From: Kocuria subflava
GTDB lineage: Bacteria; Actinomycetota; Actinomycetes; Actinomycetales; Micrococcaceae
Assembly: GCF_012163155.1 (NCBI RefSeq)
Contig: NZ_JAAVUN010000007.1
Coordinates: forward strand, 1-64,000
Length of the DNA stretch: 64,000 bases
Direction: 5' to 3'
Shown here in pieces: positions 1-64,000 of the stretch (position 1 is its first letter; every line of letters begins with the position of its first letter). Below the pieces are notes generated by a model. It searched no databases. It had not been told where the DNA came from and saw only the letters and a list, made by a program, of their open reading frames with translations. A program made the translations under genes and the position numbers.

Positions 1-522
1 GCTCTGGACGACTGTCGGCGCCGGATCCAGCAGCAGCTCCACAAACGCAGAGGCCGTAAGGACGACCCGCTCTACAAGGCCCGCCGCACCCTCCACACCG
101 GGTCCAAGTTCCTTACCGAGCGGCAGAGCGAGCGCCTCAGCACTCTGTTCAGCAGTGAGAAGCACGCCGCGGTCGAGGCGACCTGGGAGATATACCAGGC
201 CATGATCGCCGCCTATCGAGAAGCCGACCGGGTCCGAGCCAGAACGATGATGGAGAAGGTCATCGCGGCACTCAGCGCGAAGGCCCCGGACGCCCTCGTC
301 GAGCTGGGAAAGCTGGGCCGGACGCTGGCCAAACGCGCTGACGACGTCCTGGCATTCTTCGACCGACCCGGCACCAGCAACGGTCCCACCGAGGCGATCA
401 ATGGCCGGCTCGAACACCTCCGCGGCTCCGCCCTCGGCTTCCGCAACCTCCCCAACTACATCGCCCGCAGCCTCCTCGAATCAGGCGGCTTCAGAAACCA
501 GCTACACCCTCGGATGCGATGA
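1..522 (+). pseudogene. ISL3-family transposase, 3' portion
   Basis: The reading frame is already open at base 1 and runs to a TGA at 520-522, so the 5' part lies outside the window. The C-terminal section carries the ISL3 DDE-transposase ending, with PGTSNGPTEAINGRLEHLRG followed by the ALGFRNLPNYIARSLLE stretch, which includes the conserved last catalytic Glu context. The final codons (RMR) appear to come from neighbouring IS5-type DNA rather than from ISL3, so the right inverted repeat of the element is probably missing. It is marked as a pseudogene because of that damaged end; completeness of the 5' part cannot be judged from here. Confidence 0.8.
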
Positions 523-617
523 GCCGAGAATCTCCGCCCTGGACTGCCCGTCGGCTTCGGCAACATCGGCTCGATCAACGACCATTGAGCATCCGAGAGC
601 GACTGAAACCGTGACAC
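516..617 (-). pseudogene. IS5-family transposase N-terminal remnant
   Basis: Reading leftwards from a GTG at 617, the frame gives VSRFQSLSDAQWSLIEPMLP and then KPTGSPGRRFSAHR. This is the N-terminal DUF4096-type helix-turn-helix region of IS5-family transposases. Homology stops near 516, where the ISL3 transposase end begins, so only about 34 residues remain. The frame continues into ISL3 DNA without family similarity. The element is therefore a remnant interrupted by, or recombined with, the ISL3 copy. An upstream ATG at 647 would add ten residues that do not look like the family. Confidence 0.7.
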
Positions 618-664
618 GTGTTCAAGGCTCTCAGTCCGCAGACGCACCCTCGGTCAGCCGCGCC

Positions 665-1162
665 CTAGTAGTTCAGCGCCGACAGCGCATCCCTGGCGTC
701 GTTCACGGATACGCCACCAGCCACCGCGAGCAATGCTGCCCGCCAGCCAGCCGCGAGCACCTGACCCACCGGCTCCTTGCGCGGCGCAAGGAGCCGGTGG
801 AGCATCTCCACCAGCAGATCGTCTTCAGCGCCGAGAGGCGGCTGGACGAGCAGGTGTAGGAATCCTTGCCCGGTTGCGAAATCGAACCCAACCTGCAGCG
901 CGGCACGCACCGCGTGCTGCCCCGCGAACTCGGCAGCGCCCTCCATGCGGTCGATCAGCCTTCGTTCGACGTCGCGCCGAACGAAGGCGTACAGGCCGAG
1001 CTTGCTGCCGAAATGATGGTAGATCGCTCCGGTGGTCACGTCGGCCGCAGCGGCGAGCTCACCGACCGTCACATCGCCAAAGGGGCGTGCGCCGAACTCT
1101 TTGACCGCCGCGAGCGCCAGACGCCCCTTCGGCGAAGTTGAGATCGGAATCCACTCGCGCAT
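665..1162 (-). CDS. TetR/AcrR-family transcriptional regulator
   Basis: A 165-residue DNA-binding repressor. The N-terminal 60 residues form the TetR three-helix domain, with VGELAAAADVTTGAIYHHFG as the recognition helix-turn-helix and the usual YHHFGSK ending. The C-terminal ligand-binding half is divergent, so the inducer is unknown. The ATG at 1162 is preferred over a GTG six bases upstream. It is transcribed divergently from a VOC-family gene, and the gap contains a perfect 15-bp inverted repeat that suits a TetR operator, so it probably represses itself and that neighbour. This gene pair lies directly beside transposase debris and may have arrived by transfer. Confidence 0.85.
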   Translation of the reverse strand: MREWIPISTSPKGRLALAAVKEFGARPFGDVTVGELAAAADVTTGAIYHHFGSKLGLYAFVRRDVERRLIDRMEGAAEFAGQHAVRAALQVGFDFATGQGFLHLLVQPPLGAEDDLLVEMLHRLLAPRKEPVGQVLAAGWRAALLAVAGGVSVNDARDALSALNY

Positions 1163-1167
1163 AACCA

Positions 1168-1182
1168 CATAATGCCATTATG
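1168..1182. promoter_or_regulatory. Candidate TetR operator
   Basis: CATAATG-C-CATTATG is a perfect inverted repeat with a one-base centre in the short gap between the divergent TetR and VOC genes. It is AT-rich in a GC-rich context, adjoins the TetR start codon, and has the size typical of TetR-family operators. Binding is inferred from position and symmetry only. Confidence 0.6.
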
Positions 1183-1222
1183 CTCTGAGGAAAAGCCGCT
1201 ACGACGCGAAAGTGATGGACCC

Positions 1223-1561
1223 ATGAAGCTCGAACTCCTCTTCTTGCCGACCACCGACCTTGACGCCACGCTCGCGACTTATCGCGATCTCGGATTCGAG
1301 GAGGTCTGGCGCGAAGGCGACAGCACCGCCGCCATCACTCTTCCCGGAAGCGAAGTGCAGATCATGCTCGACTCGAACGATCCGACCGCAGTCGCAGGGC
1401 CGATGCTCGTGGTGGACAACGTGCAGACGTTCCATGACGCCCGACCGGCGGCGCTCGAAGTCCTGCAAGCACCCGCCGAGATCCCCGACGGGTTCATGGC
1501 GACCTACCGCGACGCGGGCGGCACCACCATCTACGTACTCGACCAATCGACCGCGGGCTGA
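1223..1561 (+). CDS. VOC (glyoxalase/bleomycin resistance) family protein
   Basis: A 112-residue single-module vicinal-oxygen-chelate protein. It begins MKLELLFLPTTDLDATLATY, where the DLDATLATYRDLGFE stretch is the usual first beta-alpha unit, and ends with the YRDAGGTTIYVLDQ strand. The ATG at 1223 was chosen because the 17 upstream in-frame codons cover the operator palindrome and do not look like protein. VOC proteins of this size are dioxygenases, isomerases or antibiotic-binding proteins; nothing visible fixes the substrate. The divergent TetR gene is the likely regulator. Confidence 0.75.
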   Translation: MKLELLFLPTTDLDATLATYRDLGFEEVWREGDSTAAITLPGSEVQIMLDSNDPTAVAGPMLVVDNVQTFHDARPAALEVLQAPAEIPDGFMATYRDAGGTTIYVLDQSTAG

Positions 1562-1646
1562 ATCCTCTACCGCGCCGCCGTCCTCATCCACGCTGCTATC
1601 GCTTGGGCCCGGGCTTTGTCAGACACGCCCTAGGAGTGAATGAGAC

Positions 1647-2660
1647 TCACACCAAACTGCGCAGGATGCGGGCGGCACCGTCGTCGTAGACGCTGTTGGT
1701 GACTTCCCGTGCCACGGCCACCACTTCATCGGGTGCCTGTCCCATGGCCACGCCGCGGGCGGCCCAGTCGAGCATTTCGACGTCGTTGCGGCCATCCCCT
1801 ACGGCAACGGTGTGGGCGGGATCAACGCCCAGGTGGCGCCGGACCTGCTCCAGGGCACTGGCCTTGGAGACGCCGGCGGCGGCAACGTCCAACCATGCGG
1901 TCCAGCCGACTGCGTAGGCCACGCCGTGCAGACCGGCGGCCTCGATGGCATCAGCAAAGTTCTCCGGGGTGTCCTCCGAGCTGTAAACCACCAGGCGCAC
2001 CGCATCCAGCTCGGCAAGCTGGTGAATGTCCGTGCCGATGGCTTGAATGCCGAATGACCGGTCCTGGAACCGCTCGGTGGCAAAAAAGTTCCCGTCGGCG
2101 GTTTCCAGGGCGAACTTGGCGGTGGGCAAAGCGTCCTTGAGAGCCTGGAGCGCGGGTCCGGGGTTGAAAGTGACAGCGTCCAGGACGCGGTAGTGGTCAG
2201 GGGCGCTCGGATCCAGCTGCAAGGTGATGCCGCCGTTGGATGCCACGGCAAAACCCTCCTCCAAGCCGAGTTGTTCACAGACCGGCAGGGTGGCTCCGCG
2301 GGAGCGGCCGGTGGAGATCACCAGGTGGTGACCGGCCGCGATGGCGGCCAGTGCTGCGTCCTTGACCTCGGGGGACATCACGCCGTCGTGGTCCACCAGG
2401 GTGCCGTCCACGTCCAAGGCAACCAGGTACTTGACCCCAGGCTCCAGCTCCCAGTCGCTGCCAACCGGTTCACGGTCCGGCTCGGGGAACGGGGAAGTGC
2501 CTGATTGGAGGAACTCGGGGGTCTCCACGGCGTCATCGAAATCCTGGAGCGTGTCCGCGGAGGAGCTTGCCAAGTGGGCAGTGTCTTGCTGGGCTGCGGG
2601 GCTTTGGGCGTTGTGCCGGTCATCGATGCCGGCGTTGTTCTGCGTAGTCATGACAGTCAT
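1647..2660 (-). CDS. Cof-type HAD-IIB family phosphatase
   Basis: A 337-residue haloacid-dehalogenase-superfamily hydrolase. The first 75 residues are a low-complexity, Ala/Asp/Gln-rich extension without family similarity. The HAD core then begins with motif I DVDGT (about residue 83), followed by motif II in VISTGRSRG and motif IV in VGDGRNDVEML near residue 290; the long insert between them is the type IIB cap. Members dephosphorylate sugar phosphates, nucleotides or cofactors; specificity is not visible. Related actinobacteria place this gene directly after serS, but here an extra gene at 2960 separates the two. Two start ATGs (2660 and 2651) are possible, without a clear ribosome-binding site. 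Confidence 0.85.
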   Translation of the reverse strand: MTVMTTQNNAGIDDRHNAQSPAAQQDTAHLASSSADTLQDFDDAVETPEFLQSGTSPFPEPDREPVGSDWELEPGVKYLVALDVDGTLVDHDGVMSPEVKDAALAAIAAGHHLVISTGRSRGATLPVCEQLGLEEGFAVASNGGITLQLDPSAPDHYRVLDAVTFNPGPALQALKDALPTAKFALETADGNFFATERFQDRSFGIQAIGTDIHQLAELDAVRLVVYSSEDTPENFADAIEAAGLHGVAYAVGWTAWLDVAAAGVSKASALEQVRRHLGVDPAHTVAVGDGRNDVEMLDWAARGVAMGQAPDEVVAVAREVTNSVYDDGAARILRSLV

Positions 2661-2749
2661 GCTGTCACACCACCACGGGACCGTGCCTGCCAGTCAACAG
2701 CGGGTGAGCTGTGAGGTGAACTTCTGTTGACGCTGCCCTGGCCCCCGAT

Positions 2750-2809
2750 GTTCAGTGGTCAATTTCCTGGCCCATCAGCGCTGATGGGCCAGGAAATTGA
2801 CCACTGAAC
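2750..2809. repeat. 60-bp perfect palindrome (hairpin subfamily 1, copy 1)
   Basis: The whole 60 bases read identically on both strands. The outer word is TTCAGTGGTCAATTTCC and the centre is CCCATCAGCGCTGATGGG. It lies in the divergent gap upstream of both flanking genes, so a terminator role is unlikely at this position. A second copy lies at 3980-4039, on the other side of the accessory gene. Confidence 0.9.
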
Positions 2810-2959
2810 TGAGTACGGGTCGCGACCGTGAGTGGCCGCTGCAAACCATTGGGCACCACGCCTCCACAGACGACGACGCCCCCTGGCCACGCTGGAGGCT
2901 GTCCACATCTGGCGGACGTGGCCGTGTTGTGCTCAAAACCATGAGGCTCTACTGGTCAC

Positions 2960-3955
2960 ATGCCCACTCCTCAACATGTCCCACCACCCGAACTGAGGGA
3001 CAGGTGTTTCAGCCTGCGTGATGCCACCCGCACAGGGTTGACCGGCCACCAGCTCTTTGGCCCTGGGTATGAGTCCGTGATGACCGGGGTGTGGCGCTCG
3101 GTGCATCATTCAGTGCATCAGGACCCGGTGGCACGGTTGCTGGATGCTCTGCCACCGCTGCTGTCGTCTCTGCCCACCACGGCTGCCAGCCACCTGACAT
3201 CCGCCCTGCTCCTGGGTCTGCGGCTACCTGGATGGTTGCGCACGAGCACACCGATTCACCTGACCCGGTGGGTTGCCGGGCGTGCCCCGCGGGTCGCCGG
3301 GGTGACAGGGCACGTGGCACAGCTGGATCCGCAGGATCGCTGGAGCTCAGGAGACGTCAGGGTGGTGGGGCCCACGCGGACCGTCGTCGACCTGGCGGGA
3401 ATGAAAGACCCACACAGTGGCACCAACCTGATCACCGATGACGCATTGGTTGCCGTGCTGGACGGCTTGATCAGCTTCCACCAGACGGGTATCCACGCGG
3501 GAAAACCTCCTCTGAGGGCCTTGGCCGAGGTGGAGGCGGATCTGGAACGGATGGGGCGTCGTCGTGGAGTGGCTCGGGTGCGGCGAAATCTGAGCCGATG
3601 TGCGGCGGGCGTGGACTCCGCCTTGGAGACCCACGCTCGGCTGGCCTTGGAACACGCGGGGTTGGCCGGGTTTGTCACGGACCGGGAAATCCGGGTACCC
3701 GGAATGGGATCCGCCAACCCGGGCCTGGCCCATGAGCAGTGGAAGATCGCGATTCGGGTGGAAGGGCCTCACCATGACCAACAGGGCCAGCGCACCAGAG
3801 ACATCAAGCGTCAACGCATCACGGAAGCTGCCGGCTGGATTGAGATCCGTGTGACTGCCGCGGACCTGGTTCCGCCGTACCCCGGTGGTGAGCCACGCAT
3901 TGTGAACCTGGTGAGGGAGGCAATGAAGCAGCGCGTGGCCAGCTCCCGGCGTTGA
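2960..3955 (+). CDS. AbiEi-antitoxin-like / Vsr-like endonuclease-domain protein
   Basis: A 331-residue protein of a type that is common and multicopy in Micrococcales. The N-terminal half resembles the winged-helix type IV antitoxin (AbiEi) domain, containing RDATRTGLTGHQLFGPGYE. The C-terminal third resembles the DUF559/Vsr endonuclease fold, with RVEGPHHDQQGQRTRDIKRQ and then RITEAAGWIEIRVTAADL. The usual YDG at the catalytic strand is VEG here, so activity is uncertain. No AbiEii toxin lies beside it. It separates serS from its usual HAD neighbour and is flanked by two copies of the same palindrome, which suggests insertion as a unit. Function is not established for the family. Confidence 0.65.
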   Translation: MPTPQHVPPPELRDRCFSLRDATRTGLTGHQLFGPGYESVMTGVWRSVHHSVHQDPVARLLDALPPLLSSLPTTAASHLTSALLLGLRLPGWLRTSTPIHLTRWVAGRAPRVAGVTGHVAQLDPQDRWSSGDVRVVGPTRTVVDLAGMKDPHSGTNLITDDALVAVLDGLISFHQTGIHAGKPPLRALAEVEADLERMGRRRGVARVRRNLSRCAAGVDSALETHARLALEHAGLAGFVTDREIRVPGMGSANPGLAHEQWKIAIRVEGPHHDQQGQRTRDIKRQRITEAAGWIEIRVTAADLVPPYPGGEPRIVNLVREAMKQRVASSRR

Positions 3956-3979
3956 GTGGTCAAAATCCTCAAGCCTGCC

Positions 3980-4039
3980 TGTGAGTGGTCAAAATCCCCG
4001 CTCATCAGCGCTGATGGGCCAGGAAATTGACCACCCAAC
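3980..4039. repeat. Imperfect palindrome (hairpin subfamily 1, copy 2)
   Basis: The right half, from the CAGCGCTGATGGGCC centre to AGGAAATTGACCAC, is identical to the palindrome at 2750-2809. The left half has diverged (AGTGGTCAAAATCCCCGCTC). A further outer-arm copy, GTTGAGTGGTCAAAATCC, sits at 3951-3968, and an inverted relative lies at about 4047-4067, giving nested hairpins. The element falls between the converging ends of the accessory gene and serS and could also terminate both. Confidence 0.8.
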
Positions 4040-4073
4040 GCGACGAACGGGGATTTCGACCAGTCAAACCACC

Positions 4074-5384
4074 TCAGGCGGCGTTGACCACCTCAATGCG
4101 CTCCTGATTGCGCATGTAAGGGCGCAGTGCCTCCGGGATGATCACGGATCCATCGGCCTGCTGGTGGGTTTCCAGGATGGCCACCAACCAGCGCGTGGTG
4201 GCCAGCGTGCCGTTCAGTGTTGCCACCGCGCGGGTGCCACCCTTCTTGACCTTGCCGTCCACCGTGGTGTCTGCCTGACGCTCACGGATGTTGAGGCGGC
4301 GGGCCTGGTAGGTGGTGCAGTTGGAGGTGGAGGTCAGCTCGCGGTAGCGGCCCTGGGTGGGGATCCAGGCCTCACAGTCGAACTTGCGGGCTGCGGAGGT
4401 GCCCAGGTCACCGGCGGCGGTGTCGATCACGCGGTAGGCCAGACCGCAGGCCTGGAGCATCTGCTCCTCCCACTCCAGCAGGCGGGCGTGCTCCGCCTCA
4501 GCCTCTTCCACCGGGCAGTACACAAACATTTCCAGCTTGTTGAACTGGTGCACGCGGATGATGCCGCGGGTGTCCTTGCCCGCCGAGCCTGCTTCACGGC
4601 GGTAGCAGGAGGACCATCCGGCGTAGCGCAGCGGACCGTCGGAGAGGTTCAGGATTTCGTCCGCGTGGTAGCCGGCAATGGCCACCTCAGAGGTGCCCAC
4701 CAGGTAGAGGTCGTCCTTCTCCAGCCGGTAGATCTCAGCATCGTGTTCGACGTCGAATCCCGTGCCCGCCATAATCTCCGGGCGCACCAGGGTGGGGGTG
4801 GTCAGGCTGATGAAGTTGTTGTCCACCGCCAGGTCCTGGCCCATGCGCAGCAGTGCGGTTTCCAGTCGGGCGATGTCTCGCTTGAGGAAGTAGAACCGGG
4901 AGCCGCCCACCTTGGCGCCGCGCTCCATGTCAATGCCGTCCACCAGCTCACCAATGGCCAGGTGGTCGCGAGGTTCAAAGCCCTCGGCCTGGAAGTCGCG
5001 TGGGGTGCCCACGTGCTTGAGCACAGTGAAGTCGTCCTCGCCACCGGTGGGCACGCCGTCGATGATCAGGTTGGGCATGGCCTTCAGGAGGTCGTCAATG
5101 CCCTCCTGAGCAGCACTGGCGCGGGTGTCAGCATCCTTGACGCGGGCGGCCAGATCCTTGACCTCGGCCAGCAGCGCCTGCTTCTCCTCGCCCTGAGCCT
5201 GGGCGACCGTCTTGCCGAACACCTTCTGTTCGGCACGGAGGTTCTCGTACTCCGTGATGGCGGAACGCCTGGCGGAATCAGCTTCCAGAACTTGGTCCAC
5301 GCTCTCCGGGGAGAGGCCTCGGGCGGTCTGTGAGGCGCGGAACTGGTCAGGGTGCTCACGAAGAAGATTGATGTCGATCACCAT
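4074..5384 (-). CDS. serS: Seryl-tRNA synthetase
   Basis: This class II aminoacyl-tRNA synthetase charges tRNA-Ser and acts in the cytoplasm. At 436 residues it has the usual length. The first 110 residues form the tRNA-binding antiparallel coiled coil, preceded by the [18 protein letters not shown] start seen throughout the family. The catalytic domain holds motif 2 ([20 protein letters not shown], about residue 265) and motif 3 ([18 protein letters not shown], about residue 390). The ATG at 5384 is the conserved family start. The gene is divergent from the lipid kinase at 5538 and ends against a palindrome. Confidence 0.98.
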
Positions 5385-5537
5385 GCCAGGGTATCGGAGT
5401 ATTGCAGGTTCAAGGCATCATGGGCCCGACCGGACACTCTCCGTGGTCGTTGTGCCCACACCGTGCCTGTAGCGTGGGTGCCAAGTAATCAGCAGGCTCA
5501 TTATGTGGTGCCGTGGCACCGTTGCAAGGAGTACCCC

Positions 5538-6497
5538 GTGGCTTCACAGCCCTCCCCCCAGCGCGTGGCAGTGGTCATCAACCCGTCCAAGTACGACGCC
5601 GATTCCGCCCGGGACACCATTGTTGTGTCCTGCCGCAAGGCCGGATGGGCGGATCCCGTGTTCTACGAGACCACTGTGGATGACCCAGGTACGTCCATGG
5701 CGCAGGCCGCCTTGGCGGACAACGTTGACGTGGTGCTGGCGGCCGGCGGTGACGGAACGGTGCGCACCGTGGCCGAGGTGATGGCCAATTCCGGCACCCC
5801 GCTGGGCGTGATTCCGCTGGGCACCGGCAACCTGTTGGCCCGCAACCTCGGTGCGCAGCTGGATGACGTTCACCACTCGGTGGACATTGCCTTGTTCGGT
5901 GACCAGCGCCAGATCGACATGGTTTCCTTTGCCACGGAGAACATGCGCGGCGAGAAGTTCAAACATTCCCTGTGCGTGATGGGCGGCGCCGGATTCGATG
6001 CCGAGATCATGTCCAACACCCGCGACGAACTCAAGCGCCAGATCGGGTGGATGGCCTACACGGAGGCCGGTATGCGCCGTCTTGCCGTGGACCCCGTGTG
6101 GACGCGATTCAGCATCGACGACGGCCCGTGGCAAACCAAACGCCTGCGCTCCATCATGGCTGCCAACTGCGGCGTACTGACCGGCGGACTGGTGTTGGTG
6201 CCCGGTGCCAAGCTCAATGACGGGCGCATGGATGTGGTGGTCATTGCCCCGCGTGGACCCCTGGGTTGGGTGACATTGACCAGCAAGATCATTTTCAAGC
6301 ACCGGCATGATCTTCCGTCCATGGACCATTTCATGTGCAAGAAGGTCCGCGCTGAGTTCCACAAGCCCACGGAGTCCCAGATCGATGGCGACGGTTTGGG
6401 CCGCATCACCTCTTTCGAAGCAGAGATCATGCCGGAGGCGCTGTCCCTACGGGTCCCGCCGTCCCAGGGCGACGACGTCCACGACGTCATCGGCTGA
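5538..6497 (+). CDS. Diacylglycerol kinase family lipid kinase
   Basis: A 319-residue cytoplasmic or membrane-associated kinase of the DagK/YegS/BmrU fold. Near residue 71 it has the nucleotide-binding AAGGDGTVRTVAEVM stretch, followed by PLGVIPLGTGNLLARNL. The second domain includes GGAGFDAEIM and the C-terminal DGDGLG-type motif. The GTG at 5538 was chosen over an upstream ATG because AAGGAG stands seven bases before it and the family alignment begins with PQRVAVVINPSKYD. It probably phosphorylates diacylglycerol or a related lipid to recycle it into phospholipid synthesis. It is transcribed alone and ends at a strong hairpin shared with the convergent gluconate permease. Confidence 0.9.
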   Translation: MASQPSPQRVAVVINPSKYDADSARDTIVVSCRKAGWADPVFYETTVDDPGTSMAQAALADNVDVVLAAGGDGTVRTVAEVMANSGTPLGVIPLGTGNLLARNLGAQLDDVHHSVDIALFGDQRQIDMVSFATENMRGEKFKHSLCVMGGAGFDAEIMSNTRDELKRQIGWMAYTEAGMRRLAVDPVWTRFSIDDGPWQTKRLRSIMAANCGVLTGGLVLVPGAKLNDGRMDVVVIAPRGPLGWVTLTSKIIFKHRHDLPSMDHFMCKKVRAEFHKPTESQIDGDGLGRITSFEAEIMPEALSLRVPPSQGDDVHDVIG

Positions 6498-6515
6498 CAC
6501 CAGCCCTCCACACGC

Positions 6516-6585
6516 CCAAGGCCGGTGGTGGGGTTCCGCAGACCGTCCAGCGAAGGAGGTCACGGAACCCAACCACCGGCCTTGG
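6516..6585. terminator. Bidirectional terminator hairpin
   Basis: Arms of 23 bases (6516-6538 and 6563-6585, beginning CCAAGGCCGGTGG) pair with a single mismatch around a 24-base loop, between the converging ends of the lipid kinase and gluconate permease genes. There is no long T-run, as is common in actinobacterial terminators. Confidence 0.8.
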
Positions 6586-6611
6586 TTCAAGAAGCCGGTC
6601 TCACGGCAGCC

Positions 6612-8012
6612 TCAGAAGGCTCCGGCCAGCGCAAAGATCACGGCCGAGAGGGCAAAGCCCACCACACCGATGATGGTCTCCAGCACGGTCCAGGTCTTGA
6701 ACGTGGTCTTGACGTCCATCTCCAGCAGGCGGCCCACCAGCCAGAAGCCGGAGTCGTTGACGTGAGACAGGGCAACCGAACCTGCGGCCACAGCCAACAC
6801 CAGTGCAGCCACCTGGACCTCGTTGTAACCACCGGCGAGGATGGCAGGAGCCACCAGACCGGCCGCCGTCGTCAATGCAACGGTTGCCGAGCCCTGTGCC
6901 ACACGCAGGATCAAGGAGATCAGGAAGCCGGCCACGATCACCGGAACGCCGAGGTCGGAGAGGACGTCCGCCAGCGCGTCACCGATGCCAGAGGCCCGCA
7001 GCACGCCACCGAACATGCCGCCGGCACCGGTGATCAGGATGACCGAGCAGACGGGGCCGAGTGCGGATTCAAAGGTCTTCTCAATGGCTGAGCCGCTGAC
7101 CCCACGCGCCGTGCCGATCAACAGTGCGGCCACGATCAAGGTGATGGTCAGCGCAACCGGGGTCTGGCCGATGGCCACCAGGGACTGGTACCAGAGGTCA
7201 TCCCCCACGGATTCCGGCAGGGTGCCCGAGTTCAGCAGCGTGGACAGCCCGGTGTTCAGGAAGATCAGCACCAGCGGCAACAGCAGGATGAGCACCACGG
7301 TGGTGGTCTTGGGCGGGTTCTGAACGTCCTCAGCCTTGCCCAGGATGGCGGGCACGGGCAGGTTGATGCGCTTGCCCATGTAGAGGCCGAACAGGTAGGA
7401 GCTCAGGTACCAGGCGGGGATGGCCACCACCAGGCCCAGCAGGAGGACCACACCCACGTTGGCTTCAAAGAACGCCGACGCTGCCACCGGGCCCGGGTGT
7501 GGTGGCAGGAAGATGTGCATGGCGGAGAACGCGCCCACGGCCGGCAGCGCGTAAAGCAGCACGGAGCCGCCCAATCTGCGCGCCACAGAGAAGACCACCG
7601 GCAGCATGACCACCAGGCCGGCGTCGAAGAAAATGGGGAACCCGAAGAGCAGGGAGGCGACGCCCAAGGCCAGTGGCGCGCGCTTTTCCCCGAACACGCC
7701 GATCAGCTTGTCCGCCAGGACTTGAGCGCCACCGGAGGTTTCCAGCAGGCGCCCCAGCATGGCACCCAGGCCGACCAGAAGCGCCACGCTGGCCAGGGTG
7801 TTGCCGAATCCGCTGGTCAGAACGGGGACCACGGCATTCATGGGGATGCCGGTGGCCACTGCGGTCAGACCGCTGATCACAATCAGCGCCAGAAAGGCGT
7901 GGACCTTGAACTTGATGATCAGCACCAGCAGCACGGCGATGGCCGCGGCCGCAATGGCCAGGAGGGGTCCGGCTGTGAGGGTCTGCTCCCAGCCTTCGAG
8001 TTGTTCAACCAT
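6612..8012 (-). CDS. gntP: GntP-family gluconate:H+ symporter
   Basis: A 466-residue polytopic inner-membrane transporter, rich in hydrophobic segments (about 12-14 predicted by eye). GntP hallmarks are visible: FGFPIFFDAGLVVMLPVVF, then GAFSAMHIFLPPHPGPVAAS, and AQGSATVALTTAAGLVAP near the C-terminus. It imports gluconate or a related sugar acid with protons. The ATG at 8012 is favoured over a GTG at 8024 because the only ribosome-binding sequence (AAGGAAG) directly abuts the GTG. No gluconate kinase or GntR regulator is adjacent, so it appears to be a single-gene unit. Confidence 0.92.
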   Translation of the reverse strand: MVEQLEGWEQTLTAGPLLAIAAAAIAVLLVLIIKFKVHAFLALIVISGLTAVATGIPMNAVVPVLTSGFGNTLASVALLVGLGAMLGRLLETSGGAQVLADKLIGVFGEKRAPLALGVASLLFGFPIFFDAGLVVMLPVVFSVARRLGGSVLLYALPAVGAFSAMHIFLPPHPGPVAASAFFEANVGVVLLLGLVVAIPAWYLSSYLFGLYMGKRINLPVPAILGKAEDVQNPPKTTTVVLILLLPLVLIFLNTGLSTLLNSGTLPESVGDDLWYQSLVAIGQTPVALTITLIVAALLIGTARGVSGSAIEKTFESALGPVCSVILITGAGGMFGGVLRASGIGDALADVLSDLGVPVIVAGFLISLILRVAQGSATVALTTAAGLVAPAILAGGYNEVQVAALVLAVAAGSVALSHVNDSGFWLVGRLLEMDVKTTFKTWTVLETIIGVVGFALSAVIFALAGAF

Positions 8013-8045
8013 GGGTGACGTCACTTCCTTGTGGTGTCATGTGCG

Positions 8046-8114
8046 CCCCGCCGAGACCTCCGTCATGCCCCAAAAATCCCAAGATTCTGGGCCATGACGG
8101 AGGTCTGGGCGGGG
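8046..8114. repeat. Long-stem hairpin (subfamily GAGACCTCCG), pheA terminator candidate
   Basis: Arms of 22 bases (8046-8067 and 8093-8114) pair with one mismatch and include GAGACCTCCGTCATG. The element lies downstream of pheA and upstream of the gluconate permease, both on the minus strand. It shares its outer GAGACCTCCG word with the hairpin at 54717. Confidence 0.8.
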
Positions 8115-8141
8115 TTACTGATTACTGATTACTGATTACTG
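8115..8141. repeat. Heptamer tandem repeat at the pheA stop codon
   Basis: Four copies of ATTACTG in tandem (the first lacks its initial A) overlap the end of pheA. On the coding strand they read CAGTAAT repeated, so a TAA recurs every seven bases, which places a stop in all three frames just after the pheA stop. Confidence 0.85.
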
Positions 8142-9059
8142 GGTGCGCAGGGCGGAGACCCACTCGCGGGCCTGAGTGAAGGCCCCGTCCGTGTGATGCC
8201 CTGCAACGACGGCGGCCTTGCGGTCCGCCCGGGCGTAAGAGCCCAAGAACCGGGTGGTGGGACAGATCCGGCGCAGTCCCACCAGGGCCTCAGCCACGCG
8301 TTCGTCCTGGATGTGGCCGTCGATGTCCACGCTGAAGAAGTAGTCCCCCAAGTAGTTGCCCGTGGGACGAGATTCAATGCGGCTAAGGTTGACTCCGCGC
8401 GTGGAGAACTGCTCCAGGATTTCCATCAGCGCACCGGCACGGTCCGCCCACAAAGGAATCACCAGCGTGGTGCGGTCCGCCCCGGTGCGTTCCGGCAACG
8501 GGGCATCCGCGGAACCCAGATGCACAAAGCGGGTCACGGCCTGCGGGTTGTCCCCGATGTTCTCGGCCAGTACCGCCAGTTCGGGGTGAGCCGCGCTGAT
8601 GGTGGGTGCACAGATGGCGGCGTCATGCCCAACTGTCCCGGAACCACTCAACGCCAAGGCACCTGCCGCGGTGGAGGACGCTGGAATGTATTCCGCTTGC
8701 GGAATGTTTTCCTCGGTCCACTGACGCACCTGCGCCCAAGCGTGGGAATGGGTCGAGACCGCGCGAACCTCCCCCAGCGGCTTGGGTTCACGGGCCACCA
8801 GGTTGAAGCGGATGGGTACCAGCATTTCCGCCAGGATCCGCACTTCCGGACCTGCAGCCACGGCATCCAGCGTGGCGGAGACTCCCCCCTCCACGGAATT
8901 CTCAATGGGCACCACGGCGGATTTAGCACGACCCTCACGCAGGGCCGCCAACGCCGCCGGGACAGAGCTGACAGGAAGGTGGTCCGTTCCGTGGGGATCG
9001 ATCTGCAGCAGAGCGGCCTGGGTGAAGGTCCCGGAGGGACCCAGGTAGGCGATCGTCAT
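8136..9059 (-). CDS. pheA: Prephenate dehydratase
   Basis: This 307-residue cytoplasmic enzyme converts prephenate to phenylpyruvate in phenylalanine synthesis. It starts MTIAYLGPSGTFTQAAL. The catalytic domain covers about residues 1-180, and NSVEGGVSATLDA holds substrate-contact residues. A C-terminal ACT domain follows, with ESRPTGNYLGDYFFSVDIDG as the conserved ESRP phenylalanine-binding stretch, so feedback inhibition by phenylalanine is expected. It is a stand-alone enzyme without a chorismate mutase fusion, as in other actinobacteria. It lies 13 bases after a rhodanese gene on the same strand and probably shares its transcript. Confidence 0.96.
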   Translation of the reverse strand: MTIAYLGPSGTFTQAALLQIDPHGTDHLPVSSVPAALAALREGRAKSAVVPIENSVEGGVSATLDAVAAGPEVRILAEMLVPIRFNLVAREPKPLGEVRAVSTHSHAWAQVRQWTEENIPQAEYIPASSTAAGALALSGSGTVGHDAAICAPTISAAHPELAVLAENIGDNPQAVTRFVHLGSADAPLPERTGADRTTLVIPLWADRAGALMEILEQFSTRGVNLSRIESRPTGNYLGDYFFSVDIDGHIQDERVAEALVGLRRICPTTRFLGSYARADRKAAVVAGHHTDGAFTQAREWVSALRTQ

Positions 9060-9072
9060 GGGTGGTGGGCCG

Positions 9073-9408
9073 TCACTTCACGGTGGGTTCGGCGTCGGTC
9101 TCCGAGACCATGGGCTTGTCAGCATCAGCCCATGCACCCATGCCGCCCAGAACGTTGATGGGGTCGAATCCGGTGTTGGCCAGGAAGGCTGTGGCCTGCA
9201 GGGACCGTCCACCGGAGCGGCAGATCACGTAGACGTCCTCATCCACGGGCACCTCCCCGTAGCGCTCGGAGAGCTGGCCCAGGGGAATGTGCTGGGCCCC
9301 GTCAATGTGGCCGGCTTCCCATTCAAAATCCTCCCGCACGTCCAGGATCTTGGCGTCGGCGGGGATGTCCTCCACGGAGGTGTTGGGCAGGTTGTTGACG
9401 TTGTCCAC
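9073..9408 (-). CDS. Rhodanese-like domain protein
   Basis: A 111-residue single-domain rhodanese. AKILDVREDFEWEAGHIDGA is the standard N-terminal motif, and the catalytic Cys lies in YVICRSGGRSLQ, whose six-residue loop is typical of sulfurtransferases rather than phosphatases. It is cytoplasmic, with no signal peptide. A GAGGAGA sequence precedes the ATG. It is upstream of pheA in the same orientation with a 13-base gap, so co-transcription is likely although no functional link is evident. Confidence 0.88.
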   Translation of the reverse strand: MDNVNNLPNTSVEDIPADAKILDVREDFEWEAGHIDGAQHIPLGQLSERYGEVPVDEDVYVICRSGGRSLQATAFLANTGFDPINVLGGMGAWADADKPMVSETDAEPTVK

Positions 9409-9614
9409 GGTCTCTCCTCGTTGATGCTCATGGGTAGGAACTGTTCATACACGGCCGGTGCCCGCACCATGGCTGCGCGGGCGGTTTGGGCCACTAGAGT
9501 TCAGGCGGTCTGTTGTGTTGACCCCCAGGGTACGCACGGCAGCGCACCCGCAGTGACCACGAACACCGCACGTTGGCGCTTAGTCTGGTGACCAGTCCCC
9601 GTGAGGAGCCGACC

Positions 9615-9986
9615 ATGATCGAGAACAACGCGCACCTGAGCCCGTACACCCAGGTGTCGTTGATCTTCTCCGCCCTGGCCAATCCGGCGCGCTCGGCAAT
9701 CGTCCACCGGCTGACGGTCTCCCCGTGTTTTGTGGCTGAGCTGGTGGAGCACCTGGGCGTGGCCCAACCGTTGGTCTCCCAACACTTGAAGGTCCTGCGG
9801 CAGGCGCACTTGGTCTGCGCAGTCCGTCACGGTCGGCAGCACCGCTACGAACTCACGGATCAGCACGTCACCCACCTGTTCCTGGACGCCTTACAGCACA
9901 CCCAGGAACACTCCGACTCCACCGTTCCCGGATCGACCGACCCCGCAGACTCCGCAGAGCACAACGACGACGCCCCACTCACCTGA
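9615..9986 (+). CDS. ArsR/SmtB-family metal-sensing repressor
   Basis: A 123-residue winged-helix regulator. The DNA-binding part includes FVAELVEHLGVAQPLVSQHL, with the recognition helix after LVSQH. The last helix holds DQHVTHLFLDALQHTQEH, whose D, H(+2), H(+13) and E(+16) spacing equals the alpha-5 interprotomer zinc site of SmtB-type sensors; no CxC arsenic-type motif is present in helix 3. It is therefore probably a zinc- or related-metal-responsive repressor. The ATG at 9615 has GAGGAG twelve bases upstream. Its tail of about 25 residues is acidic. No efflux gene is adjacent, so its target is not visible. Confidence 0.85.
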   Translation: MIENNAHLSPYTQVSLIFSALANPARSAIVHRLTVSPCFVAELVEHLGVAQPLVSQHLKVLRQAHLVCAVRHGRQHRYELTDQHVTHLFLDALQHTQEHSDSTVPGSTDPADSAEHNDDAPLT

Positions 9987-10017
9987 CCCCCACCAGCACC
10001 CCCACCGTGGGGTCAGG
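9982..10017. terminator. Convergent terminator hairpin
   Basis: CCTGACCCCCAC at 9982-9993 pairs with GTGGGGTCAGG at 10007-10017, with a one-base bulge. It overlaps the ArsR stop codon and lies before the converging end of the UvrA-like gene. Confidence 0.65.
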
Positions 10018-10028
10018 AACTAAACCCG

Positions 10029-12443
10029 TCAGGCGTTGACGTATTCCGCCAAGTGTTGACCGGTGAGGGTTTCAGCGGAGTCCACCAGCTGAGCCGGGGT
10101 GCCCTGGAATACCACCCGTCCGCCGTCGCTACCGGCCCCCGGGCCCAAGTCGATGATCCAGTCCGCATGTGCCATGACCGCCTGGTGGTGTTCGATCACG
10201 ATCACCGATTTGCCCAAGTCCACCAACTTGTCCAACAGCGCCAACAACTGCTGGACATCCGCCAGGTGCAGGCCGGTGGTGGGCTCGTCCAGCACGTAGA
10301 TGCCGCCGGATTCCGCCATGTTGGTGGCCAGTTTCAACCGTTGGCGCTCGCCACCGGAGAGTGTGGTCAGTGGCTGGCCCAGGGTGATGTAGCCCAGTCC
10401 CACGTCATCCAGGCGCACCAGGATCTTGTGGGCTGCGGGAATCCGGGCCTCCTCCGATCCCTCCACGGAACCTGAGAAGAACTCCCGGGCCTGTGCCACG
10501 GACATGCCCAGGACCTCACTGACGTTCTTGGTCCCCAGCGTGTACTCCAACACGGCCGGCTGGAATCTCTTGCCTTCGCAGTCCTCACATTCGGTGGCCA
10601 CACCGGCCATCATGGCCAGGTCCGTGTAGATCACCCCGGCGCCCTTGCAGGTGGGACATGCCCCTTCAGAGTTGGCGCTGAACAGGGCGGGCTTGACCCC
10701 GTTGGCTTTGGCGAAGGCCTTGCGGATGGGCTCCAGCAGACCCGTGTACGTGGCCGGGTTGGACCGCCGGGATCCCTTGATGGCGGTCTGGTCAATGGCG
10801 ATCACCTGGGTGTCACCCGCGGCGTCGTTCAAGAATCCGTGGATCAGCGAACTCTTGCCGGATCCTGCAACACCGGTGACCACGGTGAGCACACCCAGGG
10901 GAACGTCCACGTCCACGCCGCGCAGGTTGTGCCGGTCAGCGCCCCGGATCTCAACCGCCCCCGTGGAAGTGCGCACCGATTCCTTCAACTGCACCCGGTC
11001 CCCCAGGTGCCGCCCGGTCAGGGTGTCGCTGGAGCGCAGCCCCTCCACGGAGCCTTCATACATCAGCTCACCACCGGCGGTTCCGGCCCGCGGCCCCAGG
11101 TCCACCACGTGATCGGCAATCAGGATGGTCTCCGGTTTGTGCTCCACCACCAGCACCGTGTTGCCCTTGTCCCGCAGCTGCAGCAGCAACTCGTTCATCC
11201 GCTGGATGTCATGCGGGTGCAGCCCCACGGTGGGCTCGTCGAACACGTAGGTCACATCCGTCAAGGGGGAGCCCAGATGCCGAATCATCTTGGTCCGCTG
11301 CGCCTCACCCCCGGACAACGACGACGACGACCGTTCCAACGCCAAGTACCCCAACCCGATCTGCACGAATGAATCCAACAGCTCGGTCAAGGAGGTCAGC
11401 AGCGGAGCCACGGAGGTGTCCCGGATGCCGCGGACCCATTCAGCCAGGTCACTGATCTGCATGGCACAGGCATCCGCAATGGAGATGCCGTTGATGGTGG
11501 AGGAACGCGCGGCCTGGTTCAGGCGGGTGCCCTGGCAGTCCGGGCAGGCCGTGAACGTGATGGCCCGGTCCACGAACGCGCGGATGTGGGACTGCAGGGA
11601 CTCCCGCTCCTTGGAGAGCATGGACTTCTGGATCCGCGGGATCACGCCCTCATAGGTCAGGTTGATGCCTTCCACCTTGATCTTGGTGGGTTCCCGGTAG
11701 AGCAGGTCGTGGAACTCCTGGTCGGTGAACTGCCCAATGGGCTTGCCCATGTCGAAGTAGCCGGAGCCACCGTAGATCCGCCCGTACCAGCCGTCCATCG
11801 AATAGCCGGGGACAATCAGGCCGCCGTCGTTCAACGATTTTTGGGCGTCGTAAATTGCGGTGAAGTCGAAGTCGGAGACTCGCCCCAGGCCCTCACAGGT
11901 GGGGCACATGCCACCCGTGATGCTGAACTCCCGGCGCTCCTTGACCTCTTTTCCGCCCTTGGTCACGGTCACGGCACCCTTGCCGCTGACGGTGGCCACG
12001 TTGAAGGAAAAGGCCTTGGCGGAGCCGATGTGCGGGGTGCCCAGCCGGGAGAAGAGGATGCGCAACATGGCATTGGCATCCGTCACGGTGCCCACGGTGG
12101 AGCGGACGTTGGCGCCCATACGCTCCTGATCCACAATGATCGCCGTCGTCAGCCCCTCCAGGAGGTCCACGTCCGGGCGGGCCAGGGTGGGCATGAAGCC
12201 TTGGACAAAGCTGCTGTAGGTCTCGTTGATCAACCGCTGGGACTCCGCGGCAATGGTGCCGAACACCAGGGAGCTCTTGCCTGAGCCAGAAACTCCGGTG
12301 AACACGGTCAGGCGGCGCTTGGGGATGGCGACGTCAATACCTTTGAGGTTGTTCTCCCGAGCTCCCTTGACCCGGATGTACTCGTGGCTGTCCGCGGAGC
12401 CGGCCGAGGCGGCCGTGGTCTGCGTGTTCACAGTGGGGCTCAA
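10029..12443 (-). CDS. UvrA-like ABC ATPase (drug-resistance/repair type)
   Basis: An 804-residue soluble twin-ABC ATPase of the short UvrA-like class, related to DrrC and UvrA2, rather than the roughly 950-residue canonical UvrA. Walker A motifs are GVSGSGKSSLVF (about residue 50) and GVAGSGKSSLIHG (about 525). Both signature motifs (SLSGGEAQRTKM and LSGGERQRLKLA) and both Walker B DEPT sequences are present. Zinc-finger cysteine pairs occur in GMCPTCEGLG, TACPDCQGTRLN, GACPTCKGAG and ECEDCEGKRF. The family acts in DNA-damage recognition or self-protection against intercalating drugs; which applies here cannot be told. It stands alone, with no membrane permease partner. Confidence 0.9.
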   Translation of the reverse strand: MSPTVNTQTTAASAGSADSHEYIRVKGARENNLKGIDVAIPKRRLTVFTGVSGSGKSSLVFGTIAAESQRLINETYSSFVQGFMPTLARPDVDLLEGLTTAIIVDQERMGANVRSTVGTVTDANAMLRILFSRLGTPHIGSAKAFSFNVATVSGKGAVTVTKGGKEVKERREFSITGGMCPTCEGLGRVSDFDFTAIYDAQKSLNDGGLIVPGYSMDGWYGRIYGGSGYFDMGKPIGQFTDQEFHDLLYREPTKIKVEGINLTYEGVIPRIQKSMLSKERESLQSHIRAFVDRAITFTACPDCQGTRLNQAARSSTINGISIADACAMQISDLAEWVRGIRDTSVAPLLTSLTELLDSFVQIGLGYLALERSSSSLSGGEAQRTKMIRHLGSPLTDVTYVFDEPTVGLHPHDIQRMNELLLQLRDKGNTVLVVEHKPETILIADHVVDLGPRAGTAGGELMYEGSVEGLRSSDTLTGRHLGDRVQLKESVRTSTGAVEIRGADRHNLRGVDVDVPLGVLTVVTGVAGSGKSSLIHGFLNDAAGDTQVIAIDQTAIKGSRRSNPATYTGLLEPIRKAFAKANGVKPALFSANSEGACPTCKGAGVIYTDLAMMAGVATECEDCEGKRFQPAVLEYTLGTKNVSEVLGMSVAQAREFFSGSVEGSEEARIPAAHKILVRLDDVGLGYITLGQPLTTLSGGERQRLKLATNMAESGGIYVLDEPTTGLHLADVQQLLALLDKLVDLGKSVIVIEHHQAVMAHADWIIDLGPGAGSDGGRVVFQGTPAQLVDSAETLTGQHLAEYVNA

Positions 12444-12583
12444 TCAAGTCTCCGTTCGTCACAACCGGGGCCCGCGGTGGTTCGTCACCTTGCTGACACA
12501 GATCGTCCCTAAGCTTCCGGCTCACACACTGTAGTTGGCGCCGGACGTTTTCATGACCGGTCAATCACACATCAGGAGGCACG

Positions 12584-14062
12584 GTGAGCACCTCGAGCGG
12601 CAGCACCGCGGGCCCGCAGCCCACATCCCCCGCCGGCCACGACCCCGCCGAGCACGACCGCGGTTTCAAAAAGGTCCTGGGCGGACTGGACGCCATTGTC
12701 CTGGGCTTTGGAGCCATGATCGGCTTTGGCTGGGTGATCCTCACCGGGGGTTGGATCAACGACGCCGGAACGTGGGGTGCCGTTCTGGCCATGCTGGCCG
12801 GTGGCGGGATCATGGCCGTGGTGGGCCTGGTCTATGGGGAGCTGGTGGCCTCCATGCCGGCAGCCGGTGGTGAGCACAACTACCTGATGCGTGGCATGGG
12901 TGCCCGGTGGGCCTTTGTGGGTTCCTGGGCCATCACGGTCGGCTACATCACCATCGTGGCCTTCGAGGCCGTGGCCGTCCCGCGCACCGTGGGCTACATC
13001 CTGCCCGGGGCCCTGGACCAGGTGAAGCTGTGGTCCGTGGCAGGTTCAGACGTCTATCTGGTCTGGGCCCTGGTGGGCACCGCGTGTGCGGTGATCATCA
13101 CGGGCATCAACATCCTGGGCGTCAAACAAGCCTCCGTGGTGCAGACCTTTGTGGTGCTGTTCCTGCTGATCATCGGGGCCATGATGGTGGTGGGGGCCTT
13201 CACCGGTGGTTCAGCTTCCAACATGGAACCCGCATTCACGGGAGGGCTCGGCGGATTTTTCCTGGTGCTGGTGGTGGTGCCGTTCCTGTTCGTGGGCTTT
13301 GACGTGATCCCGCAGGTCTCCGAGGAAATGAACATTCCTGCCAAGAAGCTGGGCGGGACGATCGTGATCTCGGTGATGATGGCAGCTGCCTGGTACGTGA
13401 TTGTTGTGCTGGCCACCTCGGCCTCTCTTCCGGCGGACCAACTGGTCGTGGCAGACATTGCCGTGGCTGATGCCATCGGTGCAGTGTTCCACTCCCAGGT
13501 TTTCGCCAACCTGCTGCTGGCAGGTGGTCTGGCCGGAATCCTGACCTCCTGGAACTCCTTGCTCATGGGTGCCAGCCGACTTCTGTGGGCACTCGGTGCC
13601 TCCCGCATGATCCCCACGTGGTTCGCCCGCATCCACCCCCGATTCGGAACCCCGGTGAACGCTTTGTTGTTCGTGGGCGTGATCTCTGCGGTGGCCCCGT
13701 TCTTCGGCGCGCAAATGCTGGGCTGGCTGGTGGATTCCGGGTCACCGTCGATTGTGATCGCCTACCTGATGGTCTCCATCGTGTTCGTGATTCTGCGCCG
13801 CCGCGAACCTGAGATGCCGCGTCCGTTCCGGATCGGTGGACGTGGACCCGGGGGGTTGGTGATCGGTGCACTGTCCATCGTTTTGACTGCCGCGTTGCTG
13901 TCCCTCTACATCCCCGGGATGCCGACCTCCTTGACCCTGCCGCCATACATCGTGTTCGCCCTGTGGTGGGTGTTGGGAGCCGTCTTCCTGTTCCGCATCC
14001 CGCGCGGCATCGGCCCCGGCCCGGATGCGGAAGAACGGTTGGTTGCCGCCAAACAGCGCTGA
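12584..14062 (+). CDS. APC-superfamily amino acid permease (possible GABA permease)
   Basis: A 492-residue polytopic membrane transporter with about 12 hydrophobic segments. LGGLDAIVLGFGAMIGFGWV is the first-helix motif of amino acid-polyamine-organocation carriers. LVPFLFVGFDVIPQVSEEMN-type helix 6 text and ILTSWNSLLMGASRLLWALG support the family. A GTG start follows CAGGAGG. It lies just upstream of gabD and gabT on the same strand, separated by a hairpin. From this position GABA or a related amine is an attractive substrate, but the permease sequence does not prove it. Confidence 0.85.
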   Translation: MSTSSGSTAGPQPTSPAGHDPAEHDRGFKKVLGGLDAIVLGFGAMIGFGWVILTGGWINDAGTWGAVLAMLAGGGIMAVVGLVYGELVASMPAAGGEHNYLMRGMGARWAFVGSWAITVGYITIVAFEAVAVPRTVGYILPGALDQVKLWSVAGSDVYLVWALVGTACAVIITGINILGVKQASVVQTFVVLFLLIIGAMMVVGAFTGGSASNMEPAFTGGLGGFFLVLVVVPFLFVGFDVIPQVSEEMNIPAKKLGGTIVISVMMAAAWYVIVVLATSASLPADQLVVADIAVADAIGAVFHSQVFANLLLAGGLAGILTSWNSLLMGASRLLWALGASRMIPTWFARIHPRFGTPVNALLFVGVISAVAPFFGAQMLGWLVDSGSPSIVIAYLMVSIVFVILRRREPEMPRPFRIGGRGPGGLVIGALSIVLTAALLSLYIPGMPTSLTLPPYIVFALWWVLGAVFLFRIPRGIGPGPDAEERLVAAKQR

Positions 14063-14086
14063 CCCGCACCCCACCCACGCCGAGCG

Positions 14087-14160
14087 GCGACTTGTGCCGC
14101 CCATGAGCGCTCATGGGCGGCCCAACTCACTGCTGGACGGAGGTCAGCGGAACAAGTCGC
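14087..14160. repeat. Long hairpin element downstream of the APC permease
   Basis: An outer pair GCGACTTGT/ACAAGTCGC (14087-14095 and 14152-14160) encloses a perfect 26-base palindrome at 14096-14121 built on CCGCCCATGAGCGCTCATGG, plus a 30-base single-stranded part. It lies 24 bases after the permease stop codon and may end that transcript before gabD. Confidence 0.75.
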
Positions 14161-14334
14161 GGCCCAGCGGCACGGAGTACTCCCGCGCCGTGCACTGAAG
14201 GCCAACTCCTCGGACCGTGAGGCCTGGTGCCGAGGCGGGCCGGGATGCCTACTATGAGCTGAACGTGCCGGGCATCACCGTGCCCGCCCATCCCCCAGGC
14301 TGCCGATGGAGACAGCCATGCAAAGGAGCCCCAC

Positions 14335-15846
14335 ATGGCTGAACACGCTGTTCTGGCAACCGGCAAGTCGTCCGTGACCGCCGAGCGCATTCAGGAGGTC
14401 CTGGATCGCACGCCCAAGGGTTTGCTGATCAACGGCCAGTGGAGGGAGGCATCGGACGGTGGGTCGTTCGACGTCGAAAATCCCGCCACCGGCGAGGTGC
14501 TGGCAACCCTGGCCTCCGCCACCCCGGAGGACGCTCAGGCTGCCATGGACGCTGCCGCGCAGGCGCAGGCCGACTGGGCCCGTACGGCCCCGCGCGAGCG
14601 CGCGGAAATCCTGCGCAGGGCCTTCGACCTGGTCCAGGAACGCCGGGATGATCTGGCGCTGCTGATGACGCTGGAGATGGGCAAGCCCCTGGCCGAGGCC
14701 AACGGCGAGGTCACCTACGGCGGCGAGTTCCTGCGGTGGTTCTCCGAGGAGGCCGTGCGGCATTACGGGCGCAATGCCTCCACCCCGGAGGGCAATCTGC
14801 AGATGGTGGTCCGGCACAAGCCTGTGGGGCCGTGCTATCTGATCACGCCGTGGAACTTCCCGCTGGCCATGGCCACCCGCAAGGTGGCCCCTGCTGTGGC
14901 GGCCGGTTGCACCATGGTGCTCAAATCCGCCAAGTTGACCCCGCTGACCTCCCAGTACTTTGCGCAGATCATGCTGGATGCGGGTCTGCCGGACGGGGTG
15001 CTCAACGTAGTGGCATCCACGTCCGCATCAGCGGTCTCCAAGCCGATCATGTCCGATCCGCGCCTGCGCAAGATCTCCTTCACGGGCTCCACCCCGGTGG
15101 GCAAACAACTGATGAAGGACGCTGCGGACAGCGTGCTGCGCACCTCCATGGAGCTGGGTGGCAACGGGCCGCTGCTGGTGTTCCAGGATGCGGACCTGGA
15201 CAAGGCCGTGGCCGGCGCCGTGGCCGCCAAGATGCGCAACATGGGTGAGGCCTGCACCGCAGCCAACCGGATCCTGGTGGAGGAATCCGTGGCGGAGGAG
15301 TTCACCTCACGGTTGGCGCAGAAGCTGTCCGAGCTGGCAGTGGGGGATGGCACCCTGGAGGACTCCACAGTGGGTCCCCTGGTGGACGCCAACGCCTTGG
15401 AATCCGTGACGGCCTTTGTGGACGACGCCGTGGCCAAGGGCGCCCGCGTGGTCACCGGTGGCCATCGGGTGGGTGAGAAGGGTTACTTCTACGCCCCCAC
15501 CGTGCTGGCTGATGTCCCGGAAGATGCCCGGGTTTCCTGCGAGGAGATCTTTGGCCCCGTGGCACCGGTGATCACCTTCACGGACGAGGACGACGCCGTG
15601 CGGATCGCCAACACCACCGAGCACGGCCTGGCCTCCTACGTGTTCACGGAGGACTACAAGCGTGCCTACCGGGTGGCGGACCGGATCGAATTCGGTTTGC
15701 TGGGTCTGAACCTGGGCGTGATCTCCAATGCGGCAGCACCGTTCGGCGGCGTCAAGCAGTCCGGCATCGGCCGGGAGGGTGGCTCCGAAGGCATCGAGGA
15801 ATACAGCATCGTGCAGTACATCGGCGTGGAGAACCACTGGGGCTGA
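14335..15846 (+). CDS. gabD: NAD(P)-dependent succinate-semialdehyde dehydrogenase
   Basis: This 503-residue aldehyde dehydrogenase oxidises succinate semialdehyde to succinate in GABA breakdown. Catalytic Glu lies in SMELGGNGPLLVFQDAD (about residue 272) and the nucleophilic Cys in NMGEACTAANRI (about residue 307). The NAD-binding PWNFPLAMATRKVAPA and FTGSTPVGK motifs are in place. The C-terminal NLGVISNAAAPFGGVKQSG and IGREGGSEGIEEY text is characteristic of the GabD branch. AAAGGAG precedes the ATG. It is followed by gabT after a hairpin-containing gap of 143 bases, which supports the assignment. Confidence 0.93.
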   Translation: MAEHAVLATGKSSVTAERIQEVLDRTPKGLLINGQWREASDGGSFDVENPATGEVLATLASATPEDAQAAMDAAAQAQADWARTAPRERAEILRRAFDLVQERRDDLALLMTLEMGKPLAEANGEVTYGGEFLRWFSEEAVRHYGRNASTPEGNLQMVVRHKPVGPCYLITPWNFPLAMATRKVAPAVAAGCTMVLKSAKLTPLTSQYFAQIMLDAGLPDGVLNVVASTSASAVSKPIMSDPRLRKISFTGSTPVGKQLMKDAADSVLRTSMELGGNGPLLVFQDADLDKAVAGAVAAKMRNMGEACTAANRILVEESVAEEFTSRLAQKLSELAVGDGTLEDSTVGPLVDANALESVTAFVDDAVAKGARVVTGGHRVGEKGYFYAPTVLADVPEDARVSCEEIFGPVAPVITFTDEDDAVRIANTTEHGLASYVFTEDYKRAYRVADRIEFGLLGLNLGVISNAAAPFGGVKQSGIGREGGSEGIEEYSIVQYIGVENHWG

Positions 15847-15856
15847 CAGCCGCACC

Positions 15857-15915
15857 CGTTTGTCAGGGAAATGACCGATTCCGCTCACGGAATTTGGCCA
15901 TTTCCCTGTCAAACG
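15857..15915. repeat. Long hairpin element between gabD and gabT
   Basis: CGTTTGTCAGGGAAATGACC and its complement GGCCATTTCCCTGTCAAACG pair with two mismatches, and an inner ATTCCG/CGGAAT pair surrounds the loop. It begins eleven bases after the gabD stop and may attenuate transcription into gabT. Confidence 0.75.
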
Positions 15916-15989
15916 CGAGTGGATCCACCCGGTTCCACCCGTGAGACCATGATCACAACATCGCAGCTTCATCCCAGGAAGGACCCCCA

Positions 15990-17339
15990 ATGACTGAGAT
16001 CCAGTACCGGCTCCCGCAGAAGCGTGAGATCGTCACCGACTTCCCGGGGCCCAAATCCCAGAAGTTGGCTGGGCGCCGGTCATCAGTCATCGCAGCCGGA
16101 GTGGTCTCCTCCGTTCCGGTGTACGCAGCGGATGTGGACGGCGGCGTCGTCGTGGATGTGGACGGCAACTCCCTGATCGACTTCGGTTCCGGAATTGCGG
16201 TGACCACCGTGGGAGGCTCCGCACCCAAGGTGGTGGAAAACGTCCAGCAGGCCGTGGAGCGCTTCACCCACACGTGCTTCATGGTGACCCCCTATGAGGG
16301 TTATGTGGAGCTGGCCGAGCGCCTTGCTGAGATCACACCCGGGGACCACGCCAAGAAGGTGGCGCTGTTCAACTCGGGGGCTGAAGCCGTGGAGAACGCG
16401 GTCAAGATCGCGCGTGTGGCAACGGGCCGGGACGCCATTGTGGTGTTTGACCACGCCTATCACGGGCGCACCAACGTGACCATGGCCATGACGGCCAAAA
16501 ACATGCCGTACAAGAACGGCTTTGGCCCGTTCGCCCCGGAGATCTACCGGGTTCCCGTCTCCTATCCGTTCCGCGACCCGCAGGGCATGGACGGCACTGA
16601 GGCCGCCCAGCGCGCTCTGGAGATGGTGGACAAGCAGGTGGGGGCTGAGAACGTGGCGGCCGTGGTGATTGAACCGATCCTGGGTGAGGGCGGGTTCATT
16701 GTCCCGGCGGACGGTTTCCTGCCGACTCTGGCGGATTGGTGCCAATCCAACGGCGCTCTTTTCGTGGCGGACGAGGTCCAGTCCGGCGTGGCCCGCACCG
16801 GCGAGTGGTTTGCCGTGGATCACGACGGTGTGGTGCCGGATTTGATGACCATGGCCAAGGGTGTGGCCGGTGGCATGCCGCTGTCCGCCGTGGTGGGACG
16901 GGCCGAGCTGCTGGACGCCGTGCACGGCGGTGGCCTGGGCGGCACTTACGGCGGCAACCCAGTGGCGTGCGCTGCCGCCATCGGCGCCCTGGACACCATT
17001 GAGGACTGGGATCTGAAGTCCCGGGCCAAGCACATTGAAGCCGTCATCCACGCATCCCTTGACTCCCTGGTGGAGAGTACGGACGTGGTGGGTGAAATCC
17101 GCGGGCGCGGGGCCATGATCGCCCTGGAATTCGTGAAGCCCGGCGGGAAGCAACCCCATCCGGAACTGGCCAAGGCCGTGGCCACCGAATGTCTCCAACA
17201 GGGTCTGATCATCCTGACCTGCGGCACGTACGGGAACATCGTCCGACTTCTGCCGCCGCTGACCATCACGGACGATCTTCTGTGTGAGGGCTTGGAGGTC
17301 TTCTCAGATGCAATCGTCAAACACGAACAATCACATTGA
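15990..17339 (+). CDS. gabT: 4-aminobutyrate aminotransferase
   Basis: A 449-residue PLP-dependent class III aminotransferase that transfers the amino group of GABA to 2-oxoglutarate. FNSGAEAVENAVKIAR contacts the cofactor phosphate, DHAYHGRTNVTMAMT is the conserved HGRT segment, FVADEVQSGVARTG holds the PLP-binding Asp, and Lys in TMAKGVAGGMPLSAVVG (about residue 290) is the Schiff-base lysine. It starts with an ATG behind AGGAAGG. Its last 32 bases overlap the amidase start, so the two are translationally coupled. With gabD and the APC permease it forms a GABA-use cluster. Confidence 0.95.
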   Translation: MTEIQYRLPQKREIVTDFPGPKSQKLAGRRSSVIAAGVVSSVPVYAADVDGGVVVDVDGNSLIDFGSGIAVTTVGGSAPKVVENVQQAVERFTHTCFMVTPYEGYVELAERLAEITPGDHAKKVALFNSGAEAVENAVKIARVATGRDAIVVFDHAYHGRTNVTMAMTAKNMPYKNGFGPFAPEIYRVPVSYPFRDPQGMDGTEAAQRALEMVDKQVGAENVAAVVIEPILGEGGFIVPADGFLPTLADWCQSNGALFVADEVQSGVARTGEWFAVDHDGVVPDLMTMAKGVAGGMPLSAVVGRAELLDAVHGGGLGGTYGGNPVACAAAIGALDTIEDWDLKSRAKHIEAVIHASLDSLVESTDVVGEIRGRGAMIALEFVKPGGKQPHPELAKAVATECLQQGLIILTCGTYGNIVRLLPPLTITDDLLCEGLEVFSDAIVKHEQSH

Positions 17340-18921
17340 TCTCACCGATGCCGTAGCCCTGCGTGACGCCCTGCGCCACGGTCACGTTTCTGCCGTGGAG
17401 GTCATGGAGGCGGTGCGGCAGCGGGCGGTCGCCGTCGAAAACCCCGACGCGGGGCCTCCCCTGGGTACCTTTGTGCACGTTGCTGCGGCGGAGGACCTGG
17501 CCGAGCAGGCCCGGGAAGCAGACGGTCGTGATGATTGGGACCGCGGGCGTTGGCATGCCCTGCCCATGGCGTTGAAGGACCTCCAAGAGGTCAAGGGGCT
17601 GCCCACCACCCAGGGCTCGCGCGTCCTGGCCCCTGACGGCCCCGATTCTGCACCGGTTGCGGAGGCGGACGACGACGCCGCCGCCCTCCACCGCGCCCAC
17701 GGCGCCCTGATGTTCGCCAAGACTCAGGTCCCGGAGTTCGGACTCAACTGCTACTCCGAGAACCTGGTGGGTCCACCGTCCCGCAACCCGTACGACCTCG
17801 AATGCGGTTCCGGTGGCTCCTCGGGTGGTCAGGCCGCTGCTGTTGCCGCAGGCGCGTTGCCGGTGGCGGTGGGTTCCGACGGCGGCGGGTCCATCCGTAT
17901 TCCCGCTGCCGCATGCGGGCTGGTCGGATTGAAGCCTTCCCGCGGTGCGGTGCCGTGTGGCGATGCCATGAGTGACCATGCCCAGCTGACGGTGCAGGGT
18001 CCGATCGCACGGACCCCGGCAGAAGCCGCCATGGTGCTGGACGGCCTGACGGCACACGCCCCTGTGCTGCCCGGTGAGAACTGGCTGTACCGGCCGGTGG
18101 GTGCACCGCATGCCGTGCGAATGCGGGATCCGTGGCGCAATGCAGGCCTTGACGACGTGCGCGATCCCCTTCCCGGGGAGTTCCGCACCGCGGTTGAGGG
18201 CACCTCACCGGCGCTGAATGCCGTTCTGCGGGTACCGGCCGGTCGGTTCCCGTGGGGGCAACGGCCACTGCGCGTGGGTGTGTCCACGGCATCGGCCTTT
18301 GAGTCGGCTTTCCCCACGACGGTCTCCCCTGAAGCTCATTCCGCCCTGACTGCGGGCATTGACGCCTTGCACGAGGCAGGGCACAAGGTGGAGGAGGCGG
18401 ATCTGCGCTTTGACCCCCGCTACCCGGAGGCGTTCTTTGCCCTGTGGACCACGTCCCTGGGGCTGGCTCCGCTGACCGCCGAGCAGGAGGACCGACTCAC
18501 GGGCTTGGCCAAGCACTACCGTCGTGCCGCGCTGAACCGTCCCGCCACGGAACTGGCGTTGGCCATCCGTACCCTGCGTGAGATCGAGAAGGCCACGCTG
18601 CGCGCCTGGGATTCGTACGACGTCATCCTGACCCCCGCGTTGGCCCAGACCCCACGGCCCTTGGGTTGGTGGTGGGAGGACCATGACCCCACCGATCCGG
18701 CCTCCGCCGGGCAGGATTACCAACGGCAGTGTCAGTACACGCCCTTCACATCACTGATCAACGTGATCGGGCTGCCGGCGGTTGTTCTGCCCACCACGTG
18801 GGAGCGCTCCGAATTCAGCGATTCCCGTGTGCCCATGGGGGTTCAGCTCATCGGCCGCCCCGGCGGTGACATCGGGCTGCTGGCGCTGGCTGAGCAGATG
18901 CGGTCTCGGTTGACGCTCTAG
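17308..18921 (+). CDS. Amidase-signature family hydrolase
   Basis: A 537-residue cytoplasmic amidase. The Ser-Ser-Lys machinery is visible: Lys in MALKDLQEVKGLPTTQGSR (about residue 90), and GSGGSSGGQAAAVAAGALPV (about residue 166) with the cis-Ser, followed by GSDGGGSIRIPAAACGLVGL with the nucleophilic Ser. The ATG at 17308 was chosen because GGAGGT stands eight bases upstream, and the start lies inside the end of gabT. GatA is excluded because the C-terminal half and context differ. Overlap with gabT suggests it feeds an amine or amino acid, perhaps released from an amide such as 4-aminobutanamide, into the same route; that substrate is an inference. Confidence 0.9.
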   Translation: MQSSNTNNHIDLTDAVALRDALRHGHVSAVEVMEAVRQRAVAVENPDAGPPLGTFVHVAAAEDLAEQAREADGRDDWDRGRWHALPMALKDLQEVKGLPTTQGSRVLAPDGPDSAPVAEADDDAAALHRAHGALMFAKTQVPEFGLNCYSENLVGPPSRNPYDLECGSGGSSGGQAAAVAAGALPVAVGSDGGGSIRIPAAACGLVGLKPSRGAVPCGDAMSDHAQLTVQGPIARTPAEAAMVLDGLTAHAPVLPGENWLYRPVGAPHAVRMRDPWRNAGLDDVRDPLPGEFRTAVEGTSPALNAVLRVPAGRFPWGQRPLRVGVSTASAFESAFPTTVSPEAHSALTAGIDALHEAGHKVEEADLRFDPRYPEAFFALWTTSLGLAPLTAEQEDRLTGLAKHYRRAALNRPATELALAIRTLREIEKATLRAWDSYDVILTPALAQTPRPLGWWWEDHDPTDPASAGQDYQRQCQYTPFTSLINVIGLPAVVLPTTWERSEFSDSRVPMGVQLIGRPGGDIGLLALAEQMRSRLTL

Positions 18922-19058
18922 CCTGGGACCAGTCCGTCAGCCTGTGGCGAAGAGGTGACCTGCGGGGCGTCGTCGTCATGGTTGCACGCCACCCCCGTGT
19001 GTCACGATCGGCACAGAGGGTCGGGCACCGGTCCGCCACTGACTCAAGGAGTGAATCC

Positions 19059-19379
19059 GTGATTTTCATTGTTGTGAAGTTCCCCGTGAAGCCCGAATAC
19101 GTGGACCAGTGGCCTGAGTTGGTGCGCGAGTTCACGGACGCCACACGCGCCGAGCCCGGCAACAAGTGGTTCGACTGGTCCCGCTCCTTGGAGGACCCCT
19201 ACGAATTCGTCCTGGTGGAGGCCTTTGACGACGACGCCGCCGGCGACCACGTCAACTCCCCGCACTTTGAGAAGATGACGCGCGATTTCCCGCAGTACCT
19301 GCGTGCCACCCCCAAGATCATTTCCCGTCAGATGGAGGGCGATGACTGGGACGAGATGGGCGAACTGCAGGTGGGCTGA
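19059..19379 (+). CDS. Antibiotic-biosynthesis-monooxygenase-domain protein (YgiN-like)
   Basis: A 106-residue ferredoxin-fold protein of the ABM superfamily. It opens VIFIVVKFPVKPEYVDQWPE and includes TRAEPGNKWFDWSRSLEDPY and FVLVEAFDDDAAGDHVNSPH, which match putative quinol monooxygenases. The GTG at 19059 follows AAGGAG; the 27 codons upstream lack family similarity. Such proteins act as cofactor-free oxygenases on quinones or as small dimers of unknown role. Its position after the GABA cluster, with a gap of 137 bases, does not indicate a shared function. Confidence 0.85.
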   Translation: MIFIVVKFPVKPEYVDQWPELVREFTDATRAEPGNKWFDWSRSLEDPYEFVLVEAFDDDAAGDHVNSPHFEKMTRDFPQYLRATPKIISRQMEGDDWDEMGELQVG

Positions 19380-19388
19380 GCCATGGGC

Positions 19389-19961
19389 TCAGCCCGGACG
19401 GTGGGCCAGGACCTGCACAGCCTGGCCCACCCGCCGGGCAAAATCAGGACATCCCGCACGCCGTAGTGCCTCGTCAAGTGGCAGAGAGTTGACTTTCCGA
19501 CCCCAGTATTGGGCCTGACGGTCGACAACAGCCAAGAACGCAGATGGCGCAGAGTTGGCCACCAGCGTGAAGAATGCATCCGGATGGATGACTTCATAAG
19601 GTTCGTCGCCAGTAGCGATGTCTTCAGGGTCATTGGATGTCAGGATGAAGTCAGCGCGCCCAGAGTGAGCTGCAGCGTGGAGGTGATAGTCACCCTGATC
19701 CGTGCCAGTGAAGCTCAATCCCGCTGGGAAGTCTTCAAGAATTTCATCCACGTTCTCACGGATCAGCTTCACCCGGTTGGCAGTTACAGCGCCTGCAACC
19801 AGGGGTCGCTTGTTCCGGTAGGAGGAGATGGCTTCACTGATGGCGTCCTCAGTGGTGAAAGCCATGTACATACCGCCGGTGTGGTTGCGCAGGAGAAATA
19901 CCCAGTCGGTCAGGGTTCGACTGAAGAATGTGTTGGCATCCACCAAGACGCGTTGGGTCAC
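19389..19961 (-). CDS. PIN-domain ribonuclease toxin
   Basis: A 190-residue PIN-fold protein, longer than most VapC toxins. RVLVDANTFFSRTLTDWVFL holds the first catalytic Asp, an acidic pair follows in SFTGTDQGDYHLHAAAHSG, and ADFILTSNDPEDI gives the late Asp. It is expected to cleave RNA. The GTG at 19961 was chosen because GAGGAT precedes it by six bases; a TTG at 19985 would overlap the hairpin. The antitoxin gene lies just upstream on the same strand. The start codon sits inside the 3' arm of a strong hairpin with the ribosome-binding site in its loop, which suggests that toxin translation is restrained. Confidence 0.8.
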   Translation of the reverse strand: MTQRVLVDANTFFSRTLTDWVFLLRNHTGGMYMAFTTEDAISEAISSYRNKRPLVAGAVTANRVKLIRENVDEILEDFPAGLSFTGTDQGDYHLHAAAHSGRADFILTSNDPEDIATGDEPYEVIHPDAFFTLVANSAPSAFLAVVDRQAQYWGRKVNSLPLDEALRRAGCPDFARRVGQAVQVLAHRPG

Positions 19962-19987
19962 CGTTTGATCCTCACGGTGACCCAACG
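19951..19987 (-). promoter_or_regulatory. RNA hairpin covering the PIN toxin start codon
   Basis: On the coding strand CGTTGGGTCACCGT pairs perfectly with ACGGTGACCCAACG across a nine-base loop that contains GAGGAT. The toxin GTG start lies in the 3' arm. The 14-bp perfect stem lies in the short gap after the antitoxin stop codon and could hide the toxin start from ribosomes or cause premature termination. Confidence 0.75.
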
Positions 19988-19997
19988 GGCAAGACTG

Positions 19998-20447
19998 TCA
20001 GTCAGTGAAGTCTTCGCCGAACTCATCATCGAAGGCACGCAGCTCATTGAAGGCAGTACGCTGCCGGGCAGCAATCTCAGCCTTCTTGGCCAACACAACC
20101 TCACGCCGAAATCGAGTGTGGCTACCCACTCTGTAGGAGTCGATCTCCCCGTCGCGGACCCACTTCATCAATGTGGGACGGGAAACGCTCAGGAGGTCGG
20201 CCGCAACAGTGCTCGTGAGCTCTTCAGGCAGTTGCCCCATGCTGACGGAACCCTGCTGGATCAACGCACGAACCGCGTCCCCCAGGAGAGTTTCCAGCTT
20301 GGTCGGCAGTTCACGCTCGGTTCCGTCCGGGAAACGCAGAACCAGCACGGCATCCTTGACGTCAGGCAGCGCAATGGTCTCTTGCGCTTCACGCATGGTC
20401 TGGTCATCCACTTGAATCCGGGCGGCAGGAAGCAACTCGGTGCTCAT
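19998..20447 (-). CDS. Antitoxin with excisionase-type helix-turn-helix
   Basis: A 149-residue protein upstream of the PIN toxin. Residues 1-75 are a mixed domain (including AVLVLRFPDGTERELPTKLE). Residues 85-120 are an excisionase/MerR-like HTH_17 domain: ELTSTVAADLLSVSRPTLMK followed by WVRDGEIDSYRVGSHTRFRR. The acidic C-terminal tail (FDDEFGEDFTD) probably blocks the toxin. The ATG at 20447 is preferred because GGAG stands five bases before it; an ATG at 20462 lacks such a site. This architecture is known as the antitoxin of PIN toxins in actinobacteria. It likely binds the palindromes at 20480-20522 and represses its own operon. Confidence 0.82.
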   Translation of the reverse strand: MSTELLPAARIQVDDQTMREAQETIALPDVKDAVLVLRFPDGTERELPTKLETLLGDAVRALIQQGSVSMGQLPEELTSTVAADLLSVSRPTLMKWVRDGEIDSYRVGSHTRFRREVVLAKKAEIAARQRTAFNELRAFDDEFGEDFTD

Positions 20448-20479
20448 ATCCACTCCATTCATACCGGCGATGCAACATC

Positions 20480-20496
20480 ACCGTGAACGTCACGGT
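20480..20496. promoter_or_regulatory. Inverted repeat upstream of the antitoxin gene
   Basis: ACCGTGA-ACG-TCACGGT is a perfect 7-bp inverted repeat 33 bases upstream of the antitoxin start. Its ACGGT/ACCGT core also occurs in the toxin-start hairpin, so it may be an autoregulatory operator. Confidence 0.5.
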
Positions 20497-20502
20497 AACG
20501 TA

Positions 20503-20522
20503 GTTGCACTTATAAGTGCAAC
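20503..20522. promoter_or_regulatory. Perfect 20-bp palindrome in the divergent promoter region
   Basis: GTTGCACTTATAAGTGCAAC is fully symmetrical, with TATAAG at its centre and TTGCAC in both arms, so it offers promoter-like elements to both strands. It lies between the antitoxin and the nucleoside hydrolase and is a candidate operator or promoter. Confidence 0.55.
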
Positions 20523-20582
20523 CCATAGTGTGGGTGGGCTGACCCATGATCATCCACCGGTTGAACCGATAGTTTGGTGCCC

Positions 20583-21545
20583 ATGACCCACAAAGTTCTG
20601 ATCGACTGTGACCCCGGAGTGGACGATGCCCTGGCGCTGATGCTGGCCCACGGCAGCCCGGAGCTCAATGTCCTGGCAGTGACCACGTGTGGCGGCAATC
20701 AGACCTTGGAGAAGGTCACCCGTAACGCGTTGAGCCTTGCCGATGAGTTGGGGAAGGACTGGATCCCTGTGGCCGCCGGTGCGCAACGCCCCCTGGTGCG
20801 CGAACCGTTGACTGCCGGACACGTGCACGGAGACACCGGCCTGGGCCTGGTGGAGCTGCCGGACCCCCAACATGCCCTGGATGAACGTCACGCCGTGGAG
20901 GTCATCGCCCAGACCGTGCTGACCCATGCCCCGGGGGAGGTCACCATCATCGCCACCGGGCCGCTGACCAACCTGGCTCTGGCCATCCGGCAGTACCCGG
21001 AGATTGTTGAGCGCGTCCATGAGGTGGTGTTGATGGGCGGCGGCGTGACCACCGGCAACCTGACACCGGTGGCAGAGTTCAACATTGCCGTGGACCCGGA
21101 GGCTGCCCGGGCGGTGTTCACCGCGGGCTGGCCGGTGACCATGGTGGGCCTGGACACCACCCATCAGGCGTTGGCCACCCCGGAGGTTGAGGCTCAGTTC
21201 GCAGCCTTGGGCACCCGACTGGGCCAGATCGCGGTGGAGCTGATCCGCAGTTACCGGGAGGCCTACAAGAACAATCAAGCCTTCGCGAACCCGCCGTGTC
21301 ACGATCCCGTGGCTGTGGCCCGCGTGATCGCACCCGAGTTGGTCTCAGTTCGGCGGGCCCCGGTGGACGTGGAGCTCCGCGGCGAACTGACCACGGGACA
21401 GACCGTCGTGGACCTGCGCGGCTCGGCCCCCGAGGACTGCGCGACGGCGGTGGCCACCGGGCTCGACCACGGCGGGTTCTGGGCTCTGGTGGTGGACGCG
21501 GTCCGCAACCTGGGTGCACCCACACCTCACGGAAAGCAGGCCTGA
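20583..21545 (+). CDS. Nucleoside hydrolase (IU-type)
   Basis: A 320-residue cytoplasmic hydrolase that splits ribonucleosides to base and ribose. The calcium-binding cluster DCDPGVDDALALMLA lies at residues 8-22 (DxDxGxDD), and VVLMGGGVTTGNLTPVAEFN with NIAVDPEAA and the late CHDPVAVA motif complete the active site. The ATG at 20583 is used; an in-frame TTG lies three codons upstream. It is followed after one base by a ribokinase-family gene, so released ribose could be phosphorylated by the product of the same operon. Confidence 0.93.
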   Translation: MTHKVLIDCDPGVDDALALMLAHGSPELNVLAVTTCGGNQTLEKVTRNALSLADELGKDWIPVAAGAQRPLVREPLTAGHVHGDTGLGLVELPDPQHALDERHAVEVIAQTVLTHAPGEVTIIATGPLTNLALAIRQYPEIVERVHEVVLMGGGVTTGNLTPVAEFNIAVDPEAARAVFTAGWPVTMVGLDTTHQALATPEVEAQFAALGTRLGQIAVELIRSYREAYKNNQAFANPPCHDPVAVARVIAPELVSVRRAPVDVELRGELTTGQTVVDLRGSAPEDCATAVATGLDHGGFWALVVDAVRNLGAPTPHGKQA

Positions 21546-21546
21546 C

Positions 21547-22512
21547 ATGCAGATCCACACCGGTTCCGTGTGCGTGGTGGGTTCCTTGAACGCGGACCTG
21601 ATGGTCCGCACGCAGCGTCATCCCCGGCCCGGCGAAACCCTGACCGGCGGACCCTTGGCCATTGCACCCGGAGGAAAGTCCGCCAACCAGGCCGTTGCAG
21701 CGGCACGGCTGGGTGCAGATGTTCGTCTGGTGGGGGCCGTTGGCGACGACGCCCACGGTCACCTTCTGCTGGAATCCCTTACCCAGGACGGCGTTGCCAC
21801 CGACCACATTCGGCAGTTGCCGGAAACTCCCACGGGGACCGCCGTGATCACGGTTTCCGCGGACGGTGAGAACACCATTGTGATCTCACCGGGTGCCAAC
21901 GGTGAACTGCGTCCGGAGGACATCCCCACCTCCGCCCTGGCCGACGCCGGAGCCCTTGGCCTGACCTTTGAGATCCCCGGGGACACGGTGATCGCCGCCG
22001 CCCAACGGGCGCACGCACTCGGTGTTCCTGTCTTCTTGAACCCGTCGCCCTTCCGGATTCCGGAGCCGGACCTGTTGGCGGCCACCGATGTCCTGGTGGT
22101 CAACGAACACGAACGCCTCCAGGTCTTGGAGGCTTTTGACACCTCGGCGGGCGCGTCGTGGGAGGACCGTGGCTCCGCCCTGCGGGCGGTCACGGGAGTG
22201 CCGTCCCTGGTGGTGACGCTGGGCGCGCGCGGCGCCGTCGTCGTCGAATCGGCAGCGGGAAACGGTGGCGCCACGGACGACGCCACCCCCACGGTCACGG
22301 AAGTACCCGGCGTGGAAGTGCATGCGGTGGACACCACCGGATGCGGAGATGCCGTGCTGGGTGCCCTGCTGGCGACGACCTCCGGCGGAATGCCCCTGGT
22401 GGAGGCCACAGAGGTGGCCATGACGGTGGCAGCCCACGCCGCAACCGCGCCCGGTGCCCAACCGTCATATCCCACGACGTCGGAGCTTGGCCTCGACTCG
22501 TCATCGCGATGA
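21547..22512 (+). CDS. rbsK: PfkB-family carbohydrate kinase, probable ribokinase
   Basis: A 321-residue ribokinase-type kinase. VVGSLNADLMVRTQRHPRPG starts the fold, PGGKSANQAVAAARLGADV is the first PfkB signature, and VDTTGCGDAVLGALLA near residue 263 is the second signature with the catalytic Asp. The usual GAGD reads GCGD here. It starts one base after the nucleoside hydrolase stop codon, so the two form an operon for nucleoside salvage (nucleoside to ribose to ribose 5-phosphate). Ribose is the inferred substrate. Confidence 0.88.
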   Translation: MQIHTGSVCVVGSLNADLMVRTQRHPRPGETLTGGPLAIAPGGKSANQAVAAARLGADVRLVGAVGDDAHGHLLLESLTQDGVATDHIRQLPETPTGTAVITVSADGENTIVISPGANGELRPEDIPTSALADAGALGLTFEIPGDTVIAAAQRAHALGVPVFLNPSPFRIPEPDLLAATDVLVVNEHERLQVLEAFDTSAGASWEDRGSALRAVTGVPSLVVTLGARGAVVVESAAGNGGATDDATPTVTEVPGVEVHAVDTTGCGDAVLGALLATTSGGMPLVEATEVAMTVAAHAATAPGAQPSYPTTSELGLDSSSR

Positions 22513-22665
22513 GGACTCCGTAACGCACCACCGCACCTTGGGGGACAACTGGGCGTTCCAGAGCTCGGGAGTGACCCCCTGACTTAGGATGTGTGAAACC
22601 GGCAGCCGACGTGACCGTCCTGAAGTCTCCGGGATTCCGACAGGATCTACCGCACAAGGAATTCA

Positions 22666-23247
22666 ATGAACCTCGAATCACAATTCTCCGGGCATTGGAA
22701 CATCGATCCCGCACACAGCCGGATCGGCTTTTCAACTCGTCACGCCATGGTCACGAAGGTCCGAGGGGCGTTCAACGACGTTCAGGGCTTCGCGGAGATC
22801 GACCCGCATGACCTGACCAGGTCAACCGTCGAGGTCAAATTGCGAGTCGAGAGCATCGACACCCGGGATGCCAACAGGGACGCCCACCTCAAGTCGGAGG
22901 ACTTTTTCCACGCGGAGGACCATCCCTACATCACCTTCGCGTCATCGGCGATCGACGAGGTGGACGAAGGGCAGTTCATCGTCTCCGGGGATCTCACGAT
23001 TCGCGACATCACCCGGCCCATCACCATCCCGTTGGAACTCACGGGCATCGACACCGACCCTTTCGGGCAAACGAGAGCCGGCCTCGAGGGCAGTCGCCGC
23101 ATCGACCGCAAGGACTGGGGCGTGCAATGGAACACTCCACTGGATTCCGGTGGTGTCCTGGTCAGTGACAAAGTCACCCTCGAGTTCGAGTTGTCCTTGA
23201 TCAAGGACCAAGAGGCACCCGCGGAGACCGGCAACCAAACCTCCTGA
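22666..23247 (+). CDS. YceI-family protein
   Basis: A 193-residue lipocalin-like beta-barrel protein. GHWNIDPAHSRIGFSTRHAM at the N-terminus, TRDANRDAHLKSEDFFHAED in the middle and IRDITRPITIPLEL are diagnostic of the YceI family. It has no signal peptide and is therefore cytoplasmic. The family binds polyisoprenoid or quinone-like lipids and is often stress-induced; the ligand is unknown here. The gene appears to be transcribed alone. Confidence 0.93.
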   Translation: MNLESQFSGHWNIDPAHSRIGFSTRHAMVTKVRGAFNDVQGFAEIDPHDLTRSTVEVKLRVESIDTRDANRDAHLKSEDFFHAEDHPYITFASSAIDEVDEGQFIVSGDLTIRDITRPITIPLELTGIDTDPFGQTRAGLEGSRRIDRKDWGVQWNTPLDSGGVLVSDKVTLEFELSLIKDQEAPAETGNQTS

Positions 23248-23333
23248 CCACGGCAGCGGTCCCCCATGCAACACGGGGCGTAATCACATGAGGGACAGTG
23301 ACTCCCCACCCGCTGCGGTCCTACGCTTGGATC

Positions 23334-24968
23334 ATGGCTAATCGCGCGGGCACTGTGGCCCTTCCCGAAGACCTTGTCGACATCGTCGAACTCCTGGAGG
23401 CCTACACCTCACGGGAACCGGATCTGAGCAATCCGGACCAGCGTGTGGCGTTCGGAACCTCGGGGCACCGCGGGTCGTCTCTCAAGACGTCCTTCAACGA
23501 CGCCCACATCGCCGCGATCACCCAGGCGATCGTCGAGTACCGCGCGTCCCAGGGCACCACCGGCCCGTTGTTCATGGGCAAGGACACGCACGCACTGTCC
23601 GACGTCGCGCAGGACACGGCGTTGCAGGTCCTGGCGGCCCACGGCGTTGACGTGCTGCTGGATTCCCGCGACGGTTACACGCCCACCCCGGCGCTGTCCC
23701 ACGCGATCCTGAAGTACAACGCGGGACGGGATACCGACCTGGCGGACGGCATCGTGATCACGCCATCCCACAACCCGCCGGCGGACGGCGGTTTCAAGTA
23801 CAACCCGACCCACGGTGGCCCCGCTGATTCGGATGCCACAGGGTGGATCGCTGACCGCGCCAATGAGCTGCTGGAGGCCGGCAACACCCAGGTCAAGCGC
23901 GTTTCCCTGGAGGAGGCCCGCGCAGCTGAAACCACCGGCACGTTCGACTTCCTGGACTCCTACGTCTCCGAGTTGCCGGAGATCATTGACCTGGATGCCA
24001 TCCGCGAGTCCAACCTGCACATCGGTGCCGACCCCATGGGATCTGCCTCCGTGGAGTACTGGAAGGAAATCGCCTCCAGGTACGAGCTCAACATGGAGAT
24101 CGTCAACCCGGAGATCGACCCCCAATGGGCCTTCATGACGCTGGACTGGGATGAAAAGATCCGCATGGACTGCTCCTCCCCCAACGCCATGGCCTCCTTG
24201 ATCGGCAACCGCGACAAATACGACATCGCCACCGGCAACGACGCCGACACCGACCGCCACGGCATTGTGACCCCTGATGCCGGGTTGATGAACCCCAACC
24301 ACTACCTTGCAGTGGCCATCGACTACCTCTACTCCCACCGCGACGGGTGGAGCCAGGATGCCGGGATCGGCAAGACCTTGGTGTCCTCGTCCATCATCGA
24401 CCGGGTTGCCGAGTCCTTGGGACGCAAGCTGGTGGAGGTCCCTGTGGGCTTCAAGTACTTCGTTCCCGGTCTGCTGGAAGGTTCGATCGGTTTTGGTGGC
24501 GAGGAGTCCGCAGGTGCTTCCTTCCTGCGCCGTGACGGCTCCGTGTGGTCCACGGACAAGGACGGCATCATCCTTGCCCTGTTGGCTGCAGAGATCACAG
24601 CGGTCACGGGCAAGACGCCGTCGCAGCGTTACGCCGAGTTGACTGAGAAGTTTGGCGCCCCCGTGTACCAGCGCATTGACGCACCGGCCAACCGGGAGCA
24701 GAAGGCTGCATTGAAGAAGCTCTCCCCGGAGCAGGTCACGGCTGAAACCCTGGCTGGGGACCCCATCACCGCCAAGCTCACGGAGGCACCGGGCAACGGT
24801 GAGGCCATCGGCGGGTTGAAGGTCACCACGGACAACGCCTGGTTCGCCGCCCGGCCCTCTGGGACTGAGGACGTCTACAAGATCTATGCCGAGTCGTTCA
24901 TTGGGGAAGATCATTTGAAGCGCGTCCAGGAGGAAGCCAAGGCCTTGGTGGACTCGGTCATTTCCTGA
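23334..24968 (+). CDS. pgm: Alpha-D-glucose phosphate-specific phosphoglucomutase
   Basis: This 544-residue enzyme interconverts glucose 1- and 6-phosphate for glycogen and sugar-nucleotide metabolism. It contains [19 protein letters not shown], the phosphoserine loop [20 protein letters not shown] (Ser about residue 145), metal-binding [12 protein letters not shown], sugar-binding [12 protein letters not shown] and phosphate-binding [10 protein letters not shown]. The ATG at 23334 is the family start. It has no ribosome-binding site, but TACGCT lies seven bases before it, with GTGACT a further 18 bases upstream, so a leaderless transcript is likely. It ends at a long hairpin. Confidence 0.96.
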
Positions 24969-24994
24969 CCCTTACTTCCCCCCTCCCCCCTGCC

Positions 24995-25058
24995 CCGCCG
25001 AGTAGGCCTTTTGATCGCCCCTGAGCGCTGAGCAGCGATCGAACGGCCTACTCGGCGG
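24995..25058. repeat. Long-stem hairpin (subfamily CGAGTAGGCC), copy 1
   Basis: Sixty-four bases with outer arms CCGCCGAGTAGGCC and GGCCTACTCGGCGG and an inner GATCGC/GCGATC pair. It begins 27 bases after pgm. A copy with about 89% identity by eye lies at 25753-25816, on the other side of the MNT/HepT module. Confidence 0.85.
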
Positions 25059-25127
25059 TGAAAGGGAGCTTGTAGCTAACTAAACAGCTTCTGGAGAGGT
25101 AGTGATAGCAGTTGCTATCATGAGGCC

Positions 25128-25601
25128 ATGGATGAGGGTTCTCTTCGTGAGGCAGTCGAAGCCGCTGATGAACAAGTCCGCAGCGGCCGCCAGCTGCTGA
25201 CCGAATCCGTACGCGCAGCCCACAGGTCTGGCATGTCTCAACGCCAAATCGCGGCCGTCAGCAATCGAAGCCAACCTGAGATCGCACGCCTGCTTCGGTT
25301 CCGCGGGACGTCTTTCAAAGCCAAGCTGCTACGCAGTCACCGGGCGGAACTCCTTGCTCTGTTACGGGAGTACGGACTGACCAACGTTCGCGTCTTCGGG
25401 TCCTTGGCCACCGGCACGGAAACCGGTGACTCTGACATTGACCTCTTGGTCACCCCGAGTCGCCCCATGGGCCTCCTGGAGCAGGCCCGGGCAGAGGTGG
25501 CGGCCGCGGACCTCCTGGGCGTGACCGTGGACCTGGCCATAGATGATTCCATCCGTGATGACCTGCAAGAACGCATCGACGCAGAAGCCATCCAACTGTG
25601 A
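25128..25601 (+). CDS. MNT-type minimal nucleotidyltransferase with N-terminal HTH (antitoxin)
   Basis: A 157-residue two-domain protein. Residues 25-60 form an HTH (MSQRQIAAVSNRSQPEIARL). The C-terminal half is a minimal nucleotidyltransferase, with VRVFGSLATGTETGDSDIDL and two catalytic Asp residues (about 103 and 105). In MntA/HepT systems the nucleotidyltransferase silences the HEPN RNase by AMPylating it. The partner follows with a 4-base overlap (ATGA-type coupling at 25598-25601) but is truncated here. The HTH suggests self-regulation. The whole module lies between two near-identical hairpins. Confidence 0.85.
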   Translation: MDEGSLREAVEAADEQVRSGRQLLTESVRAAHRSGMSQRQIAAVSNRSQPEIARLLRFRGTSFKAKLLRSHRAELLALLREYGLTNVRVFGSLATGTETGDSDIDLLVTPSRPMGLLEQARAEVAAADLLGVTVDLAIDDSIRDDLQERIDAEAIQL

Positions 25602-25789
25602 GTCGCACAGTCCGGGAACTCATCACAGAAGCTCTCACGCACTTGGACAAGGTCCAGACCTACGCCCTGTCAGATCTAGACCAAGACCTCGTCATCGACG
25701 CCATAGCGTTGCGCATCGCGTCGTGCATCGATTCACCGCCCCGAGCCAGTATCCGGCGAGCAGGCCTTTTGATCGCCCCTGAGTGCTGA
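25598..25789 (+). pseudogene. HepT-like HEPN toxin, C-terminally truncated
   Basis: Only the first 45-50 residues (including MSRTVRELITEALTHLDKVQ and DLVIDAIALRIASCIDS) resemble HEPN/DUF86 RNase toxins, which are normally about 110-140 residues. The frame then runs into the hairpin element, which supplies the last residues and the stop codon. The catalytic R-x4-6-H motif of the missing half is absent, so the toxin is presumably dead. The truncation point coincides with the edge of the hairpin. Confidence 0.75.
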
Positions 25790-25816
25790 GGGGCGATCAA
25801 AAGGCCTACTCGGCGG
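25753..25816. repeat. Long-stem hairpin (subfamily CGAGTAGGCC), copy 2
   Basis: The inner arms AGGCCTTTTGATCGCCCCT and their complement are perfect over 19 bp, and the outer CCGGCGAGC/CTCGGCGG pairs are imperfect. It overlaps the end of the truncated HepT frame and precedes the converging end of the HAAS-type gene. Confidence 0.85.
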
Positions 25817-25833
25817 GGGAACTCGGGATCACG

Positions 25834-26859
25834 TCACCTGCGGGAGGATTCCCGCTCACGATGGGAAGTCATGGCCCCATCGAGAGCCCATACAGCGCCG
25901 TAGAGCACGCCGGCGAACGGCCAGATCAACCAGGAGATTCCCCAGGCGTCCCAGATGAAGCTCCAAGCCAGGAAGATGACCACCACCAAGGGCCAGTACA
26001 CGGCCGTGATCACTCGGATGACGGGGTTGCTGGGTTCGTCGTCGTCGTCGATTTCCGGATCCGCCAACAAAGTTTCTGCAACGCCCTCCGTCCAGTTGGT
26101 CAGCGTCGCAATCACCAGACCAATGGCCACCATGCACAAGGTGAGGATCACCCCGAACAACACCAGCGAGCCGTTGTCTTCGCCCAACAGACTGAACAGC
26201 AAAACGGGCACCGGGGACAAAACCCACAAGCCGACCGAGATCATCCGAGCCCGGATCACCCCTGCGCGATTGTCGTCCCAGAGTTCGTGAGCGACGGCGT
26301 CGCTACGGGACGTGCGGGTGAACTCGCCGGATTCGATGTCGTAGAACTCCTCCAGCATGGCGCCACGCCGGACCTGAAGCAGCAATCCCATGGTCACGAT
26401 CACCAGCAGTGTCACCACCCCAGCGGCAAGCGCCCCGTTGGGCAGACCGTCCGCGCCGGAACGGTCGAACACCGCGATCAGCCCCAGGAGAGGTACCGGG
26501 CTGAGCACGAACAGGGCCGTGGAGACGGCCCTGATCAAGGCGGAGCCGCGGACCGCCTCTGCGTAACGGCGGGTGCGTTCGGGCTGAAGGGTGGGAAACG
26601 TGCTGTGCGCACGAGTGTTGGGTACCGCACCGAGTTCAGCATCGATGCCGAGTGCCGGCGCCACTTCATCCAGGGAGCCGGATTCGGCAATGACCTGCCC
26701 GACTGCCTCCGGCTCCGGAACCCCTTGGCCAAGGAGGTCGTTGAATTTGTCTTCCATCATGTCCCGCAGCTCCAGACGAGCCCGCTGCATGTTGGTGGAG
26801 TTGGGGTACGGGGCGAACAGAGTGTCCAGAGGTACGCCTAAGTGCGATTTTGAACACAC
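25834..26859 (-). CDS. HAAS/DUF1700-type membrane protein
   Basis: A 341-residue membrane protein. The N-terminal segment (including LELRDMMEDKFNDLLGQGVP and AVGQVIAESGSLDEVAPALG) is the helical HAAS signalling domain, followed by about six hydrophobic segments in three pairs. Such proteins usually form an operon with a PadR repressor; none is present upstream, where 218 bases hold no gene. The start is a GTG at 26859 without a convincing ribosome-binding site, and the first eight residues do not match the family, so the 5' end may have been remodelled. The role is unknown, probably in envelope sensing. Confidence 0.7.
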   Translation of the reverse strand: MCSKSHLGVPLDTLFAPYPNSTNMQRARLELRDMMEDKFNDLLGQGVPEPEAVGQVIAESGSLDEVAPALGIDAELGAVPNTRAHSTFPTLQPERTRRYAEAVRGSALIRAVSTALFVLSPVPLLGLIAVFDRSGADGLPNGALAAGVVTLLVIVTMGLLLQVRRGAMLEEFYDIESGEFTRTSRSDAVAHELWDDNRAGVIRARMISVGLWVLSPVPVLLFSLLGEDNGSLVLFGVILTLCMVAIGLVIATLTNWTEGVAETLLADPEIDDDDEPSNPVIRVITAVYWPLVVVIFLAWSFIWDAWGISWLIWPFAGVLYGAVWALDGAMTSHRERESSRR

Positions 26860-27077
26860 GGGGATTGCCTAATTCCCACCCAGGGTTGCCATCACGAACC
26901 AGCAAGCACCTCCGTCAGCAGAAACCAAACAGATCAGTTCGTGTGAAGAAACGTGACGCAACGGGAAGATCCAAGGCTGTGCGTTGTTACGTTCAACAGA
27001 CCGAAGACATCAGCGGTCCGCTGCCCACCAACGAAAGGCAGCTGGAATCCCGACCACCAACTTTCAGGAGGACCACC

Positions 27078-27605
27078 ATGTCCCTGTTCCTTGTTGAATT
27101 CGCCCCCTCCAACACGGAGAAGTCGGCTGTGACCGAGCTGCTGGAGACCGTTTCCCAGGCCCTGTCCGCCACCGGTGCCGAGCTGATCGAATCCCAGGTC
27201 ACCGCAGGTCATGAGCGCGTTTTCGTGATCCTGGAGGCCACCTCCCAAGACGGCATCTTCAACTCCGTCAAGGACGCTGTGGGAGAGATCGACGTCGACG
27301 GCCCGCACGAGGTCCGCCTGGTGGGTGCCGAGCTGGAGGACATCAAGAACCTCAAGAAGTCGGCCGAGTACCTGGTGGAGTGGGACATCCCCGCAGAGAT
27401 CACCATGGACCAGTACCTGACCCGCAAGAAGGCCAACGCCCCCAAGTACGCGGAGGTCCCCGAGGTCCAGTTCCTACGCACCTACGTGCGTGAGGACACC
27501 GCCAAGTGCCTGTGCTTCTACGACGCCCCGGATGAGGACGCCGTGGTGCGCGCCCGCGAGGCCGTCTCCACCCCGATTGACCGGATGCACAAGCTGGACG
27601 CCTGA
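27078..27605 (+). CDS. DUF4242 (SCO4226-like) protein
   Basis: A 175-residue cytoplasmic protein with two ferredoxin-like repeats. The first starts MSLFLVEFAPSNTEKSAVTE. The second has VQFLRTYVREDTAKCLCFYD and DEDAVVRAREAVSTPIDRMH, which is the DUF4242 signature. The AGGAGG sequence nine bases before the ATG fixes the start, so about 70 upstream in-frame codons are excluded. Some family members bind nickel, but no role has been established for this one. The gene ends at a compact GC-rich terminator and stands alone. Confidence 0.85.
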   Translation: MSLFLVEFAPSNTEKSAVTELLETVSQALSATGAELIESQVTAGHERVFVILEATSQDGIFNSVKDAVGEIDVDGPHEVRLVGAELEDIKNLKKSAEYLVEWDIPAEITMDQYLTRKKANAPKYAEVPEVQFLRTYVREDTAKCLCFYDAPDEDAVVRAREAVSTPIDRMHKLDA

Positions 27606-27658
27606 GCCGCAAGCCCACCGTCTGCCCCGTTCTGCGGGACAGCACACGTCAATGATCG

Positions 27659-27689
27659 GACGCCCCGCCTCATCACTGAGCGGGGCGTC
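27659..27689 (+). terminator. Rho-independent-type terminator
   Basis: GACGCCCCGC at 27659-27668 pairs perfectly with GCGGGGCGTC at 27680-27689, and TCA/TGA extends the stem inward. It is 54 bases after the DUF4242 gene and just before the acyl-CoA-dehydrogenase-like gene. Confidence 0.8.
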
Positions 27690-27718
27690 TGACGTGGATC
27701 CGAACGTCAGGAGATTTC

Positions 27719-28798
27719 ATGAGCACCGACTCCCTTTTCGCCGTCGCACCCTTGGTGGACTACCCGCAGCGCGAGCAGGTGATTACTGCCGCCGCGGCCA
27801 ATGCCAAGGCCGTTGACGTCAACGATGAATCCCCGTTTGCCGTCCTGCGTTCCCTGGGCCAGGAGGGGTTGTTGACCCTTGGCCTGGACGGTTCCTTGGC
27901 ACAGCAGGCGGCTGTGGTCCACGATCTCGCCACCGAATGCACCGCCACCGCGTTCTCCCTGTGGGCCCACCGATCCAGCGTCGAGTACCTTCACGCCACC
28001 GGCCACGATCTGCCGCAGGGCATGGTGGACGGATCACAGCCCGGCTCCACGGCCATGGCCCCGGCCTTCAAGGCCTCCGCCGGGATCGGAGAGATCCCGG
28101 TGACCCTCACCCGCGCAGGTGATGGTTGGGTTCTCAACGGCGTGATCCCGTGGGCCTCCAACCTCTACCCGGAAGGTTGGGTGGTGCTCCCCGCTGTGCG
28201 CACCAACGACGACGGCGTTACCCAGCCCGTCATTGTGCTCACCCGCACGGCTGCGGAGGGAATCTCCGTTCGGCCGCTGCAGGACCTGATGGCGCTGGAC
28301 TCCACGGCATCGGGAATCCTGAAGTTCCAGGACTCTCCCGTGGCTGATGACGCTGTGCTGACTGATGACGTCCCCACGTTCCTGGCAACTGTGCGTGGCC
28401 CGTTCCTGTTGCTGCAGGCCGCCTTCTGCGTGGGCCTGTCCGGTGCTGCCCTGGAGTCTGCGGATGCCGCCCTGACCGGGGTCTTAGAGGTTTTCCGGCC
28501 CGAGCGTGACGCCGTGATGGCCGAATACCAACGTGTGCGCTCCACTCTGTTGACCTATGTGGAGACCCCGCGCGACCTGCCGTTCAAGGATGTTCTCCAG
28601 CTGCGGTTGGACGCGGCCGTCCTGACCGGTGAGGCAACGCGCCTGGAGTCCAAGGTGGTGGGCGGCAAGGGCTATGCCTTGCGCTCGGCCACGGCACGGC
28701 GCGCCCGTGAGGCTGCGTTCCTGCCCGTCCAGTCCCCCACCGAATCTCATCTGCGTCACGTCCTGGCTCAGCTGGCCAGCCAGGAAACAGGCGCATGA
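27719..28798 (+). CDS. Acyl-CoA-dehydrogenase-fold flavoprotein (possible organosulfur monooxygenase)
   Basis: A 359-residue protein of the acyl-CoA dehydrogenase superfamily. The N-terminal helical domain precedes a beta domain with GSTAMAPAFKASAGIGEIPV and GDGWVLNGVIPWASNLYPEG, resembling the flavin-binding region of SfnB/DszC-type monooxygenases. The C-terminal helices contain LESKVVGGKGYALRSATARR, equivalent to the G-G-x-G-Y segment of the fold. No typical catalytic Glu of beta-oxidation enzymes is obvious. AGGAG precedes the ATG. Its stop overlaps the ABC ATPase start (ATGA), so it belongs to an import operon. A role in oxidising the imported compound, such as a sulfonate or sulfone, is an inference. 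Confidence 0.75.
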   Translation: MSTDSLFAVAPLVDYPQREQVITAAAANAKAVDVNDESPFAVLRSLGQEGLLTLGLDGSLAQQAAVVHDLATECTATAFSLWAHRSSVEYLHATGHDLPQGMVDGSQPGSTAMAPAFKASAGIGEIPVTLTRAGDGWVLNGVIPWASNLYPEGWVVLPAVRTNDDGVTQPVIVLTRTAAEGISVRPLQDLMALDSTASGILKFQDSPVADDAVLTDDVPTFLATVRGPFLLLQAAFCVGLSGAALESADAALTGVLEVFRPERDAVMAEYQRVRSTLLTYVETPRDLPFKDVLQLRLDAAVLTGEATRLESKVVGGKGYALRSATARRAREAAFLPVQSPTESHLRHVLAQLASQETGA

Positions 28799-29556
28799 GC
28801 ACCCACACGGAACCCACCCGTTCAGGCGGTACTGCCTCCGCGGCCCTGCGGGTCACGGAGGTCTCGAAGACCTACCCGGGCTCATCCACCCCGGCGCTGG
28901 ACAACGTCTCCATGACCTTGCGCGCCGGCGAGCTGTTGGCCGTGTTGGGCCCGTCGGGGTCGGGCAAGTCCACGCTGCTGCGCGCCATCGCAGGCCTGGA
29001 GTCCCTGGACTCAGGCTCCGTGGAAGCACAACCGGCCCACGACCGAGTCGCCGTCGTTTTCCAGTCCCCCGGGCTGTTCCCGTGGCTGAGCGTGCGGGAG
29101 AACGTGGCCCTGGGCGGACGGTACAAGCGCAACCGGGACCGGTTCGATCACGACGCCGTGGAGGACCTCCTGGGCGTTCTGGGCCTTGCGGGCCTGGCGG
29201 ATGTTCCGGTCACGGAGCTCTCCGGCGGTCAGGCGCAGCGCGTTGCAGTGGGGCGGGCCCTGGCGGTGCGCCCCGACGTCGTGCTGTTGGACGAGCCCTT
29301 CTCCGCCCTGGATCCGGCCACCCGCGAGGACCTGCAGGTCTGGTTGCGCAACGTGGCCCGTGAGCTGAATCTGACCATCTTCCTGGTGACCCACGATGTT
29401 GCCGAGGCGGTGGCCCTGGGCGACCGGATCGGGTTCTTTGGCGGGCCGCAAGGCTTCAGCCGGGAATGGGTTCCAGCTCGTGACGGCACCACGGTGGAGG
29501 AAATCGTGGCCTACTACCGCAATGGCGGGGACGTTCCGGGGAGTTGGGTCATTTGA
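28795..29556 (+). CDS. ABC transporter ATP-binding protein (nitrate/sulfonate/taurine type)
   Basis: A 253-residue ABC ATPase with Walker A GPSGSGKSTLLRAI (about residue 51), signature LSGGQAQRVAVGRAL (about 142), Walker B VVLLDEPFSALDP (about 162) and the switch His in LVTHDVAEAVALGDRI. It is closest in layout to SsuB/TauB/NrtD ATPases. It energises the permease encoded at 30752 from the cytoplasmic side. Start and stop overlap both neighbours, showing tight translational coupling in the operon. Confidence 0.92.
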   Translation: MSTHTEPTRSGGTASAALRVTEVSKTYPGSSTPALDNVSMTLRAGELLAVLGPSGSGKSTLLRAIAGLESLDSGSVEAQPAHDRVAVVFQSPGLFPWLSVRENVALGGRYKRNRDRFDHDAVEDLLGVLGLAGLADVPVTELSGGQAQRVAVGRALAVRPDVVLLDEPFSALDPATREDLQVWLRNVARELNLTIFLVTHDVAEAVALGDRIGFFGGPQGFSREWVPARDGTTVEEIVAYYRNGGDVPGSWVI

Positions 29557-30755
29557 GCGGGGTCCCACACAATCGCAGTGGCGCACCCCTGAACCGTCGT
29601 CAGTTGCTGACCGCTGGAGCCACCGCGGCCGGTCTGGGTGGCCTGGCCTGGGGCGCCGGAGCCGTGTATGCAGGCAACCGGCAATCGGCCAGGGACACCA
29701 CCGATGCCGATGCCCCCGTGCGCATCGGATATTTGCCCATCACGGATGCCACCCCGCTCCTGGTGGGGCACGGCAACGGGTACTACGCAGATGCCGGGGT
29801 CACGGTGGCCAAACCCACCATGTTCCGCAGCTGGTCATCCCTGTCAGAGGCCTTTGTGTCCGGGCAGGTGGAGGCCATTCACATGCTGATGCCCATGGCC
29901 CTCTACATGCGCTACGGATTGCAAGCGGATGTGCGGATCACGGCCTGGAACCACACCAACGGTTCCGCCCTGACCACCGGCCCGGAGATCACCTCCATCC
30001 AAGATTTGGCCGGGCGTTCCGTGGCGATCCCCGCGTGGTGGTCCGTGCACAACGTGGTGATCCAGAAGATGTTGCGCGCCGGTGGCCTGACCCCGGTCAT
30101 GCGGGAGGCACCCTCCCGCGAGCGCAACACAGTGACCCTGCTGCCCATGGCCCCGGCAGACATGCTGCCTGCGTTGAACAACGGGGTGATCGGGGGCTAC
30201 ACCGTGGCGGATCCGTTCAATGCGGCGGCGGAAGCTCGGGAGGTGGGGCACATCCACCGATTCACGGGCGATGTGTGGGAGAACCACGTGTGCTGCGTGA
30301 CCATGATGCGCGGTGAACTGCTGCGCAACCGCCCCACCGTGGCCTCCGGGTTCATGGACGGGCTGGTCCGGGCACAGGCCTGGTCCCGGGAGAACCGGCC
30401 GGAGGTTGCCGCCCTGTTAGCCGCCAACTACCTGCCCCAGCCGCCCAAGGTGATCCAGAAGGCCCTGACCCGCTCCCAGGAGCAGCACGCGGACACCATT
30501 GCCCACCCGGACTGGCACGGTGAGCGGATCGATTTCCGCCCCTGGCCGTATGAATCCACCACCGAACTTCTGGTCCGCTCCATGAAGGAGACCGTGGTGG
30601 ATGCCCCCACGGACTTCCTCTCCGGCCTGGACCCGGCCCAAGCCCACCGGGAGCTGGTGGATGACTCCCTGGTGAAGGACAGCATTGATCGGCTGGGTGG
30701 CATGGAGATCTTTGGCATGACCAGCACTCAACGCTCGGAGGAGTTCTCCGCATGA
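29553..30755 (+). CDS. ABC transporter substrate-binding protein, Tat-exported (NrtA/SsuA-like)
   Basis: A 400-residue extracytoplasmic binding protein. Residues 14-40 form a twin-arginine signal (APLNRRQLLTAGATAAGL followed by a hydrophobic run and AVYA). The mature part begins VRIGYLPITDATPLLVGHGN, the usual NMT1/NrtA-like first strand, and includes SLSEAFVSGQVEAIHMLMPM. The TTG at 29553 overlaps the upstream stop (TTGA) and has GGGGAG nine bases before it. Folded export through Tat may mean a bound cofactor. The conserved ligand residues do not reveal whether nitrate, a sulfonate or another anion is bound. Confidence 0.85.
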   Translation: MSGVPHNRSGAPLNRRQLLTAGATAAGLGGLAWGAGAVYAGNRQSARDTTDADAPVRIGYLPITDATPLLVGHGNGYYADAGVTVAKPTMFRSWSSLSEAFVSGQVEAIHMLMPMALYMRYGLQADVRITAWNHTNGSALTTGPEITSIQDLAGRSVAIPAWWSVHNVVIQKMLRAGGLTPVMREAPSRERNTVTLLPMAPADMLPALNNGVIGGYTVADPFNAAAEAREVGHIHRFTGDVWENHVCCVTMMRGELLRNRPTVASGFMDGLVRAQAWSRENRPEVAALLAANYLPQPPKVIQKALTRSQEQHADTIAHPDWHGERIDFRPWPYESTTELLVRSMKETVVDAPTDFLSGLDPAQAHRELVDDSLVKDSIDRLGGMEIFGMTSTQRSEEFSA

Positions 30756-31651
30756 ACACCGCAGATTCTGGATCCCGAACAGGGATCACACCTGCCGGCT
30801 CGGGTTCACATCACGAATCCGAGCACTCACCATCCACGGACCTGGATGCCGCCGGCGGCTCACGTCAGCACCGCCCGGGTTCCCGCCGGGGCCACCGCCG
30901 CCAACCGTTGGCCCCGCGGCTGATCTGGGGTGCGTTCGGGCTGCTGGTCACCGTGGCCGTGTGGTGGATCTTCACCCACGCCGCTGGTGGCGCCAACTCC
31001 ATGCTGGCCGCCTTCCAACCGGAACGGCTGCCTGCTGCACTGGGGTCCCTGTGGGAACGCGGGGTGATCCTTCAGGACGCCTCCACCTCCCTGTGGCGCC
31101 TGTTGTGCGGGCTGGCGCTTGCCGTGGTGATCGGCGTCCCGCTGGGTCTGCTGATCGGTTTCTCCAAGCCCTTCAAGTGGGCCTCCACTCCCCCGGTGCA
31201 GTTCCTGCGCATGGTCTCCCCGCTGTCCTGGGCACCCGTTGCGGTGGCTTTGTTCGGCGTGGGGCACGCGCCGGTGATCTTCCTGGTGGCAGCCGCCGCG
31301 GTGTGGCCCATCACCATGAACACCGCCGCCGGCGTGGCAGCGCTTGACCCTCTGCACATGCGCGTGGCCCGGACCCTGGGGGCCACCCCGTGGGAGCAGG
31401 TCCGCACCGTGGTGCTGCCCAGCATCCGCCCGTACGTGATGACCGGCGTGCGCCTTGCCCTGGGCATCGCGTGGGTGGTGATCGTCCCGGCCGAAATGTT
31501 GGGCGTGTCCTCCGGTCTGGGTTACGAAATCCTCAATGCCCGCGACCGCCTGGCCTACGACGAGATGCTGGTGGTCATCATCGTGATCGGGCTGATCGGC
31601 ATCGCGATGGACGCCCTGGCGCAATGGTTGCTGCGCGACCGTCGTCGTTGA
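30752..31651 (+). CDS. ABC transporter permease (SsuC/TauC type)
   Basis: A 299-residue inner-membrane permease with a hydrophilic, Ser/His-rich N-terminal tail of about 50 residues and then six hydrophobic segments. The cytoplasmic EAA loop is represented by ARTLGATPWEQVRTVVLPSI followed by RPYVMTGVRLALGIAW, which docks the ATPase. The start overlaps the binding-protein stop (ATGA). It forms the membrane channel of the importer and closes the four-gene operon, which ends at a long perfect hairpin seven bases downstream. Confidence 0.92.
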   Translation: MNTADSGSRTGITPAGSGSHHESEHSPSTDLDAAGGSRQHRPGSRRGHRRQPLAPRLIWGAFGLLVTVAVWWIFTHAAGGANSMLAAFQPERLPAALGSLWERGVILQDASTSLWRLLCGLALAVVIGVPLGLLIGFSKPFKWASTPPVQFLRMVSPLSWAPVAVALFGVGHAPVIFLVAAAAVWPITMNTAAGVAALDPLHMRVARTLGATPWEQVRTVVLPSIRPYVMTGVRLALGIAWVVIVPAEMLGVSSGLGYEILNARDRLAYDEMLVVIIVIGLIGIAMDALAQWLLRDRRR

Positions 31652-31657
31652 TCCCTG

Positions 31658-31716
31658 CCGAACCCTCACGTCACTCGCCCATCACGCCCTGATGAGCGAG
31701 TGACGTGAGGGTTCGG
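31658..31716. repeat. Long-stem hairpin (subfamily GAACCCTCACG), copy 1
   Basis: The outer 20-bp stem CCGAACCCTCACGTCACTCG is perfect, and CCCATCA/TGATGAG continues it with one mismatch around a five-base loop. It begins seven bases after the permease stop codon. Its partner copy is at 49329-49385. Confidence 0.9.
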
Positions 31717-31801
31717 TGCGCGCACACGGCTGGGACTACGCTGTCTCTGGTCCGCCAACGCACCGCCGGGCCGCTCACCCTCGTCCTCCAGGAGCAGCCC
31801 C

Positions 31802-33226
31802 ATGCCCACCTCCACGGCCTCACCCGCCCCCGGTTCACCGCATCAGCAACCCCCTACGACGCCGCAGCGCCAGTCCTCGCTGGCCCGTCGCCTGGGTCTG
31901 GGGTGGTCTTTGCACGGTGACGGCCACAACGTGTCCCAGGGTTCCGTGGTGCGTCCGGATGAACGGCTGAGCTGGCCCCGGACCATCGGAATCGGTGCCC
32001 AGCACGTGGTGGCCATGTTCGGTGCCACGTTCCTGGTGCCGCTGATCACCGGCTTCCCGCCGTCCACCACGCTGTTCTTCTCCGGGATCGGCACCATCCT
32101 GTTCCTGGTGATCACGGCCGGGCGGGTGCCGTCCTACCTGGGCTCGTCCTTTGCCTTCATCGCCCCGATCGCTGCCGCCATGGGCCAGTACGGGCCCGGC
32201 GGTGCGCTCGGTGGGATCGTGATGGCCGGTGCCGCCTTGTTCCTGATCGGCCTGCTGGTGCAGTTCGTGGGAACCGGCTGGCTGCAGGCGCTCATGCCGC
32301 CGTTGGTCACGGGCACCATCGTGGCGCTGATCGGGTTCAACCTGGCACCGGCGGCCAAGGACAACTTCATGCTGGCCCCGGTCACCGCCCTGATCACCCT
32401 GGCCACCATCATCCTGGTCTCCGTGCTCTTCCGCGGGATCCTGGGACGACTGTCCATCCTGGTGGGTGTGGTGGTCGGCTACCTGACGGCCGTGGTGCGC
32501 GGCGAGGTGGACTTTGCCCCCATCCGCGCAGCCTGGGAGTCCGACGGTCTGGTGGGGCTGCCGCAGTTCCACGCACCCGAGTTCCATCTGTCCCTGATCG
32601 GATTGTTCGTGCCGGTGATCCTGGTGCTGGTGGCGGAGAACATCGGGCATGTGAAGTCCGTGGCCCTGATGACTGGCGATGACCTGGACCCCGTCATGGG
32701 CCGCGCCATCATGGCCGATGGCCTTGCCACCGTGCTGGCCGGCTCCGGCGGTGGATCGGGCACCACCACATACGCGGAGAACATCGGCGTCATGGCCGCC
32801 ACCAAGGTCTACTCCACGGCCGCATACTGGGTGGCCGCCGTGGTGGCCCTGCTGCTGTCCTTCATGCCCGTGTTCGGTGCTGCCGTGGCCTCCGTGCCCG
32901 CCGGTGTGCTGGGCGGTGCCGCCACGGTGCTCTACGGCATGATCGGGATGTTGGGCATCCGCATCTGGGTGCAGAACCGCGTGGACTTCTCCAACCCGGT
33001 CAACCTGACCACCGCCGCCATTGCCATGATCATCGGCATTGCGGATTACACCTGGGACGCGTTCGGCATCCAGTTTGCGGGCATCGCGTTGGGGACTGCT
33101 GCCACGTTGGTCATCTTCCACGGCATGCGCGGTCTGGCGCTGTGGCGCGGCACGGCCGGTGGAGTCGACCCCATCACCCCGGACTACACCCCGGTTCCCA
33201 AGGAGCAAACCGGCCCCATGGGTTGA
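31802..33226 (+). CDS. uraA: NCS2-family uracil/xanthine permease
   Basis: A 474-residue polytopic transporter with about 14 hydrophobic segments after a 45-residue hydrophilic N-terminus. IGIGAQHVVAMFGATFLVPL holds the Gln-His motif of NCS2 carriers. ENIGHVKSVALMTGDDLDPV carries the substrate-binding Glu, and GGGSGTTTYAENIGVMAATK is the second family motif. It imports uracil or another nucleobase with protons. Uracil is suggested by the ENIGHVK and TTTYAENIG text, which is UraA-like. It is transcribed alone between two long hairpins. Confidence 0.92.
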   Translation: MPTSTASPAPGSPHQQPPTTPQRQSSLARRLGLGWSLHGDGHNVSQGSVVRPDERLSWPRTIGIGAQHVVAMFGATFLVPLITGFPPSTTLFFSGIGTILFLVITAGRVPSYLGSSFAFIAPIAAAMGQYGPGGALGGIVMAGAALFLIGLLVQFVGTGWLQALMPPLVTGTIVALIGFNLAPAAKDNFMLAPVTALITLATIILVSVLFRGILGRLSILVGVVVGYLTAVVRGEVDFAPIRAAWESDGLVGLPQFHAPEFHLSLIGLFVPVILVLVAENIGHVKSVALMTGDDLDPVMGRAIMADGLATVLAGSGGGSGTTTYAENIGVMAATKVYSTAAYWVAAVVALLLSFMPVFGAAVASVPAGVLGGAATVLYGMIGMLGIRIWVQNRVDFSNPVNLTTAAIAMIIGIADYTWDAFGIQFAGIALGTAATLVIFHGMRGLALWRGTAGGVDPITPDYTPVPKEQTGPMG

Positions 33227-33454
33227 GCTTCCGCAGTTTGTCCCGACTGAGCAGCGACTTCCGCCGCTGGTCCAGCCCCCATCCGACGCCCGGCCCCAGC
33301 CGAACAGCGACTTCTGCCGGTCATCGGCTCCCCCTCCCTGCCGAGAAGTGTTTTGTGCTGCCCATCAACTCTGATGGGCAGCACAATTCGCTTCTCGGCA
33401 GGGTGCAGCGGAGGAACTCACTTCTCGGCGGAAGGGGCCGGAGGACGTCGACTC
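33227..33454. repeat. Repeat-rich convergent intergenic region with long hairpin
   Basis: A hairpin at 33336-33403 has outer CCCTGCCGAGAAG/CTTCTCGGCAGGG arms and an inner perfect 15-bp TTGTGCTGCCCATCA stem. Before it, AGCGACTTCCGCCG and AGCGACTTCTGCCG recur. After it, ACTTCTCGGCGG gives a further partial arm. The region separates the converging ends of the NCS2 permease and the acyl-CoA hydrolase, has no coding signal, and looks like piled-up remnants of the hairpin family. Confidence 0.7.
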
Positions 33455-34516
33455 TCAGGGGCGGGTTCGCAGTGAACGTGATGTCTTCAGCGCCGAACGG
33501 ATGTGATCAACATCCACCTCAGCCGCGGTGGCCGGCTGCCAAGCGGGGTCGTCTTCTTTGTCGATCAGAGTGCACCGCACCCCCTCGTTGAAGTCCGGGG
33601 CCGTGATGGTGTCCGCGCCCAACGCCAGCTCACGTTCCAGGCACTCGGTGACCGATTCGGAGGCTGCTCCCACATCCAATAGTTCCCAGGTCCGCACCAG
33701 GGACGACGGCGAAGCCCCCGCCAGGTCCTCCCCCGCTGCCGCCATGACTTCTTCCAAGGTGTCTGCCCCGTAGACCGCTTCGATCTGGTCCCAGCGTTCG
33801 GGAAGCGTGGCGTGGGCGACGTCGTCGTCGTTGGTGGCCGCGAACTGCGCCACCGCAGCCTCCACGCCGTCGGTGATGGCAGCCTCCCGGAAGGCTTCCA
33901 AGCGGTCGGAAGGCACCAGGTGGTCGGCCAGGCCGATGGCCACGGCGTCGGCACCGGTGATCCGCTGACCTCCCAGGCCCATCCACCGGCCCACCGCCAG
34001 GGAGGGGCCCCTACCGAGCAAGCTGACGCGCGGCAGGAACCAGGAGGCGCCGATGTCCGGGAAGAAGCCGATGGCGCATTCCGGCATGGCCATCACGGTG
34101 TTCTCCGTGACCACACGGTGGCTGCCGTGCACCGAAAGTCCCATGCCACCGCCCATGGTGTAGCCCTCCATCAGGGCGATGTACGGCTTGGGGTAGGTGG
34201 CAATCAGGTTGTTGAGCGTGTATTCATCCGTGAAGGCGGCCATGCCGGCCTCAACGTTGCCGTCCACCACGGCTTGACGGATCTGGCGGATGTCGCCGCC
34301 TGCGCAGAACGCCCGGGGGGCACTGGCATGAATCAGCACCTGCTCCACCTGAGGATCATCCGACCAGGCCCACAGGGTCTCCAGCAGGTCCCGGTACATC
34401 TGGGCGGTCAGGGCGTTCAAGGCCTTGGGCCGATCCAGAGTAATGACCCCGGTGCCGTTGCGCACCTCCGTGCGGACGTACTGTTCAGGATCTGCGGCAA
34501 CTGTGCTTTGCGTCAT
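33455..34516 (-). CDS. Enoyl-CoA hydratase/isomerase family, 3-hydroxyisobutyryl-CoA hydrolase-like
   Basis: A 353-residue crotonase-fold enzyme, longer than ordinary enoyl-CoA hydratases and carrying the ECH_2 extension of 3-hydroxyisobutyryl-CoA hydrolases. ITLDRPKALNALTAQMYRDL opens the fold. AFCAGGDIRQI and YTMGGGMGLSVHGSHRVVTE form the oxyanion hole, and AMPECAIGFFPDIGASWFLP carries the catalytic Glu and Asp used by the hydrolases. The enzyme would release 3-hydroxyisobutyrate during valine breakdown. No other valine genes are adjacent. It is cytoplasmic. Confidence 0.88.
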   Translation of the reverse strand: MTQSTVAADPEQYVRTEVRNGTGVITLDRPKALNALTAQMYRDLLETLWAWSDDPQVEQVLIHASAPRAFCAGGDIRQIRQAVVDGNVEAGMAAFTDEYTLNNLIATYPKPYIALMEGYTMGGGMGLSVHGSHRVVTENTVMAMPECAIGFFPDIGASWFLPRVSLLGRGPSLAVGRWMGLGGQRITGADAVAIGLADHLVPSDRLEAFREAAITDGVEAAVAQFAATNDDDVAHATLPERWDQIEAVYGADTLEEVMAAAGEDLAGASPSSLVRTWELLDVGAASESVTECLERELALGADTITAPDFNEGVRCTLIDKEDDPAWQPATAAEVDVDHIRSALKTSRSLRTRP

Positions 34517-34558
34517 GGTTCCAAGCCTGTCACACGCCGTGGAGGTTGGGGGTCTGCC

Positions 34559-35458
34559 TCAGCAGGGAGATTCGCTCATGGGGTCCTTCTGGCCGTGGGA
34601 TCCCGGCGGCCACAGGCCACCCACCACGGCCAGGGCCACATCCGCCCGGTCCGTGACCAGGCCGTCGTACCCCATCTCCATCAGGGACTGCATGTCCTTG
34701 GGGCTGTTGACGGTCCACACGTGGACGTCCTTGCCATAACGGTGCGCGGCATCCAGAAAACGTTGCGTGGCCAGGCGGGTCCACCCCAACCGGCGCCCGA
34801 TCTTGGGGATTTTCTTGACCTTGGGCAGTATCCACCCCAGGTACATGGGCATCTGGATGGAGTCGAACGGCGGAACCCAGCGCGCCAACACACGGTGCAC
34901 CACAGGCCAGGCAGCCGGAACGGTGTTGAAGACCACCATGGCCGCCACAAAACCCGTTGTTCCCGCTGATGTGCTCAGTGGCCGGACCCCTCGATCGCTC
35001 AGCGCCTTCAGGGTGCGACCACGACGAGCATCCGAGAAGGAGGCAATGCGGACCCGGCCTGCCGCATCCATCTCCACCAACAGATCTGCCAGCGCCGTCA
35101 CGGAAGCCTCGTCCTTGACGTCTATGTTCACCTGCATGGTGGGCAGTGCTTCCAGGACCTCGCGCAGCGTGGGCACGGGGCTCTCCCCAGCCACACGGAG
35201 GTCAGCCAGGTCCTTGTGTCGGACGTCGTTGACCTGCCCAGCGCCTTGGGTGACACGGTCCAACGTGGTGTCGTGGAAGGCCAGCACCACACCGTCACAG
35301 GTGGTGTTGACGTCGGTCTCGATCCACACGCACCCAAGATCGTGGGCGGCTTGGAAAGCAGGCATGGTGTTCTCCGCGCCGTTGGGCGCGAATCCGCGGT
35401 GGGCCAGCACCTTGTGGGTATTGGTGACCGATCGCCTGGATCCGGGTTCAGCAGTCAT
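34559..35458 (-). CDS. Glycerophosphodiester phosphodiesterase
   Basis: A 299-residue GDPD-family TIM-barrel hydrolase. KVLAHRGFAPNGAENTMPAF has the catalytic His and the metal-binding Glu-Asn pair, WIETDVNTTCDGVVLAFHDT holds the Glu-x-Asp metal ligands and the second catalytic His, and VHVWTVNSPKDM closes the barrel. There is no signal peptide, so it works in the cytoplasm on glycerophosphodiesters. It follows the acyl-CoA hydrolase upstream on the same strand with a gap of 42 bases, and the two may be co-transcribed. Confidence 0.93.
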   Translation of the reverse strand: MTAEPGSRRSVTNTHKVLAHRGFAPNGAENTMPAFQAAHDLGCVWIETDVNTTCDGVVLAFHDTTLDRVTQGAGQVNDVRHKDLADLRVAGESPVPTLREVLEALPTMQVNIDVKDEASVTALADLLVEMDAAGRVRIASFSDARRGRTLKALSDRGVRPLSTSAGTTGFVAAMVVFNTVPAAWPVVHRVLARWVPPFDSIQMPMYLGWILPKVKKIPKIGRRLGWTRLATQRFLDAAHRYGKDVHVWTVNSPKDMQSLMEMGYDGLVTDRADVALAVVGGLWPPGSHGQKDPMSESPC

Positions 35459-35539
35459 GGGGTGAGCTTAATGCCCCGGGTTACCCATGCGTAACTTAAG
35501 CCTCTTGATGACGCATGCTCAACGGGGTTCGGGTGCTCT

Positions 35540-36385
35540 TCACCGCGCTTGGCGCAGCTGCTCACGCCGAGCCAAGAACTGCTCAATCACCTGAGCCACA
35601 CCGTCCTCCTCGAAGGCAGGTGCCGTCCGCTCCACAGCTTCGACGACGGCGGGAGCACCCGAGGCCAACGCGAATCCATAACCGGCCCAGGTCAACATCT
35701 CCAGGTCATTGGTCATGTCACCAAAGGCCATGACTTGATGGCTCTCCACACCGAGTTCCGCGCAGACCGACTTCAACGTCTCCGCCTTGCTCAAACCCAA
35801 ACGGGACATCTCAGCCAAGGGTGAGCTGGGCACCGAGTGGGTCACGGACATGTGCGGTGCCGCATGCTCTCTGACCTGCTGAACGAACTGGGCGGGGTCA
35901 TGGTCATCACGCTTGGCCAGGAACTTGACCACGGCATCATCCGGGCGCAGCAGGGATTCAAAAGGCCCCACGGTGACTTTGTCCGAACCCGTGCGATCCG
36001 TGGGAATCCACCCGGGTTCTGCCACCACACCGCGCAGGGTTTCAGCACTGAAGTAGACCCCGGGAATCGCCTCCCGCAGTTGCCCGGCCACCCGCAGGGC
36101 AATGTGACCGTCAAAGGTGTTGGCTGCCAAAACTTTGTCTGCGGCCAGGTCATAGACCATGGCCCCGTTGGCGCAGATCACGGTGCCCACGGAGCTGACC
36201 AACGGACTGACCTGCTCACTGAGCGGATGCAGCCACCGGGAGGGCCGGCCCGTGACAAAAACCACCGGAACCCCCGCCTCCTCCAACGCGGTGAGCGCAC
36301 GGAGGGAGCGGGGGCGGAACCGGAAGTCCTCCCCAATCAACGTCCCGTCAAGATCGCTGGCCACCAGGCAAACGTCTTGAACCAA
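35540..36385 (-). CDS. Cof-type HAD-IIB phosphatase
   Basis: A 281-residue HAD hydrolase with motif I SDLDGTLIGEDFRFRPRSL at the N-terminus, motif II in VVFVTGRPSRWLHPL and motif IV in FGDMTNDLEMLTWAGYGFAL. The cap domain between them is type IIB. The start is a TTG at 36385; an in-frame stop lies a short way upstream and no ATG is available, so a GTG eight codons later is a possible alternative. It lies 29 bases downstream of the PEBP-family gene. The substrate is unknown, probably a sugar phosphate. Confidence 0.85.
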   Translation of the reverse strand: MVQDVCLVASDLDGTLIGEDFRFRPRSLRALTALEEAGVPVVFVTGRPSRWLHPLSEQVSPLVSSVGTVICANGAMVYDLAADKVLAANTFDGHIALRVAGQLREAIPGVYFSAETLRGVVAEPGWIPTDRTGSDKVTVGPFESLLRPDDAVVKFLAKRDDHDPAQFVQQVREHAAPHMSVTHSVPSSPLAEMSRLGLSKAETLKSVCAELGVESHQVMAFGDMTNDLEMLTWAGYGFALASGAPAVVEAVERTAPAFEEDGVAQVIEQFLARREQLRQAR

Positions 36386-36414
36386 CCGTTGGGGGTCGGC
36401 ACCCAGGAGATTGC

Positions 36415-36933
36415 TCAGTCCTCAGTCTCCTCATGCGTACCGGTCAACATGGCGCGTCCAATGCCGTGGAAGAACAGGTTGAAGTTCACCACCGCAGGGC
36501 TTGCGCCCTCCACATCCAAGTGGTCCGTGTCCACTGCGGTCACGCAGAAGATGTAGCGGTGGGCACCATGACCTGGCGGGGGTGCCGCACCCTCGAAGGC
36601 ATCCGAACCGCCGTCGGTCCGGTGGGTGGTGGCCCCTTGAGGCGGCTGTGCTGCGGCACCGGTGTCCAAGCTGGTCACATCCGCGGGAATGTTGGACACG
36701 CACCAGTGCCAGTACCCGGACGGGGTGGGAGCATCAGGGTCAAAACAGGTCACCACATAGGACTTGGTGCCTTCAGGTGCCCCGGACCAGGACAGCTGCG
36801 GTGAGGTGTCCGATCCACCCAGGCTTTCGGTCACCTGTGCTGTGGGCAGCGGCTGACCGTCCGTGATGTCCTCTGAAGTCAGCGTGAATGTGGGCAGTTC
36901 CGGGAGATCGGCGTAGGGATCGCGGTTGAGCAC
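36415..36933 (-). CDS. YbhB/YbcL-family (PEBP) protein
   Basis: A 172-residue phosphatidylethanolamine-binding-protein homologue. SPQLSWSGAPEGTKSYVVTC and FDPDAPTPSGYWHWCVSNIP give the ligand-site Asp-Pro-Asp and WHW motifs, and APPPGHGAHRYIFCVTAVDT is the conserved GxHRY segment. It has no signal peptide. The family binds anionic groups and may act in signalling or kinase inhibition; no ligand can be named. An AAGGAGGAA sequence precedes the ATG at 36933. Confidence 0.92.
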   Translation of the reverse strand: MLNRDPYADLPELPTFTLTSEDITDGQPLPTAQVTESLGGSDTSPQLSWSGAPEGTKSYVVTCFDPDAPTPSGYWHWCVSNIPADVTSLDTGAAAQPPQGATTHRTDGGSDAFEGAAPPPGHGAHRYIFCVTAVDTDHLDVEGASPAVVNFNLFFHGIGRAMLTGTHEETED

Positions 36934-37123
36934 AGTTCCTCCTTGAGCTTGCTCGACTGTGGTCGCCTGACATCTTGCGCGCCACCAGGCGTGAACGCCT
37001 GTCCCTTTACGCTACCCAAGCTTTGCCCAGGATGCCCATGCTGCAATCCCGCGTGAACACCTAAGAATGCCGGAGCTGTCCCGATGTGCTTGTCCGTCCG
37101 TGAGGTCGCAGCGGCCTCTACCC

Positions 37124-37292
37124 TCACAGATCCCATGGATTCAGCAGGCTGACTCCCGTGCGTTGGAAGTCCTTGGTGTTGCGGGTGACCAGTGTGAGGC
37201 GGTGCTCCAGAGCGGTTGCGCCCATGAGGGCATCCATCTCTGGCATCGGATCGGGCATGGCTGAGGACGTTGGTGTCCAGCAGGTACTTCAC
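37124..37292 (-). pseudogene. VapC-type PIN toxin, internally deleted and frameshifted
   Basis: The 5' end reads KYLLDTNVLSHARSD, the standard VapC N-terminus with its first Asp. The 3' end, in another frame, reads DALMGATALEHRLTLVTRNT and then KDFQRTGVSLLNPWDL, the standard VapC C-terminus with TRN and the late Asp. The middle of about 60-70 codons is absent, and the two parts are out of frame, so no toxin can be made. The gene overlaps the antitoxin stop by four bases (GTGA). Confidence 0.85.
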
Positions 37293-37540
37293 AGATCGAT
37301 TGCCCGTTCGGGGTCGATGCGGCGCTCAGGCAGGTCGAGTTCGATGTTGCGGTCCTGCCCCCTCCAGAGACGGTCACCCATTGGTTCCTGTCTGCCCGAA
37401 AGTCGATCGAACTCCGCGGCGGTGAGCAACACGTGCGAGGGTCGCCCGTGATCCGTGATGGTGACCGGCCCGTTCTCGGCAGCCCGTTTGGCGGCGGAGA
37501 CGTCCCGATTGAAGTCGCGACTGGTGATGGTGGTGTTCAC
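37289..37540 (-). CDS. Phd/YefM-family antitoxin
   Basis: An intact 83-residue antitoxin. TTITSRDFNRDVSAAKRAAE is the DNA-binding start, GPVTITDHGRPSHVLLTAAE the core of the Phd fold, and the remainder a charged tail (ELDLPERRIDPERAIDL) that would wrap the toxin. The GTG at 37540 has GGGAGG six bases upstream and gives the standard family N-terminus; an ATG at 37546 would sit one base from that site. Its cognate VapC just downstream is destroyed, so this is an orphan antitoxin that may still repress its own promoter. Confidence 0.85.
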   Translation of the reverse strand: MNTTITSRDFNRDVSAAKRAAENGPVTITDHGRPSHVLLTAAEFDRLSGRQEPMGDRLWRGQDRNIELDLPERRIDPERAIDL

Positions 37541-37619
37541 GAGCATCCTCCCGCGGGTACGAATTGTACCTACAGTAGGCAGCATAACGGGTGAACCCGC
37601 AGCGCATCCGGTCCAAGGA

Positions 37620-38564
37620 TCAGTCAGTGGGCTGCTCCAAGGCATCCAGCTCGTCGCGGCGCGGCAGATCCGCACCAGCGCGGGAGACCGTGATGGCGGC
37701 AGCATCCGCCGAACGCCGCAGGATGGCTTCCACATCCGTGGCTGGCAGCGCGTTGATCCGCTCCCCAGCACCGGCTCCGTCCAGGCCACGGTCCGTGAAC
37801 TGGCTGATGAGTGCTGCCATGAAGGTGTCCCCGGCACCCACCGTGTCCACCACATCGGTCTTGCGGGCGGGAACTTCCACGCCCTCGGCTCCTGTGGATT
37901 CAGTGATGGCCCACGGGCCCAGTTCACCGCGGGTGACCACCACCATCTTGGCGCCCAGACGGTGCCAGGCTCGAGCCGATTCCTGCAGGGTGGAGGTGGG
38001 GTAGAGCCACTGCAGGTCCTCGTCAGAGGCTTTGACCACGTCCGCACGGGAGGCCAGGTGCTCGGCGCGGGCGCGCACCGCTTCCACGTCCGTGGTGATC
38101 TGCGGGCGGCAGTTGGGGTCATAGGTGACCAGGATCTGACCTGAGGCGGCTTCCACGGCCTTGACCACGTTTTCCGCACCGGGTTCCACAACGGTGGCAA
38201 TCGAACCCACGTGCAGGGCGCTGGACTCGGTGACCATGGCCTCCAACTCCGCCTGCTCCACGGGCAACTCCCATGTCATCTGGAAGTTGTAGTCAGCCGC
38301 ACCGTTTTCCCCGATCACGGCTTCTGCCACGGAGGTGGCCGAGTCGTGGGTGGGCAGCGGAAGTTCAATGCCCTCAGCACCCAGGTGCTGTGCCAGGAGT
38401 TGGCCGTCGTCGTCGTTGCCCCAGGCGCCCAGGAAACGGACGGGATGCCCCAGCCTGGCCAGGCCGAGGGCAACGTTCATGGGGCTGCCGCCGGGGTGCC
38501 GCACGGGCTCCCGATCCGGGCGCGAAACAACGTCAATGAGGGCTTCCCCGATCACAGTCAGCAT
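37620..38564 (-). CDS. PfkB-family carbohydrate kinase, fructokinase-like
   Basis: A 314-residue ribokinase-fold sugar kinase. LTVIGEALIDVVSRPDREPV and HPGGSPMNVALGLARLGHPV are the fructokinase-type N-terminal motifs, TYDPNCRPQI lies in the middle, and VVDTVGAGDTFMAALISQF near residue 240 is the second PfkB signature with the catalytic Asp. The PGGSPMN and DPNCRP text points to fructose or a related ketose as substrate. There is a short 3' gap before the Phd antitoxin. No regulator or transporter adjoins it. Confidence 0.88.
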   Translation of the reverse strand: MLTVIGEALIDVVSRPDREPVRHPGGSPMNVALGLARLGHPVRFLGAWGNDDDGQLLAQHLGAEGIELPLPTHDSATSVAEAVIGENGAADYNFQMTWELPVEQAELEAMVTESSALHVGSIATVVEPGAENVVKAVEAASGQILVTYDPNCRPQITTDVEAVRARAEHLASRADVVKASDEDLQWLYPTSTLQESARAWHRLGAKMVVVTRGELGPWAITESTGAEGVEVPARKTDVVDTVGAGDTFMAALISQFTDRGLDGAGAGERINALPATDVEAILRRSADAAAITVSRAGADLPRRDELDALEQPTD

Positions 38565-38640
38565 GCCCAAACACTAACACCGGGGACCTGCGCCACAGGC
38601 GGGGATGACGCTGGTTGACGGGCCCCGCACCCAGGCGTTC

Positions 38641-40017
38641 TCAGCCCATCCACCAAGCCTCAACGGCGCGCTTCAGACCGTAAAGATCCTCCACGTGCAC
38701 CATCTCCCGGGCTGAGTGCATGGACAGCAACCCCACGCCCACATCCACGGTCCGCACACCCAGCCTGGCGGCGGTGATGGGACCGATGGTTGACCCACAC
38801 GGCACCGTGTTGTTGGACACGAATTCCTGCGTGGCGACACCTGCCGCCTGGCAGGCCAGCTTCCACTGCGCGGCACCTTCAGCATCCGTGGTGTAGCGCT
38901 GGTTGGCGTTGATCTTCAGCAGCGGACCGCCGCCGGGGACGGGCTTGTTGGCGGGGTCGTGGTGGCCTGGATAGTTGGGGTGCACCAGGTGCCCGGCATC
39001 TGAGGACAAGCACCACGACGACGCCCACGCCACCTGCCGCTGCTCATCCGACCAGCCCAGCCCTGCACCGATCCGGGTCAGCACATCGCCCAGCAGCGGC
39101 CCACCGGCACCCGAGCGGGTCTGGGATCCGATTTCCTCGTGATCAAAAGCCGCCAACACGGTGATGGTGGGGGCAGATTCCAAATCCTCCACGTGCTCGG
39201 TCACAACGCTCACGCTTGCATGAACGGAGGTCAGATTGTCCAGCCGGCCGGAGGCCAGGAACTCACCGTGGGCACCGAACCGTTGGGCTGGCTGGGTGTC
39301 TGCCAGCACGACGTCCCACCCCAGGATCTCCTGCGCGGCCACCGCTGGCCCTTCAGCGTGCGCTCCGAGATGCGCCAGGACGTCCCCTGGCTGGGGACCG
39401 CAGCCCCACACCGGTTGTGTGTGCTGCTGCGGATCCAGCGTGAGCCCCTGGTTGGCACTGCGATCCAGGTGAATGGCCAACTGCGGAATGCGCGCCACCG
39501 GCCCGGTGGACACCAGACGAGTCTCCACACCCGAATCCGTGCGCACCGTGATCCGCCCCGCGATGCACAGATCCCGGTCCAGCCACGAGTTCAGCAGCGG
39601 CCCGCCATAAACCTCCACACCGGCCTGCCACCACGTGTGCGCACCCGTGCTCGGCTGGGGCTTGAGCTTGAACGACGGCGAGTCCGTGTGTGCCCCCAGG
39701 ATCCTGAATCCCACCGGGGTGTTGTCCAGGTGGGCGGGAAGCACCCAGGCAACCAGAGCGCCGTCGCGAATCACGTAGCAGCGCCTGCCGGTGGTGGATT
39801 CGGGGTCGGCAGCGGGCCAGGGCTGGGTTTCGGACAACTGCGTGAAGCCGGCTTGCTCCAGGCGTCGGGCAGCCTCCGCCACGGCGTGGTAGGAACTCGG
39901 CGCAGCCTGGACGAACTTCCCCAGGTCCTCAGCGTGGGCGACCGCCTGTGCTGACGGCCCTGAACCTGACGTGGACACGCCCGAGTCCGATGTTGATTCG
40001 GCGCGACGTTGGGTCAC
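38641..40017 (-). CDS. M18-family aminopeptidase
   Basis: A 458-residue metallo-aminopeptidase. ILGAHTDSPSFKLKPQP holds the first zinc His and catalytic Asp, VLAAFDHEEIGSQTRSGAGG the catalytic and metal-binding Glu pair, PCGSTIGPITAARLGVRTVD and LLSMHSAREMVH the remaining ligands. It removes acidic or neutral N-terminal residues from peptides in the cytoplasm. The start overlaps the stop of the upstream CPBP protease gene (ATGA at 40014-40017), so the two are co-translated. Confidence 0.93.
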   Translation of the reverse strand: MTQRRAESTSDSGVSTSGSGPSAQAVAHAEDLGKFVQAAPSSYHAVAEAARRLEQAGFTQLSETQPWPAADPESTTGRRCYVIRDGALVAWVLPAHLDNTPVGFRILGAHTDSPSFKLKPQPSTGAHTWWQAGVEVYGGPLLNSWLDRDLCIAGRITVRTDSGVETRLVSTGPVARIPQLAIHLDRSANQGLTLDPQQHTQPVWGCGPQPGDVLAHLGAHAEGPAVAAQEILGWDVVLADTQPAQRFGAHGEFLASGRLDNLTSVHASVSVVTEHVEDLESAPTITVLAAFDHEEIGSQTRSGAGGPLLGDVLTRIGAGLGWSDEQRQVAWASSWCLSSDAGHLVHPNYPGHHDPANKPVPGGGPLLKINANQRYTTDAEGAAQWKLACQAAGVATQEFVSNNTVPCGSTIGPITAARLGVRTVDVGVGLLSMHSAREMVHVEDLYGLKRAVEAWWMG

Positions 40018-41567
40018 AGCTGTTCTCCTTGTTGCGTGCCGCTGGTTGCCTGCTGCCCACCGGATGCCGGCTCAGCACGGGCCATCCACACCACCGGGTG
40101 GGCATGAACGGGCGGATCCGAGCCCGGGATCAGCTCTGTCTCCGGTGCGGCGTAGGCGATGAGTCCATCGGCGGGGACAAGGCGCAGGCTGCCGTCCGGG
40201 TTGATCTGATGGGGCTGCGCATAGGCCATGGATGCAGGGATCACCACGGGCACCAGATTCGCGGACTCGGGAGCAGAATTCCCGGGCAACTGGTGGGCTG
40301 CACTGGAAGGCTGGCCTGTATTGGATGGCTGGCCTGTGGCAAATCGCGGGGATGCTGTGAACTGGTGGCCACCCGGCATCTGCGGGTACCCCTGACCGAC
40401 CGCCCCCTGTGTCTGCGGTGCCACACCGAATGGGCCGAACTGAGCGGCCTGGGCAGCGTAGGCGGCACGCACCTGGTGGTACCAGGCGTCCTGATCCTTC
40501 TTGGGCCACACCACAGCCCTGCGGGTCACTGCGATCCGTCCGCGCTTGATGAGCAGCAGCACGATCAGCGCGTACACGGTTTCAATCACAAAAATCACAC
40601 CGAAGCCGAACACTCCCACGGAGGCATCCTCCGCCGTGGCCGGCTGAACGGGCCACGCAACTGCCAGCAGGGTGGCCACCATGTTGTTGACCACGTGCAG
40701 GCTGATGGCAGCTTCCAAGCCACCTGTTCGCCAGGTCAGGAAGCCGGTGATGACGGCCATCCACAGCACGGAGAGCTGGCCCCAGACGTCGTACATGTGC
40801 CCCAGCATGAACAGCGGTGCCGGCAGCAGGATGGCCCACGCGGGGTTCTTCAACCACCGGCCAATCGACTGGGCCAGGTAGCCGCGGAACACCACTTCCT
40901 CCGCGGTGCACTGAATGGGCACCACCAGAAAGGCGAACACCAGGGTCAACCACCACAGGGGGTGGCGTTCGGCCAGAACGACGTCGGCAGCAGGATCCCC
41001 TGAGGTGAGAGCCATCTGCAGAAGGGTGGCAGCACCGTAGATCACCACAAACACGGCGGTGGCCAGACCCATGGTCGCAAGCAGCCACTTCCACCGGATC
41101 CTGCCGGTCACGGACCAGATCAACCCCACGGGCCTGGGACGCAGAAGCCATCTGGTCAGCAGCGCAATGGGCAGCCAGATGGCCACGGAGCCGAACAGGA
41201 ACAGCAACAACCAGGGGTTGGTCATGTCCATCTGGGCCATGTCCCCGGTGCTCACGTCCGTGAGGAAGTTCTGACCCCCCACAACAACGGCAATCAGAGC
41301 TCCCACGATGAAGAACGCAATGGAGGCAACCACAACACCCACCAGCAGGGCGCCGCCTTCAGCCAGCGGTGACCACCTGCGGTGCTTGGGGTCAGACAGC
41401 GCCAAACGGTGATAGGCAAGATCCCGGTACTGCGCCCCCGTGGGCAAACCGGTCTGCGGGTTCAACGGCGGCAGTTGCGGGACACCCACCGGGGCCGCGC
41501 CGGGACCGGCACCCCACGACTGTGATGGCGCTGTGGCTTGTGGAAACGGCCCGGTCTGGAGAGTCAT
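40014..41567 (-). CDS. CPBP-family intramembrane metalloprotease
   Basis: A 517-residue membrane protein with about eight hydrophobic segments. The Abi/CAAX-protease motifs are CTAEEVVFRGYLAQSIG (catalytic Glu-Glu and Arg, about residue 222), PAPLFMLGHMYDVWGQLSVL (His), and LEAAISLHVVNNMVATLLAV (His-x3-Asn). The first 60 residues and the last 130 are hydrophilic and rich in Pro, Gln and Ala, probably cytoplasmic tails. Family members cleave prenylated or other membrane proteins or give bacteriocin immunity; the target is unknown. It is the first gene of an operon with the M18 aminopeptidase. Confidence 0.88.
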   Translation of the reverse strand: MTLQTGPFPQATAPSQSWGAGPGAAPVGVPQLPPLNPQTGLPTGAQYRDLAYHRLALSDPKHRRWSPLAEGGALLVGVVVASIAFFIVGALIAVVVGGQNFLTDVSTGDMAQMDMTNPWLLLFLFGSVAIWLPIALLTRWLLRPRPVGLIWSVTGRIRWKWLLATMGLATAVFVVIYGAATLLQMALTSGDPAADVVLAERHPLWWLTLVFAFLVVPIQCTAEEVVFRGYLAQSIGRWLKNPAWAILLPAPLFMLGHMYDVWGQLSVLWMAVITGFLTWRTGGLEAAISLHVVNNMVATLLAVAWPVQPATAEDASVGVFGFGVIFVIETVYALIVLLLIKRGRIAVTRRAVVWPKKDQDAWYHQVRAAYAAQAAQFGPFGVAPQTQGAVGQGYPQMPGGHQFTASPRFATGQPSNTGQPSSAAHQLPGNSAPESANLVPVVIPASMAYAQPHQINPDGSLRLVPADGLIAYAAPETELIPGSDPPVHAHPVVWMARAEPASGGQQATSGTQQGEQL

Positions 41568-41618
41568 GCCTTCACCGTATCCAAGACCGGGGACACCAAG
41601 AATCCACCTTAGGAACGA

Positions 41619-42368
41619 TTACTTGGCAAAAACCCGCACAAAAGCACTGAGCAATTGGGACGGGACCTCCACCTTTGGGCCGTCCGTGACCTGCTGTTTG
41701 ACTGCCTCGGCATCTTCCACCCGGAAGTAACCGTGGTGTTTGTAGGCCTCAATCCGGCTGATCAGGGCGGGAGCATCAAGCTCAGGGTGGAACTGTGTGG
41801 CGTAGGCACTGGGCCCCACGCGGAACATCTGTGCCGGGCAGTTGATGCCTGTGGCCAGCAGGACTGCTCCTGGCGGGAGGTCCCGGATGGCCTCTTTGTG
41901 ACCCACATAGGCGTGAAAAGTCCGCGGAAGATCAGCCAGCAGGGGGTCCTGGGCGCCGTCGTCGGTCACGGTGACCTCAATTGCGCCCACGTCCTCACCG
42001 TAGGTGCCGTCCACCACCCCGCCCTGGTGCACGCCCAGCGTGCCGACTCCGTAGCAGGCTCCGAAGAACGGGATCTGCTGCGCCATGACCCGGTCCAAAA
42101 GTTCACCCAGGGAAAGCTCCACCCGAACCTGAGTGGCAGTTTTCTCCGCCTGCGGATGGGAGGTGTTGAACGGTGAGCCGCCCACAAAAACACCGGAATA
42201 CCGGCTCAGGTCCACTGCAGCCAGTTCGCGAGTGGCTTCCTCACCCTGTTCCAGACGGATCTGGTGGAGCTGGTCCGGATCCAGTCCGGAGAACCGGCAG
42301 AACGTCTCGTGTTCCTCCGCAGCAATCACGTCTTCGGGCCGCGTGGAGACCAGCAGGAAAGGCAGCAT
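41619..42368 (-). CDS. Class I glutamine amidotransferase-like protein
   Basis: A 249-residue stand-alone glutaminase-fold protein of the GMP-synthase-like group. The nucleophilic Cys is in IPFFGACYGVGTLGVHQGG (about residue 104), and the His-Glu pair is in AYATQFHPELDAPALI. FVGGSPFNTSH and YVGHKEAIRDLPPGAVLLA are typical of this group. The ATG at 42368 is chosen because the eight codons further upstream have no family similarity. It may hydrolyse gamma-glutamyl compounds or supply ammonia to an unknown synthetase. It lies downstream of fdhD on the same strand. Confidence 0.88.
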   Translation of the reverse strand: MLPFLLVSTRPEDVIAAEEHETFCRFSGLDPDQLHQIRLEQGEEATRELAAVDLSRYSGVFVGGSPFNTSHPQAEKTATQVRVELSLGELLDRVMAQQIPFFGACYGVGTLGVHQGGVVDGTYGEDVGAIEVTVTDDGAQDPLLADLPRTFHAYVGHKEAIRDLPPGAVLLATGINCPAQMFRVGPSAYATQFHPELDAPALISRIEAYKHHGYFRVEDAEAVKQQVTDGPKVEVPSQLLSAFVRVFAK

Positions 42369-42411
42369 GCTCACACTGTAGTGCCGCCGCACTGCCCTTC
42401 AGACCAGCCGG

Positions 42412-43311
42412 TCAGAGCTCAGATTCATCAGGGGTGGTGAGCCGGATGCGCTGTGCGCCGGTGTACACATTGGCCCCGTCCCCGCGGTTGAAACCCACCA
42501 GGGTCAACCCGGTCCGGTCCGCCACGTCAACGGCCAACGCAGAGGGTGCTGAGACTGCAGACATCACGGGGATTCCCGCCATCACGGCCTTCTGCACCAG
42601 TTCAAAGGACGCCCGGGCAGAGACCTGCAGCACCGTGGCTTCAAGCGGCAGAAGGTTGTGCTCCAGGGCCCACCCCACCACTTTGTCCACGGCGTTGTGA
42701 CGGCCCACGTCCTCTCGCACACACAGCAGTTCCGGCTCACCAGGTGCCGCGCCGTCGTCGTCGGCCTGGGGAGAGATCCGGAAAAGGGCAGCGGCGTGCA
42801 CACCACCGGTTGAGGAGAACAGGCGCTGCTGCGAGCGCAGCGCGGCAGGCAGCCCCAGCACCATGGGCAGCTCCACCACCAACGGATCGGTCAGGGGCTC
42901 GTACGGGGAAACCTTGAGCACCCCGTCAATGGAGGCCGTCCCGCACACCCCGCACGACGACGACGTGTAAACCTCCCGCCGTTTGGTCTCCGCCCTGGCT
43001 GCCACGGCCGGGTCCAGGCGGACGTCCACCACGTTGTAGTCCCGTGTCCCCTCGGCATTGATCCCGGAGCGGTAGTCCATGCGCAGGATCTCCGACTGCC
43101 GGGTGATGATCCCCTCCGAGACCAGGAACCCCGCGGCCATGTGGAAGTCATGGCCCGGGGTTCGCATGGTCACGGCAAAGGACTGCCCGTTGAGCCTGAT
43201 TTCCAGGGGCTCCTCGCCCACCAGGGTGTCAGCGCGAGCCTCAGCCCGCAGCTGCCCTGATGCGTCCGTGCGGATCCGCTGGATGCGGCGCCGCTGGGTG
43301 GAGCGAGTCAT
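42412..43311 (-). CDS. fdhD: Formate dehydrogenase accessory sulfurtransferase FdhD
   Basis: A 299-residue cytoplasmic protein that passes sulfur from a cysteine desulfurase to the molybdenum cofactor of formate dehydrogenases. LVGEEPLEIRLNGQSFAVTM and RTPGHDFHMAAGFLVSEGII are the N-terminal signatures, SSSCGVCGTASIDGV carries the persulfide Cys pair (about residue 118), and CVREDVGRHNAVDKVVGWAL lines the cofactor pocket. The ATG at 43311 is the family start. No formate dehydrogenase gene is in the window. The nearby nar/moa locus shows that this organism makes Mo enzymes. Confidence 0.95.
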   Translation of the reverse strand: MTRSTQRRRIQRIRTDASGQLRAEARADTLVGEEPLEIRLNGQSFAVTMRTPGHDFHMAAGFLVSEGIITRQSEILRMDYRSGINAEGTRDYNVVDVRLDPAVAARAETKRREVYTSSSCGVCGTASIDGVLKVSPYEPLTDPLVVELPMVLGLPAALRSQQRLFSSTGGVHAAALFRISPQADDDGAAPGEPELLCVREDVGRHNAVDKVVGWALEHNLLPLEATVLQVSARASFELVQKAVMAGIPVMSAVSAPSALAVDVADRTGLTLVGFNRGDGANVYTGAQRIRLTTPDESEL

Positions 43312-43333
43312 CGCAGGCCACCCCGGGTGAGGG

Positions 43334-45100
43334 TCACTTACCGCCCTTGAGGATGTCGAATGCGGCATCCTGCGCGGCCTGACCGGTGGGTGCGGTCACG
43401 GCGGCCTGGGCGGCACGGGCGATCTGGTCATCAGTGGCCTGACCCAACTGCACACCCACGGCGGCAAGAGCAGGAGCGGCTGCAGACAGAGACGTCACAC
43501 CGAGCCCCACCAACACGCAGGCCAGCAGCGGGTCCGCAGCGGCCTCACCGCACACACCCACAGGCTTGCCGGCACGCTGCCCGGCGTCCGCAGCCATCTT
43601 GATGAGCTTGAGCACTGCCGGCTGCCAGGGGTCGGTCAGCTCGGAGAGCTGGGATGCCATGCGGTCAGCTGCCATGGCGTACTGCGTGAGGTCATTGGTG
43701 CCGATGGAGAAGAACTCCACGTGCTCCAGCAGCTCATCTCCCATGAGTGCTGCGGAGGGAACCTCGATCATCACACCGGGGATCAGACCGCGGTCACGGC
43801 ACATCTCCCCGTACCACTTGGCCTCATCCACTGTGGCGATCATGGGTGCCATGACCCAGGGCTCGGCCCCGGTGCCCTTGGCGGCAACCGCCACCGCATC
43901 GAGTTGGCGTTCCAGAACACCGGGCTGCTCAAAAGCAATGCGCACACCGCGCACACCCAGGGACGGGTTGGGCTCATCCGGCATGGTGGCAAATGCCAAC
44001 GGCTTGTCCGAACCCGCATCCAGGGTCCGCACCACAACCTTCTGCTCCGGGAAGGCCTCAAAGACCTCGCGATAGATCCCGGCCTGGGTTTCCACGGAGG
44101 GCTCGGACTGGGCGGAGAGGAAGCACAGTTCAGTGCGGAACAACCCAACACCTTCGGGCAGGCCCGTACCGGCAGCGGCGCGGGCGCCTGCACCGTCCTG
44201 CACGTTGGCCAGCAGCTGCACACGCGTTCCATCGGCCGTGACAGCGGGTCCGGACCAGGCACGGATCTTGGCCTGCATCTGCGCGGACTCATCCGCACGC
44301 TCCTTGGCCTTTGCGGGGTCCGGGGTGGTTTCAATCTCCCCGCGCTCACCGTCCAACAGGATCAAAGCCCCGTCCTCAACACCTTCCAGTGCTGCACCCA
44401 CACCCACCACACACGGGATGCCGAACTGGCGGGCAATGATGGCGGTGTGGCTGGTCTTGCCGCCCAGCTGGGTGGCAATGCCGCGCACGAACTCCGGGTC
44501 GAGCCCTGCGGTGTCTGCCGGGGCAAGGTCATCGGCCAGCAGGATCACGGGCTCATCCGGGCTGGGCACACCGGGCTCGGGCTCACCGCGCAGTTCGGCC
44601 ACCACGCGGTCACGGATGTCCTTGAGGTCGGTGGTGCGCTCAGCCATGAGGCCACCGATTTTCTCGAACTTGGCAACAAACGTGTCCGTTGCACGCACCG
44701 TGGCAACCACAGCGTTGACACCGGCCTCAACGTGCTTGTTCACGGCACGGCGCCAGCCCTTGTCCGTGACCAAGGATGCGGTGGCTTCCAACACCTCAGC
44801 GGCGTGACCCTCAGCCTTCTCCGCGCGACCCTGCAGTCGGCCCGAAACGGTTGCCGCGGCGGTATCGAACTGCTGCTTCTGCTCCGCACGGTCCGCCTCA
44901 GGGACCTCTGGACCGTCCGTGGGCAATTGCGGGCGTGGCCTGGCCCAAAGGGCGGGGCTGGCGGCGATGCCGGCAACCACTCCGATGCCCTGGAGGGTGG
45001 CGCCTCCAGCCGGTGCAGCAGTTTCTCGCGACTCTGACGGCTGGCCGTCAGCAGACTCACCATTGGTGGCGGCCGGGTCGAAACGGGCATCAACAGGCAT
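43334..45100 (-). CDS. ptsI: Phosphoenolpyruvate-protein phosphotransferase (PTS enzyme I)
   Basis: A 588-residue general PTS enzyme that moves phosphate from PEP to HPr. GGKTSHTAIIARQFGIPCVV contains the phospho-His (about residue 217). The C-terminal TIM barrel has FRTELCFL, VVVRTLDAGSDKPLAF, FFSIGTNDLTQYAMAADRM, and the active-site Cys in GVCGEAAADPLLACVLVGLG. The ATG at 45100 is preferred to one 42 codons upstream because GGAG lies ahead of it and the extension runs into the intergenic promoter region. It is divergent from fruR-fruK-fruA. The last 100 residues are Ala-rich. Confidence 0.96.
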   Translation of the reverse strand: MPVDARFDPAATNGESADGQPSESRETAAPAGGATLQGIGVVAGIAASPALWARPRPQLPTDGPEVPEADRAEQKQQFDTAAATVSGRLQGRAEKAEGHAAEVLEATASLVTDKGWRRAVNKHVEAGVNAVVATVRATDTFVAKFEKIGGLMAERTTDLKDIRDRVVAELRGEPEPGVPSPDEPVILLADDLAPADTAGLDPEFVRGIATQLGGKTSHTAIIARQFGIPCVVGVGAALEGVEDGALILLDGERGEIETTPDPAKAKERADESAQMQAKIRAWSGPAVTADGTRVQLLANVQDGAGARAAAGTGLPEGVGLFRTELCFLSAQSEPSVETQAGIYREVFEAFPEQKVVVRTLDAGSDKPLAFATMPDEPNPSLGVRGVRIAFEQPGVLERQLDAVAVAAKGTGAEPWVMAPMIATVDEAKWYGEMCRDRGLIPGVMIEVPSAALMGDELLEHVEFFSIGTNDLTQYAMAADRMASQLSELTDPWQPAVLKLIKMAADAGQRAGKPVGVCGEAAADPLLACVLVGLGVTSLSAAAPALAAVGVQLGQATDDQIARAAQAAVTAPTGQAAQDAAFDILKGGK

Positions 45101-45174
45101 GGGGTGCGCTCCTCGTCCTTGAGATCTCCTGCACACATGAAAGTGGCGGAATTCCCAGGATACGTGGCCCGTCG

Positions 45175-45194
45175 AACCCACGACAACATGGGTT
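45175..45194. promoter_or_regulatory. Inverted repeat at the fruR promoter
   Basis: AACCCA at 45175-45180 and TGGGTT at 45189-45194 form an inverted repeat with an 8-base spacer that overlaps the -35 box of fruR and lies in the divergent ptsI-fruR gap. It is a plausible operator for the DeoR-type repressor. Confidence 0.45.
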
Positions 45195-45229
45195 GACAAG
45201 CAACAAATTCGGGCATACTCATTCATATA
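45193..45229 (+). promoter_or_regulatory. fruR promoter, leaderless start
   Basis: A consensus TTGACA at 45193-45198 is followed by CATACT/TACTCA at 45214-45221, which puts the expected transcription start at or within a few bases of the ATG at 45229. There is no ribosome-binding sequence, so the operon mRNA is probably leaderless. Confidence 0.6.
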
Positions 45230-46164
45230 TGGGCGTAACAGAGATCACGCAGGGCGCTGACGGTCAGTTCCGTGGCGCCGGATCCGCCGGGGGATCACAG
45301 AATCTTCCCTCCGGCGTTGAACCCCCTGTGTCCACGCCCGATTCCAAGCGTTCCGGTGACTCACCAGCCCCCACCATGTACGCGGAGGAGCGGCGCCAGG
45401 CGATTGTTCGCATGGCATCAGCTCGCGGGCGAGTGGCGGTGACCGATCTGGCCGCCACCTTTGCGGTGGCCCCTGAAACAATTCGCCGGGACCTGGACGT
45501 GCTTGTCCGATCTGGTTTGGTTGACCGCGTGCACGGCGGGGCCATTCCCCGATCCTCCTACGGCACCGCCGAATCCACCGCCCGGGAGCGGCGCACCACC
45601 CGCGGGGAGGCCAAGGCCGCCATTGCCCGCGTAGCCATGGCGTATCTGCCGGCGGCCCACGGGAGCATCATCCTGGACGGTGGCACCACCACCGGTGCCC
45701 TGGCCGCGGAGATCACCTTGCGCGCGGAACAGGACCCGTCCACCGGACCACTGACCGTCATCACGGACTCAGTGCGCACCGGACTGGAGCTGTCCACCAC
45801 TCACAACCTGTCCGTCCACCTCTTGGGTGGTGTGATCCGTGAGGTCACGGAGACCGTGGTGGGTGCAACCGCCTTGACCATGCTGGGCCGGGTTGCCGCG
45901 GATGTTGCCTTCCTGGGCACCAACGGGCTGTCTGCCGCCTACGGACTGACCACCCCGGATGTTGAGGAAGCCGCCGTGAAACGCCTGATGGCCACGCGTT
46001 CCCAGCGCTGTGTCCTGCTGGCTGACTCCTCCAAGTTCGACTCCGACTTCTTGTGCACTTTTGCGGAACTGGACCAGATAGACGTCCTGATCACCGATGC
46101 CGAGCCCCCCACACGACTTGCCCAGGCCCTTGCCCAGAATGAAATCGAGGTTGTGATCGCATGA
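45229..46164 (+). CDS. fruR: DeoR-family transcriptional regulator of the fructose operon
   Basis: A 311-residue regulator. After a 49-residue Gly/Pro-rich leader, MYAEERRQAIVRMASARGRV starts the DeoR winged helix, with VTDLAATFAVAPETIRRDLD as the recognition helix-turn-helix. The C-terminal sugar-phosphate-sensing domain has IILDGGTTTGALA and LLADSSKF. An internal ATG at 45376 would remove the leader, but the promoter at 45193 points to the ATG at 45229. It is translationally coupled to fruK (ATGA). It is expected to sense fructose 1-phosphate and control fruRKA, and perhaps the divergent ptsI. Confidence 0.9.
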   Translation: MGVTEITQGADGQFRGAGSAGGSQNLPSGVEPPVSTPDSKRSGDSPAPTMYAEERRQAIVRMASARGRVAVTDLAATFAVAPETIRRDLDVLVRSGLVDRVHGGAIPRSSYGTAESTARERRTTRGEAKAAIARVAMAYLPAAHGSIILDGGTTTGALAAEITLRAEQDPSTGPLTVITDSVRTGLELSTTHNLSVHLLGGVIREVTETVVGATALTMLGRVAADVAFLGTNGLSAAYGLTTPDVEEAAVKRLMATRSQRCVLLADSSKFDSDFLCTFAELDQIDVLITDAEPPTRLAQALAQNEIEVVIA

Positions 46165-47126
46165 TCATCACATTCACCGCCAATCCGAGCATTGACCGCA
46201 CCGCTGATCTCTCCACCGTCCTGGAACGCGGCGGGGTCAACCGTGTGGTTGCCGTTCATGACGGGCCCGGCGGCAAGGGAATCAACGTGTCCCGTGCTCT
46301 CACCCTGGCAGGTACGGCCACCACTGCGGTTTTCCCGGCGCCTGCAGGTGACCCCCTGGTTCAGGCCGTGAAGGAAGCAGAAGTTCCTTTTTCCCTGGTG
46401 GAGCGTGACGTCCGTGTCCGCACCAACCTGACCGTCACGGAACCGGACGGGACCACCACCAAGATCAACGAGCCCGGCGCACCTTTGGATGCAGACGCCC
46501 AACGCACGTGCTTGGATGCCTTGCTGGCTGCCGCCAAGCCGGGTGACTGGGTGGCACTGTGCGGCTCCCTTCCTCCCGGCCCGTCAGAGGACTGGTACGC
46601 CCAGATGGTGGCGGAACTCAAGCAGGCGGGTGTGCGAATCGCCGTCGACACCTCCGATGCCCCATTGATCGCACTGGCCGGGGATCTGGACACCGCAGCC
46701 CCTGACCTGCTCAAGCCCAACGGCCTGGAGCTGGGGCAGTTGGTGGGGGCTGATGGCCCCGCCATTGAGGCCGCCGCCGAAAACGGCGACTTCCTTCCTG
46801 CGGCCCAGGCCGCACGCAAACTCGTGGAGCGCGGCGTCACCGCCGTGTTGGCCACGCTCGGCGCTGCCGGGGCGGTACTGGTCACCGCTGACGGCGCCTG
46901 GGTGGGCAATCCCCCACCCATCACTCCGGTGTCCACCGTGGGCGCCGGGGATTCCTCCCTGGCCGGTTTGCTGCTGGCCTTCACCCAGAACTTGGATCCC
47001 GCCGAATGCCTGCGGCACGCCGTGGCCTACGGCTCCGGCGCCACCGCCCTTGCCGGCACCGGTGTTCCCAGTCCCGATCAGGTCGACCTCGACCGAACCT
47101 CCGTCACCGAGCTCACGCTCGACTGA
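46161..47126 (+). CDS. fruK: 1-phosphofructokinase
   Basis: A 321-residue PfkB-family kinase that phosphorylates fructose 1-phosphate, made by the PTS, to fructose 1,6-bisphosphate. ITFTANPSIDRTADLSTVLE and HDGPGGKGINVSRALTLAGT are the N-terminal motifs of the 1-PFK/LacC group, and STVGAGDSSLAGLLLAFTQN near residue 255 is the catalytic signature. The start overlaps the fruR stop by four bases. fruA follows after a 41-base gap. Confidence 0.95.
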   Translation: MIITFTANPSIDRTADLSTVLERGGVNRVVAVHDGPGGKGINVSRALTLAGTATTAVFPAPAGDPLVQAVKEAEVPFSLVERDVRVRTNLTVTEPDGTTTKINEPGAPLDADAQRTCLDALLAAAKPGDWVALCGSLPPGPSEDWYAQMVAELKQAGVRIAVDTSDAPLIALAGDLDTAAPDLLKPNGLELGQLVGADGPAIEAAAENGDFLPAAQAARKLVERGVTAVLATLGAAGAVLVTADGAWVGNPPPITPVSTVGAGDSSLAGLLLAFTQNLDPAECLRHAVAYGSGATALAGTGVPSPDQVDLDRTSVTELTLD

Positions 47127-47167
47127 CACCCACCTGTCCGATCCCTTCACACAGCAAGGATTCACCC

Positions 47168-49300
47168 ATGTCAGAGCTACCTCTGATCGTCCCAGAGCTG
47201 GTCGTCCTCGATCAGAACCTAGGCGCTCACAAGAATGATGTGATCACGCAACTCTCCGGCGTCGTGGCTGCTGCAGGCCGCGCTGATTCCGCTGACGGCC
47301 TGGCCTCCGATGCCCTGGCTCGCGAGGGCCAGTCCCCCACCGGTCAGCCCGGTGGCATCGGCATCCCGCACTGCCGCTCCGCACACGTGAAGACCACGTC
47401 CCTGGGTTTCGCCCGTTTGGCAGAGCCGGTTGATTTTGGCGCCAAGGACGGCCCTGCGGACCTGATCTTCCTGATTGCCGCCGCGGATGGCGAAGGCAAG
47501 GAGCACCTCAAGCTGCTCTCCAAGCTGGCGCGCGCCATGGCCCGCAAGACGTTCCTGAGCTCCCTGCGGGAAGCCCAGACCGCTGAGGAAGTCGTGGCGA
47601 TCGTGGAGGAGGTCCTGGCTCCCAAGCAGACCCAGACCTCCAACGACGCCGCAGCATCCGCCGGCAACGCAGGCTCCGGTTCCAGCGGCGCAACTGCCGC
47701 TGGTGCCACTGCAGCCGGTGCTGCTGGTGCAGGTGCCGCCGGCGCGGGTACGGGTGCCGGTGAGGGTGGTGCCAAGCGCCGCCTGGTGGCCGTGACCTCC
47801 TGCCCCACGGGCATTGCCCACACCTACATGGCCGCGGAGGCCCTGGAGCAGAAGGCCCAGGAGATGGGCCACGAGCTGGTGGTGGAGACCCAGGGTTCCT
47901 CCGGTGGCACCAACCTGACGCAGGAGCAGATCGACTCCGCTGACGCCGTGGTCTTTGCCGTGGGTGTGGGTGTGCGTGACCGCGAGCGTTTTGCCGGCAA
48001 GCCCGGTGTGGAAGCCGGCGTGAACGTTGGTGTTTCCGATCCGGAGGGTCTGATCAACCGCGCACTGGCGGCAGCGGATGACCCCAATGGTCACCGCATT
48101 GCCGGTGGTGCCGGGTCCGGTGCCGGTGCCGGTGAGTCCTCGGGCTCCTCGGAGGGGCAGTCCTGGGGCCGTCGCATCCAGCAGGCGCTGATGACCGGTG
48201 TGTCCTACATGATCCCGTTCGTGGCCGCCGGCGGTCTGTTGATCGCTCTGGGCTTTGCCATGGGTGGCGCCGAGCGTGTGGCCGAGGTGGCACCGGATGT
48301 GGTTGCCCAGAACACGTTGTTCAACCTGCCTGCTGATGGCGGTTTGATGCTCTACCTGGGTGCGGTGTTCTTCACCATCGGTGGGCTCGCCATGAACTTC
48401 CTGGTACCGGCCCTGTCCGGCTACATCGCTTACGCGCTGGCCGGCCGTCCCGGCATTGCCCCGGGCTTTGTGGGCGGTGCCATCGCCGTCGCCGTGGGCG
48501 CGGGCTTCATCGGCGGTTTGGTCACGGGTCTTGTGGCCGGTCTGATCGCCATGTGGATCGCCTCCATCAAGGTTCCGCGCTGGCTGGCGGGCCTCATGCC
48601 CGTGGTCATCATCCCGCTGGTCACCACCACCCTGGTCGGCCTGCTCATGTACCTGCTGCTGGGCAAGCCGTTGGCCTCCCTCATGACCTGGCTGCAGGAC
48701 GGCCTGAACTCCATGACCGGCACCTCCGCCATTCTCCTGGGCGTCATCCTGGGCCTCATGATGTGCTTCGACCTGGGCGGCCCCGTCAACAAGGCTGCGT
48801 ACCTGTTCGCCACGGCCGGTCTGGCCCAGGGCACCGATGCCGCGATGAGCATCATGGCCACCGTCATGGCTACCGGCATGGTTCCCCCGTTGGCCATGGC
48901 CCTGTCCACCACGGTCCGCGGCAAGCTGTACTCGGAGGCCGAGCGTGAGAACGGGCGCACCGCGTGGTTGTTGGGTGCCTCCTTCATCTCCGAAGGTGCC
49001 ATCCCGTTCGCTGCAGCCGACCCGCTGCGCGTGATCCCGTCCATGATGGCCGGCGGCGCCGTGACCGGTGCTCTCACGATGGCCTTGAACGTCACCCTCA
49101 ACGCCCCGCACGGCGGCATCTTTGTGGTGCCGGCCATGGGCAACCCGTGGGGCTTCCTGATCGCCCTGGTGGCCGGTGTGCTGGTTTCCGCACTGATCGT
49201 GACCTTGCTCAAGACTCAGCGTCAGAAGTCCCTGATGGCTGCTGCTCAGCGTGAGGCTCAGACGGAGAACGCTCCCCGCGCAGCATCCGTGAACGCCTGA
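47168..49300 (+). CDS. fruA: PTS fructose transporter subunit IIABC
   Basis: A 710-residue fused transporter. The EIIA domain (residues 1-155) has the phospho-His in GGIGIPHCRSAHVKTTSLG (about residue 67). An Ala/Gly/Ser linker follows. EIIB (about 205-310) has the phospho-Cys in RRLVAVTSCPTGIAHTYMAA (about 214). EIIC (about 330-690) is polytopic and includes GVSYMIPFVAAGGLLIALGF and CFDLGGPVNKAAYLFATAG. It takes up fructose as fructose 1-phosphate at the membrane, receiving phosphate from HPr. The ATG has AAGGA upstream. A long perfect hairpin follows 28 bases after the stop codon. Confidence 0.97.
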   Translation: MSELPLIVPELVVLDQNLGAHKNDVITQLSGVVAAAGRADSADGLASDALAREGQSPTGQPGGIGIPHCRSAHVKTTSLGFARLAEPVDFGAKDGPADLIFLIAAADGEGKEHLKLLSKLARAMARKTFLSSLREAQTAEEVVAIVEEVLAPKQTQTSNDAAASAGNAGSGSSGATAAGATAAGAAGAGAAGAGTGAGEGGAKRRLVAVTSCPTGIAHTYMAAEALEQKAQEMGHELVVETQGSSGGTNLTQEQIDSADAVVFAVGVGVRDRERFAGKPGVEAGVNVGVSDPEGLINRALAAADDPNGHRIAGGAGSGAGAGESSGSSEGQSWGRRIQQALMTGVSYMIPFVAAGGLLIALGFAMGGAERVAEVAPDVVAQNTLFNLPADGGLMLYLGAVFFTIGGLAMNFLVPALSGYIAYALAGRPGIAPGFVGGAIAVAVGAGFIGGLVTGLVAGLIAMWIASIKVPRWLAGLMPVVIIPLVTTTLVGLLMYLLLGKPLASLMTWLQDGLNSMTGTSAILLGVILGLMMCFDLGGPVNKAAYLFATAGLAQGTDAAMSIMATVMATGMVPPLAMALSTTVRGKLYSEAERENGRTAWLLGASFISEGAIPFAAADPLRVIPSMMAGGAVTGALTMALNVTLNAPHGGIFVVPAMGNPWGFLIALVAGVLVSALIVTLLKTQRQKSLMAAAQREAQTENAPRAASVNA

Positions 49301-49328
49301 TGTCCTGAGTTTCCTGGCACGCAGGCAC

Positions 49329-49385
49329 CGAACCCTCACGCCACTACGCCATCACCCGTTGATGGCGTAGTGGCGTGAGGGTTCG
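49329..49385. repeat. Long-stem hairpin (subfamily GAACCCTCACG), copy 2
   Basis: A perfect 26-bp stem (49329-49354 with 49360-49385), starting CGAACCCTCACGCCACTACG, closes on a five-base loop. It lies just after fruA. It matches the copy at 31658-31716 in its outer 12 bases, and its inner pairs differ by compensatory changes. Confidence 0.9.
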
Positions 49386-49456
49386 TTCACATCCAGGACC
49401 GTTACAGGCACACTTCGGCCACAACTCGTGGCTGGCCCCTGAGACCTGACAGACTG

Positions 49457-49486
49457 TTGCCAGGGCTCGGCGGATGTGGCTGTAGT
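49457..49486 (+). promoter_or_regulatory. Candidate ptsH promoter
   Basis: TTGCCA (49457-49462) and TGTAGT (49481-49486) are separated by 18 bases and lie about 55 bases upstream of ptsH, after the fruA hairpin. This would give HPr its own promoter. Confidence 0.4.
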
Positions 49487-49538
49487 CTCAGCTGCACCAT
49501 CGGGCCACCCCGAAAGCATCGATCCTGTAGGAGGAAGC

Positions 49539-49808
49539 ATGCCCAGCAAGAAGGTTTCCGTCGGTTCCGCCGTCGGCCTGCACGCACGTCCCGCCGCCAT
49601 CATCGCCGAGGCTGCTGGTGAGTTCGACGACGAGATCTTGATCGGCCTGGTCAACGATCCCGATGAAGAGCCCGCAGACGCCTCCTCCTCCCTGCTGATC
49701 ATGGCTCTGGGCGCGGAGAAGGGCACCGAGGTTGAGGTCAGCTCCGAGAACGCTGAGGCCGTGGAGAAGATCGCCGCCCTGATCGAGAAGGATCTGGACG
49801 CCGAGTGA
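49539..49808 (+). CDS. ptsH: HPr phosphocarrier protein
   Basis: An 89-residue PTS carrier that relays phosphate from enzyme I to FruA. The phospho-His is His15 in VGSAVGLHARPAAI. The region ADASSSLLIMALGAEKG corresponds to the regulatory-serine loop of HPr, with Ser at the expected site. TAGGAGGAA precedes the ATG; 21 codons upstream in frame are excluded. It is separated from fruA by a long hairpin and probably has its own promoter, then ends at a compact terminator. Confidence 0.97.
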   Translation: MPSKKVSVGSAVGLHARPAAIIAEAAGEFDDEILIGLVNDPDEEPADASSSLLIMALGAEKGTEVEVSSENAEAVEKIAALIEKDLDAE

Positions 49809-49832
49809 TCTGCTGATCCGAACCACCGATTC

Positions 49833-49866
49833 AACTGCCCCGGAAGTGTGATCTTCCGGGGCAGTT
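49833..49866 (+). terminator. ptsH terminator
   Basis: AACTGCCCCGGAAG pairs perfectly over 14 bp with CTTCCGGGGCAGTT around a six-base loop, followed by TTCAT. It begins 25 bases after the HPr stop codon. Confidence 0.9.
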
Positions 49867-49891
49867 TCATGTCCATGGCACCCCCCCTATT

Positions 49892-49906
49892 TGAGAATGA
49901 TTCTCA
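49892..49906. promoter_or_regulatory. Zur box in the aztD-like promoter
   Basis: TGAGAATGATTCTCA is a perfect 7-1-7 palindrome of the actinobacterial Zur/Fur type. It overlaps a -35 TTGAGA (49891-49896), which is followed after 18 bases by TACTGT (49915-49920). The predicted start of transcription is at the ATG at 49927. Zinc repression of the downstream gene is expected. Confidence 0.75.
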
Positions 49907-49926
49907 TTTGTGCGTACTGTGTGCCC

Positions 49927-51195
49927 ATGCTGACGCCTTCACGCACCCTGCAGATCACCGCCGGACTTGCTGCCACCGCACTGCTTCTCTCCGCCTGCGG
50001 CACGCCACAGGACACCTCCGTTGCGTCGTCGTCGCCCGCGATCACGCCCACCGAACAACGCCAGGAGGTCACCTCCCTGACACCGCGGGTGGTCATGACC
50101 TACGACGGCGGCATCATGACTCTGGATGGCCACACCGGCCAGGTGATCGCAGAAACCCAGGCCCCCGGATTCCTGCGCCTGAGCCACCTGGGAGATGGCA
50201 GGCATGTGGCGGTCTCCTCCGGGGACAAGTTCACGGTCTTTGACACGGGCCTGAGTGCTGAGGCCCACGGGGACCATTCCCACTACTACACAACACAGCC
50301 CACGTTGACCGACGTCGAGCTCCAGGCACCTGAGGCCGGGCACGTGGTGACCAATGGCGGGCGCACCGCGCTGTTTGCCGATGGCACCGGGGCCGTGAGC
50401 ATGGCCGAAACCAACCAGCTGCTGGCCGACCTGCGGGACGGGGACCTGGAGACCGCAAGGACGCAAGACCCCCACCACGGCGTTGCCATTCCCCTGAAGG
50501 ACAACAAGCTACTGATCACGCAGGGGACCCCAGAGCAGCGCACCACCGTGCAGGTCCTGGACGCCCACGGTGAAGTGATGGCAGAAACTCATGACTGCCC
50601 CGGAGTACACGGGGAGGCCGTGGCTGAACCCACGGAAACCGACGACGTCGTGACTCTGGGCTGTGAGAACGGGCCGGTGATCTACCGTGACGGCGCATTC
50701 CACAAGGTTGCCGTTGCGGAGAGCTACCAACGATCAGGCAACCAATTCGGGACCACGGGCTCTGCCGTGGTGCTGGCCGACTACAAAGTGGATCCGGATG
50801 TCGAGCTGGAACGACCCACCAGGATCGGCCTGATCAACACTCGCACCGATTCCGTGCAGACCGTGGATCTGGGCTCCGCGTACTGGTTCCGGTCCATGGC
50901 CCGCGGCCCACGCGGTGAGGCGTTGGTGCTGACCTACAACGGGGAGCTGAACATCCTGGACCAGCATTCCGGTGAGGTCCTGCACCGGGTTGCGGTGGTC
51001 GACCCGTGGGAGGAGAACGACGAGTGGCAATAGCCCGGCCCGGCCGTGCAGGTCTCAGGTGATCACGCCTACGTCACGGATGCTGCGCGGCAGAAGCTAC
51101 ACGTGGTGGAGATCGCCTCCGGCACGGTCATGGACTCGTTCGAGCTGCCGCACACGCCCAATGAGTTCGTGGTGGTCAGTGGGCGGACTCGGTGA
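49927..51195 (+). pseudogene. aztD: AztD-like zinc-binding lipoprotein with in-frame amber codon
   Basis: A predicted surface lipoprotein with signal LAATALLLSAC (lipobox Cys about residue 24) and a beta-propeller body of PQQ-like repeats (VMTYDGGIMTLDGHTGQVIA, TYNGELNILDQHSGEVLHRV). It has His-rich stretches such as SAEAHGDHSHYYT, and CPGVHGEAVAE and GCENGPVIYRDGAFHKV typical of AztD zinc chaperones. A TAG at 51031 stops the frame at 368 residues, yet the same frame continues with PAVQVSGDHAYVTDAARQKL and ends at 51195 with TPNEFVVVSGRTR, which is the normal last propeller blade. The amber may be a nonsense mutation, a sequencing error or read-through. No aztABC genes are adjacent. The 3' end overlaps the convergent gene. 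Confidence 0.75.
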
Positions 51196-52528
51196 GGTTG
51201 GCACCGCGGCGTCGTCGTGACTGGAGAATCACGGCCCCGCACCAGAGCAGCAGGAGGAGGAAGAGCATCACGTACGGGAAGATCCAGATGGTTTCGGATG
51301 CGTGCAGGTCGATCCCCAACCGCTCGGTCATGAACAACCCGCGCATGGGTCCGATGTAGGCACCGATCAGCCAGATCCAGGCCAACACCCCCGCAATGAT
51401 CCGGGTGGCCCCGCGAAACACCTGCGGGAAGGCCTCCAACCACAAGGCCAGGGCGATCACCGGGTAGTAGACCTGGTGATGGGACCAGGAAATCGGTGAC
51501 ATGAACAGCATCACCAAGGCGTTGACGGAGATCGCAGAGAGGATCATGCCGCGGCGCGTCATGTAGATCAATGCCACCGCAACCAGGGCGATCATGATCA
51601 GCACCAGCGGGTAGCGGATGGGATCCACCAGATCCGCAGGAATGCCGTTCTTGATGAGCAGACCGGTGATGGCGGTGTTGTCGATGTACTTGATGGAACC
51701 CACGCGGTCGGAGGATGAGACCGAATCAGTCCAGAACTGGATGGAGTCGTTGTAGAGCACCATGAACCCCAGCGCCACGGTTGCCACAAAGGTCACGCCC
51801 ATGGACAGGATCGCCCGGAAATTCTTCTGCATCAGGAAAATCAGGCCGAAAGCCAGCGGCGTGAGTTTGATGCCGGCTGCAATGCCGATCAGCACACCAC
51901 GCGGAATGGAAGCCGTGACACGCTCAATCCAGGATCCTGTGCCATCCGTGCGACGCACCAGGTCCAGGAAGATCAATCCGAACAGCAGGATGTTGACTTG
52001 CCCCAAGGAGATGGTGCGGATGTACGGGCCGCTGAAAAGGATCGCCGCCAGCACCAGGGCAAACATGGCGCGGCTGCCCAGGTAGTTGGTCAGCGGAATG
52101 GGGCGGCCCTTGCGGATCGCGTAAGACACCAACGCGCCGGCCAAAGGAACCGCCACCACAAGATCGGCCACCAGCAGCAGGTAGCGGGTGACGTCAAAAG
52201 GAATCCACGCCAGCAGACCGAACAGCAACGCCGCAAAAGGCGGGTAGGTGAACGGCAGGGTGTCGTTGCCCCAGGGGACCGGGAATGCAAGATCGTAGAG
52301 CGGTTCCTGGCGGATGTTGGGGTTGGCAACCCACTGCGCACCCATGTTGTAGACCATCAGGTCCAGGGAGCCCCACGCCACCTGGAGTACAGACCACACC
52401 AGCACCAGTGCCAGGAACACATAGGCCAGGACCTGCGCCCACATGGGTCCAGTGCCCGGGGCGTGAGGGACCAGCCAGCGGTGGGAGTACGCGGACTCTG
52501 ACTGGTGGGAACGGACGGATGCGGACAC
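51176..52528 (-). CDS. GT87-family (DUF2029) polyprenyl-phosphate mannosyltransferase-like protein
   Basis: A 450-residue integral membrane protein with about 11 hydrophobic segments, resembling actinobacterial GT-C fold alpha-mannosyltransferases of the GT87 family. PFTYPPFAALLFGLLAW in the first third and SPISWSHHQVYYPVIALALW in the last third are the recurrent family motifs. It would add mannose from a polyprenyl-phosphate donor to lipomannan-type or glycolipid acceptors outside the membrane. The GTG at 52528 has AGGAGG seven bases upstream; an ATG 39 codons earlier is rejected. The stop codon lies inside the aztD-like gene's 3' end. Confidence 0.85.
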   Translation of the reverse strand: MSASVRSHQSESAYSHRWLVPHAPGTGPMWAQVLAYVFLALVLVWSVLQVAWGSLDLMVYNMGAQWVANPNIRQEPLYDLAFPVPWGNDTLPFTYPPFAALLFGLLAWIPFDVTRYLLLVADLVVAVPLAGALVSYAIRKGRPIPLTNYLGSRAMFALVLAAILFSGPYIRTISLGQVNILLFGLIFLDLVRRTDGTGSWIERVTASIPRGVLIGIAAGIKLTPLAFGLIFLMQKNFRAILSMGVTFVATVALGFMVLYNDSIQFWTDSVSSSDRVGSIKYIDNTAITGLLIKNGIPADLVDPIRYPLVLIMIALVAVALIYMTRRGMILSAISVNALVMLFMSPISWSHHQVYYPVIALALWLEAFPQVFRGATRIIAGVLAWIWLIGAYIGPMRGLFMTERLGIDLHASETIWIFPYVMLFLLLLLWCGAVILQSRRRRGANLTESAH

Positions 52529-52791
52529 GCGCGCCTCCTGGGGTTGCGCGCACCGGTGTTGCGCGTGAACGGCCTGGGAATGCTGACAGACCCGGGTCCG
52601 GGTCCTGAACAGCGTACCCGCGGCCCCGTTTGACGGCCTACGCATTCACGACGACGACGCCCATGTGATCCGTCACGCCGGCCCCAATGTGCCCATAACG
52701 ATTTGTTGATGAACCTGGCCACAGGGTCACCAGCTGACTAGGGTGAACACCAAAGAATGCATTGCCTCTGCGATTGTGAGGTGAAATCACC

Positions 52792-53424
52792 ATGGACTCA
52801 CCGCAAGAACCCCGATACCCACTACCCAAGCCAATATCTGCCAAGGACCGCCTGTGGCCCTTTTGGGCCTCGCTCCTGGGGCTCATGATCTCCATGCCAA
52901 TTCTGATGGGAGTGATCCCCATTCCCGACTGGGTTGGCAGGTTCAGTTTGGCCGTGATCCTCATGGTCGTGGTCATGTGGGAAGTGCACCGAGTCCATGG
53001 TCGCAGCACCAGCGGCCGGGAGGTCCGCCGTTCGATCACTGACAACATGCCCAATGGCGCAAGCCACCAGGAGTGGTCAGGGGCAATCCCAGGCATGAAT
53101 CTGGCGTCTCTCAAGACTGCCGCTGACGTTTTTGCCCAATCCCCGCAGTTCGCGGTTCATGGATTCGACCCCAATTCCCTGGTGTTGATGCTGCGCCGTC
53201 GGTTGGATGGATCCAGCTTTGGTTACGCAATCACTGTTCGGTGCACTCCGAATGCTGACAATGCGCGAGTCACGGTTACCTGCGCTCCCTACAGCTCCGC
53301 GAGCTTGTTGACAGGTGTTGCAGCCAAGGAGAATGTGGCCCGGGTAGTGGCAACGCTGCAGGCCCTTGCGGCCCTCACCCAAGAGCCCCTGCCAGCTTCC
53401 TCGGCCGGTGCAGTACGGCCATGA
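52792..53424 (+). CDS. Membrane protein of unknown function, paralog A
   Basis: A 210-residue protein. Two hydrophobic segments (about residues 24-45 and 49-63) form a hairpin anchor. A cytoplasmic-looking domain follows, with LASLKTAADVFAQSPQF and NVARVVATLQALAALTQEP as its ends. No known domain is recognised. Its layout, a two-helix anchor followed by a domain ending in a leucine-rich RxxxxLxALA helix, is shared with the two genes that follow, so the three look like tandem duplicates. It is the first gene of that operon, and its stop overlaps the next start by four bases (ATGA). Confidence 0.75.
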   Translation: MDSPQEPRYPLPKPISAKDRLWPFWASLLGLMISMPILMGVIPIPDWVGRFSLAVILMVVVMWEVHRVHGRSTSGREVRRSITDNMPNGASHQEWSGAIPGMNLASLKTAADVFAQSPQFAVHGFDPNSLVLMLRRRLDGSSFGYAITVRCTPNADNARVTVTCAPYSSASLLTGVAAKENVARVVATLQALAALTQEPLPASSAGAVRP

Positions 53425-54077
53425 GCAAAGGATCAACATTGTCGCGGACGAACGTCACGCCTCCGAGCTCGTGGCGGCGTCGAAGTTGGATTCTTGCGGG
53501 CCTTGGGCTCGCCCCCATGGCATACATGGCCGTTGTGATGTTCGGGCCAGACGTCGGTGACTCCCCGTGGTGGCTGGTGTGGGTGGTTTGGCCCGTGTGT
53601 CTGCTGGTGCTCGCCATTGGTATCCGCACGTTCCTGAAGAGCCAACGCGCAAACTTTGACCGCTCGGACCCTGTCCTCAAAGACATCAAAGCAATTGACG
53701 ACGGCGTCCGGTGGACCGGCCGCATCGCTGGACTGACAAGCCACAACATGGAGTCCACCATGAATCACGCAACCTCCCTTTACTCCAGGTTGAAGATTCA
53801 GGCAGTTTCCGCAGAACAGCTGCGCGCTGATCTGCAAACCACCTCCGGGTGGACCACACCCGGAACCGACATCACCGTCCGTGGCTTACCGCCCGCGTCC
53901 CCGCTCAATGACGACCAACAAGATGACCCGGTGTTCCAGGTCTCCAACACCACGCAATTCGCCAGGATTGACGGCCTGCAAGCGGCCGATGACCTTGCAC
54001 GACTGGTGTATCTGTTGCGGGAGATCGCACCTCAGCATGCCCCTGTGACGAGCCCTTCAACTGACCCGGGCCTCTGA
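53421..54077 (+). CDS. Membrane protein of unknown function, paralog B
   Basis: A 218-residue protein with two hydrophobic segments (about residues 24-43 and 48-66). The soluble domain includes VRWTGRIAGLTSHNMESTMN, TPGTDITVRGLPP, DDPVFQVSNTTQFA and DLARLVYLLREIAPQ. These match paralog C in order and spacing (WTGPIRG-HNLET, SGSDITVRAL, DPIVYQVVHGADL, NLMRLVHLMRALA). No known family is recognised. It is translationally coupled to paralog A. Confidence 0.78.
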   Translation: MSKGSTLSRTNVTPPSSWRRRSWILAGLGLAPMAYMAVVMFGPDVGDSPWWLVWVVWPVCLLVLAIGIRTFLKSQRANFDRSDPVLKDIKAIDDGVRWTGRIAGLTSHNMESTMNHATSLYSRLKIQAVSAEQLRADLQTTSGWTTPGTDITVRGLPPASPLNDDQQDDPVFQVSNTTQFARIDGLQAADDLARLVYLLREIAPQHAPVTSPSTDPGL

Positions 54078-54088
54078 AGCAAGCACCG

Positions 54089-54712
54089 GTGACATCTCCC
54101 TCCGGCCGTCACAGGCTCCCCGAACCCGCCTACTGGAAATGGCGAACGCTCGTGGTCCGGCACGGGGTCTTGCTCCCCTTCTTGCCCATGGGTTTGGTGG
54201 GGATCTTTGGCAGGACCAGCGATCTGCCGTGGTTCGCTTGGCTGCCGTTCTTACTGGGATTCATGTTCTTGAGTTTCGCCGGCCCCAAGTTCTCCCGCAG
54301 CACACGGTTGCTGGGTGCCCAACGTGACCCGGTTGCTGCAGCCGTGGTCCACGATGCCGACTCCAGCTACTGGACCGGCCCCATCCGGGGACTAGGTCCA
54401 CACAACCTGGAGACTGTCCTGACGGAGATCGCAGAGGGGTACCGCCGTTTCAAACTCTTGTCCGTGGCTCCGGACGGGCGCCTGGCCACCATCAGCGTTG
54501 ATCAGAGCTGGAACAGTTCAGGCTCAGACATCACCGTGCGCGCGTTGGATGACCCGGGTGAGCATCACAGCTCTCATGATCCGATCGTTTATCAGGTGGT
54601 CCACGGAGCGGACCTGGGCTCACTGACCAGTGACCCCTTGCGCCAGCAGGACAATCTGATGCGCCTGGTTCACCTGATGCGGGCTCTGGCCGCGCTTCCG
54701 CCCGCCGAATAA
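54089..54712 (+). CDS. Membrane protein of unknown function, paralog C
   Basis: A 207-residue protein that starts with GTG eleven bases after paralog B. It has two hydrophobic segments (about residues 27-42 and 46-64) and a soluble domain with YWTGPIRGLGPHNLETVLTE, SSGSDITVRALDD, SHDPIVYQVVHGADLGSL and DNLMRLVHLMRALAALPP. It is the closest relative of paralog B within the window. The function is unknown, and a shared complex with A and B is an inference from gene order. The operon ends at a long hairpin five bases later. Confidence 0.78.
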   Translation: MTSPSGRHRLPEPAYWKWRTLVVRHGVLLPFLPMGLVGIFGRTSDLPWFAWLPFLLGFMFLSFAGPKFSRSTRLLGAQRDPVAAAVVHDADSSYWTGPIRGLGPHNLETVLTEIAEGYRRFKLLSVAPDGRLATISVDQSWNSSGSDITVRALDDPGEHHSSHDPIVYQVVHGADLGSLTSDPLRQQDNLMRLVHLMRALAALPPAE

Positions 54713-54716
54713 CCAC

Positions 54717-54775
54717 CCGAGACCTCCGAAAAAGCCCTTTTCAGCACGATTCTTGGGCAGAAACGGAGGTCTCGG
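54717..54775. repeat. Long hairpin (subfamily GAGACCTCCG), copy 2
   Basis: CCGAGACCTCCG and CGGAGGTCTCGG pair perfectly at the outside, and GCCC/GGGC pair inside, around an A/T-rich middle. It lies between the converging ends of paralog C and the metallophosphoesterase, and shares its outer word with the hairpin at 8046. Confidence 0.75.
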
Positions 54776-54794
54776 CGCCAGGGGGACGGGGGTT

Positions 54795-56255
54795 TCAGCG
54801 GCGCCGGAGTTTTCGCAGGGCGACTGCCGCACCCACGGCACCGGCCACCGTCAGCGCAGTCCCCCACTTGTCGGCAACAGCGCGGCCTGACACATCAGCT
54901 TCAGCATGATCCAGCCCCGGCAGAGTCTTTCCGTGAGCGGGCTGCGTGAGGGGGCCTGCGGCGTCGTCGTCGGTGAGGGCTGGGGCCGCGGAGGCCAACG
55001 TGCGATCCGGCGAGGACCGGCGACCGCCGGGGGCATGCGAGCGCAATTCCACCGGGAGGATCAGGTGATCCGGGTCCACCCACGGCTGAGCGGCAATCTC
55101 CTCCGCGCTGCGCCCGCCCCGCAGGCGATCCAACTGGGACTGCGGGGCAAAATCCAGTGGACGAAAACTGTCCAGGACCGGCGAGTACGTGGTCACGCGC
55201 ACGGTTCCGTCCGACACCCGGAACTGCAGCAGCCGCAGAAAACCGGTTCGGCGCTCGCCATTGGCCTGCCGGTAACCGGCGGGGAAGTTCTCGTCCGGCA
55301 TGCGGTGGGTCTGGTAGTCGGCCAGCAAACCCGGGGACGGGTAAGCCGCCTGGTCCTCCACCTGCCAGCCCGTGCCGGAAATGTGGCCACTGAGCACCAG
55401 CACCACGTTGGAGTTCTGGGTGACAACCTCGCGGTGGACCTTGACGCCGTCGTTGGGACCGTAGGAACCGGGTCCACCAAAAGAGGCGCCGGATCCATCA
55501 GGGCGAATCCCCTGGTCAAGATAATAATGCGTGCACACGATCGCATCCCGGTCCGCATGTTCACGCAGCACGGTGTTGGCCCAGGCCGTGTGTTCGTCCC
55601 GCACCCCGTAGCCCAGGTGCACAATCACCAAGCGGGTGTCGCCGACCTCCACCAGGTCGTAATGGCAGCTGTTCTCCCCGGCCTTCCACGGCCCGCCGTA
55701 GCTGGCCCGCACGGGCAGACTCCCGGCACTGGGCCGCCATTTGCGCGCAGCCAAGGTGCTCCGGATGGGTCCAAAGGCTTTGTTGAACTTCTTCAACTCA
55801 GGCGACCCGCGGCCCTCGTCCGAGCCCCAGCGGTTGTCATGGTTGCCGGGCAGGACCCCCACCGGCACGCCGTGGTCCTCGATCATGGAGATCAGCCGTT
55901 CAGCTTCCTTGAACTCGCGGGTGGCCGTGGAACGACGGTTCCAGAACCAGCACCAGTTCTCGATCAGGTCCCCGGTGTGGGCCAGGTACACGATCTTGCG
56001 TGCAGCGGCGTTCTCCCCCACCCAACGCGCAATGGCATCGTGGGAGGCCTTGAACCGCGCCTGGCGCTCGGGATCGGACGGGTCCGCAGCACCTTCGGCG
56101 ATGTACTGCGTGTCCGTCAGGTGCACAATCGCAAAGTCGTAGTCGTCCGGGTCTGCAAATCCCACTTCCGCGGGCCGCGCCGGGCCGGTCGCGGGATCAT
56201 ACGCATCCCCATGCACGACGACGGGCGCCTGCCCCTCCTGATCCTTCTTGCCCAC
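54795..56255 (-). CDS. Metallophosphoesterase, probably N-terminally truncated
   Basis: A 486-residue calcineurin-like phosphoesterase. FAIVHLTDTQYIAEGA holds the first metal ligands (Asp, with Gln in place of the usual His). AHTGDLIENW, LPGNHDNRWG, VCTHYYLD and LSGHISGTGW complete the metal site. A C-terminal hydrophobic stretch followed by LRKLRRR could anchor it in the membrane. Related proteins are usually longer, with a signal peptide and extra N-terminal domains, whereas this one starts at a GTG (56255) with GGGAGGAG upstream and has no signal. The same frame stays open upstream for about 43 more codons without a start codon, as far as a TAA. Confidence 0.8.
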   Translation of the reverse strand: MGKKDQEGQAPVVVHGDAYDPATGPARPAEVGFADPDDYDFAIVHLTDTQYIAEGAADPSDPERQARFKASHDAIARWVGENAAARKIVYLAHTGDLIENWCWFWNRRSTATREFKEAERLISMIEDHGVPVGVLPGNHDNRWGSDEGRGSPELKKFNKAFGPIRSTLAARKWRPSAGSLPVRASYGGPWKAGENSCHYDLVEVGDTRLVIVHLGYGVRDEHTAWANTVLREHADRDAIVCTHYYLDQGIRPDGSGASFGGPGSYGPNDGVKVHREVVTQNSNVVLVLSGHISGTGWQVEDQAAYPSPGLLADYQTHRMPDENFPAGYRQANGERRTGFLRLLQFRVSDGTVRVTTYSPVLDSFRPLDFAPQSQLDRLRGGRSAEEIAAQPWVDPDHLILPVELRSHAPGGRRSSPDRTLASAAPALTDDDAAGPLTQPAHGKTLPGLDHAEADVSGRAVADKWGTALTVAGAVGAAVALRKLRRR

Positions 56256-56462
56256 GGTCCTGGCTCCTCCCGGTGATGGCTTGATGTGCGTGGCCGGAAA
56301 CCTGCTCCCGTTGATGGTGGCATCACCCGGTGGGAAAACGGTGAATGCCAGATGGTGAGGAGGGATCCGGGTGACTTAACGGGAGTTTTCAACGCATTCG
56401 AACAGATGTCACATCCCGCAATCAGACTTCCATCACAGCTTGTCAGCGGCTATATCTGGCAC

Positions 56463-57068
56463 ATGGGGTCATTTGCATCGATCATCACTCTGGCCATCAG
56501 TTCGGGCGCTTTGGTGGTCGCAGTCTTGGCGTTCTTGGAGTCGCGGAGACTGCGTCGCATCGAGGAGGCGCGGGAGGACCGAGCCTCCGTGGAACGGCGC
56601 CGCGAGCAGGCGGCACGGCTCGCCATATGGATGTCCGTGGAAACGCTGGACTCCACCTGGGAGCAAGCCAACGGCGTCATCCGTAATCACACCCAGATCA
56701 TTCTTGAGGTCAAGAACACCTCGGACGCACCTGTGTACGACATCTGCATTTCAGCCACGGACGTGCAGTACTTGCAGGGAAAGCGACTGGACACACCCAA
56801 AGAACTTGAAGATCTGGTGGTCCACACGATGCCCCCGGGGCATCTGGTCTTTGGCCCGGGACAGGGCGTCCATGCATGGGACCTGGGCAAATCACCGGAA
56901 GCCCATGGGGCTCTGGTCCCAGTCACCAAATCCAAGTTGAAGCGAATCACCGAGTTCACGTTCACGGATGCTGACGGTGTCCAATGGTGCCGAGACGCGG
57001 ATGGTTCGCTCAAAGAGCTGGCTTCTCGGCACGCACAAAAAGTCACCCAGTCCCCACTGGGTGATTGA
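56463..57068 (+). CDS. Single-pass membrane protein of unknown function
   Basis: A 201-residue protein with an N-terminal transmembrane helix (ITLAISSGALVVAVLAFLE) followed by a charged, probably coiled-coil stretch (SRRLRRIEEAREDRASVERR) and a C-terminal beta-rich domain with ILEVKNTSDAPVYDICISAT. No family is recognised. The layout resembles small membrane-tethered proteins of mobile or phage-related regions. The ATG at 56463 is chosen because it starts directly before the membrane helix; 59 codons upstream in frame have no ribosome-binding site. It is monocistronic, facing the molybdenum-cofactor operon. Confidence 0.6.
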   Translation: MGSFASIITLAISSGALVVAVLAFLESRRLRRIEEAREDRASVERRREQAARLAIWMSVETLDSTWEQANGVIRNHTQIILEVKNTSDAPVYDICISATDVQYLQGKRLDTPKELEDLVVHTMPPGHLVFGPGQGVHAWDLGKSPEAHGALVPVTKSKLKRITEFTFTDADGVQWCRDADGSLKELASRHAQKVTQSPLGD

Positions 57069-57146
57069 TCTCCCCCGAAACGCGCAAAACCCCACGGTGT
57101 AGGCGGTGATCTCGCAATCCGGTGGGGTCTCAACGGTGGGGTGGGG

Positions 57147-58457
57147 TCAGGTGTTCTCGTTTACGCGGTTCCAGGCGTTCATGCCGCCGGAGAGGTGGCG
57201 GGTGGTGCGAGTGATGCCGTGGTGGGCGTCGGAGGCTCGCAGCAGGTCCAGCGCCTCCGCGGAGCGAACACCGCCCTGGCAGTGGAGCACCACCGAGGGG
57301 GCGTCAGCCATCCGGGGGAAGGCCGCACCGGAGCGGAACTCCCCCAGCGAGATCAGCACAGCGCCGGGGATGGAGGACAACTGGTGCTCCCAGGATTCGC
57401 GGACGTCCACCAGCACAAAATCAGAACCACCGTCAGCGCGGGTCTCCAACATTTCTTGTAATTCCAAAACTTCCACGGTGTCCGGCACCTGGGAGGTGGC
57501 ACTCACGGCGGCACCTCCGTCAGCCGTGTGCACGCGCACAGCCACGCGGAGAGCCTCGGCCCGGTAGGGAACCGCTGACACACCGGCGGCAACAACATCA
57601 GCCGGAACCGCGCATGCAGAATCAGCAGGGGAATCGCCGTAACCATCACGGTCAACCTGTCCGAACGGGTGCATCCGGGTCACAGGAGTCTGCGAGCGCA
57701 CCAGCGGGATGGCGGCCCACGTACCGTCCAATCCGTCGTAGGTGCTGACCCGCCCCACCAGCGGAGATCCCACACCCATGATGACCTTCATGGCCTCCAG
57801 CGCCATGGCGGAGCCGATCACCCCGGGCAGAGCCCCCAGTACACCGGCCTCCGCGCAGCTCGGCACGGAACCGGGAGCCGGTGGCACTGGATGCAGGTCC
57901 CGGTACGTGGGGCCGTGTTGCGCCCAGAACACGGCCAGCTGACCGTCAAAACGCAGAATGGATCCCCAGACGTGCGGCACACCCGCCAATGAACAAGCGT
58001 CCGAGAGCACGTAGCGGGTCTCAAAGGTGTCGGAGCCGTCCAGGACAAGGTCGTATCCGGAGACCAGCTCCACCGCGTTGGCTGCCGTCAACCGTTCCCG
58101 GTGTTCCACCACGGTCACATCCGGGTTCAGATCCGCCACACGGGCTGCTGCCGAACCAGCCTTGGACACACCCACGGTGGCTTCACCGTGCAGCACTTGG
58201 CGTTGAAGGTTGGAGATCTCCACGGCGTCGTCGTCAACGATTCCCAAGGTGCCCACGCCCGCAGCGGCCAGGTAGAGGATGGCCGGGGACCCCAGTCCAC
58301 CGGCACCCAGGCACAGCACGCGCGCCGCGCGCAGCCTGCGCTGCCCAACCTCCCCGATGGTGGGAACCGACAGGTTGCGGGCGTAGCGCTGAATCTCCGG
58401 CAGGCTCAGGGCGGGCCCCGGTTCAACCAAGGGTGGGAGGTTCACAGGTTCACCCAT
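57147..58457 (-). CDS. moeZ: MoeB/MoeZ-type adenylyltransferase-sulfurtransferase with rhodanese domain
   Basis: A 436-residue E1-like enzyme. The ThiF fold has VLCLGAGGLGSPAILYLAAA, VEISNLQRQVLHG, LVLDGSDTFETRYVLSDAC and the conserved Cys in GSVPSCAEAGVLGALPGVIG. The zinc-site CxxC seen in Escherichia coli MoeB is TYRD here, as in other MoeZ proteins. The C-terminal rhodanese (from about residue 325) has its Cys in SVVLHCQGGVRSAEAL. It activates the small MPT-synthase subunit, or another sulfur carrier, by adenylation and sulfur transfer. The ATG at 58457 overlaps the upstream gene by 16 bases; an ATG at 58493 is an alternative. Confidence 0.9.
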   Translation of the reverse strand: MGEPVNLPPLVEPGPALSLPEIQRYARNLSVPTIGEVGQRRLRAARVLCLGAGGLGSPAILYLAAAGVGTLGIVDDDAVEISNLQRQVLHGEATVGVSKAGSAAARVADLNPDVTVVEHRERLTAANAVELVSGYDLVLDGSDTFETRYVLSDACSLAGVPHVWGSILRFDGQLAVFWAQHGPTYRDLHPVPPAPGSVPSCAEAGVLGALPGVIGSAMALEAMKVIMGVGSPLVGRVSTYDGLDGTWAAIPLVRSQTPVTRMHPFGQVDRDGYGDSPADSACAVPADVVAAGVSAVPYRAEALRVAVRVHTADGGAAVSATSQVPDTVEVLELQEMLETRADGGSDFVLVDVRESWEHQLSSIPGAVLISLGEFRSGAAFPRMADAPSVVLHCQGGVRSAEALDLLRASDAHHGITRTTRHLSGGMNAWNRVNENT

Positions 58458-59536
58458 TCGTGGGTGCCGTCCTCCAAGTGCTGTTCCTTCCAAATGGGCA
58501 CACGTTCCTTGATCCGGTCCACCAGGGCGTCACACACCTGGAAGGCGATCTTGCGGTGAGAAGCGGCAACGGCCACTTCCATGGCGGAATCTCCCACGCC
58601 CAGACGGCCGATGCGGTGTTCAGCCACCACCCGCACTCCGGGGAACTCCTGCGCGACTTCCTCACACACGCGCTGCAACACGGTGGATGCTGTGGGGTGG
58701 GCGGTGTAGTCGAGCTCGGTCACGGATCGTCCGGCGTCGTGATTGCGGATCAGACCGCTGAAGCCCACCACGGCACCTGTGGTCTCCGATGCAGCAGTGG
58801 CCTGGACCGTAGCCGCGTCCAAGGGCTCCTCCGTCACCCGAACGGAAACCACCACGGAGTCCGCTCTGTCCACCGGATGATCTCCCTGAACCCCGCTGGG
58901 CTGGAAGCCTGCAGCCGGGGTGGCCACTGATTCGTCTGCGGCAGGGGAGCGGTGGCCCGCGTCCCGGTGCCCGTTGAGCTGCTGGAACACGTGGTCCAGA
59001 AGCGGCAACACCACACCCATGCCGTCCTTGACCCCACCGCCGGACCCGGGCAGGTTGACCACCAGCGTGCGCCCTGCAACCCCCACCTCACCGCGGGACA
59101 AACCTGCGGTGTGAATGTGCTCCAACCCGGCTGCCCAAATGGCGTGCATGACACCCGGCAATTGCCGGTCCAGGAACTCACGGGTCAGCTCAGGGGTGAG
59201 GTCATCCGGCATCAGACCGGTCCCACCGGAGGTGACCAACAGATCAGGGCGCTGGCCAACCGGCAGATCCCGCAGGAAGTGCTGCATCTGGGCCCGCAGA
59301 GGCTCCCCGTCGGCCACCACAATCGGGTCAGCACACTCATGACCCGCCTCCCGGATCATGGACACCGCTGTGGGCCCGGACTTGTCCGGGTACCTCCCCG
59401 CTGCGGCCCGGGTGGAGGCCACCAGGACCACAGCCCGGTAGGTGCCGTAGACCTCCGCGTGCCGCCGGGACGAGTGGTAGGCATCCACCGCAGGTGTTCC
59501 CGTGATCGTGTTCTGGTCGAATGGTTGGTCGCTCAT
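58442..59536 (-). CDS. MoaB/Mog-MoaE fusion protein, molybdenum cofactor synthesis
   Basis: A 364-residue two-domain protein. Residues 25-175 are a MoaB/MogA-type domain ([39 protein letters not shown]) that binds or adenylates molybdopterin. After a linker of about 40 residues, residues 220-364 are MoaE, the large MPT-synthase subunit ([40 protein letters not shown] and [20 protein letters not shown], ending [18 protein letters not shown]). Both active-site regions look complete. GGGAGG precedes the ATG, which overlaps the moaC stop (ATGA). Fusion links two successive or alternating steps in one polypeptide. Confidence 0.92.
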
Positions 59537-60060
59537 GCGTCCTCCCGCTGCCAGTCCCCGGACTTTCCACCGGACTTGGCCAGCACTTTGGTTTCTGCGA
59601 TCACCGCGAACTTGTCCACGGCCTTGATCATGTCGAACAGCGTCAGCGCAGCCACGCTCACGGCCGTCAGGGCCTCCATCTCCACACCGGTCACACCGCG
59701 GGTCTTGACGGTGGCTGAAATTTCTACGCCCACCGCCAGGCGCCGGAAGTCCACGGTCACCTTGCTGATGGGCAGCGGGTGGCACAGCGGCACCAGCTCT
59801 GGGGTCTTCTTGGCGGCCATGATCCCGGCCACCCGCGCCACGGTCAGTGCATCCCCCTTGGGCAGGTCAGCGGCAAAGATCATCTCCACCACGTCCTCCC
59901 GGGTCACGACGACGGCGACCGCCGTTGCCTCCCGCGTGGTTTCCTGCTTGGCGGAGACATCCACCATGTGGGCGGAACCATCCGCCCGGACGTGGGTCAG
60001 ACCCTGCGATTCGTGCGGCTTTGGATCGGAACGATGGGGCGGGGTGCTGTGAGGGGACAC
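59533..60060 (-). CDS. moaC: Cyclic pyranopterin monophosphate synthase MoaC
   Basis: A 175-residue enzyme that rearranges the MoaA product into c[23 protein letters not shown] starts the domain, and [20 protein letters not shown] has the conserved His. [20 protein letters not shown] and [16 protein letters not shown] follow, then KSGGKSGDW at the end with the catalytic Lys region. The GTG at 60060 follows CGGAGAT; upstream in-frame codons run into the intergenic gap. It is the first molybdopterin gene after narK and overlaps the moaB-moaE fusion by four bases. Confidence 0.95.
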
Positions 60061-60172
60061 GTCATCTCCGTACGGCGTCGGGGTGAATGCGGTGGGAACG
60101 GAAAAGTGGTGGGTGGGTACTCGAACCCGAGCACCCGCCCACCACCCTAAGTCGAGGGCATGACCCCCAAGA

Positions 60173-61411
60173 TCACGCAGCAGCGGTGCGCTCGTCCACG
60201 CGGCCACCGTTGCGCAGGATGAAGCACGTGATCAGGCCCAGCACGCAGAACAAGGCCAACAGCATGAGCCCAACGAAGTAGGAGTTCTGCGCCTCGTTGT
60301 ACGTGGCACCCATGACCAGCGGCGGGAAGTAACCGCCCAAGCCACCGGCGGCGGCGATGATGCCGGAGACGGTGCCCACGGTACGGGCCTCGGAGGCGCG
60401 GGCTACCCAGGCGAACACGCCACCGGTGCCCAGCCCCAGGAACAACGCCATCAGGATGAAGATCGGGCCGTAGACGTGTTCGGCATCCGGCTGGAAGGCC
60501 ACCACCACGGCCAGTGCGGCTGCACCCACGTAGGAAGCGATGGAAACCAACTTGGGCCCCACCTTGTCGGCCAAGGTGCCACCAATGGGACGGGCCACCA
60601 CGGCGGCTGCCGCGAAACCGGCGGTGCGGGTTCCGGCGCCGGTGGCGTCAAAGTCGTAGACGTTGCCCAGGTAGGTGGGTAGGTAGTTGGAGAAGGCCAC
60701 GAACGCACCGAAAACAATCGCGTACATGAAGCACAGCAGCCAGGTTTCCTTCAGGCCAAAGGCCACCTTCAGCTTGGGCAGCATGGGCGTGGGTTCCACG
60801 CCGCGACGCGTGGGGGATTCACGCAGGAACAACCAGCAGATCACGGCCATCACAGCCACCAAGGCGGCAATCAGGATGTGCGCGCCCATGTAGCCCAGAC
60901 CTGCCACCAGGCGCGGGGTGAAGAACGCGGACACGGCAGTGCCCACCATGCCGGCCCCGAACACACCGGTGGCAAAGCCCTTGCGGTGGGATTCATACCA
61001 GGCGGAGCAGAACGGGATGCCTATGGCAAACACCGTGCCGGCAATGCCCAGGAAAAAGGCCACGAACACCAACATGCCAAAGTTGTTCATCTGACCCACC
61101 ATGGCGGTGAGCAACACCAGGGGTGCGGTGATGCCCAGAATCACCGTGAACATCAGGCGCCCGCCGTAGCGGTCCGTCATGGCGCCCACGGGCACGCGGG
61201 CAACAGCACCCACCAGGATGGGCATGGCCACCAGGATGGAGGTCTGGCCGGCGCCCAAGTCCATGTTGGCCGCATAGGTTTTGGCCAAGGGGCCAATGAT
61301 GGTCCAGGCCCAGAAACCCATGGTGGAGGCCAGGGTGGCCAGCAAGAGGTTGCGGGTCTGGCCCGCTTTCATCTCCTGAGCCAGAGTGTTCTCCGGCGCG
61401 GCGGAAGACAT
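60173..61411 (-). CDS. narK: NarK-type nitrate/nitrite transporter (MFS)
   Basis: A 412-residue major-facilitator transporter with 12 hydrophobic segments. [20 protein letters not shown] is the first helix; [15 protein letters not shown] is the MFS loop motif; [20 protein letters not shown] and [20 protein letters not shown] contain the nitrate-signature Gly-rich helix with the conserved Arg neighbourhood. [20 protein letters not shown] and [10 protein letters not shown] form the second nitrate signature. It would import nitrate with protons or export nitrite, serving the adjacent cytoplasm-facing nitrate reductase. It lies 101 bases after narI on the same strand. Confidence 0.94.
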
Positions 61412-61512
61412 TGCTGTGGTTCTCCTCAGTACATGAATCCGAGCAGGTCATGCCCAGAACGTGGTGCCCAAACGGTGGTTCAGGCGGTGAAGGGGGTGAT
61501 GAGGCTGGGTGC

Positions 61513-62331
61513 TCAGCGTCTGCCGGAGCCGGTTTTCTCCCGGCGGGTGGAACCGGATCCACTGCGGCGGTAGCCGGAGTTGTGCCGGTCCTGGGTTCCC
61601 ACCGGATCCCAACCGCGGCGGGTGGGAACGGAACCGGAGCGGGTCACCCGATCCCGCGAGCGGTACACGATGTAGGGCCGGAACAGGTAGTGCAGCGGTG
61701 CCGTGAAGGCGTGCACCAGGCGCGTGAACGGCCAGGCCATGAACAGCACGAAGGCAAAGAGCACGTGCACTTTGAAGGACAGCCCGGCCTCTGACATGGC
61801 GGCCACATCCGGTTGCAGGATCCAGATGGACCGGAACCACGGGGAAACGGTGTCCCGGTAACTGGTTTCACTGGTGTCCCACAGGGACAGGATGGTGGTG
61901 GCAAGCCCCGCCGTCAGGGTGACCACCAGCAGGATGTACATCAGTTTGTCATTGGCGGTGGTGGCCATGAACACAGGGCCGGTCTTGCGGCGTCGGTAGA
62001 TCAACAGGGCCATGCCCACAAAGGTGCCAACGCCTGCAAAGATGCCGATGGTCAGAGCCAACATGTGGTACATGTGCTCGGTCACGCCCACGGCATCAGT
62101 CCAGGACTTGGGGATCACCAGGCCCACAATGTGCCCCACCAGCACCGCAAGGATGCCGAAGTGGAACAACGGGGAAGCGATCCTCAACAGCCGGGATTCA
62201 TACAGCTGGGAGGAGCGGGTGGTCCACCCGAACTGGTCGTACTTGTAGCGCCAGATGGTGCCACCGATCACCACCAGCAGCACCACGTAGGGCAGTACAC
62301 CCCACAGCAGGATGTCGACGACGGAACTCAT
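61513..62331 (-). CDS. narI: Respiratory nitrate reductase gamma subunit
   Basis: A 272-residue di-heme cytochrome b membrane anchor that takes electrons from menaquinol. Five hydrophobic segments are visible. His residues in LFHFGILAVLVGHIVGLVIP, in VTEHMYHMLALTIG, and in SFKVHVLFAFVLFMAWPFTR LVHAF are the usual heme ligands. The core ends near residue 225. A basic Arg/Ser/Gly tail of about 45 residues follows, longer than in most homologues. The start overlaps narJ by four bases, and narK lies downstream. Confidence 0.95.
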   Translation of the reverse strand: MSSVVDILLWGVLPYVVLLVVIGGTIWRYKYDQFGWTTRSSQLYESRLLRIASPLFHFGILAVLVGHIVGLVIPKSWTDAVGVTEHMYHMLALTIGIFAGVGTFVGMALLIYRRRKTGPVFMATTANDKLMYILLVVTLTAGLATTILSLWDTSETSYRDTVSPWFRSIWILQPDVAAMSEAGLSFKVHVLFAFVLFMAWPFTRLVHAFTAPLHYLFRPYIVYRSRDRVTRSGSVPTRRGWDPVGTQDRHNSGYRRSGSGSTRREKTGSGRR

Positions 62332-63089
62332 GCGGATCCCCTAGCGCTCGTGAGGTTGGATGGGCTTGTCAAGCTGGCTGCCTCCAGTCCCGCGGACTGG
62401 TCACCGTCCACCACGGGCAGCAGACGCGGGTCAAAGGGTTGCAGCCCCACGGTTTCGGTGGGTGGGCCGTAACCGGCCATCCTCATCACGGCGTCACGGT
62501 CCTCCGGGGAGGGGCCGGGCAATGTGGAGCAGACCAGTTCCAGGGCACCCAGTTGTGGCAGGGAGTCGTCCTTCAGCGCCAAGCGCAGCAACTCCAGGGA
62601 GGGCCGGTAACGCTGCAGAAGCTGCGCACCGTCCTCCGGGTTCACCAGTGCTGCGAACTCCAGCACCACGGGCAGGTGGTCCGGCAGTTCGGAGTCATCC
62701 AGCTCCCGGCCGTTCTCCCGGTACATCTGTTTGAAGGCCAGCAGGGCCTCCCCACGACGCCGGGTGTCACCGTCCGTCCAGTAGGTCAGGTGCAGTGGGT
62801 GGCGCCGGGAGAGGTCGAACTCCTGGACGTAGTCACCCTGGACATCGGCCAGCGGCCGGTCCGTCAACCACTTCATCAGGGGTTCGACGGCGGCCACGTC
62901 CGCACCAACTTCTGCAAGAGCTTCCCGGATGGCGGGCAGACGTTCGATCAGCTCACGGTCCGGATACCCCAGCAGCATGGCGGCGGCCTGCCGGATCACG
63001 GCGGAACGGGCAGGGTCGCGATCCTCCCAGGGCTCGGATTCCACCGTGCCCTTCTTGGCCAAACCGAAGAGTCGGGCAAGCCGGCTCAT
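62328..63089 (-). CDS. narJ: Nitrate reductase molybdenum cofactor assembly chaperone
   Basis: A 253-residue cytoplasmic chaperone that holds apo-NarGH and assists molybdenum cofactor insertion. AAAMLLGYPDRELIERLPAI is the helical start, YVQEFDLSRRHPLHLTYWTD carries the conserved DLSRRHPLHLTY family signature, and GRELDDSELPDHLPVVLEFA follows. It overlaps narH at one end and narI at the other by four bases each, giving strict translational coupling. The last 55 residues are variable. Confidence 0.95.
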   Translation of the reverse strand: MSRLARLFGLAKKGTVESEPWEDRDPARSAVIRQAAAMLLGYPDRELIERLPAIREALAEVGADVAAVEPLMKWLTDRPLADVQGDYVQEFDLSRRHPLHLTYWTDGDTRRRGEALLAFKQMYRENGRELDDSELPDHLPVVLEFAALVNPEDGAQLLQRYRPSLELLRLALKDDSLPQLGALELVCSTLPGPSPEDRDAVMRMAGYGPPTETVGLQPFDPRLLPVVDGDQSAGLEAASLTSPSNLTSARGSA

Positions 63090-64000
63090 CGGCTGCCACC
63101 TGCATCACCGCGTGCTGCACCGTCACCCTGGCCGGCCGGGAACAGGCCATCCGGATTGCCCTGGCCGTCCCAGTTGAGCAGGTTGACGCGCCCGGACAAC
63201 TCCGAGTTCCCTGTGGGGTCCTCGGAGGTCTGGCGGGCCCGCAGGGCGTTGAAGTTCTCGATCGCCACTGGTGTGGGACGCCCGGATGCCTCCCCCAGAC
63301 CACCCATCTGGCCCATGCCCGGGCCGCCGTCCACATCCAGGGAGCAGCCCATTTCCTCCAGGCCGTGAGCTTCCTCCAGGTGGGCGGTGGGGATCACGTA
63401 GCGTTCGTCGTACTTGGCGATCGCCATCAGCCGGTACATCTTCTGGATCTGGCTGCCGGTCATGCCCACGGCTTCCGCAATGGACTCGTCCGGATCCTGT
63501 CCCAGGGTCAGATCCCGCATGTAGGAGCGCATGGCCGCGAGTTTGCGCAACACGTTGGTGACCACATCCGTGTCACCGGCGGTGAACAGCTCCGCGAGGT
63601 ACTCCACGGGGATCCGCAGTGAATCAATGGCGCCGAACAGAACGTCCGCATCCTCGCCGTCGTGACCCTGACCGCGCAGCAGATCCACGATCGGTGACAG
63701 CGGCGGGACGTACCAGACCATGGGCATGGTGCGGTATTCGGGGTGCAGCGGCAGGGCCACCTTCAATTCCTTGGCCAAGGTGTAGACCGGGGACTTCTTG
63801 GCAGCCTCCAGCCAGTCCTCCGGGATGCCCTCGGCACGTGCTGCCCGCTGGACCTCGGGATCATTGGGGTCCAGGAGGATGTCCAACTGGGCCTCGTACA
63901 GATCCTTCTCATCCGGGGTGGCAGCAGCCTCGGTGACGCGGTCGGCGTCGTAGAGGAAGATGCCGATGTAACGCATGCGGCCCACGCAGGTTTCCGCGCA
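63086..64000 (-). CDS. narH: Respiratory nitrate reductase beta subunit, partial
   Basis: The C-terminal 304 residues of the four-cluster iron-sulfur subunit; the 5' part lies beyond the window. The visible frame enters with CAETCVGRMRYIGIFLYDAD, containing cysteines of the last cluster-binding motif. MVWYVPPLSPIVDLLRG is a signature NarH segment, and DLTLGQDPDESIAEAVGMTG SQIQKMYRLMAIAKYDERYV follows in order. NarH passes electrons from NarI to NarG. The 3' end overlaps narJ by four bases. narG is expected immediately upstream, outside the window. Confidence 0.96.
   Translation of the reverse strand, partial: CAETCVGRMRYIGIFLYDADRVTEAAATPDEKDLYEAQLDILLDPNDPEVQRAARAEGIPEDWLEAAKKSPVYTLAKELKVALPLHPEYRTMPMVWYVPPLSPIVDLLRGQGHDGEDADVLFGAIDSLRIPVEYLAELFTAGDTDVVTNVLRKLAAMRSYMRDLTLGQDPDESIAEAVGMTGSQIQKMYRLMAIAKYDERYVIPTAHLEEAHGLEEMGCSLDVDGGPGMGQMGGLGEASGRPTPVAIENFNALRARQTSEDPTGNSELSGRVNLLNWDGQGNPDGLFPAGQGDGAARGDAGGSR

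Follow-up and report, generated by a model that had tools for sequence, protein, structure and literature searches.

The 64,000-nt stretch of Kocuria subflava DNA that we analysed (the window) carries two long palindromes, each just 3′ of a gene. Hairpin 1 (31658..31716) starts 6 nt past the end of an ABC transporter permease gene (30752..31651; Pfam BPD_transp_1, E 6.7e-28) and is followed by a gene of the xanthine/uracil permease family (31802..33226; Xan_ur_permease, E 1.9e-78). Hairpin 2 (49329..49385) lies 28 nt past the stop codon of a PTS enzyme II (EIIA-IIB-IIC) gene (47006..49300; PTS_EIIA_2, PTS_IIB and PTS_EIIC), with the HPr gene downstream (49539..49808; PTS-HPr, E 1.5e-19). These genes are all on the + strand, and the hairpins carry no strand assignment. 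When the gaps are compared by eye, the stretch 5′ of the HPr gene appears conserved between genomes G000 and G021.

Re-reading the sequence confirmed the positions that a first-pass annotation had given for both hairpins, their 5-nt loops (CGCCC in hairpin 1, CCCGT in hairpin 2), and the outer word GAACCCTCACG/CGTGAGGGTTC that they have in common. Within the window, this word is confined to those four arms, even when up to one mismatch is allowed, where shuffles lead one to expect about 2 chance matches. The hairpins had also been described as equal in length; they measure 59 and 57 nt, hairpin 1 having an extra outer C-G pair. The 26-bp stem of hairpin 2 is perfect, whereas the 27-position stem of hairpin 1 contains one C-A mismatch (C31679/A31695) that had been passed over. 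Both structures are very stable, with folding energies of -52.9 and -54.6 kcal/mol and z-scores against shuffles of -9.7 and -11.9 for hairpins 1 and 2, respectively. Four paired differences separate the stems, as had been reported: T31671-A31703 corresponds to C49341-G49373, followed by C-G versus A-T, G-C versus C-G, and C-G versus G-C. Three of the four are adjacent (CTCGCCCATCA versus CTACGCCATCA), and this block can also be read as one A inserted and one C deleted in each arm, so that three independent substitutions are not required. Since the two hairpins are paralogues, on their own they do not demonstrate change at one site.

Hairpins 1 and 2 belong to a dispersed family of 57-nt palindromes, family A, for which a family-model search gave strong matches in 4 of 27 Kocuria genomes and any match in 8. 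The model seeds were picked by the outer word and later copies were found with the same model; the invariance of this word in A2 is therefore built in. From 66 sites found, we examined 60 copies, excluding six weak or 56-nt sites (L085:9769, window:2752, L093:9493, L094:10603, L095:3952 and L089:1025). L028, a MAG labelled as a cyanobacterium, was also excluded; its inner stem is unrelated. Among the 60 copies the outer word and the apex are largely fixed and the paired positions in between vary freely. A known Rfam element was ruled out, as the window has no match above the gathering score; five further stretches gave two riboswitches only, both away from the hairpins. The integron attC site was considered as well and dropped because the hairpins are dispersed.

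Two other palindromes in the window have a CCATCA/TGATGG apex. One is a distant family-A relative of 60 nt (2750..2809, no strand assigned; 40.8 bits with the family model), which is outside the 60-copy set. The other is a 68-nt gene-end palindrome of another family between convergent genes (33336..33403, likewise unstranded). The motif CCATCA-N-TGATGG has 36 sites in this genome versus 0-14 in each of 148 other genomes drawn; we dropped it as a family-wide signal and claim nothing beyond these site counts.

Family-A copies are concentrated at gene ends. We found that 50 of 60 lie at most 60 nt 3′ of a stop codon, compared to 15.6% of random intergenic placements; the remaining 10 fall outside this distance from any stop placed by our gene caller, a crude codon-score script of our own whose start positions are approximate. 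In the 58 copies with both neighbours called, 30 contexts are convergent, 24 tandem and 4 divergent, i.e. 54 of 58 are convergent or tandem. Strong hairpins of any sequence were also counted over a 400-kb grid taken from this genome, the only sample not centred on hits and one whose contigs were hand-picked: they are present in 23 of the 35 gaps between convergent genes, 26 of the 147 between tandem genes and 1 of the 49 between divergent genes. This sample contains 62 strong hairpins, versus 0 after shuffling that kept base composition only. A stable hairpin just past a gene is one mark of the classical L-shaped terminator; the U-rich tail, its other mark, is missing from family A, with at least 3 T within 8 nt in just 3 of 21 tandem copies, and a terminator scan made no call at hairpin 1 or hairpin 2. 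A strong stem 3′ of genes without a U-tract is one mark of the U-less, or I-shaped, terminator, and family A has this form.

Pairing is kept through two-sided change well past the two copies for which it had been claimed. Across the 60 copies, 184 stem cells are altered on both sides compared to a shuffle mean of 57 (reached by 0 of 500 shuffles), and the excess vanishes once the partner is shifted by one to three columns. Each species pair shows 24-43 both-arm changes at orthologous loci, where 7-17 would be expected under independent arms, so the compensatory excess on which the first-pass annotation staked its claim is present. In the 19 seeds only, two-sided pairs are unexceptional (8 versus 6.5 in shuffles, 64/500), and other pairing measures are exceptional. 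One-sided changes are also common (115 of 331 differing comparisons), which indicates that neither selection nor arm copying is strict.

The annotation had taken the paired changes as direct evidence either of function or of one arm being copied into the other, and as a sign that an RNA or a cruciform is maintained. The maintenance of a folded form stands; direct proof of function does not follow, since copying could also keep the pairing, and the RNA form gains no specific support. In tandem contexts, sense-strand G-U versus A-C mismatches in family A number 16:14 and 12:11, small numbers with no excess, and so lend no support to selection at the RNA level. The grid sample, mostly of short hairpins, does have a sense-strand G-U excess (14:1 for short and 4:1 for long hairpins), but short hairpins in hit-centred stretches, other species included, give 7:7, so the test is inconsistent between samples. 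An initial distinction between short hairpins, read as RNA-like, and long palindromes (tandem 21:8 versus 24:28, Fisher P 0.035) was withdrawn after splitting by sample, as the pooled excess stems from the grid sample and the distinction is not robust.

These observations bear on whether mutation alone could maintain the pairing, with template switching or hairpin-templated repair copying arm to arm and the structure not being selected. Such a mechanism has been proposed for RNA hairpins (PMC8794818) and would explain paired changes that do not pass through G-U intermediates; the lack of a G-U preference among the few family-A mismatches and the possible mirrored insertion and deletion separating hairpins 1 and 2 are consistent with it. 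Against it, many mismatches persist, including a bubble spanning pairs 20-22 that recurs in each of the five copies of loci F and G, across three species, and confinement to gene ends and fixed words require another cause. We consider mutation alone quite improbable as the full explanation.

The same gene ends carry family-A hairpins in different species. On the basis of reciprocal best hits, we manually placed 37 of the 60 copies in 13 orthologue groups, and 5 of the 13 span four species; the stretches were fetched mostly around known hits, which favours presence in both species. In 19 comparable convergent gaps, from these mostly hit-centred stretches, a hairpin is found in every genome compared in 11, in some in 5 and in none in 3, and all 3 gaps comparable in four genomes have one in every genome. 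The gene pair flanking hairpin 1 has a family-A hairpin between its orthologues in G021 (L103:18347), and in G018 a family-A copy (L066:1117) precedes the orthologue of the gene downstream of hairpin 1. The hairpin 2 gap contains an orthologous family-A hairpin in G021 (L103:1351) and an unrelated hairpin instead in G018. After ndk, our script finds a hairpin in 20 of 27 Kocuria genomes (the copy in this genome falls below the cut); 3 of the 20 belong to family A, and 12 of the remaining 17, when inspected by eye, carry CGACGG in their left arm. Some genes are enclosed by two hairpins in one species, with a single hairpin present in another (L088 versus L104; L100 versus L075; L101 versus L067). 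We do not claim gene-cassette exchange for genes flanked by two hairpins, because each transcription unit having its own terminator explains them.

Although the sites are shared, the stems are not more alike at orthologous sites. Sequence identity is 0.642-0.812 between orthologues, 0.655-0.802 between non-orthologues and 0.784-0.879 between copies of the same species, and the nearest neighbour by sequence is from the same species for 26 of 37 copies and is the orthologue for 3 of 37. Each species thus has its own stem "dialect", with orthologues no closer than non-orthologues; the dialect word of this genome is GAACCCTC. Copies that are neighbours in the genome resemble each other more closely than copies lying far apart (0 of 5000 resamplings). 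Of 297 genomes from the same order, 75 contain another word, ACGACGACGG, which may be the gene-end dialect word of another lineage.

Dialects and within-genome similarity are also what a mobile palindrome of REP or MITE type would produce. An enzyme recognising folded DNA would insert or replace copies, with survivors mainly at gene ends because insertion elsewhere is harmful, and paired change would arise from the need for a folded substrate or from copying off a folded template. An outer word and an apex that vary little, with free paired positions between them, agree with this, as does one orthologous gap that measures 30 nt without a hairpin and 85 nt with one. Family A resembles REPs in consisting of dispersed extragenic palindromes; however, the Y1/RAYT transposase (PF01797) was found in 0 of 27 Kocuria genomes by a search that was positive in 5 of 14 control genomes, leading us to reject a RAYT-mobilised REP. 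A plasmid- or phage-borne element was likewise rejected, as hairpin 2 had no plasmid match and hairpin 1 no phage match. Many sites are moreover common to several species, and we regard a mobile palindrome as possible but unlikely. Far less probable still is an origin of the outer word as a DNA uptake signal that terminators have taken over, as in Neisseria and Pasteurellaceae. Like the paired uptake signals described in PMC1852404, the outer word is shared, lineage-specific and found in inverted pairs 3′ of genes; but that account puts the usual number of uptake signals at 1,000 or more per genome, whereas the word is confined to hairpins 1 and 2 in the 64-kb window and its exact inverted pair occurs only 4 times in 3.03 Mb.

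We favour the reading that family A consists of gene-end structures, most likely U-less (I-shaped) terminators or 3′-end barriers that act on both sides where genes converge, and give this a probability of about 60%. It draws on the position after stop codons, the shared gene ends, the unrelated hairpin that takes the same place, two-sided change, largely fixed outer and apical words, and dialects. Judging by position, transcription is predicted to end at the family-A stem. Gene conversion would homogenise the copies of a genome, most clearly between neighbours, and pairing would be restored after change by selection, hairpin-templated correction of one arm, or both. Simple termination leaves the shared stem words unexplained.

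What is new is the combination of gene ends shared across species with concerted change of the stems within species. A bolder version, which we hold only tentatively and think unlikely, is that these are gene-end palindromes without a known transposase, of which dozens of copies at fixed sites are rewritten in step in each species, through gene conversion and hairpin-templated arm copying or through a protein that reads the fold. Both arms would then change together at the DNA level and each lineage would have its own gene-end dialect; such a protein would recognise the folded form by its fixed outer word and apex. Paired change commonly counts as proof that an RNA is functional, and family A, so far without a strand-specific G-U signature, is a natural case for separating RNA selection from DNA-level arm copying. 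It also offers a tractable case in which short non-coding elements at shared bacterial sites evolve in concert, and an example of gene-end stem words that are specific to lineages of actinobacteria.

Several known systems resemble family A in part. The TRIT motif of mycobacteria (RNIE, Gardner et al. 2011) is reportedly, like family A, a sequence-conserved gene-end hairpin in an actinobacterium, and the window has no Rfam match. REPs and the GTAG- and CGTC-tagged repeats (PMC3733652) are likewise dispersed extragenic palindromes with several families per genome, and the CGTC type, too, has no dedicated transposase. REPs are 20-40 bp long and tagged at one end, whereas family A is 57 nt and near-symmetric, with no RAYT found in Kocuria; CGTC families were reported from five phyla, actinobacteria not among them. 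The uptake signals of PMC1852404 differ in that the family-A word lies, within the window, only inside hairpins, and the template-switch model describes a mutation mechanism rather than an element, leaving position and dialect unexplained (PMC8794818). A further likeness in form is to the transcript ends mapped by Term-seq in Streptomyces clavuligerus, where strong stem-loops lacking U and two-sided ends are described (PMC8269248): both have GC-rich strong stems 3′ of genes with no U-tract, some of them two-sided. The S. clavuligerus ends are characterised there by general features of stem and composition, whereas in family A many loci have stem words in common and change together within a species.

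The hairpins at 31658-31716 (hairpin 1) and 49329-49385 (hairpin 2) belong to family A, a set of dispersed ~57-nt palindromes. Their coordinates, 5-nt loops and previously listed paired differences were all confirmed in the window sequence, but the equal lengths given in the first-pass annotation do not hold, as hairpin 1 measures 59 nt and hairpin 2 57 nt. Hairpin 2 has a perfect stem over its 57-nt span, and hairpin 1 carries a single C-A mismatch (C31679/A31695) that had been overlooked. The calculated RNA folding energies are -52.9 and -54.6 kcal/mol, respectively, with z-scores against shuffles of -9.7 and -11.9. Three of the four paired differences adjoin one another, and a single insertion and a single deletion mirrored in both arms would also account for them. 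Within the window, the outer word (the shared stem-end sequence) occurs with ≤1 mismatch in the four arms of these hairpins only; in the 3.03-Mb genome (284 contigs), the exact pair is found at 4 sites and a 9-base version at 6.

Eleven of 12 matching stretches are of Kocuria origin. A covariance model built from 19 copies yields 47 strand matches in the window's genome at E ≤ 0.1 and matches at E ≤ 0.001 in 8 of 27 genus genomes. Four of these, the window's genome (G000) and three other Kocuria genomes (G004, G018 and G021), hold 35-50 strand matches each, and the other four have 1-2 weak matches each. From the four rich genomes we assembled 60 full-length copies on 41 stretches, excluding six weaker sites.

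The proposal that pairing is kept through two-sided changes was borne out across these copies. Across the 60 aligned copies, pairing holds in 93.7% of stem cells versus 81.5% in shuffles, 18 of 26 pairs show changes on both sides versus 11, and 184 cells are altered on both sides versus 57, with 0 of 500 shuffles reaching 184. Sliding the partner column along the alignment abolished the two-sided signal, and permuting right arms among copies of one genome lowered pairing (z 5.0 to 5.9, four genomes). Of 1040 stem-pair comparisons at 13 orthologous loci, 709 showed no change, 169 a two-sided change with Watson-Crick pairs in both species, 115 a one-sided change, and 47 a two-sided change with a non-Watson-Crick pair in at least one species. 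Both-arm changes exceeded independence in all six species pairs, which are not mutually independent (observed/expected 24/7.3, 43/14.8, 36/17.0, 40/10.7, 41/15.2 and 32/10.8). Permuting loci with column rates fixed gave a smaller excess; in the same order, 5, 1, 70, 102, 32 and 34 of 2000 permutations reached the observed value.

Family A copies lie mostly at gene ends. A stop codon reading into the hairpin is found ≤60 nt upstream of 50 of 60 copies, compared with 15.6% of random intergenic placements, and the 58 copies with both neighbours called sit in 30 convergent, 24 tandem and 4 divergent gaps. The family is one among several sorts of long palindromic hairpin in the window's genome. Strong hairpins of any sequence occupy 23/35 convergent, 26/147 tandem and 1/49 divergent gaps in a 400-kb grid sample from that genome; gene-end hairpins are therefore common there. 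Another long palindrome family (GGTGGCAGTT...CATCA) was seen in this sample at L166:2500, L169:14264 and L178:13237 (fetched stretch:position), and a looser relative lies at L164:13947. At the ndk gene end, a scripted scan found a hairpin within 140 nt in 20 of 27 Kocuria genomes, a count omitting the window's genome, whose own copy fell short of the cut-off. Three of the 20 are family A, and CGACGG was read by eye in the left arm of 12 of the other 17. Across the same order, 75 of 297 genomes contain the pair ACGACGACGG/CCGTCGTCGT, with controls near zero; many listed places resemble paired stems by eye, and some do not.

Sequence at a given gene end tends to be less constant than the hairpin. 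Among 19 convergent gaps comparable between genomes, a hairpin is present in all genomes compared in 11, in some in 5 and in none in 3, and all four genomes are represented in 5 of 13 family A orthologue groups. Orthologous copies are not more alike than non-orthologous copies from the same species pair (e.g. 0.812 vs 0.802). Within-species likeness is higher (0.843, 0.879 and 0.862; only 0.784 in the window's genome), and the nearest neighbour of a copy is of the same species in 26/37 cases and its orthologue in 3/37. Stems show dialects in which both arms differ together: CGAAACTCGC in G018, GCnGnTGTCCCG in G004 and CACGnnACT in G000 and G021. Neutral saturation could mask orthology, yet would not produce such dialects. 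One copy in the window's genome, L086:5796, carries the G018 dialect and is flanked by proteins nearer to G018 than to G021, as if it had arrived together with its neighbouring genes. An unrelated hairpin fills the G018 counterpart of hairpin 2's gap. A hairpin at a gene end tends to persist while its sequence turns over.

Likeness is greater between copies ≤3.5 kb apart than between distant ones (11 close pairs; mean excess 0.092, 0/5000 resamplings), with the best match in direct orientation in 10 of 11. Four of these close pairs surpass every distant pair of their genome in both likeness and run length; several of the rest are unremarkable. This likeness suggests gene conversion or local duplication. 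Some palindromes also flank genes. In the window, a gene at 2960-3955, whose protein weakly resembles an MTES_1575 endonuclease domain (below cut-off), has a strong palindrome on one side (2750-2809) and a weak family match on the other (3982-4037); its relatives are enclosed by two family A hairpins in G018, G021 and G004, with a shortened one in G000 (L091). In G021, two such hairpins enclose two open frames (L101:2511-4202), one a putative nucleotidyltransferase by eye, and G018 has a single family A hairpin near the orthologous gene. Palindromes of another family at 24995-25058 and 25753-25816, identical at 57 of 64 positions, bracket the region of the ORF 25128-25601, with relatives elsewhere in the genome (L173:12309 and L091). 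Rfam places a SAM-IV riboswitch at L091:13507-13621 and a TPP riboswitch at L086:1035-1136, both in this genome.

Selection on RNA should favor sense-strand G-U over A-C mismatches where transcription direction is known. Family A tandem copies show no such excess (16:14 in a fixed register, 12:11 under a common rule). For other hairpins, pooled G-U:A-C counts were 21:8 in short and 24:28 in long ones (short against long, Fisher P 0.035); once the samples were separated, the excess lay with the grid hairpins, at 14:1 for short and 4:1 for long, against 7:7 for short ones from hit-centred stretches. The paired changes in family A may reflect selection on RNA, DNA-level copying of one arm into the other, described in PMC8794818, or recognition of folded DNA. 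A search of the 27 genus genomes for a Y1/RAYT transposase was negative, and hairpin 1 against phages and hairpin 2 against plasmids gave 0 matches. No U-tract was found at family A copies, nor anything by a classical terminator scan at hairpins 1 and 2. Family A most likely represents a U-less terminator or 3′ barrier, two-sided or one-sided, and such elements would be made from a repeat homogenised within genomes. The literature matches listed include no paper on family A, which does not prove that none exists. The proposed terminators can be likened to the U-lacking and bidirectional transcript ends of Streptomyces, as described in the portion of PMC8269248 consulted.
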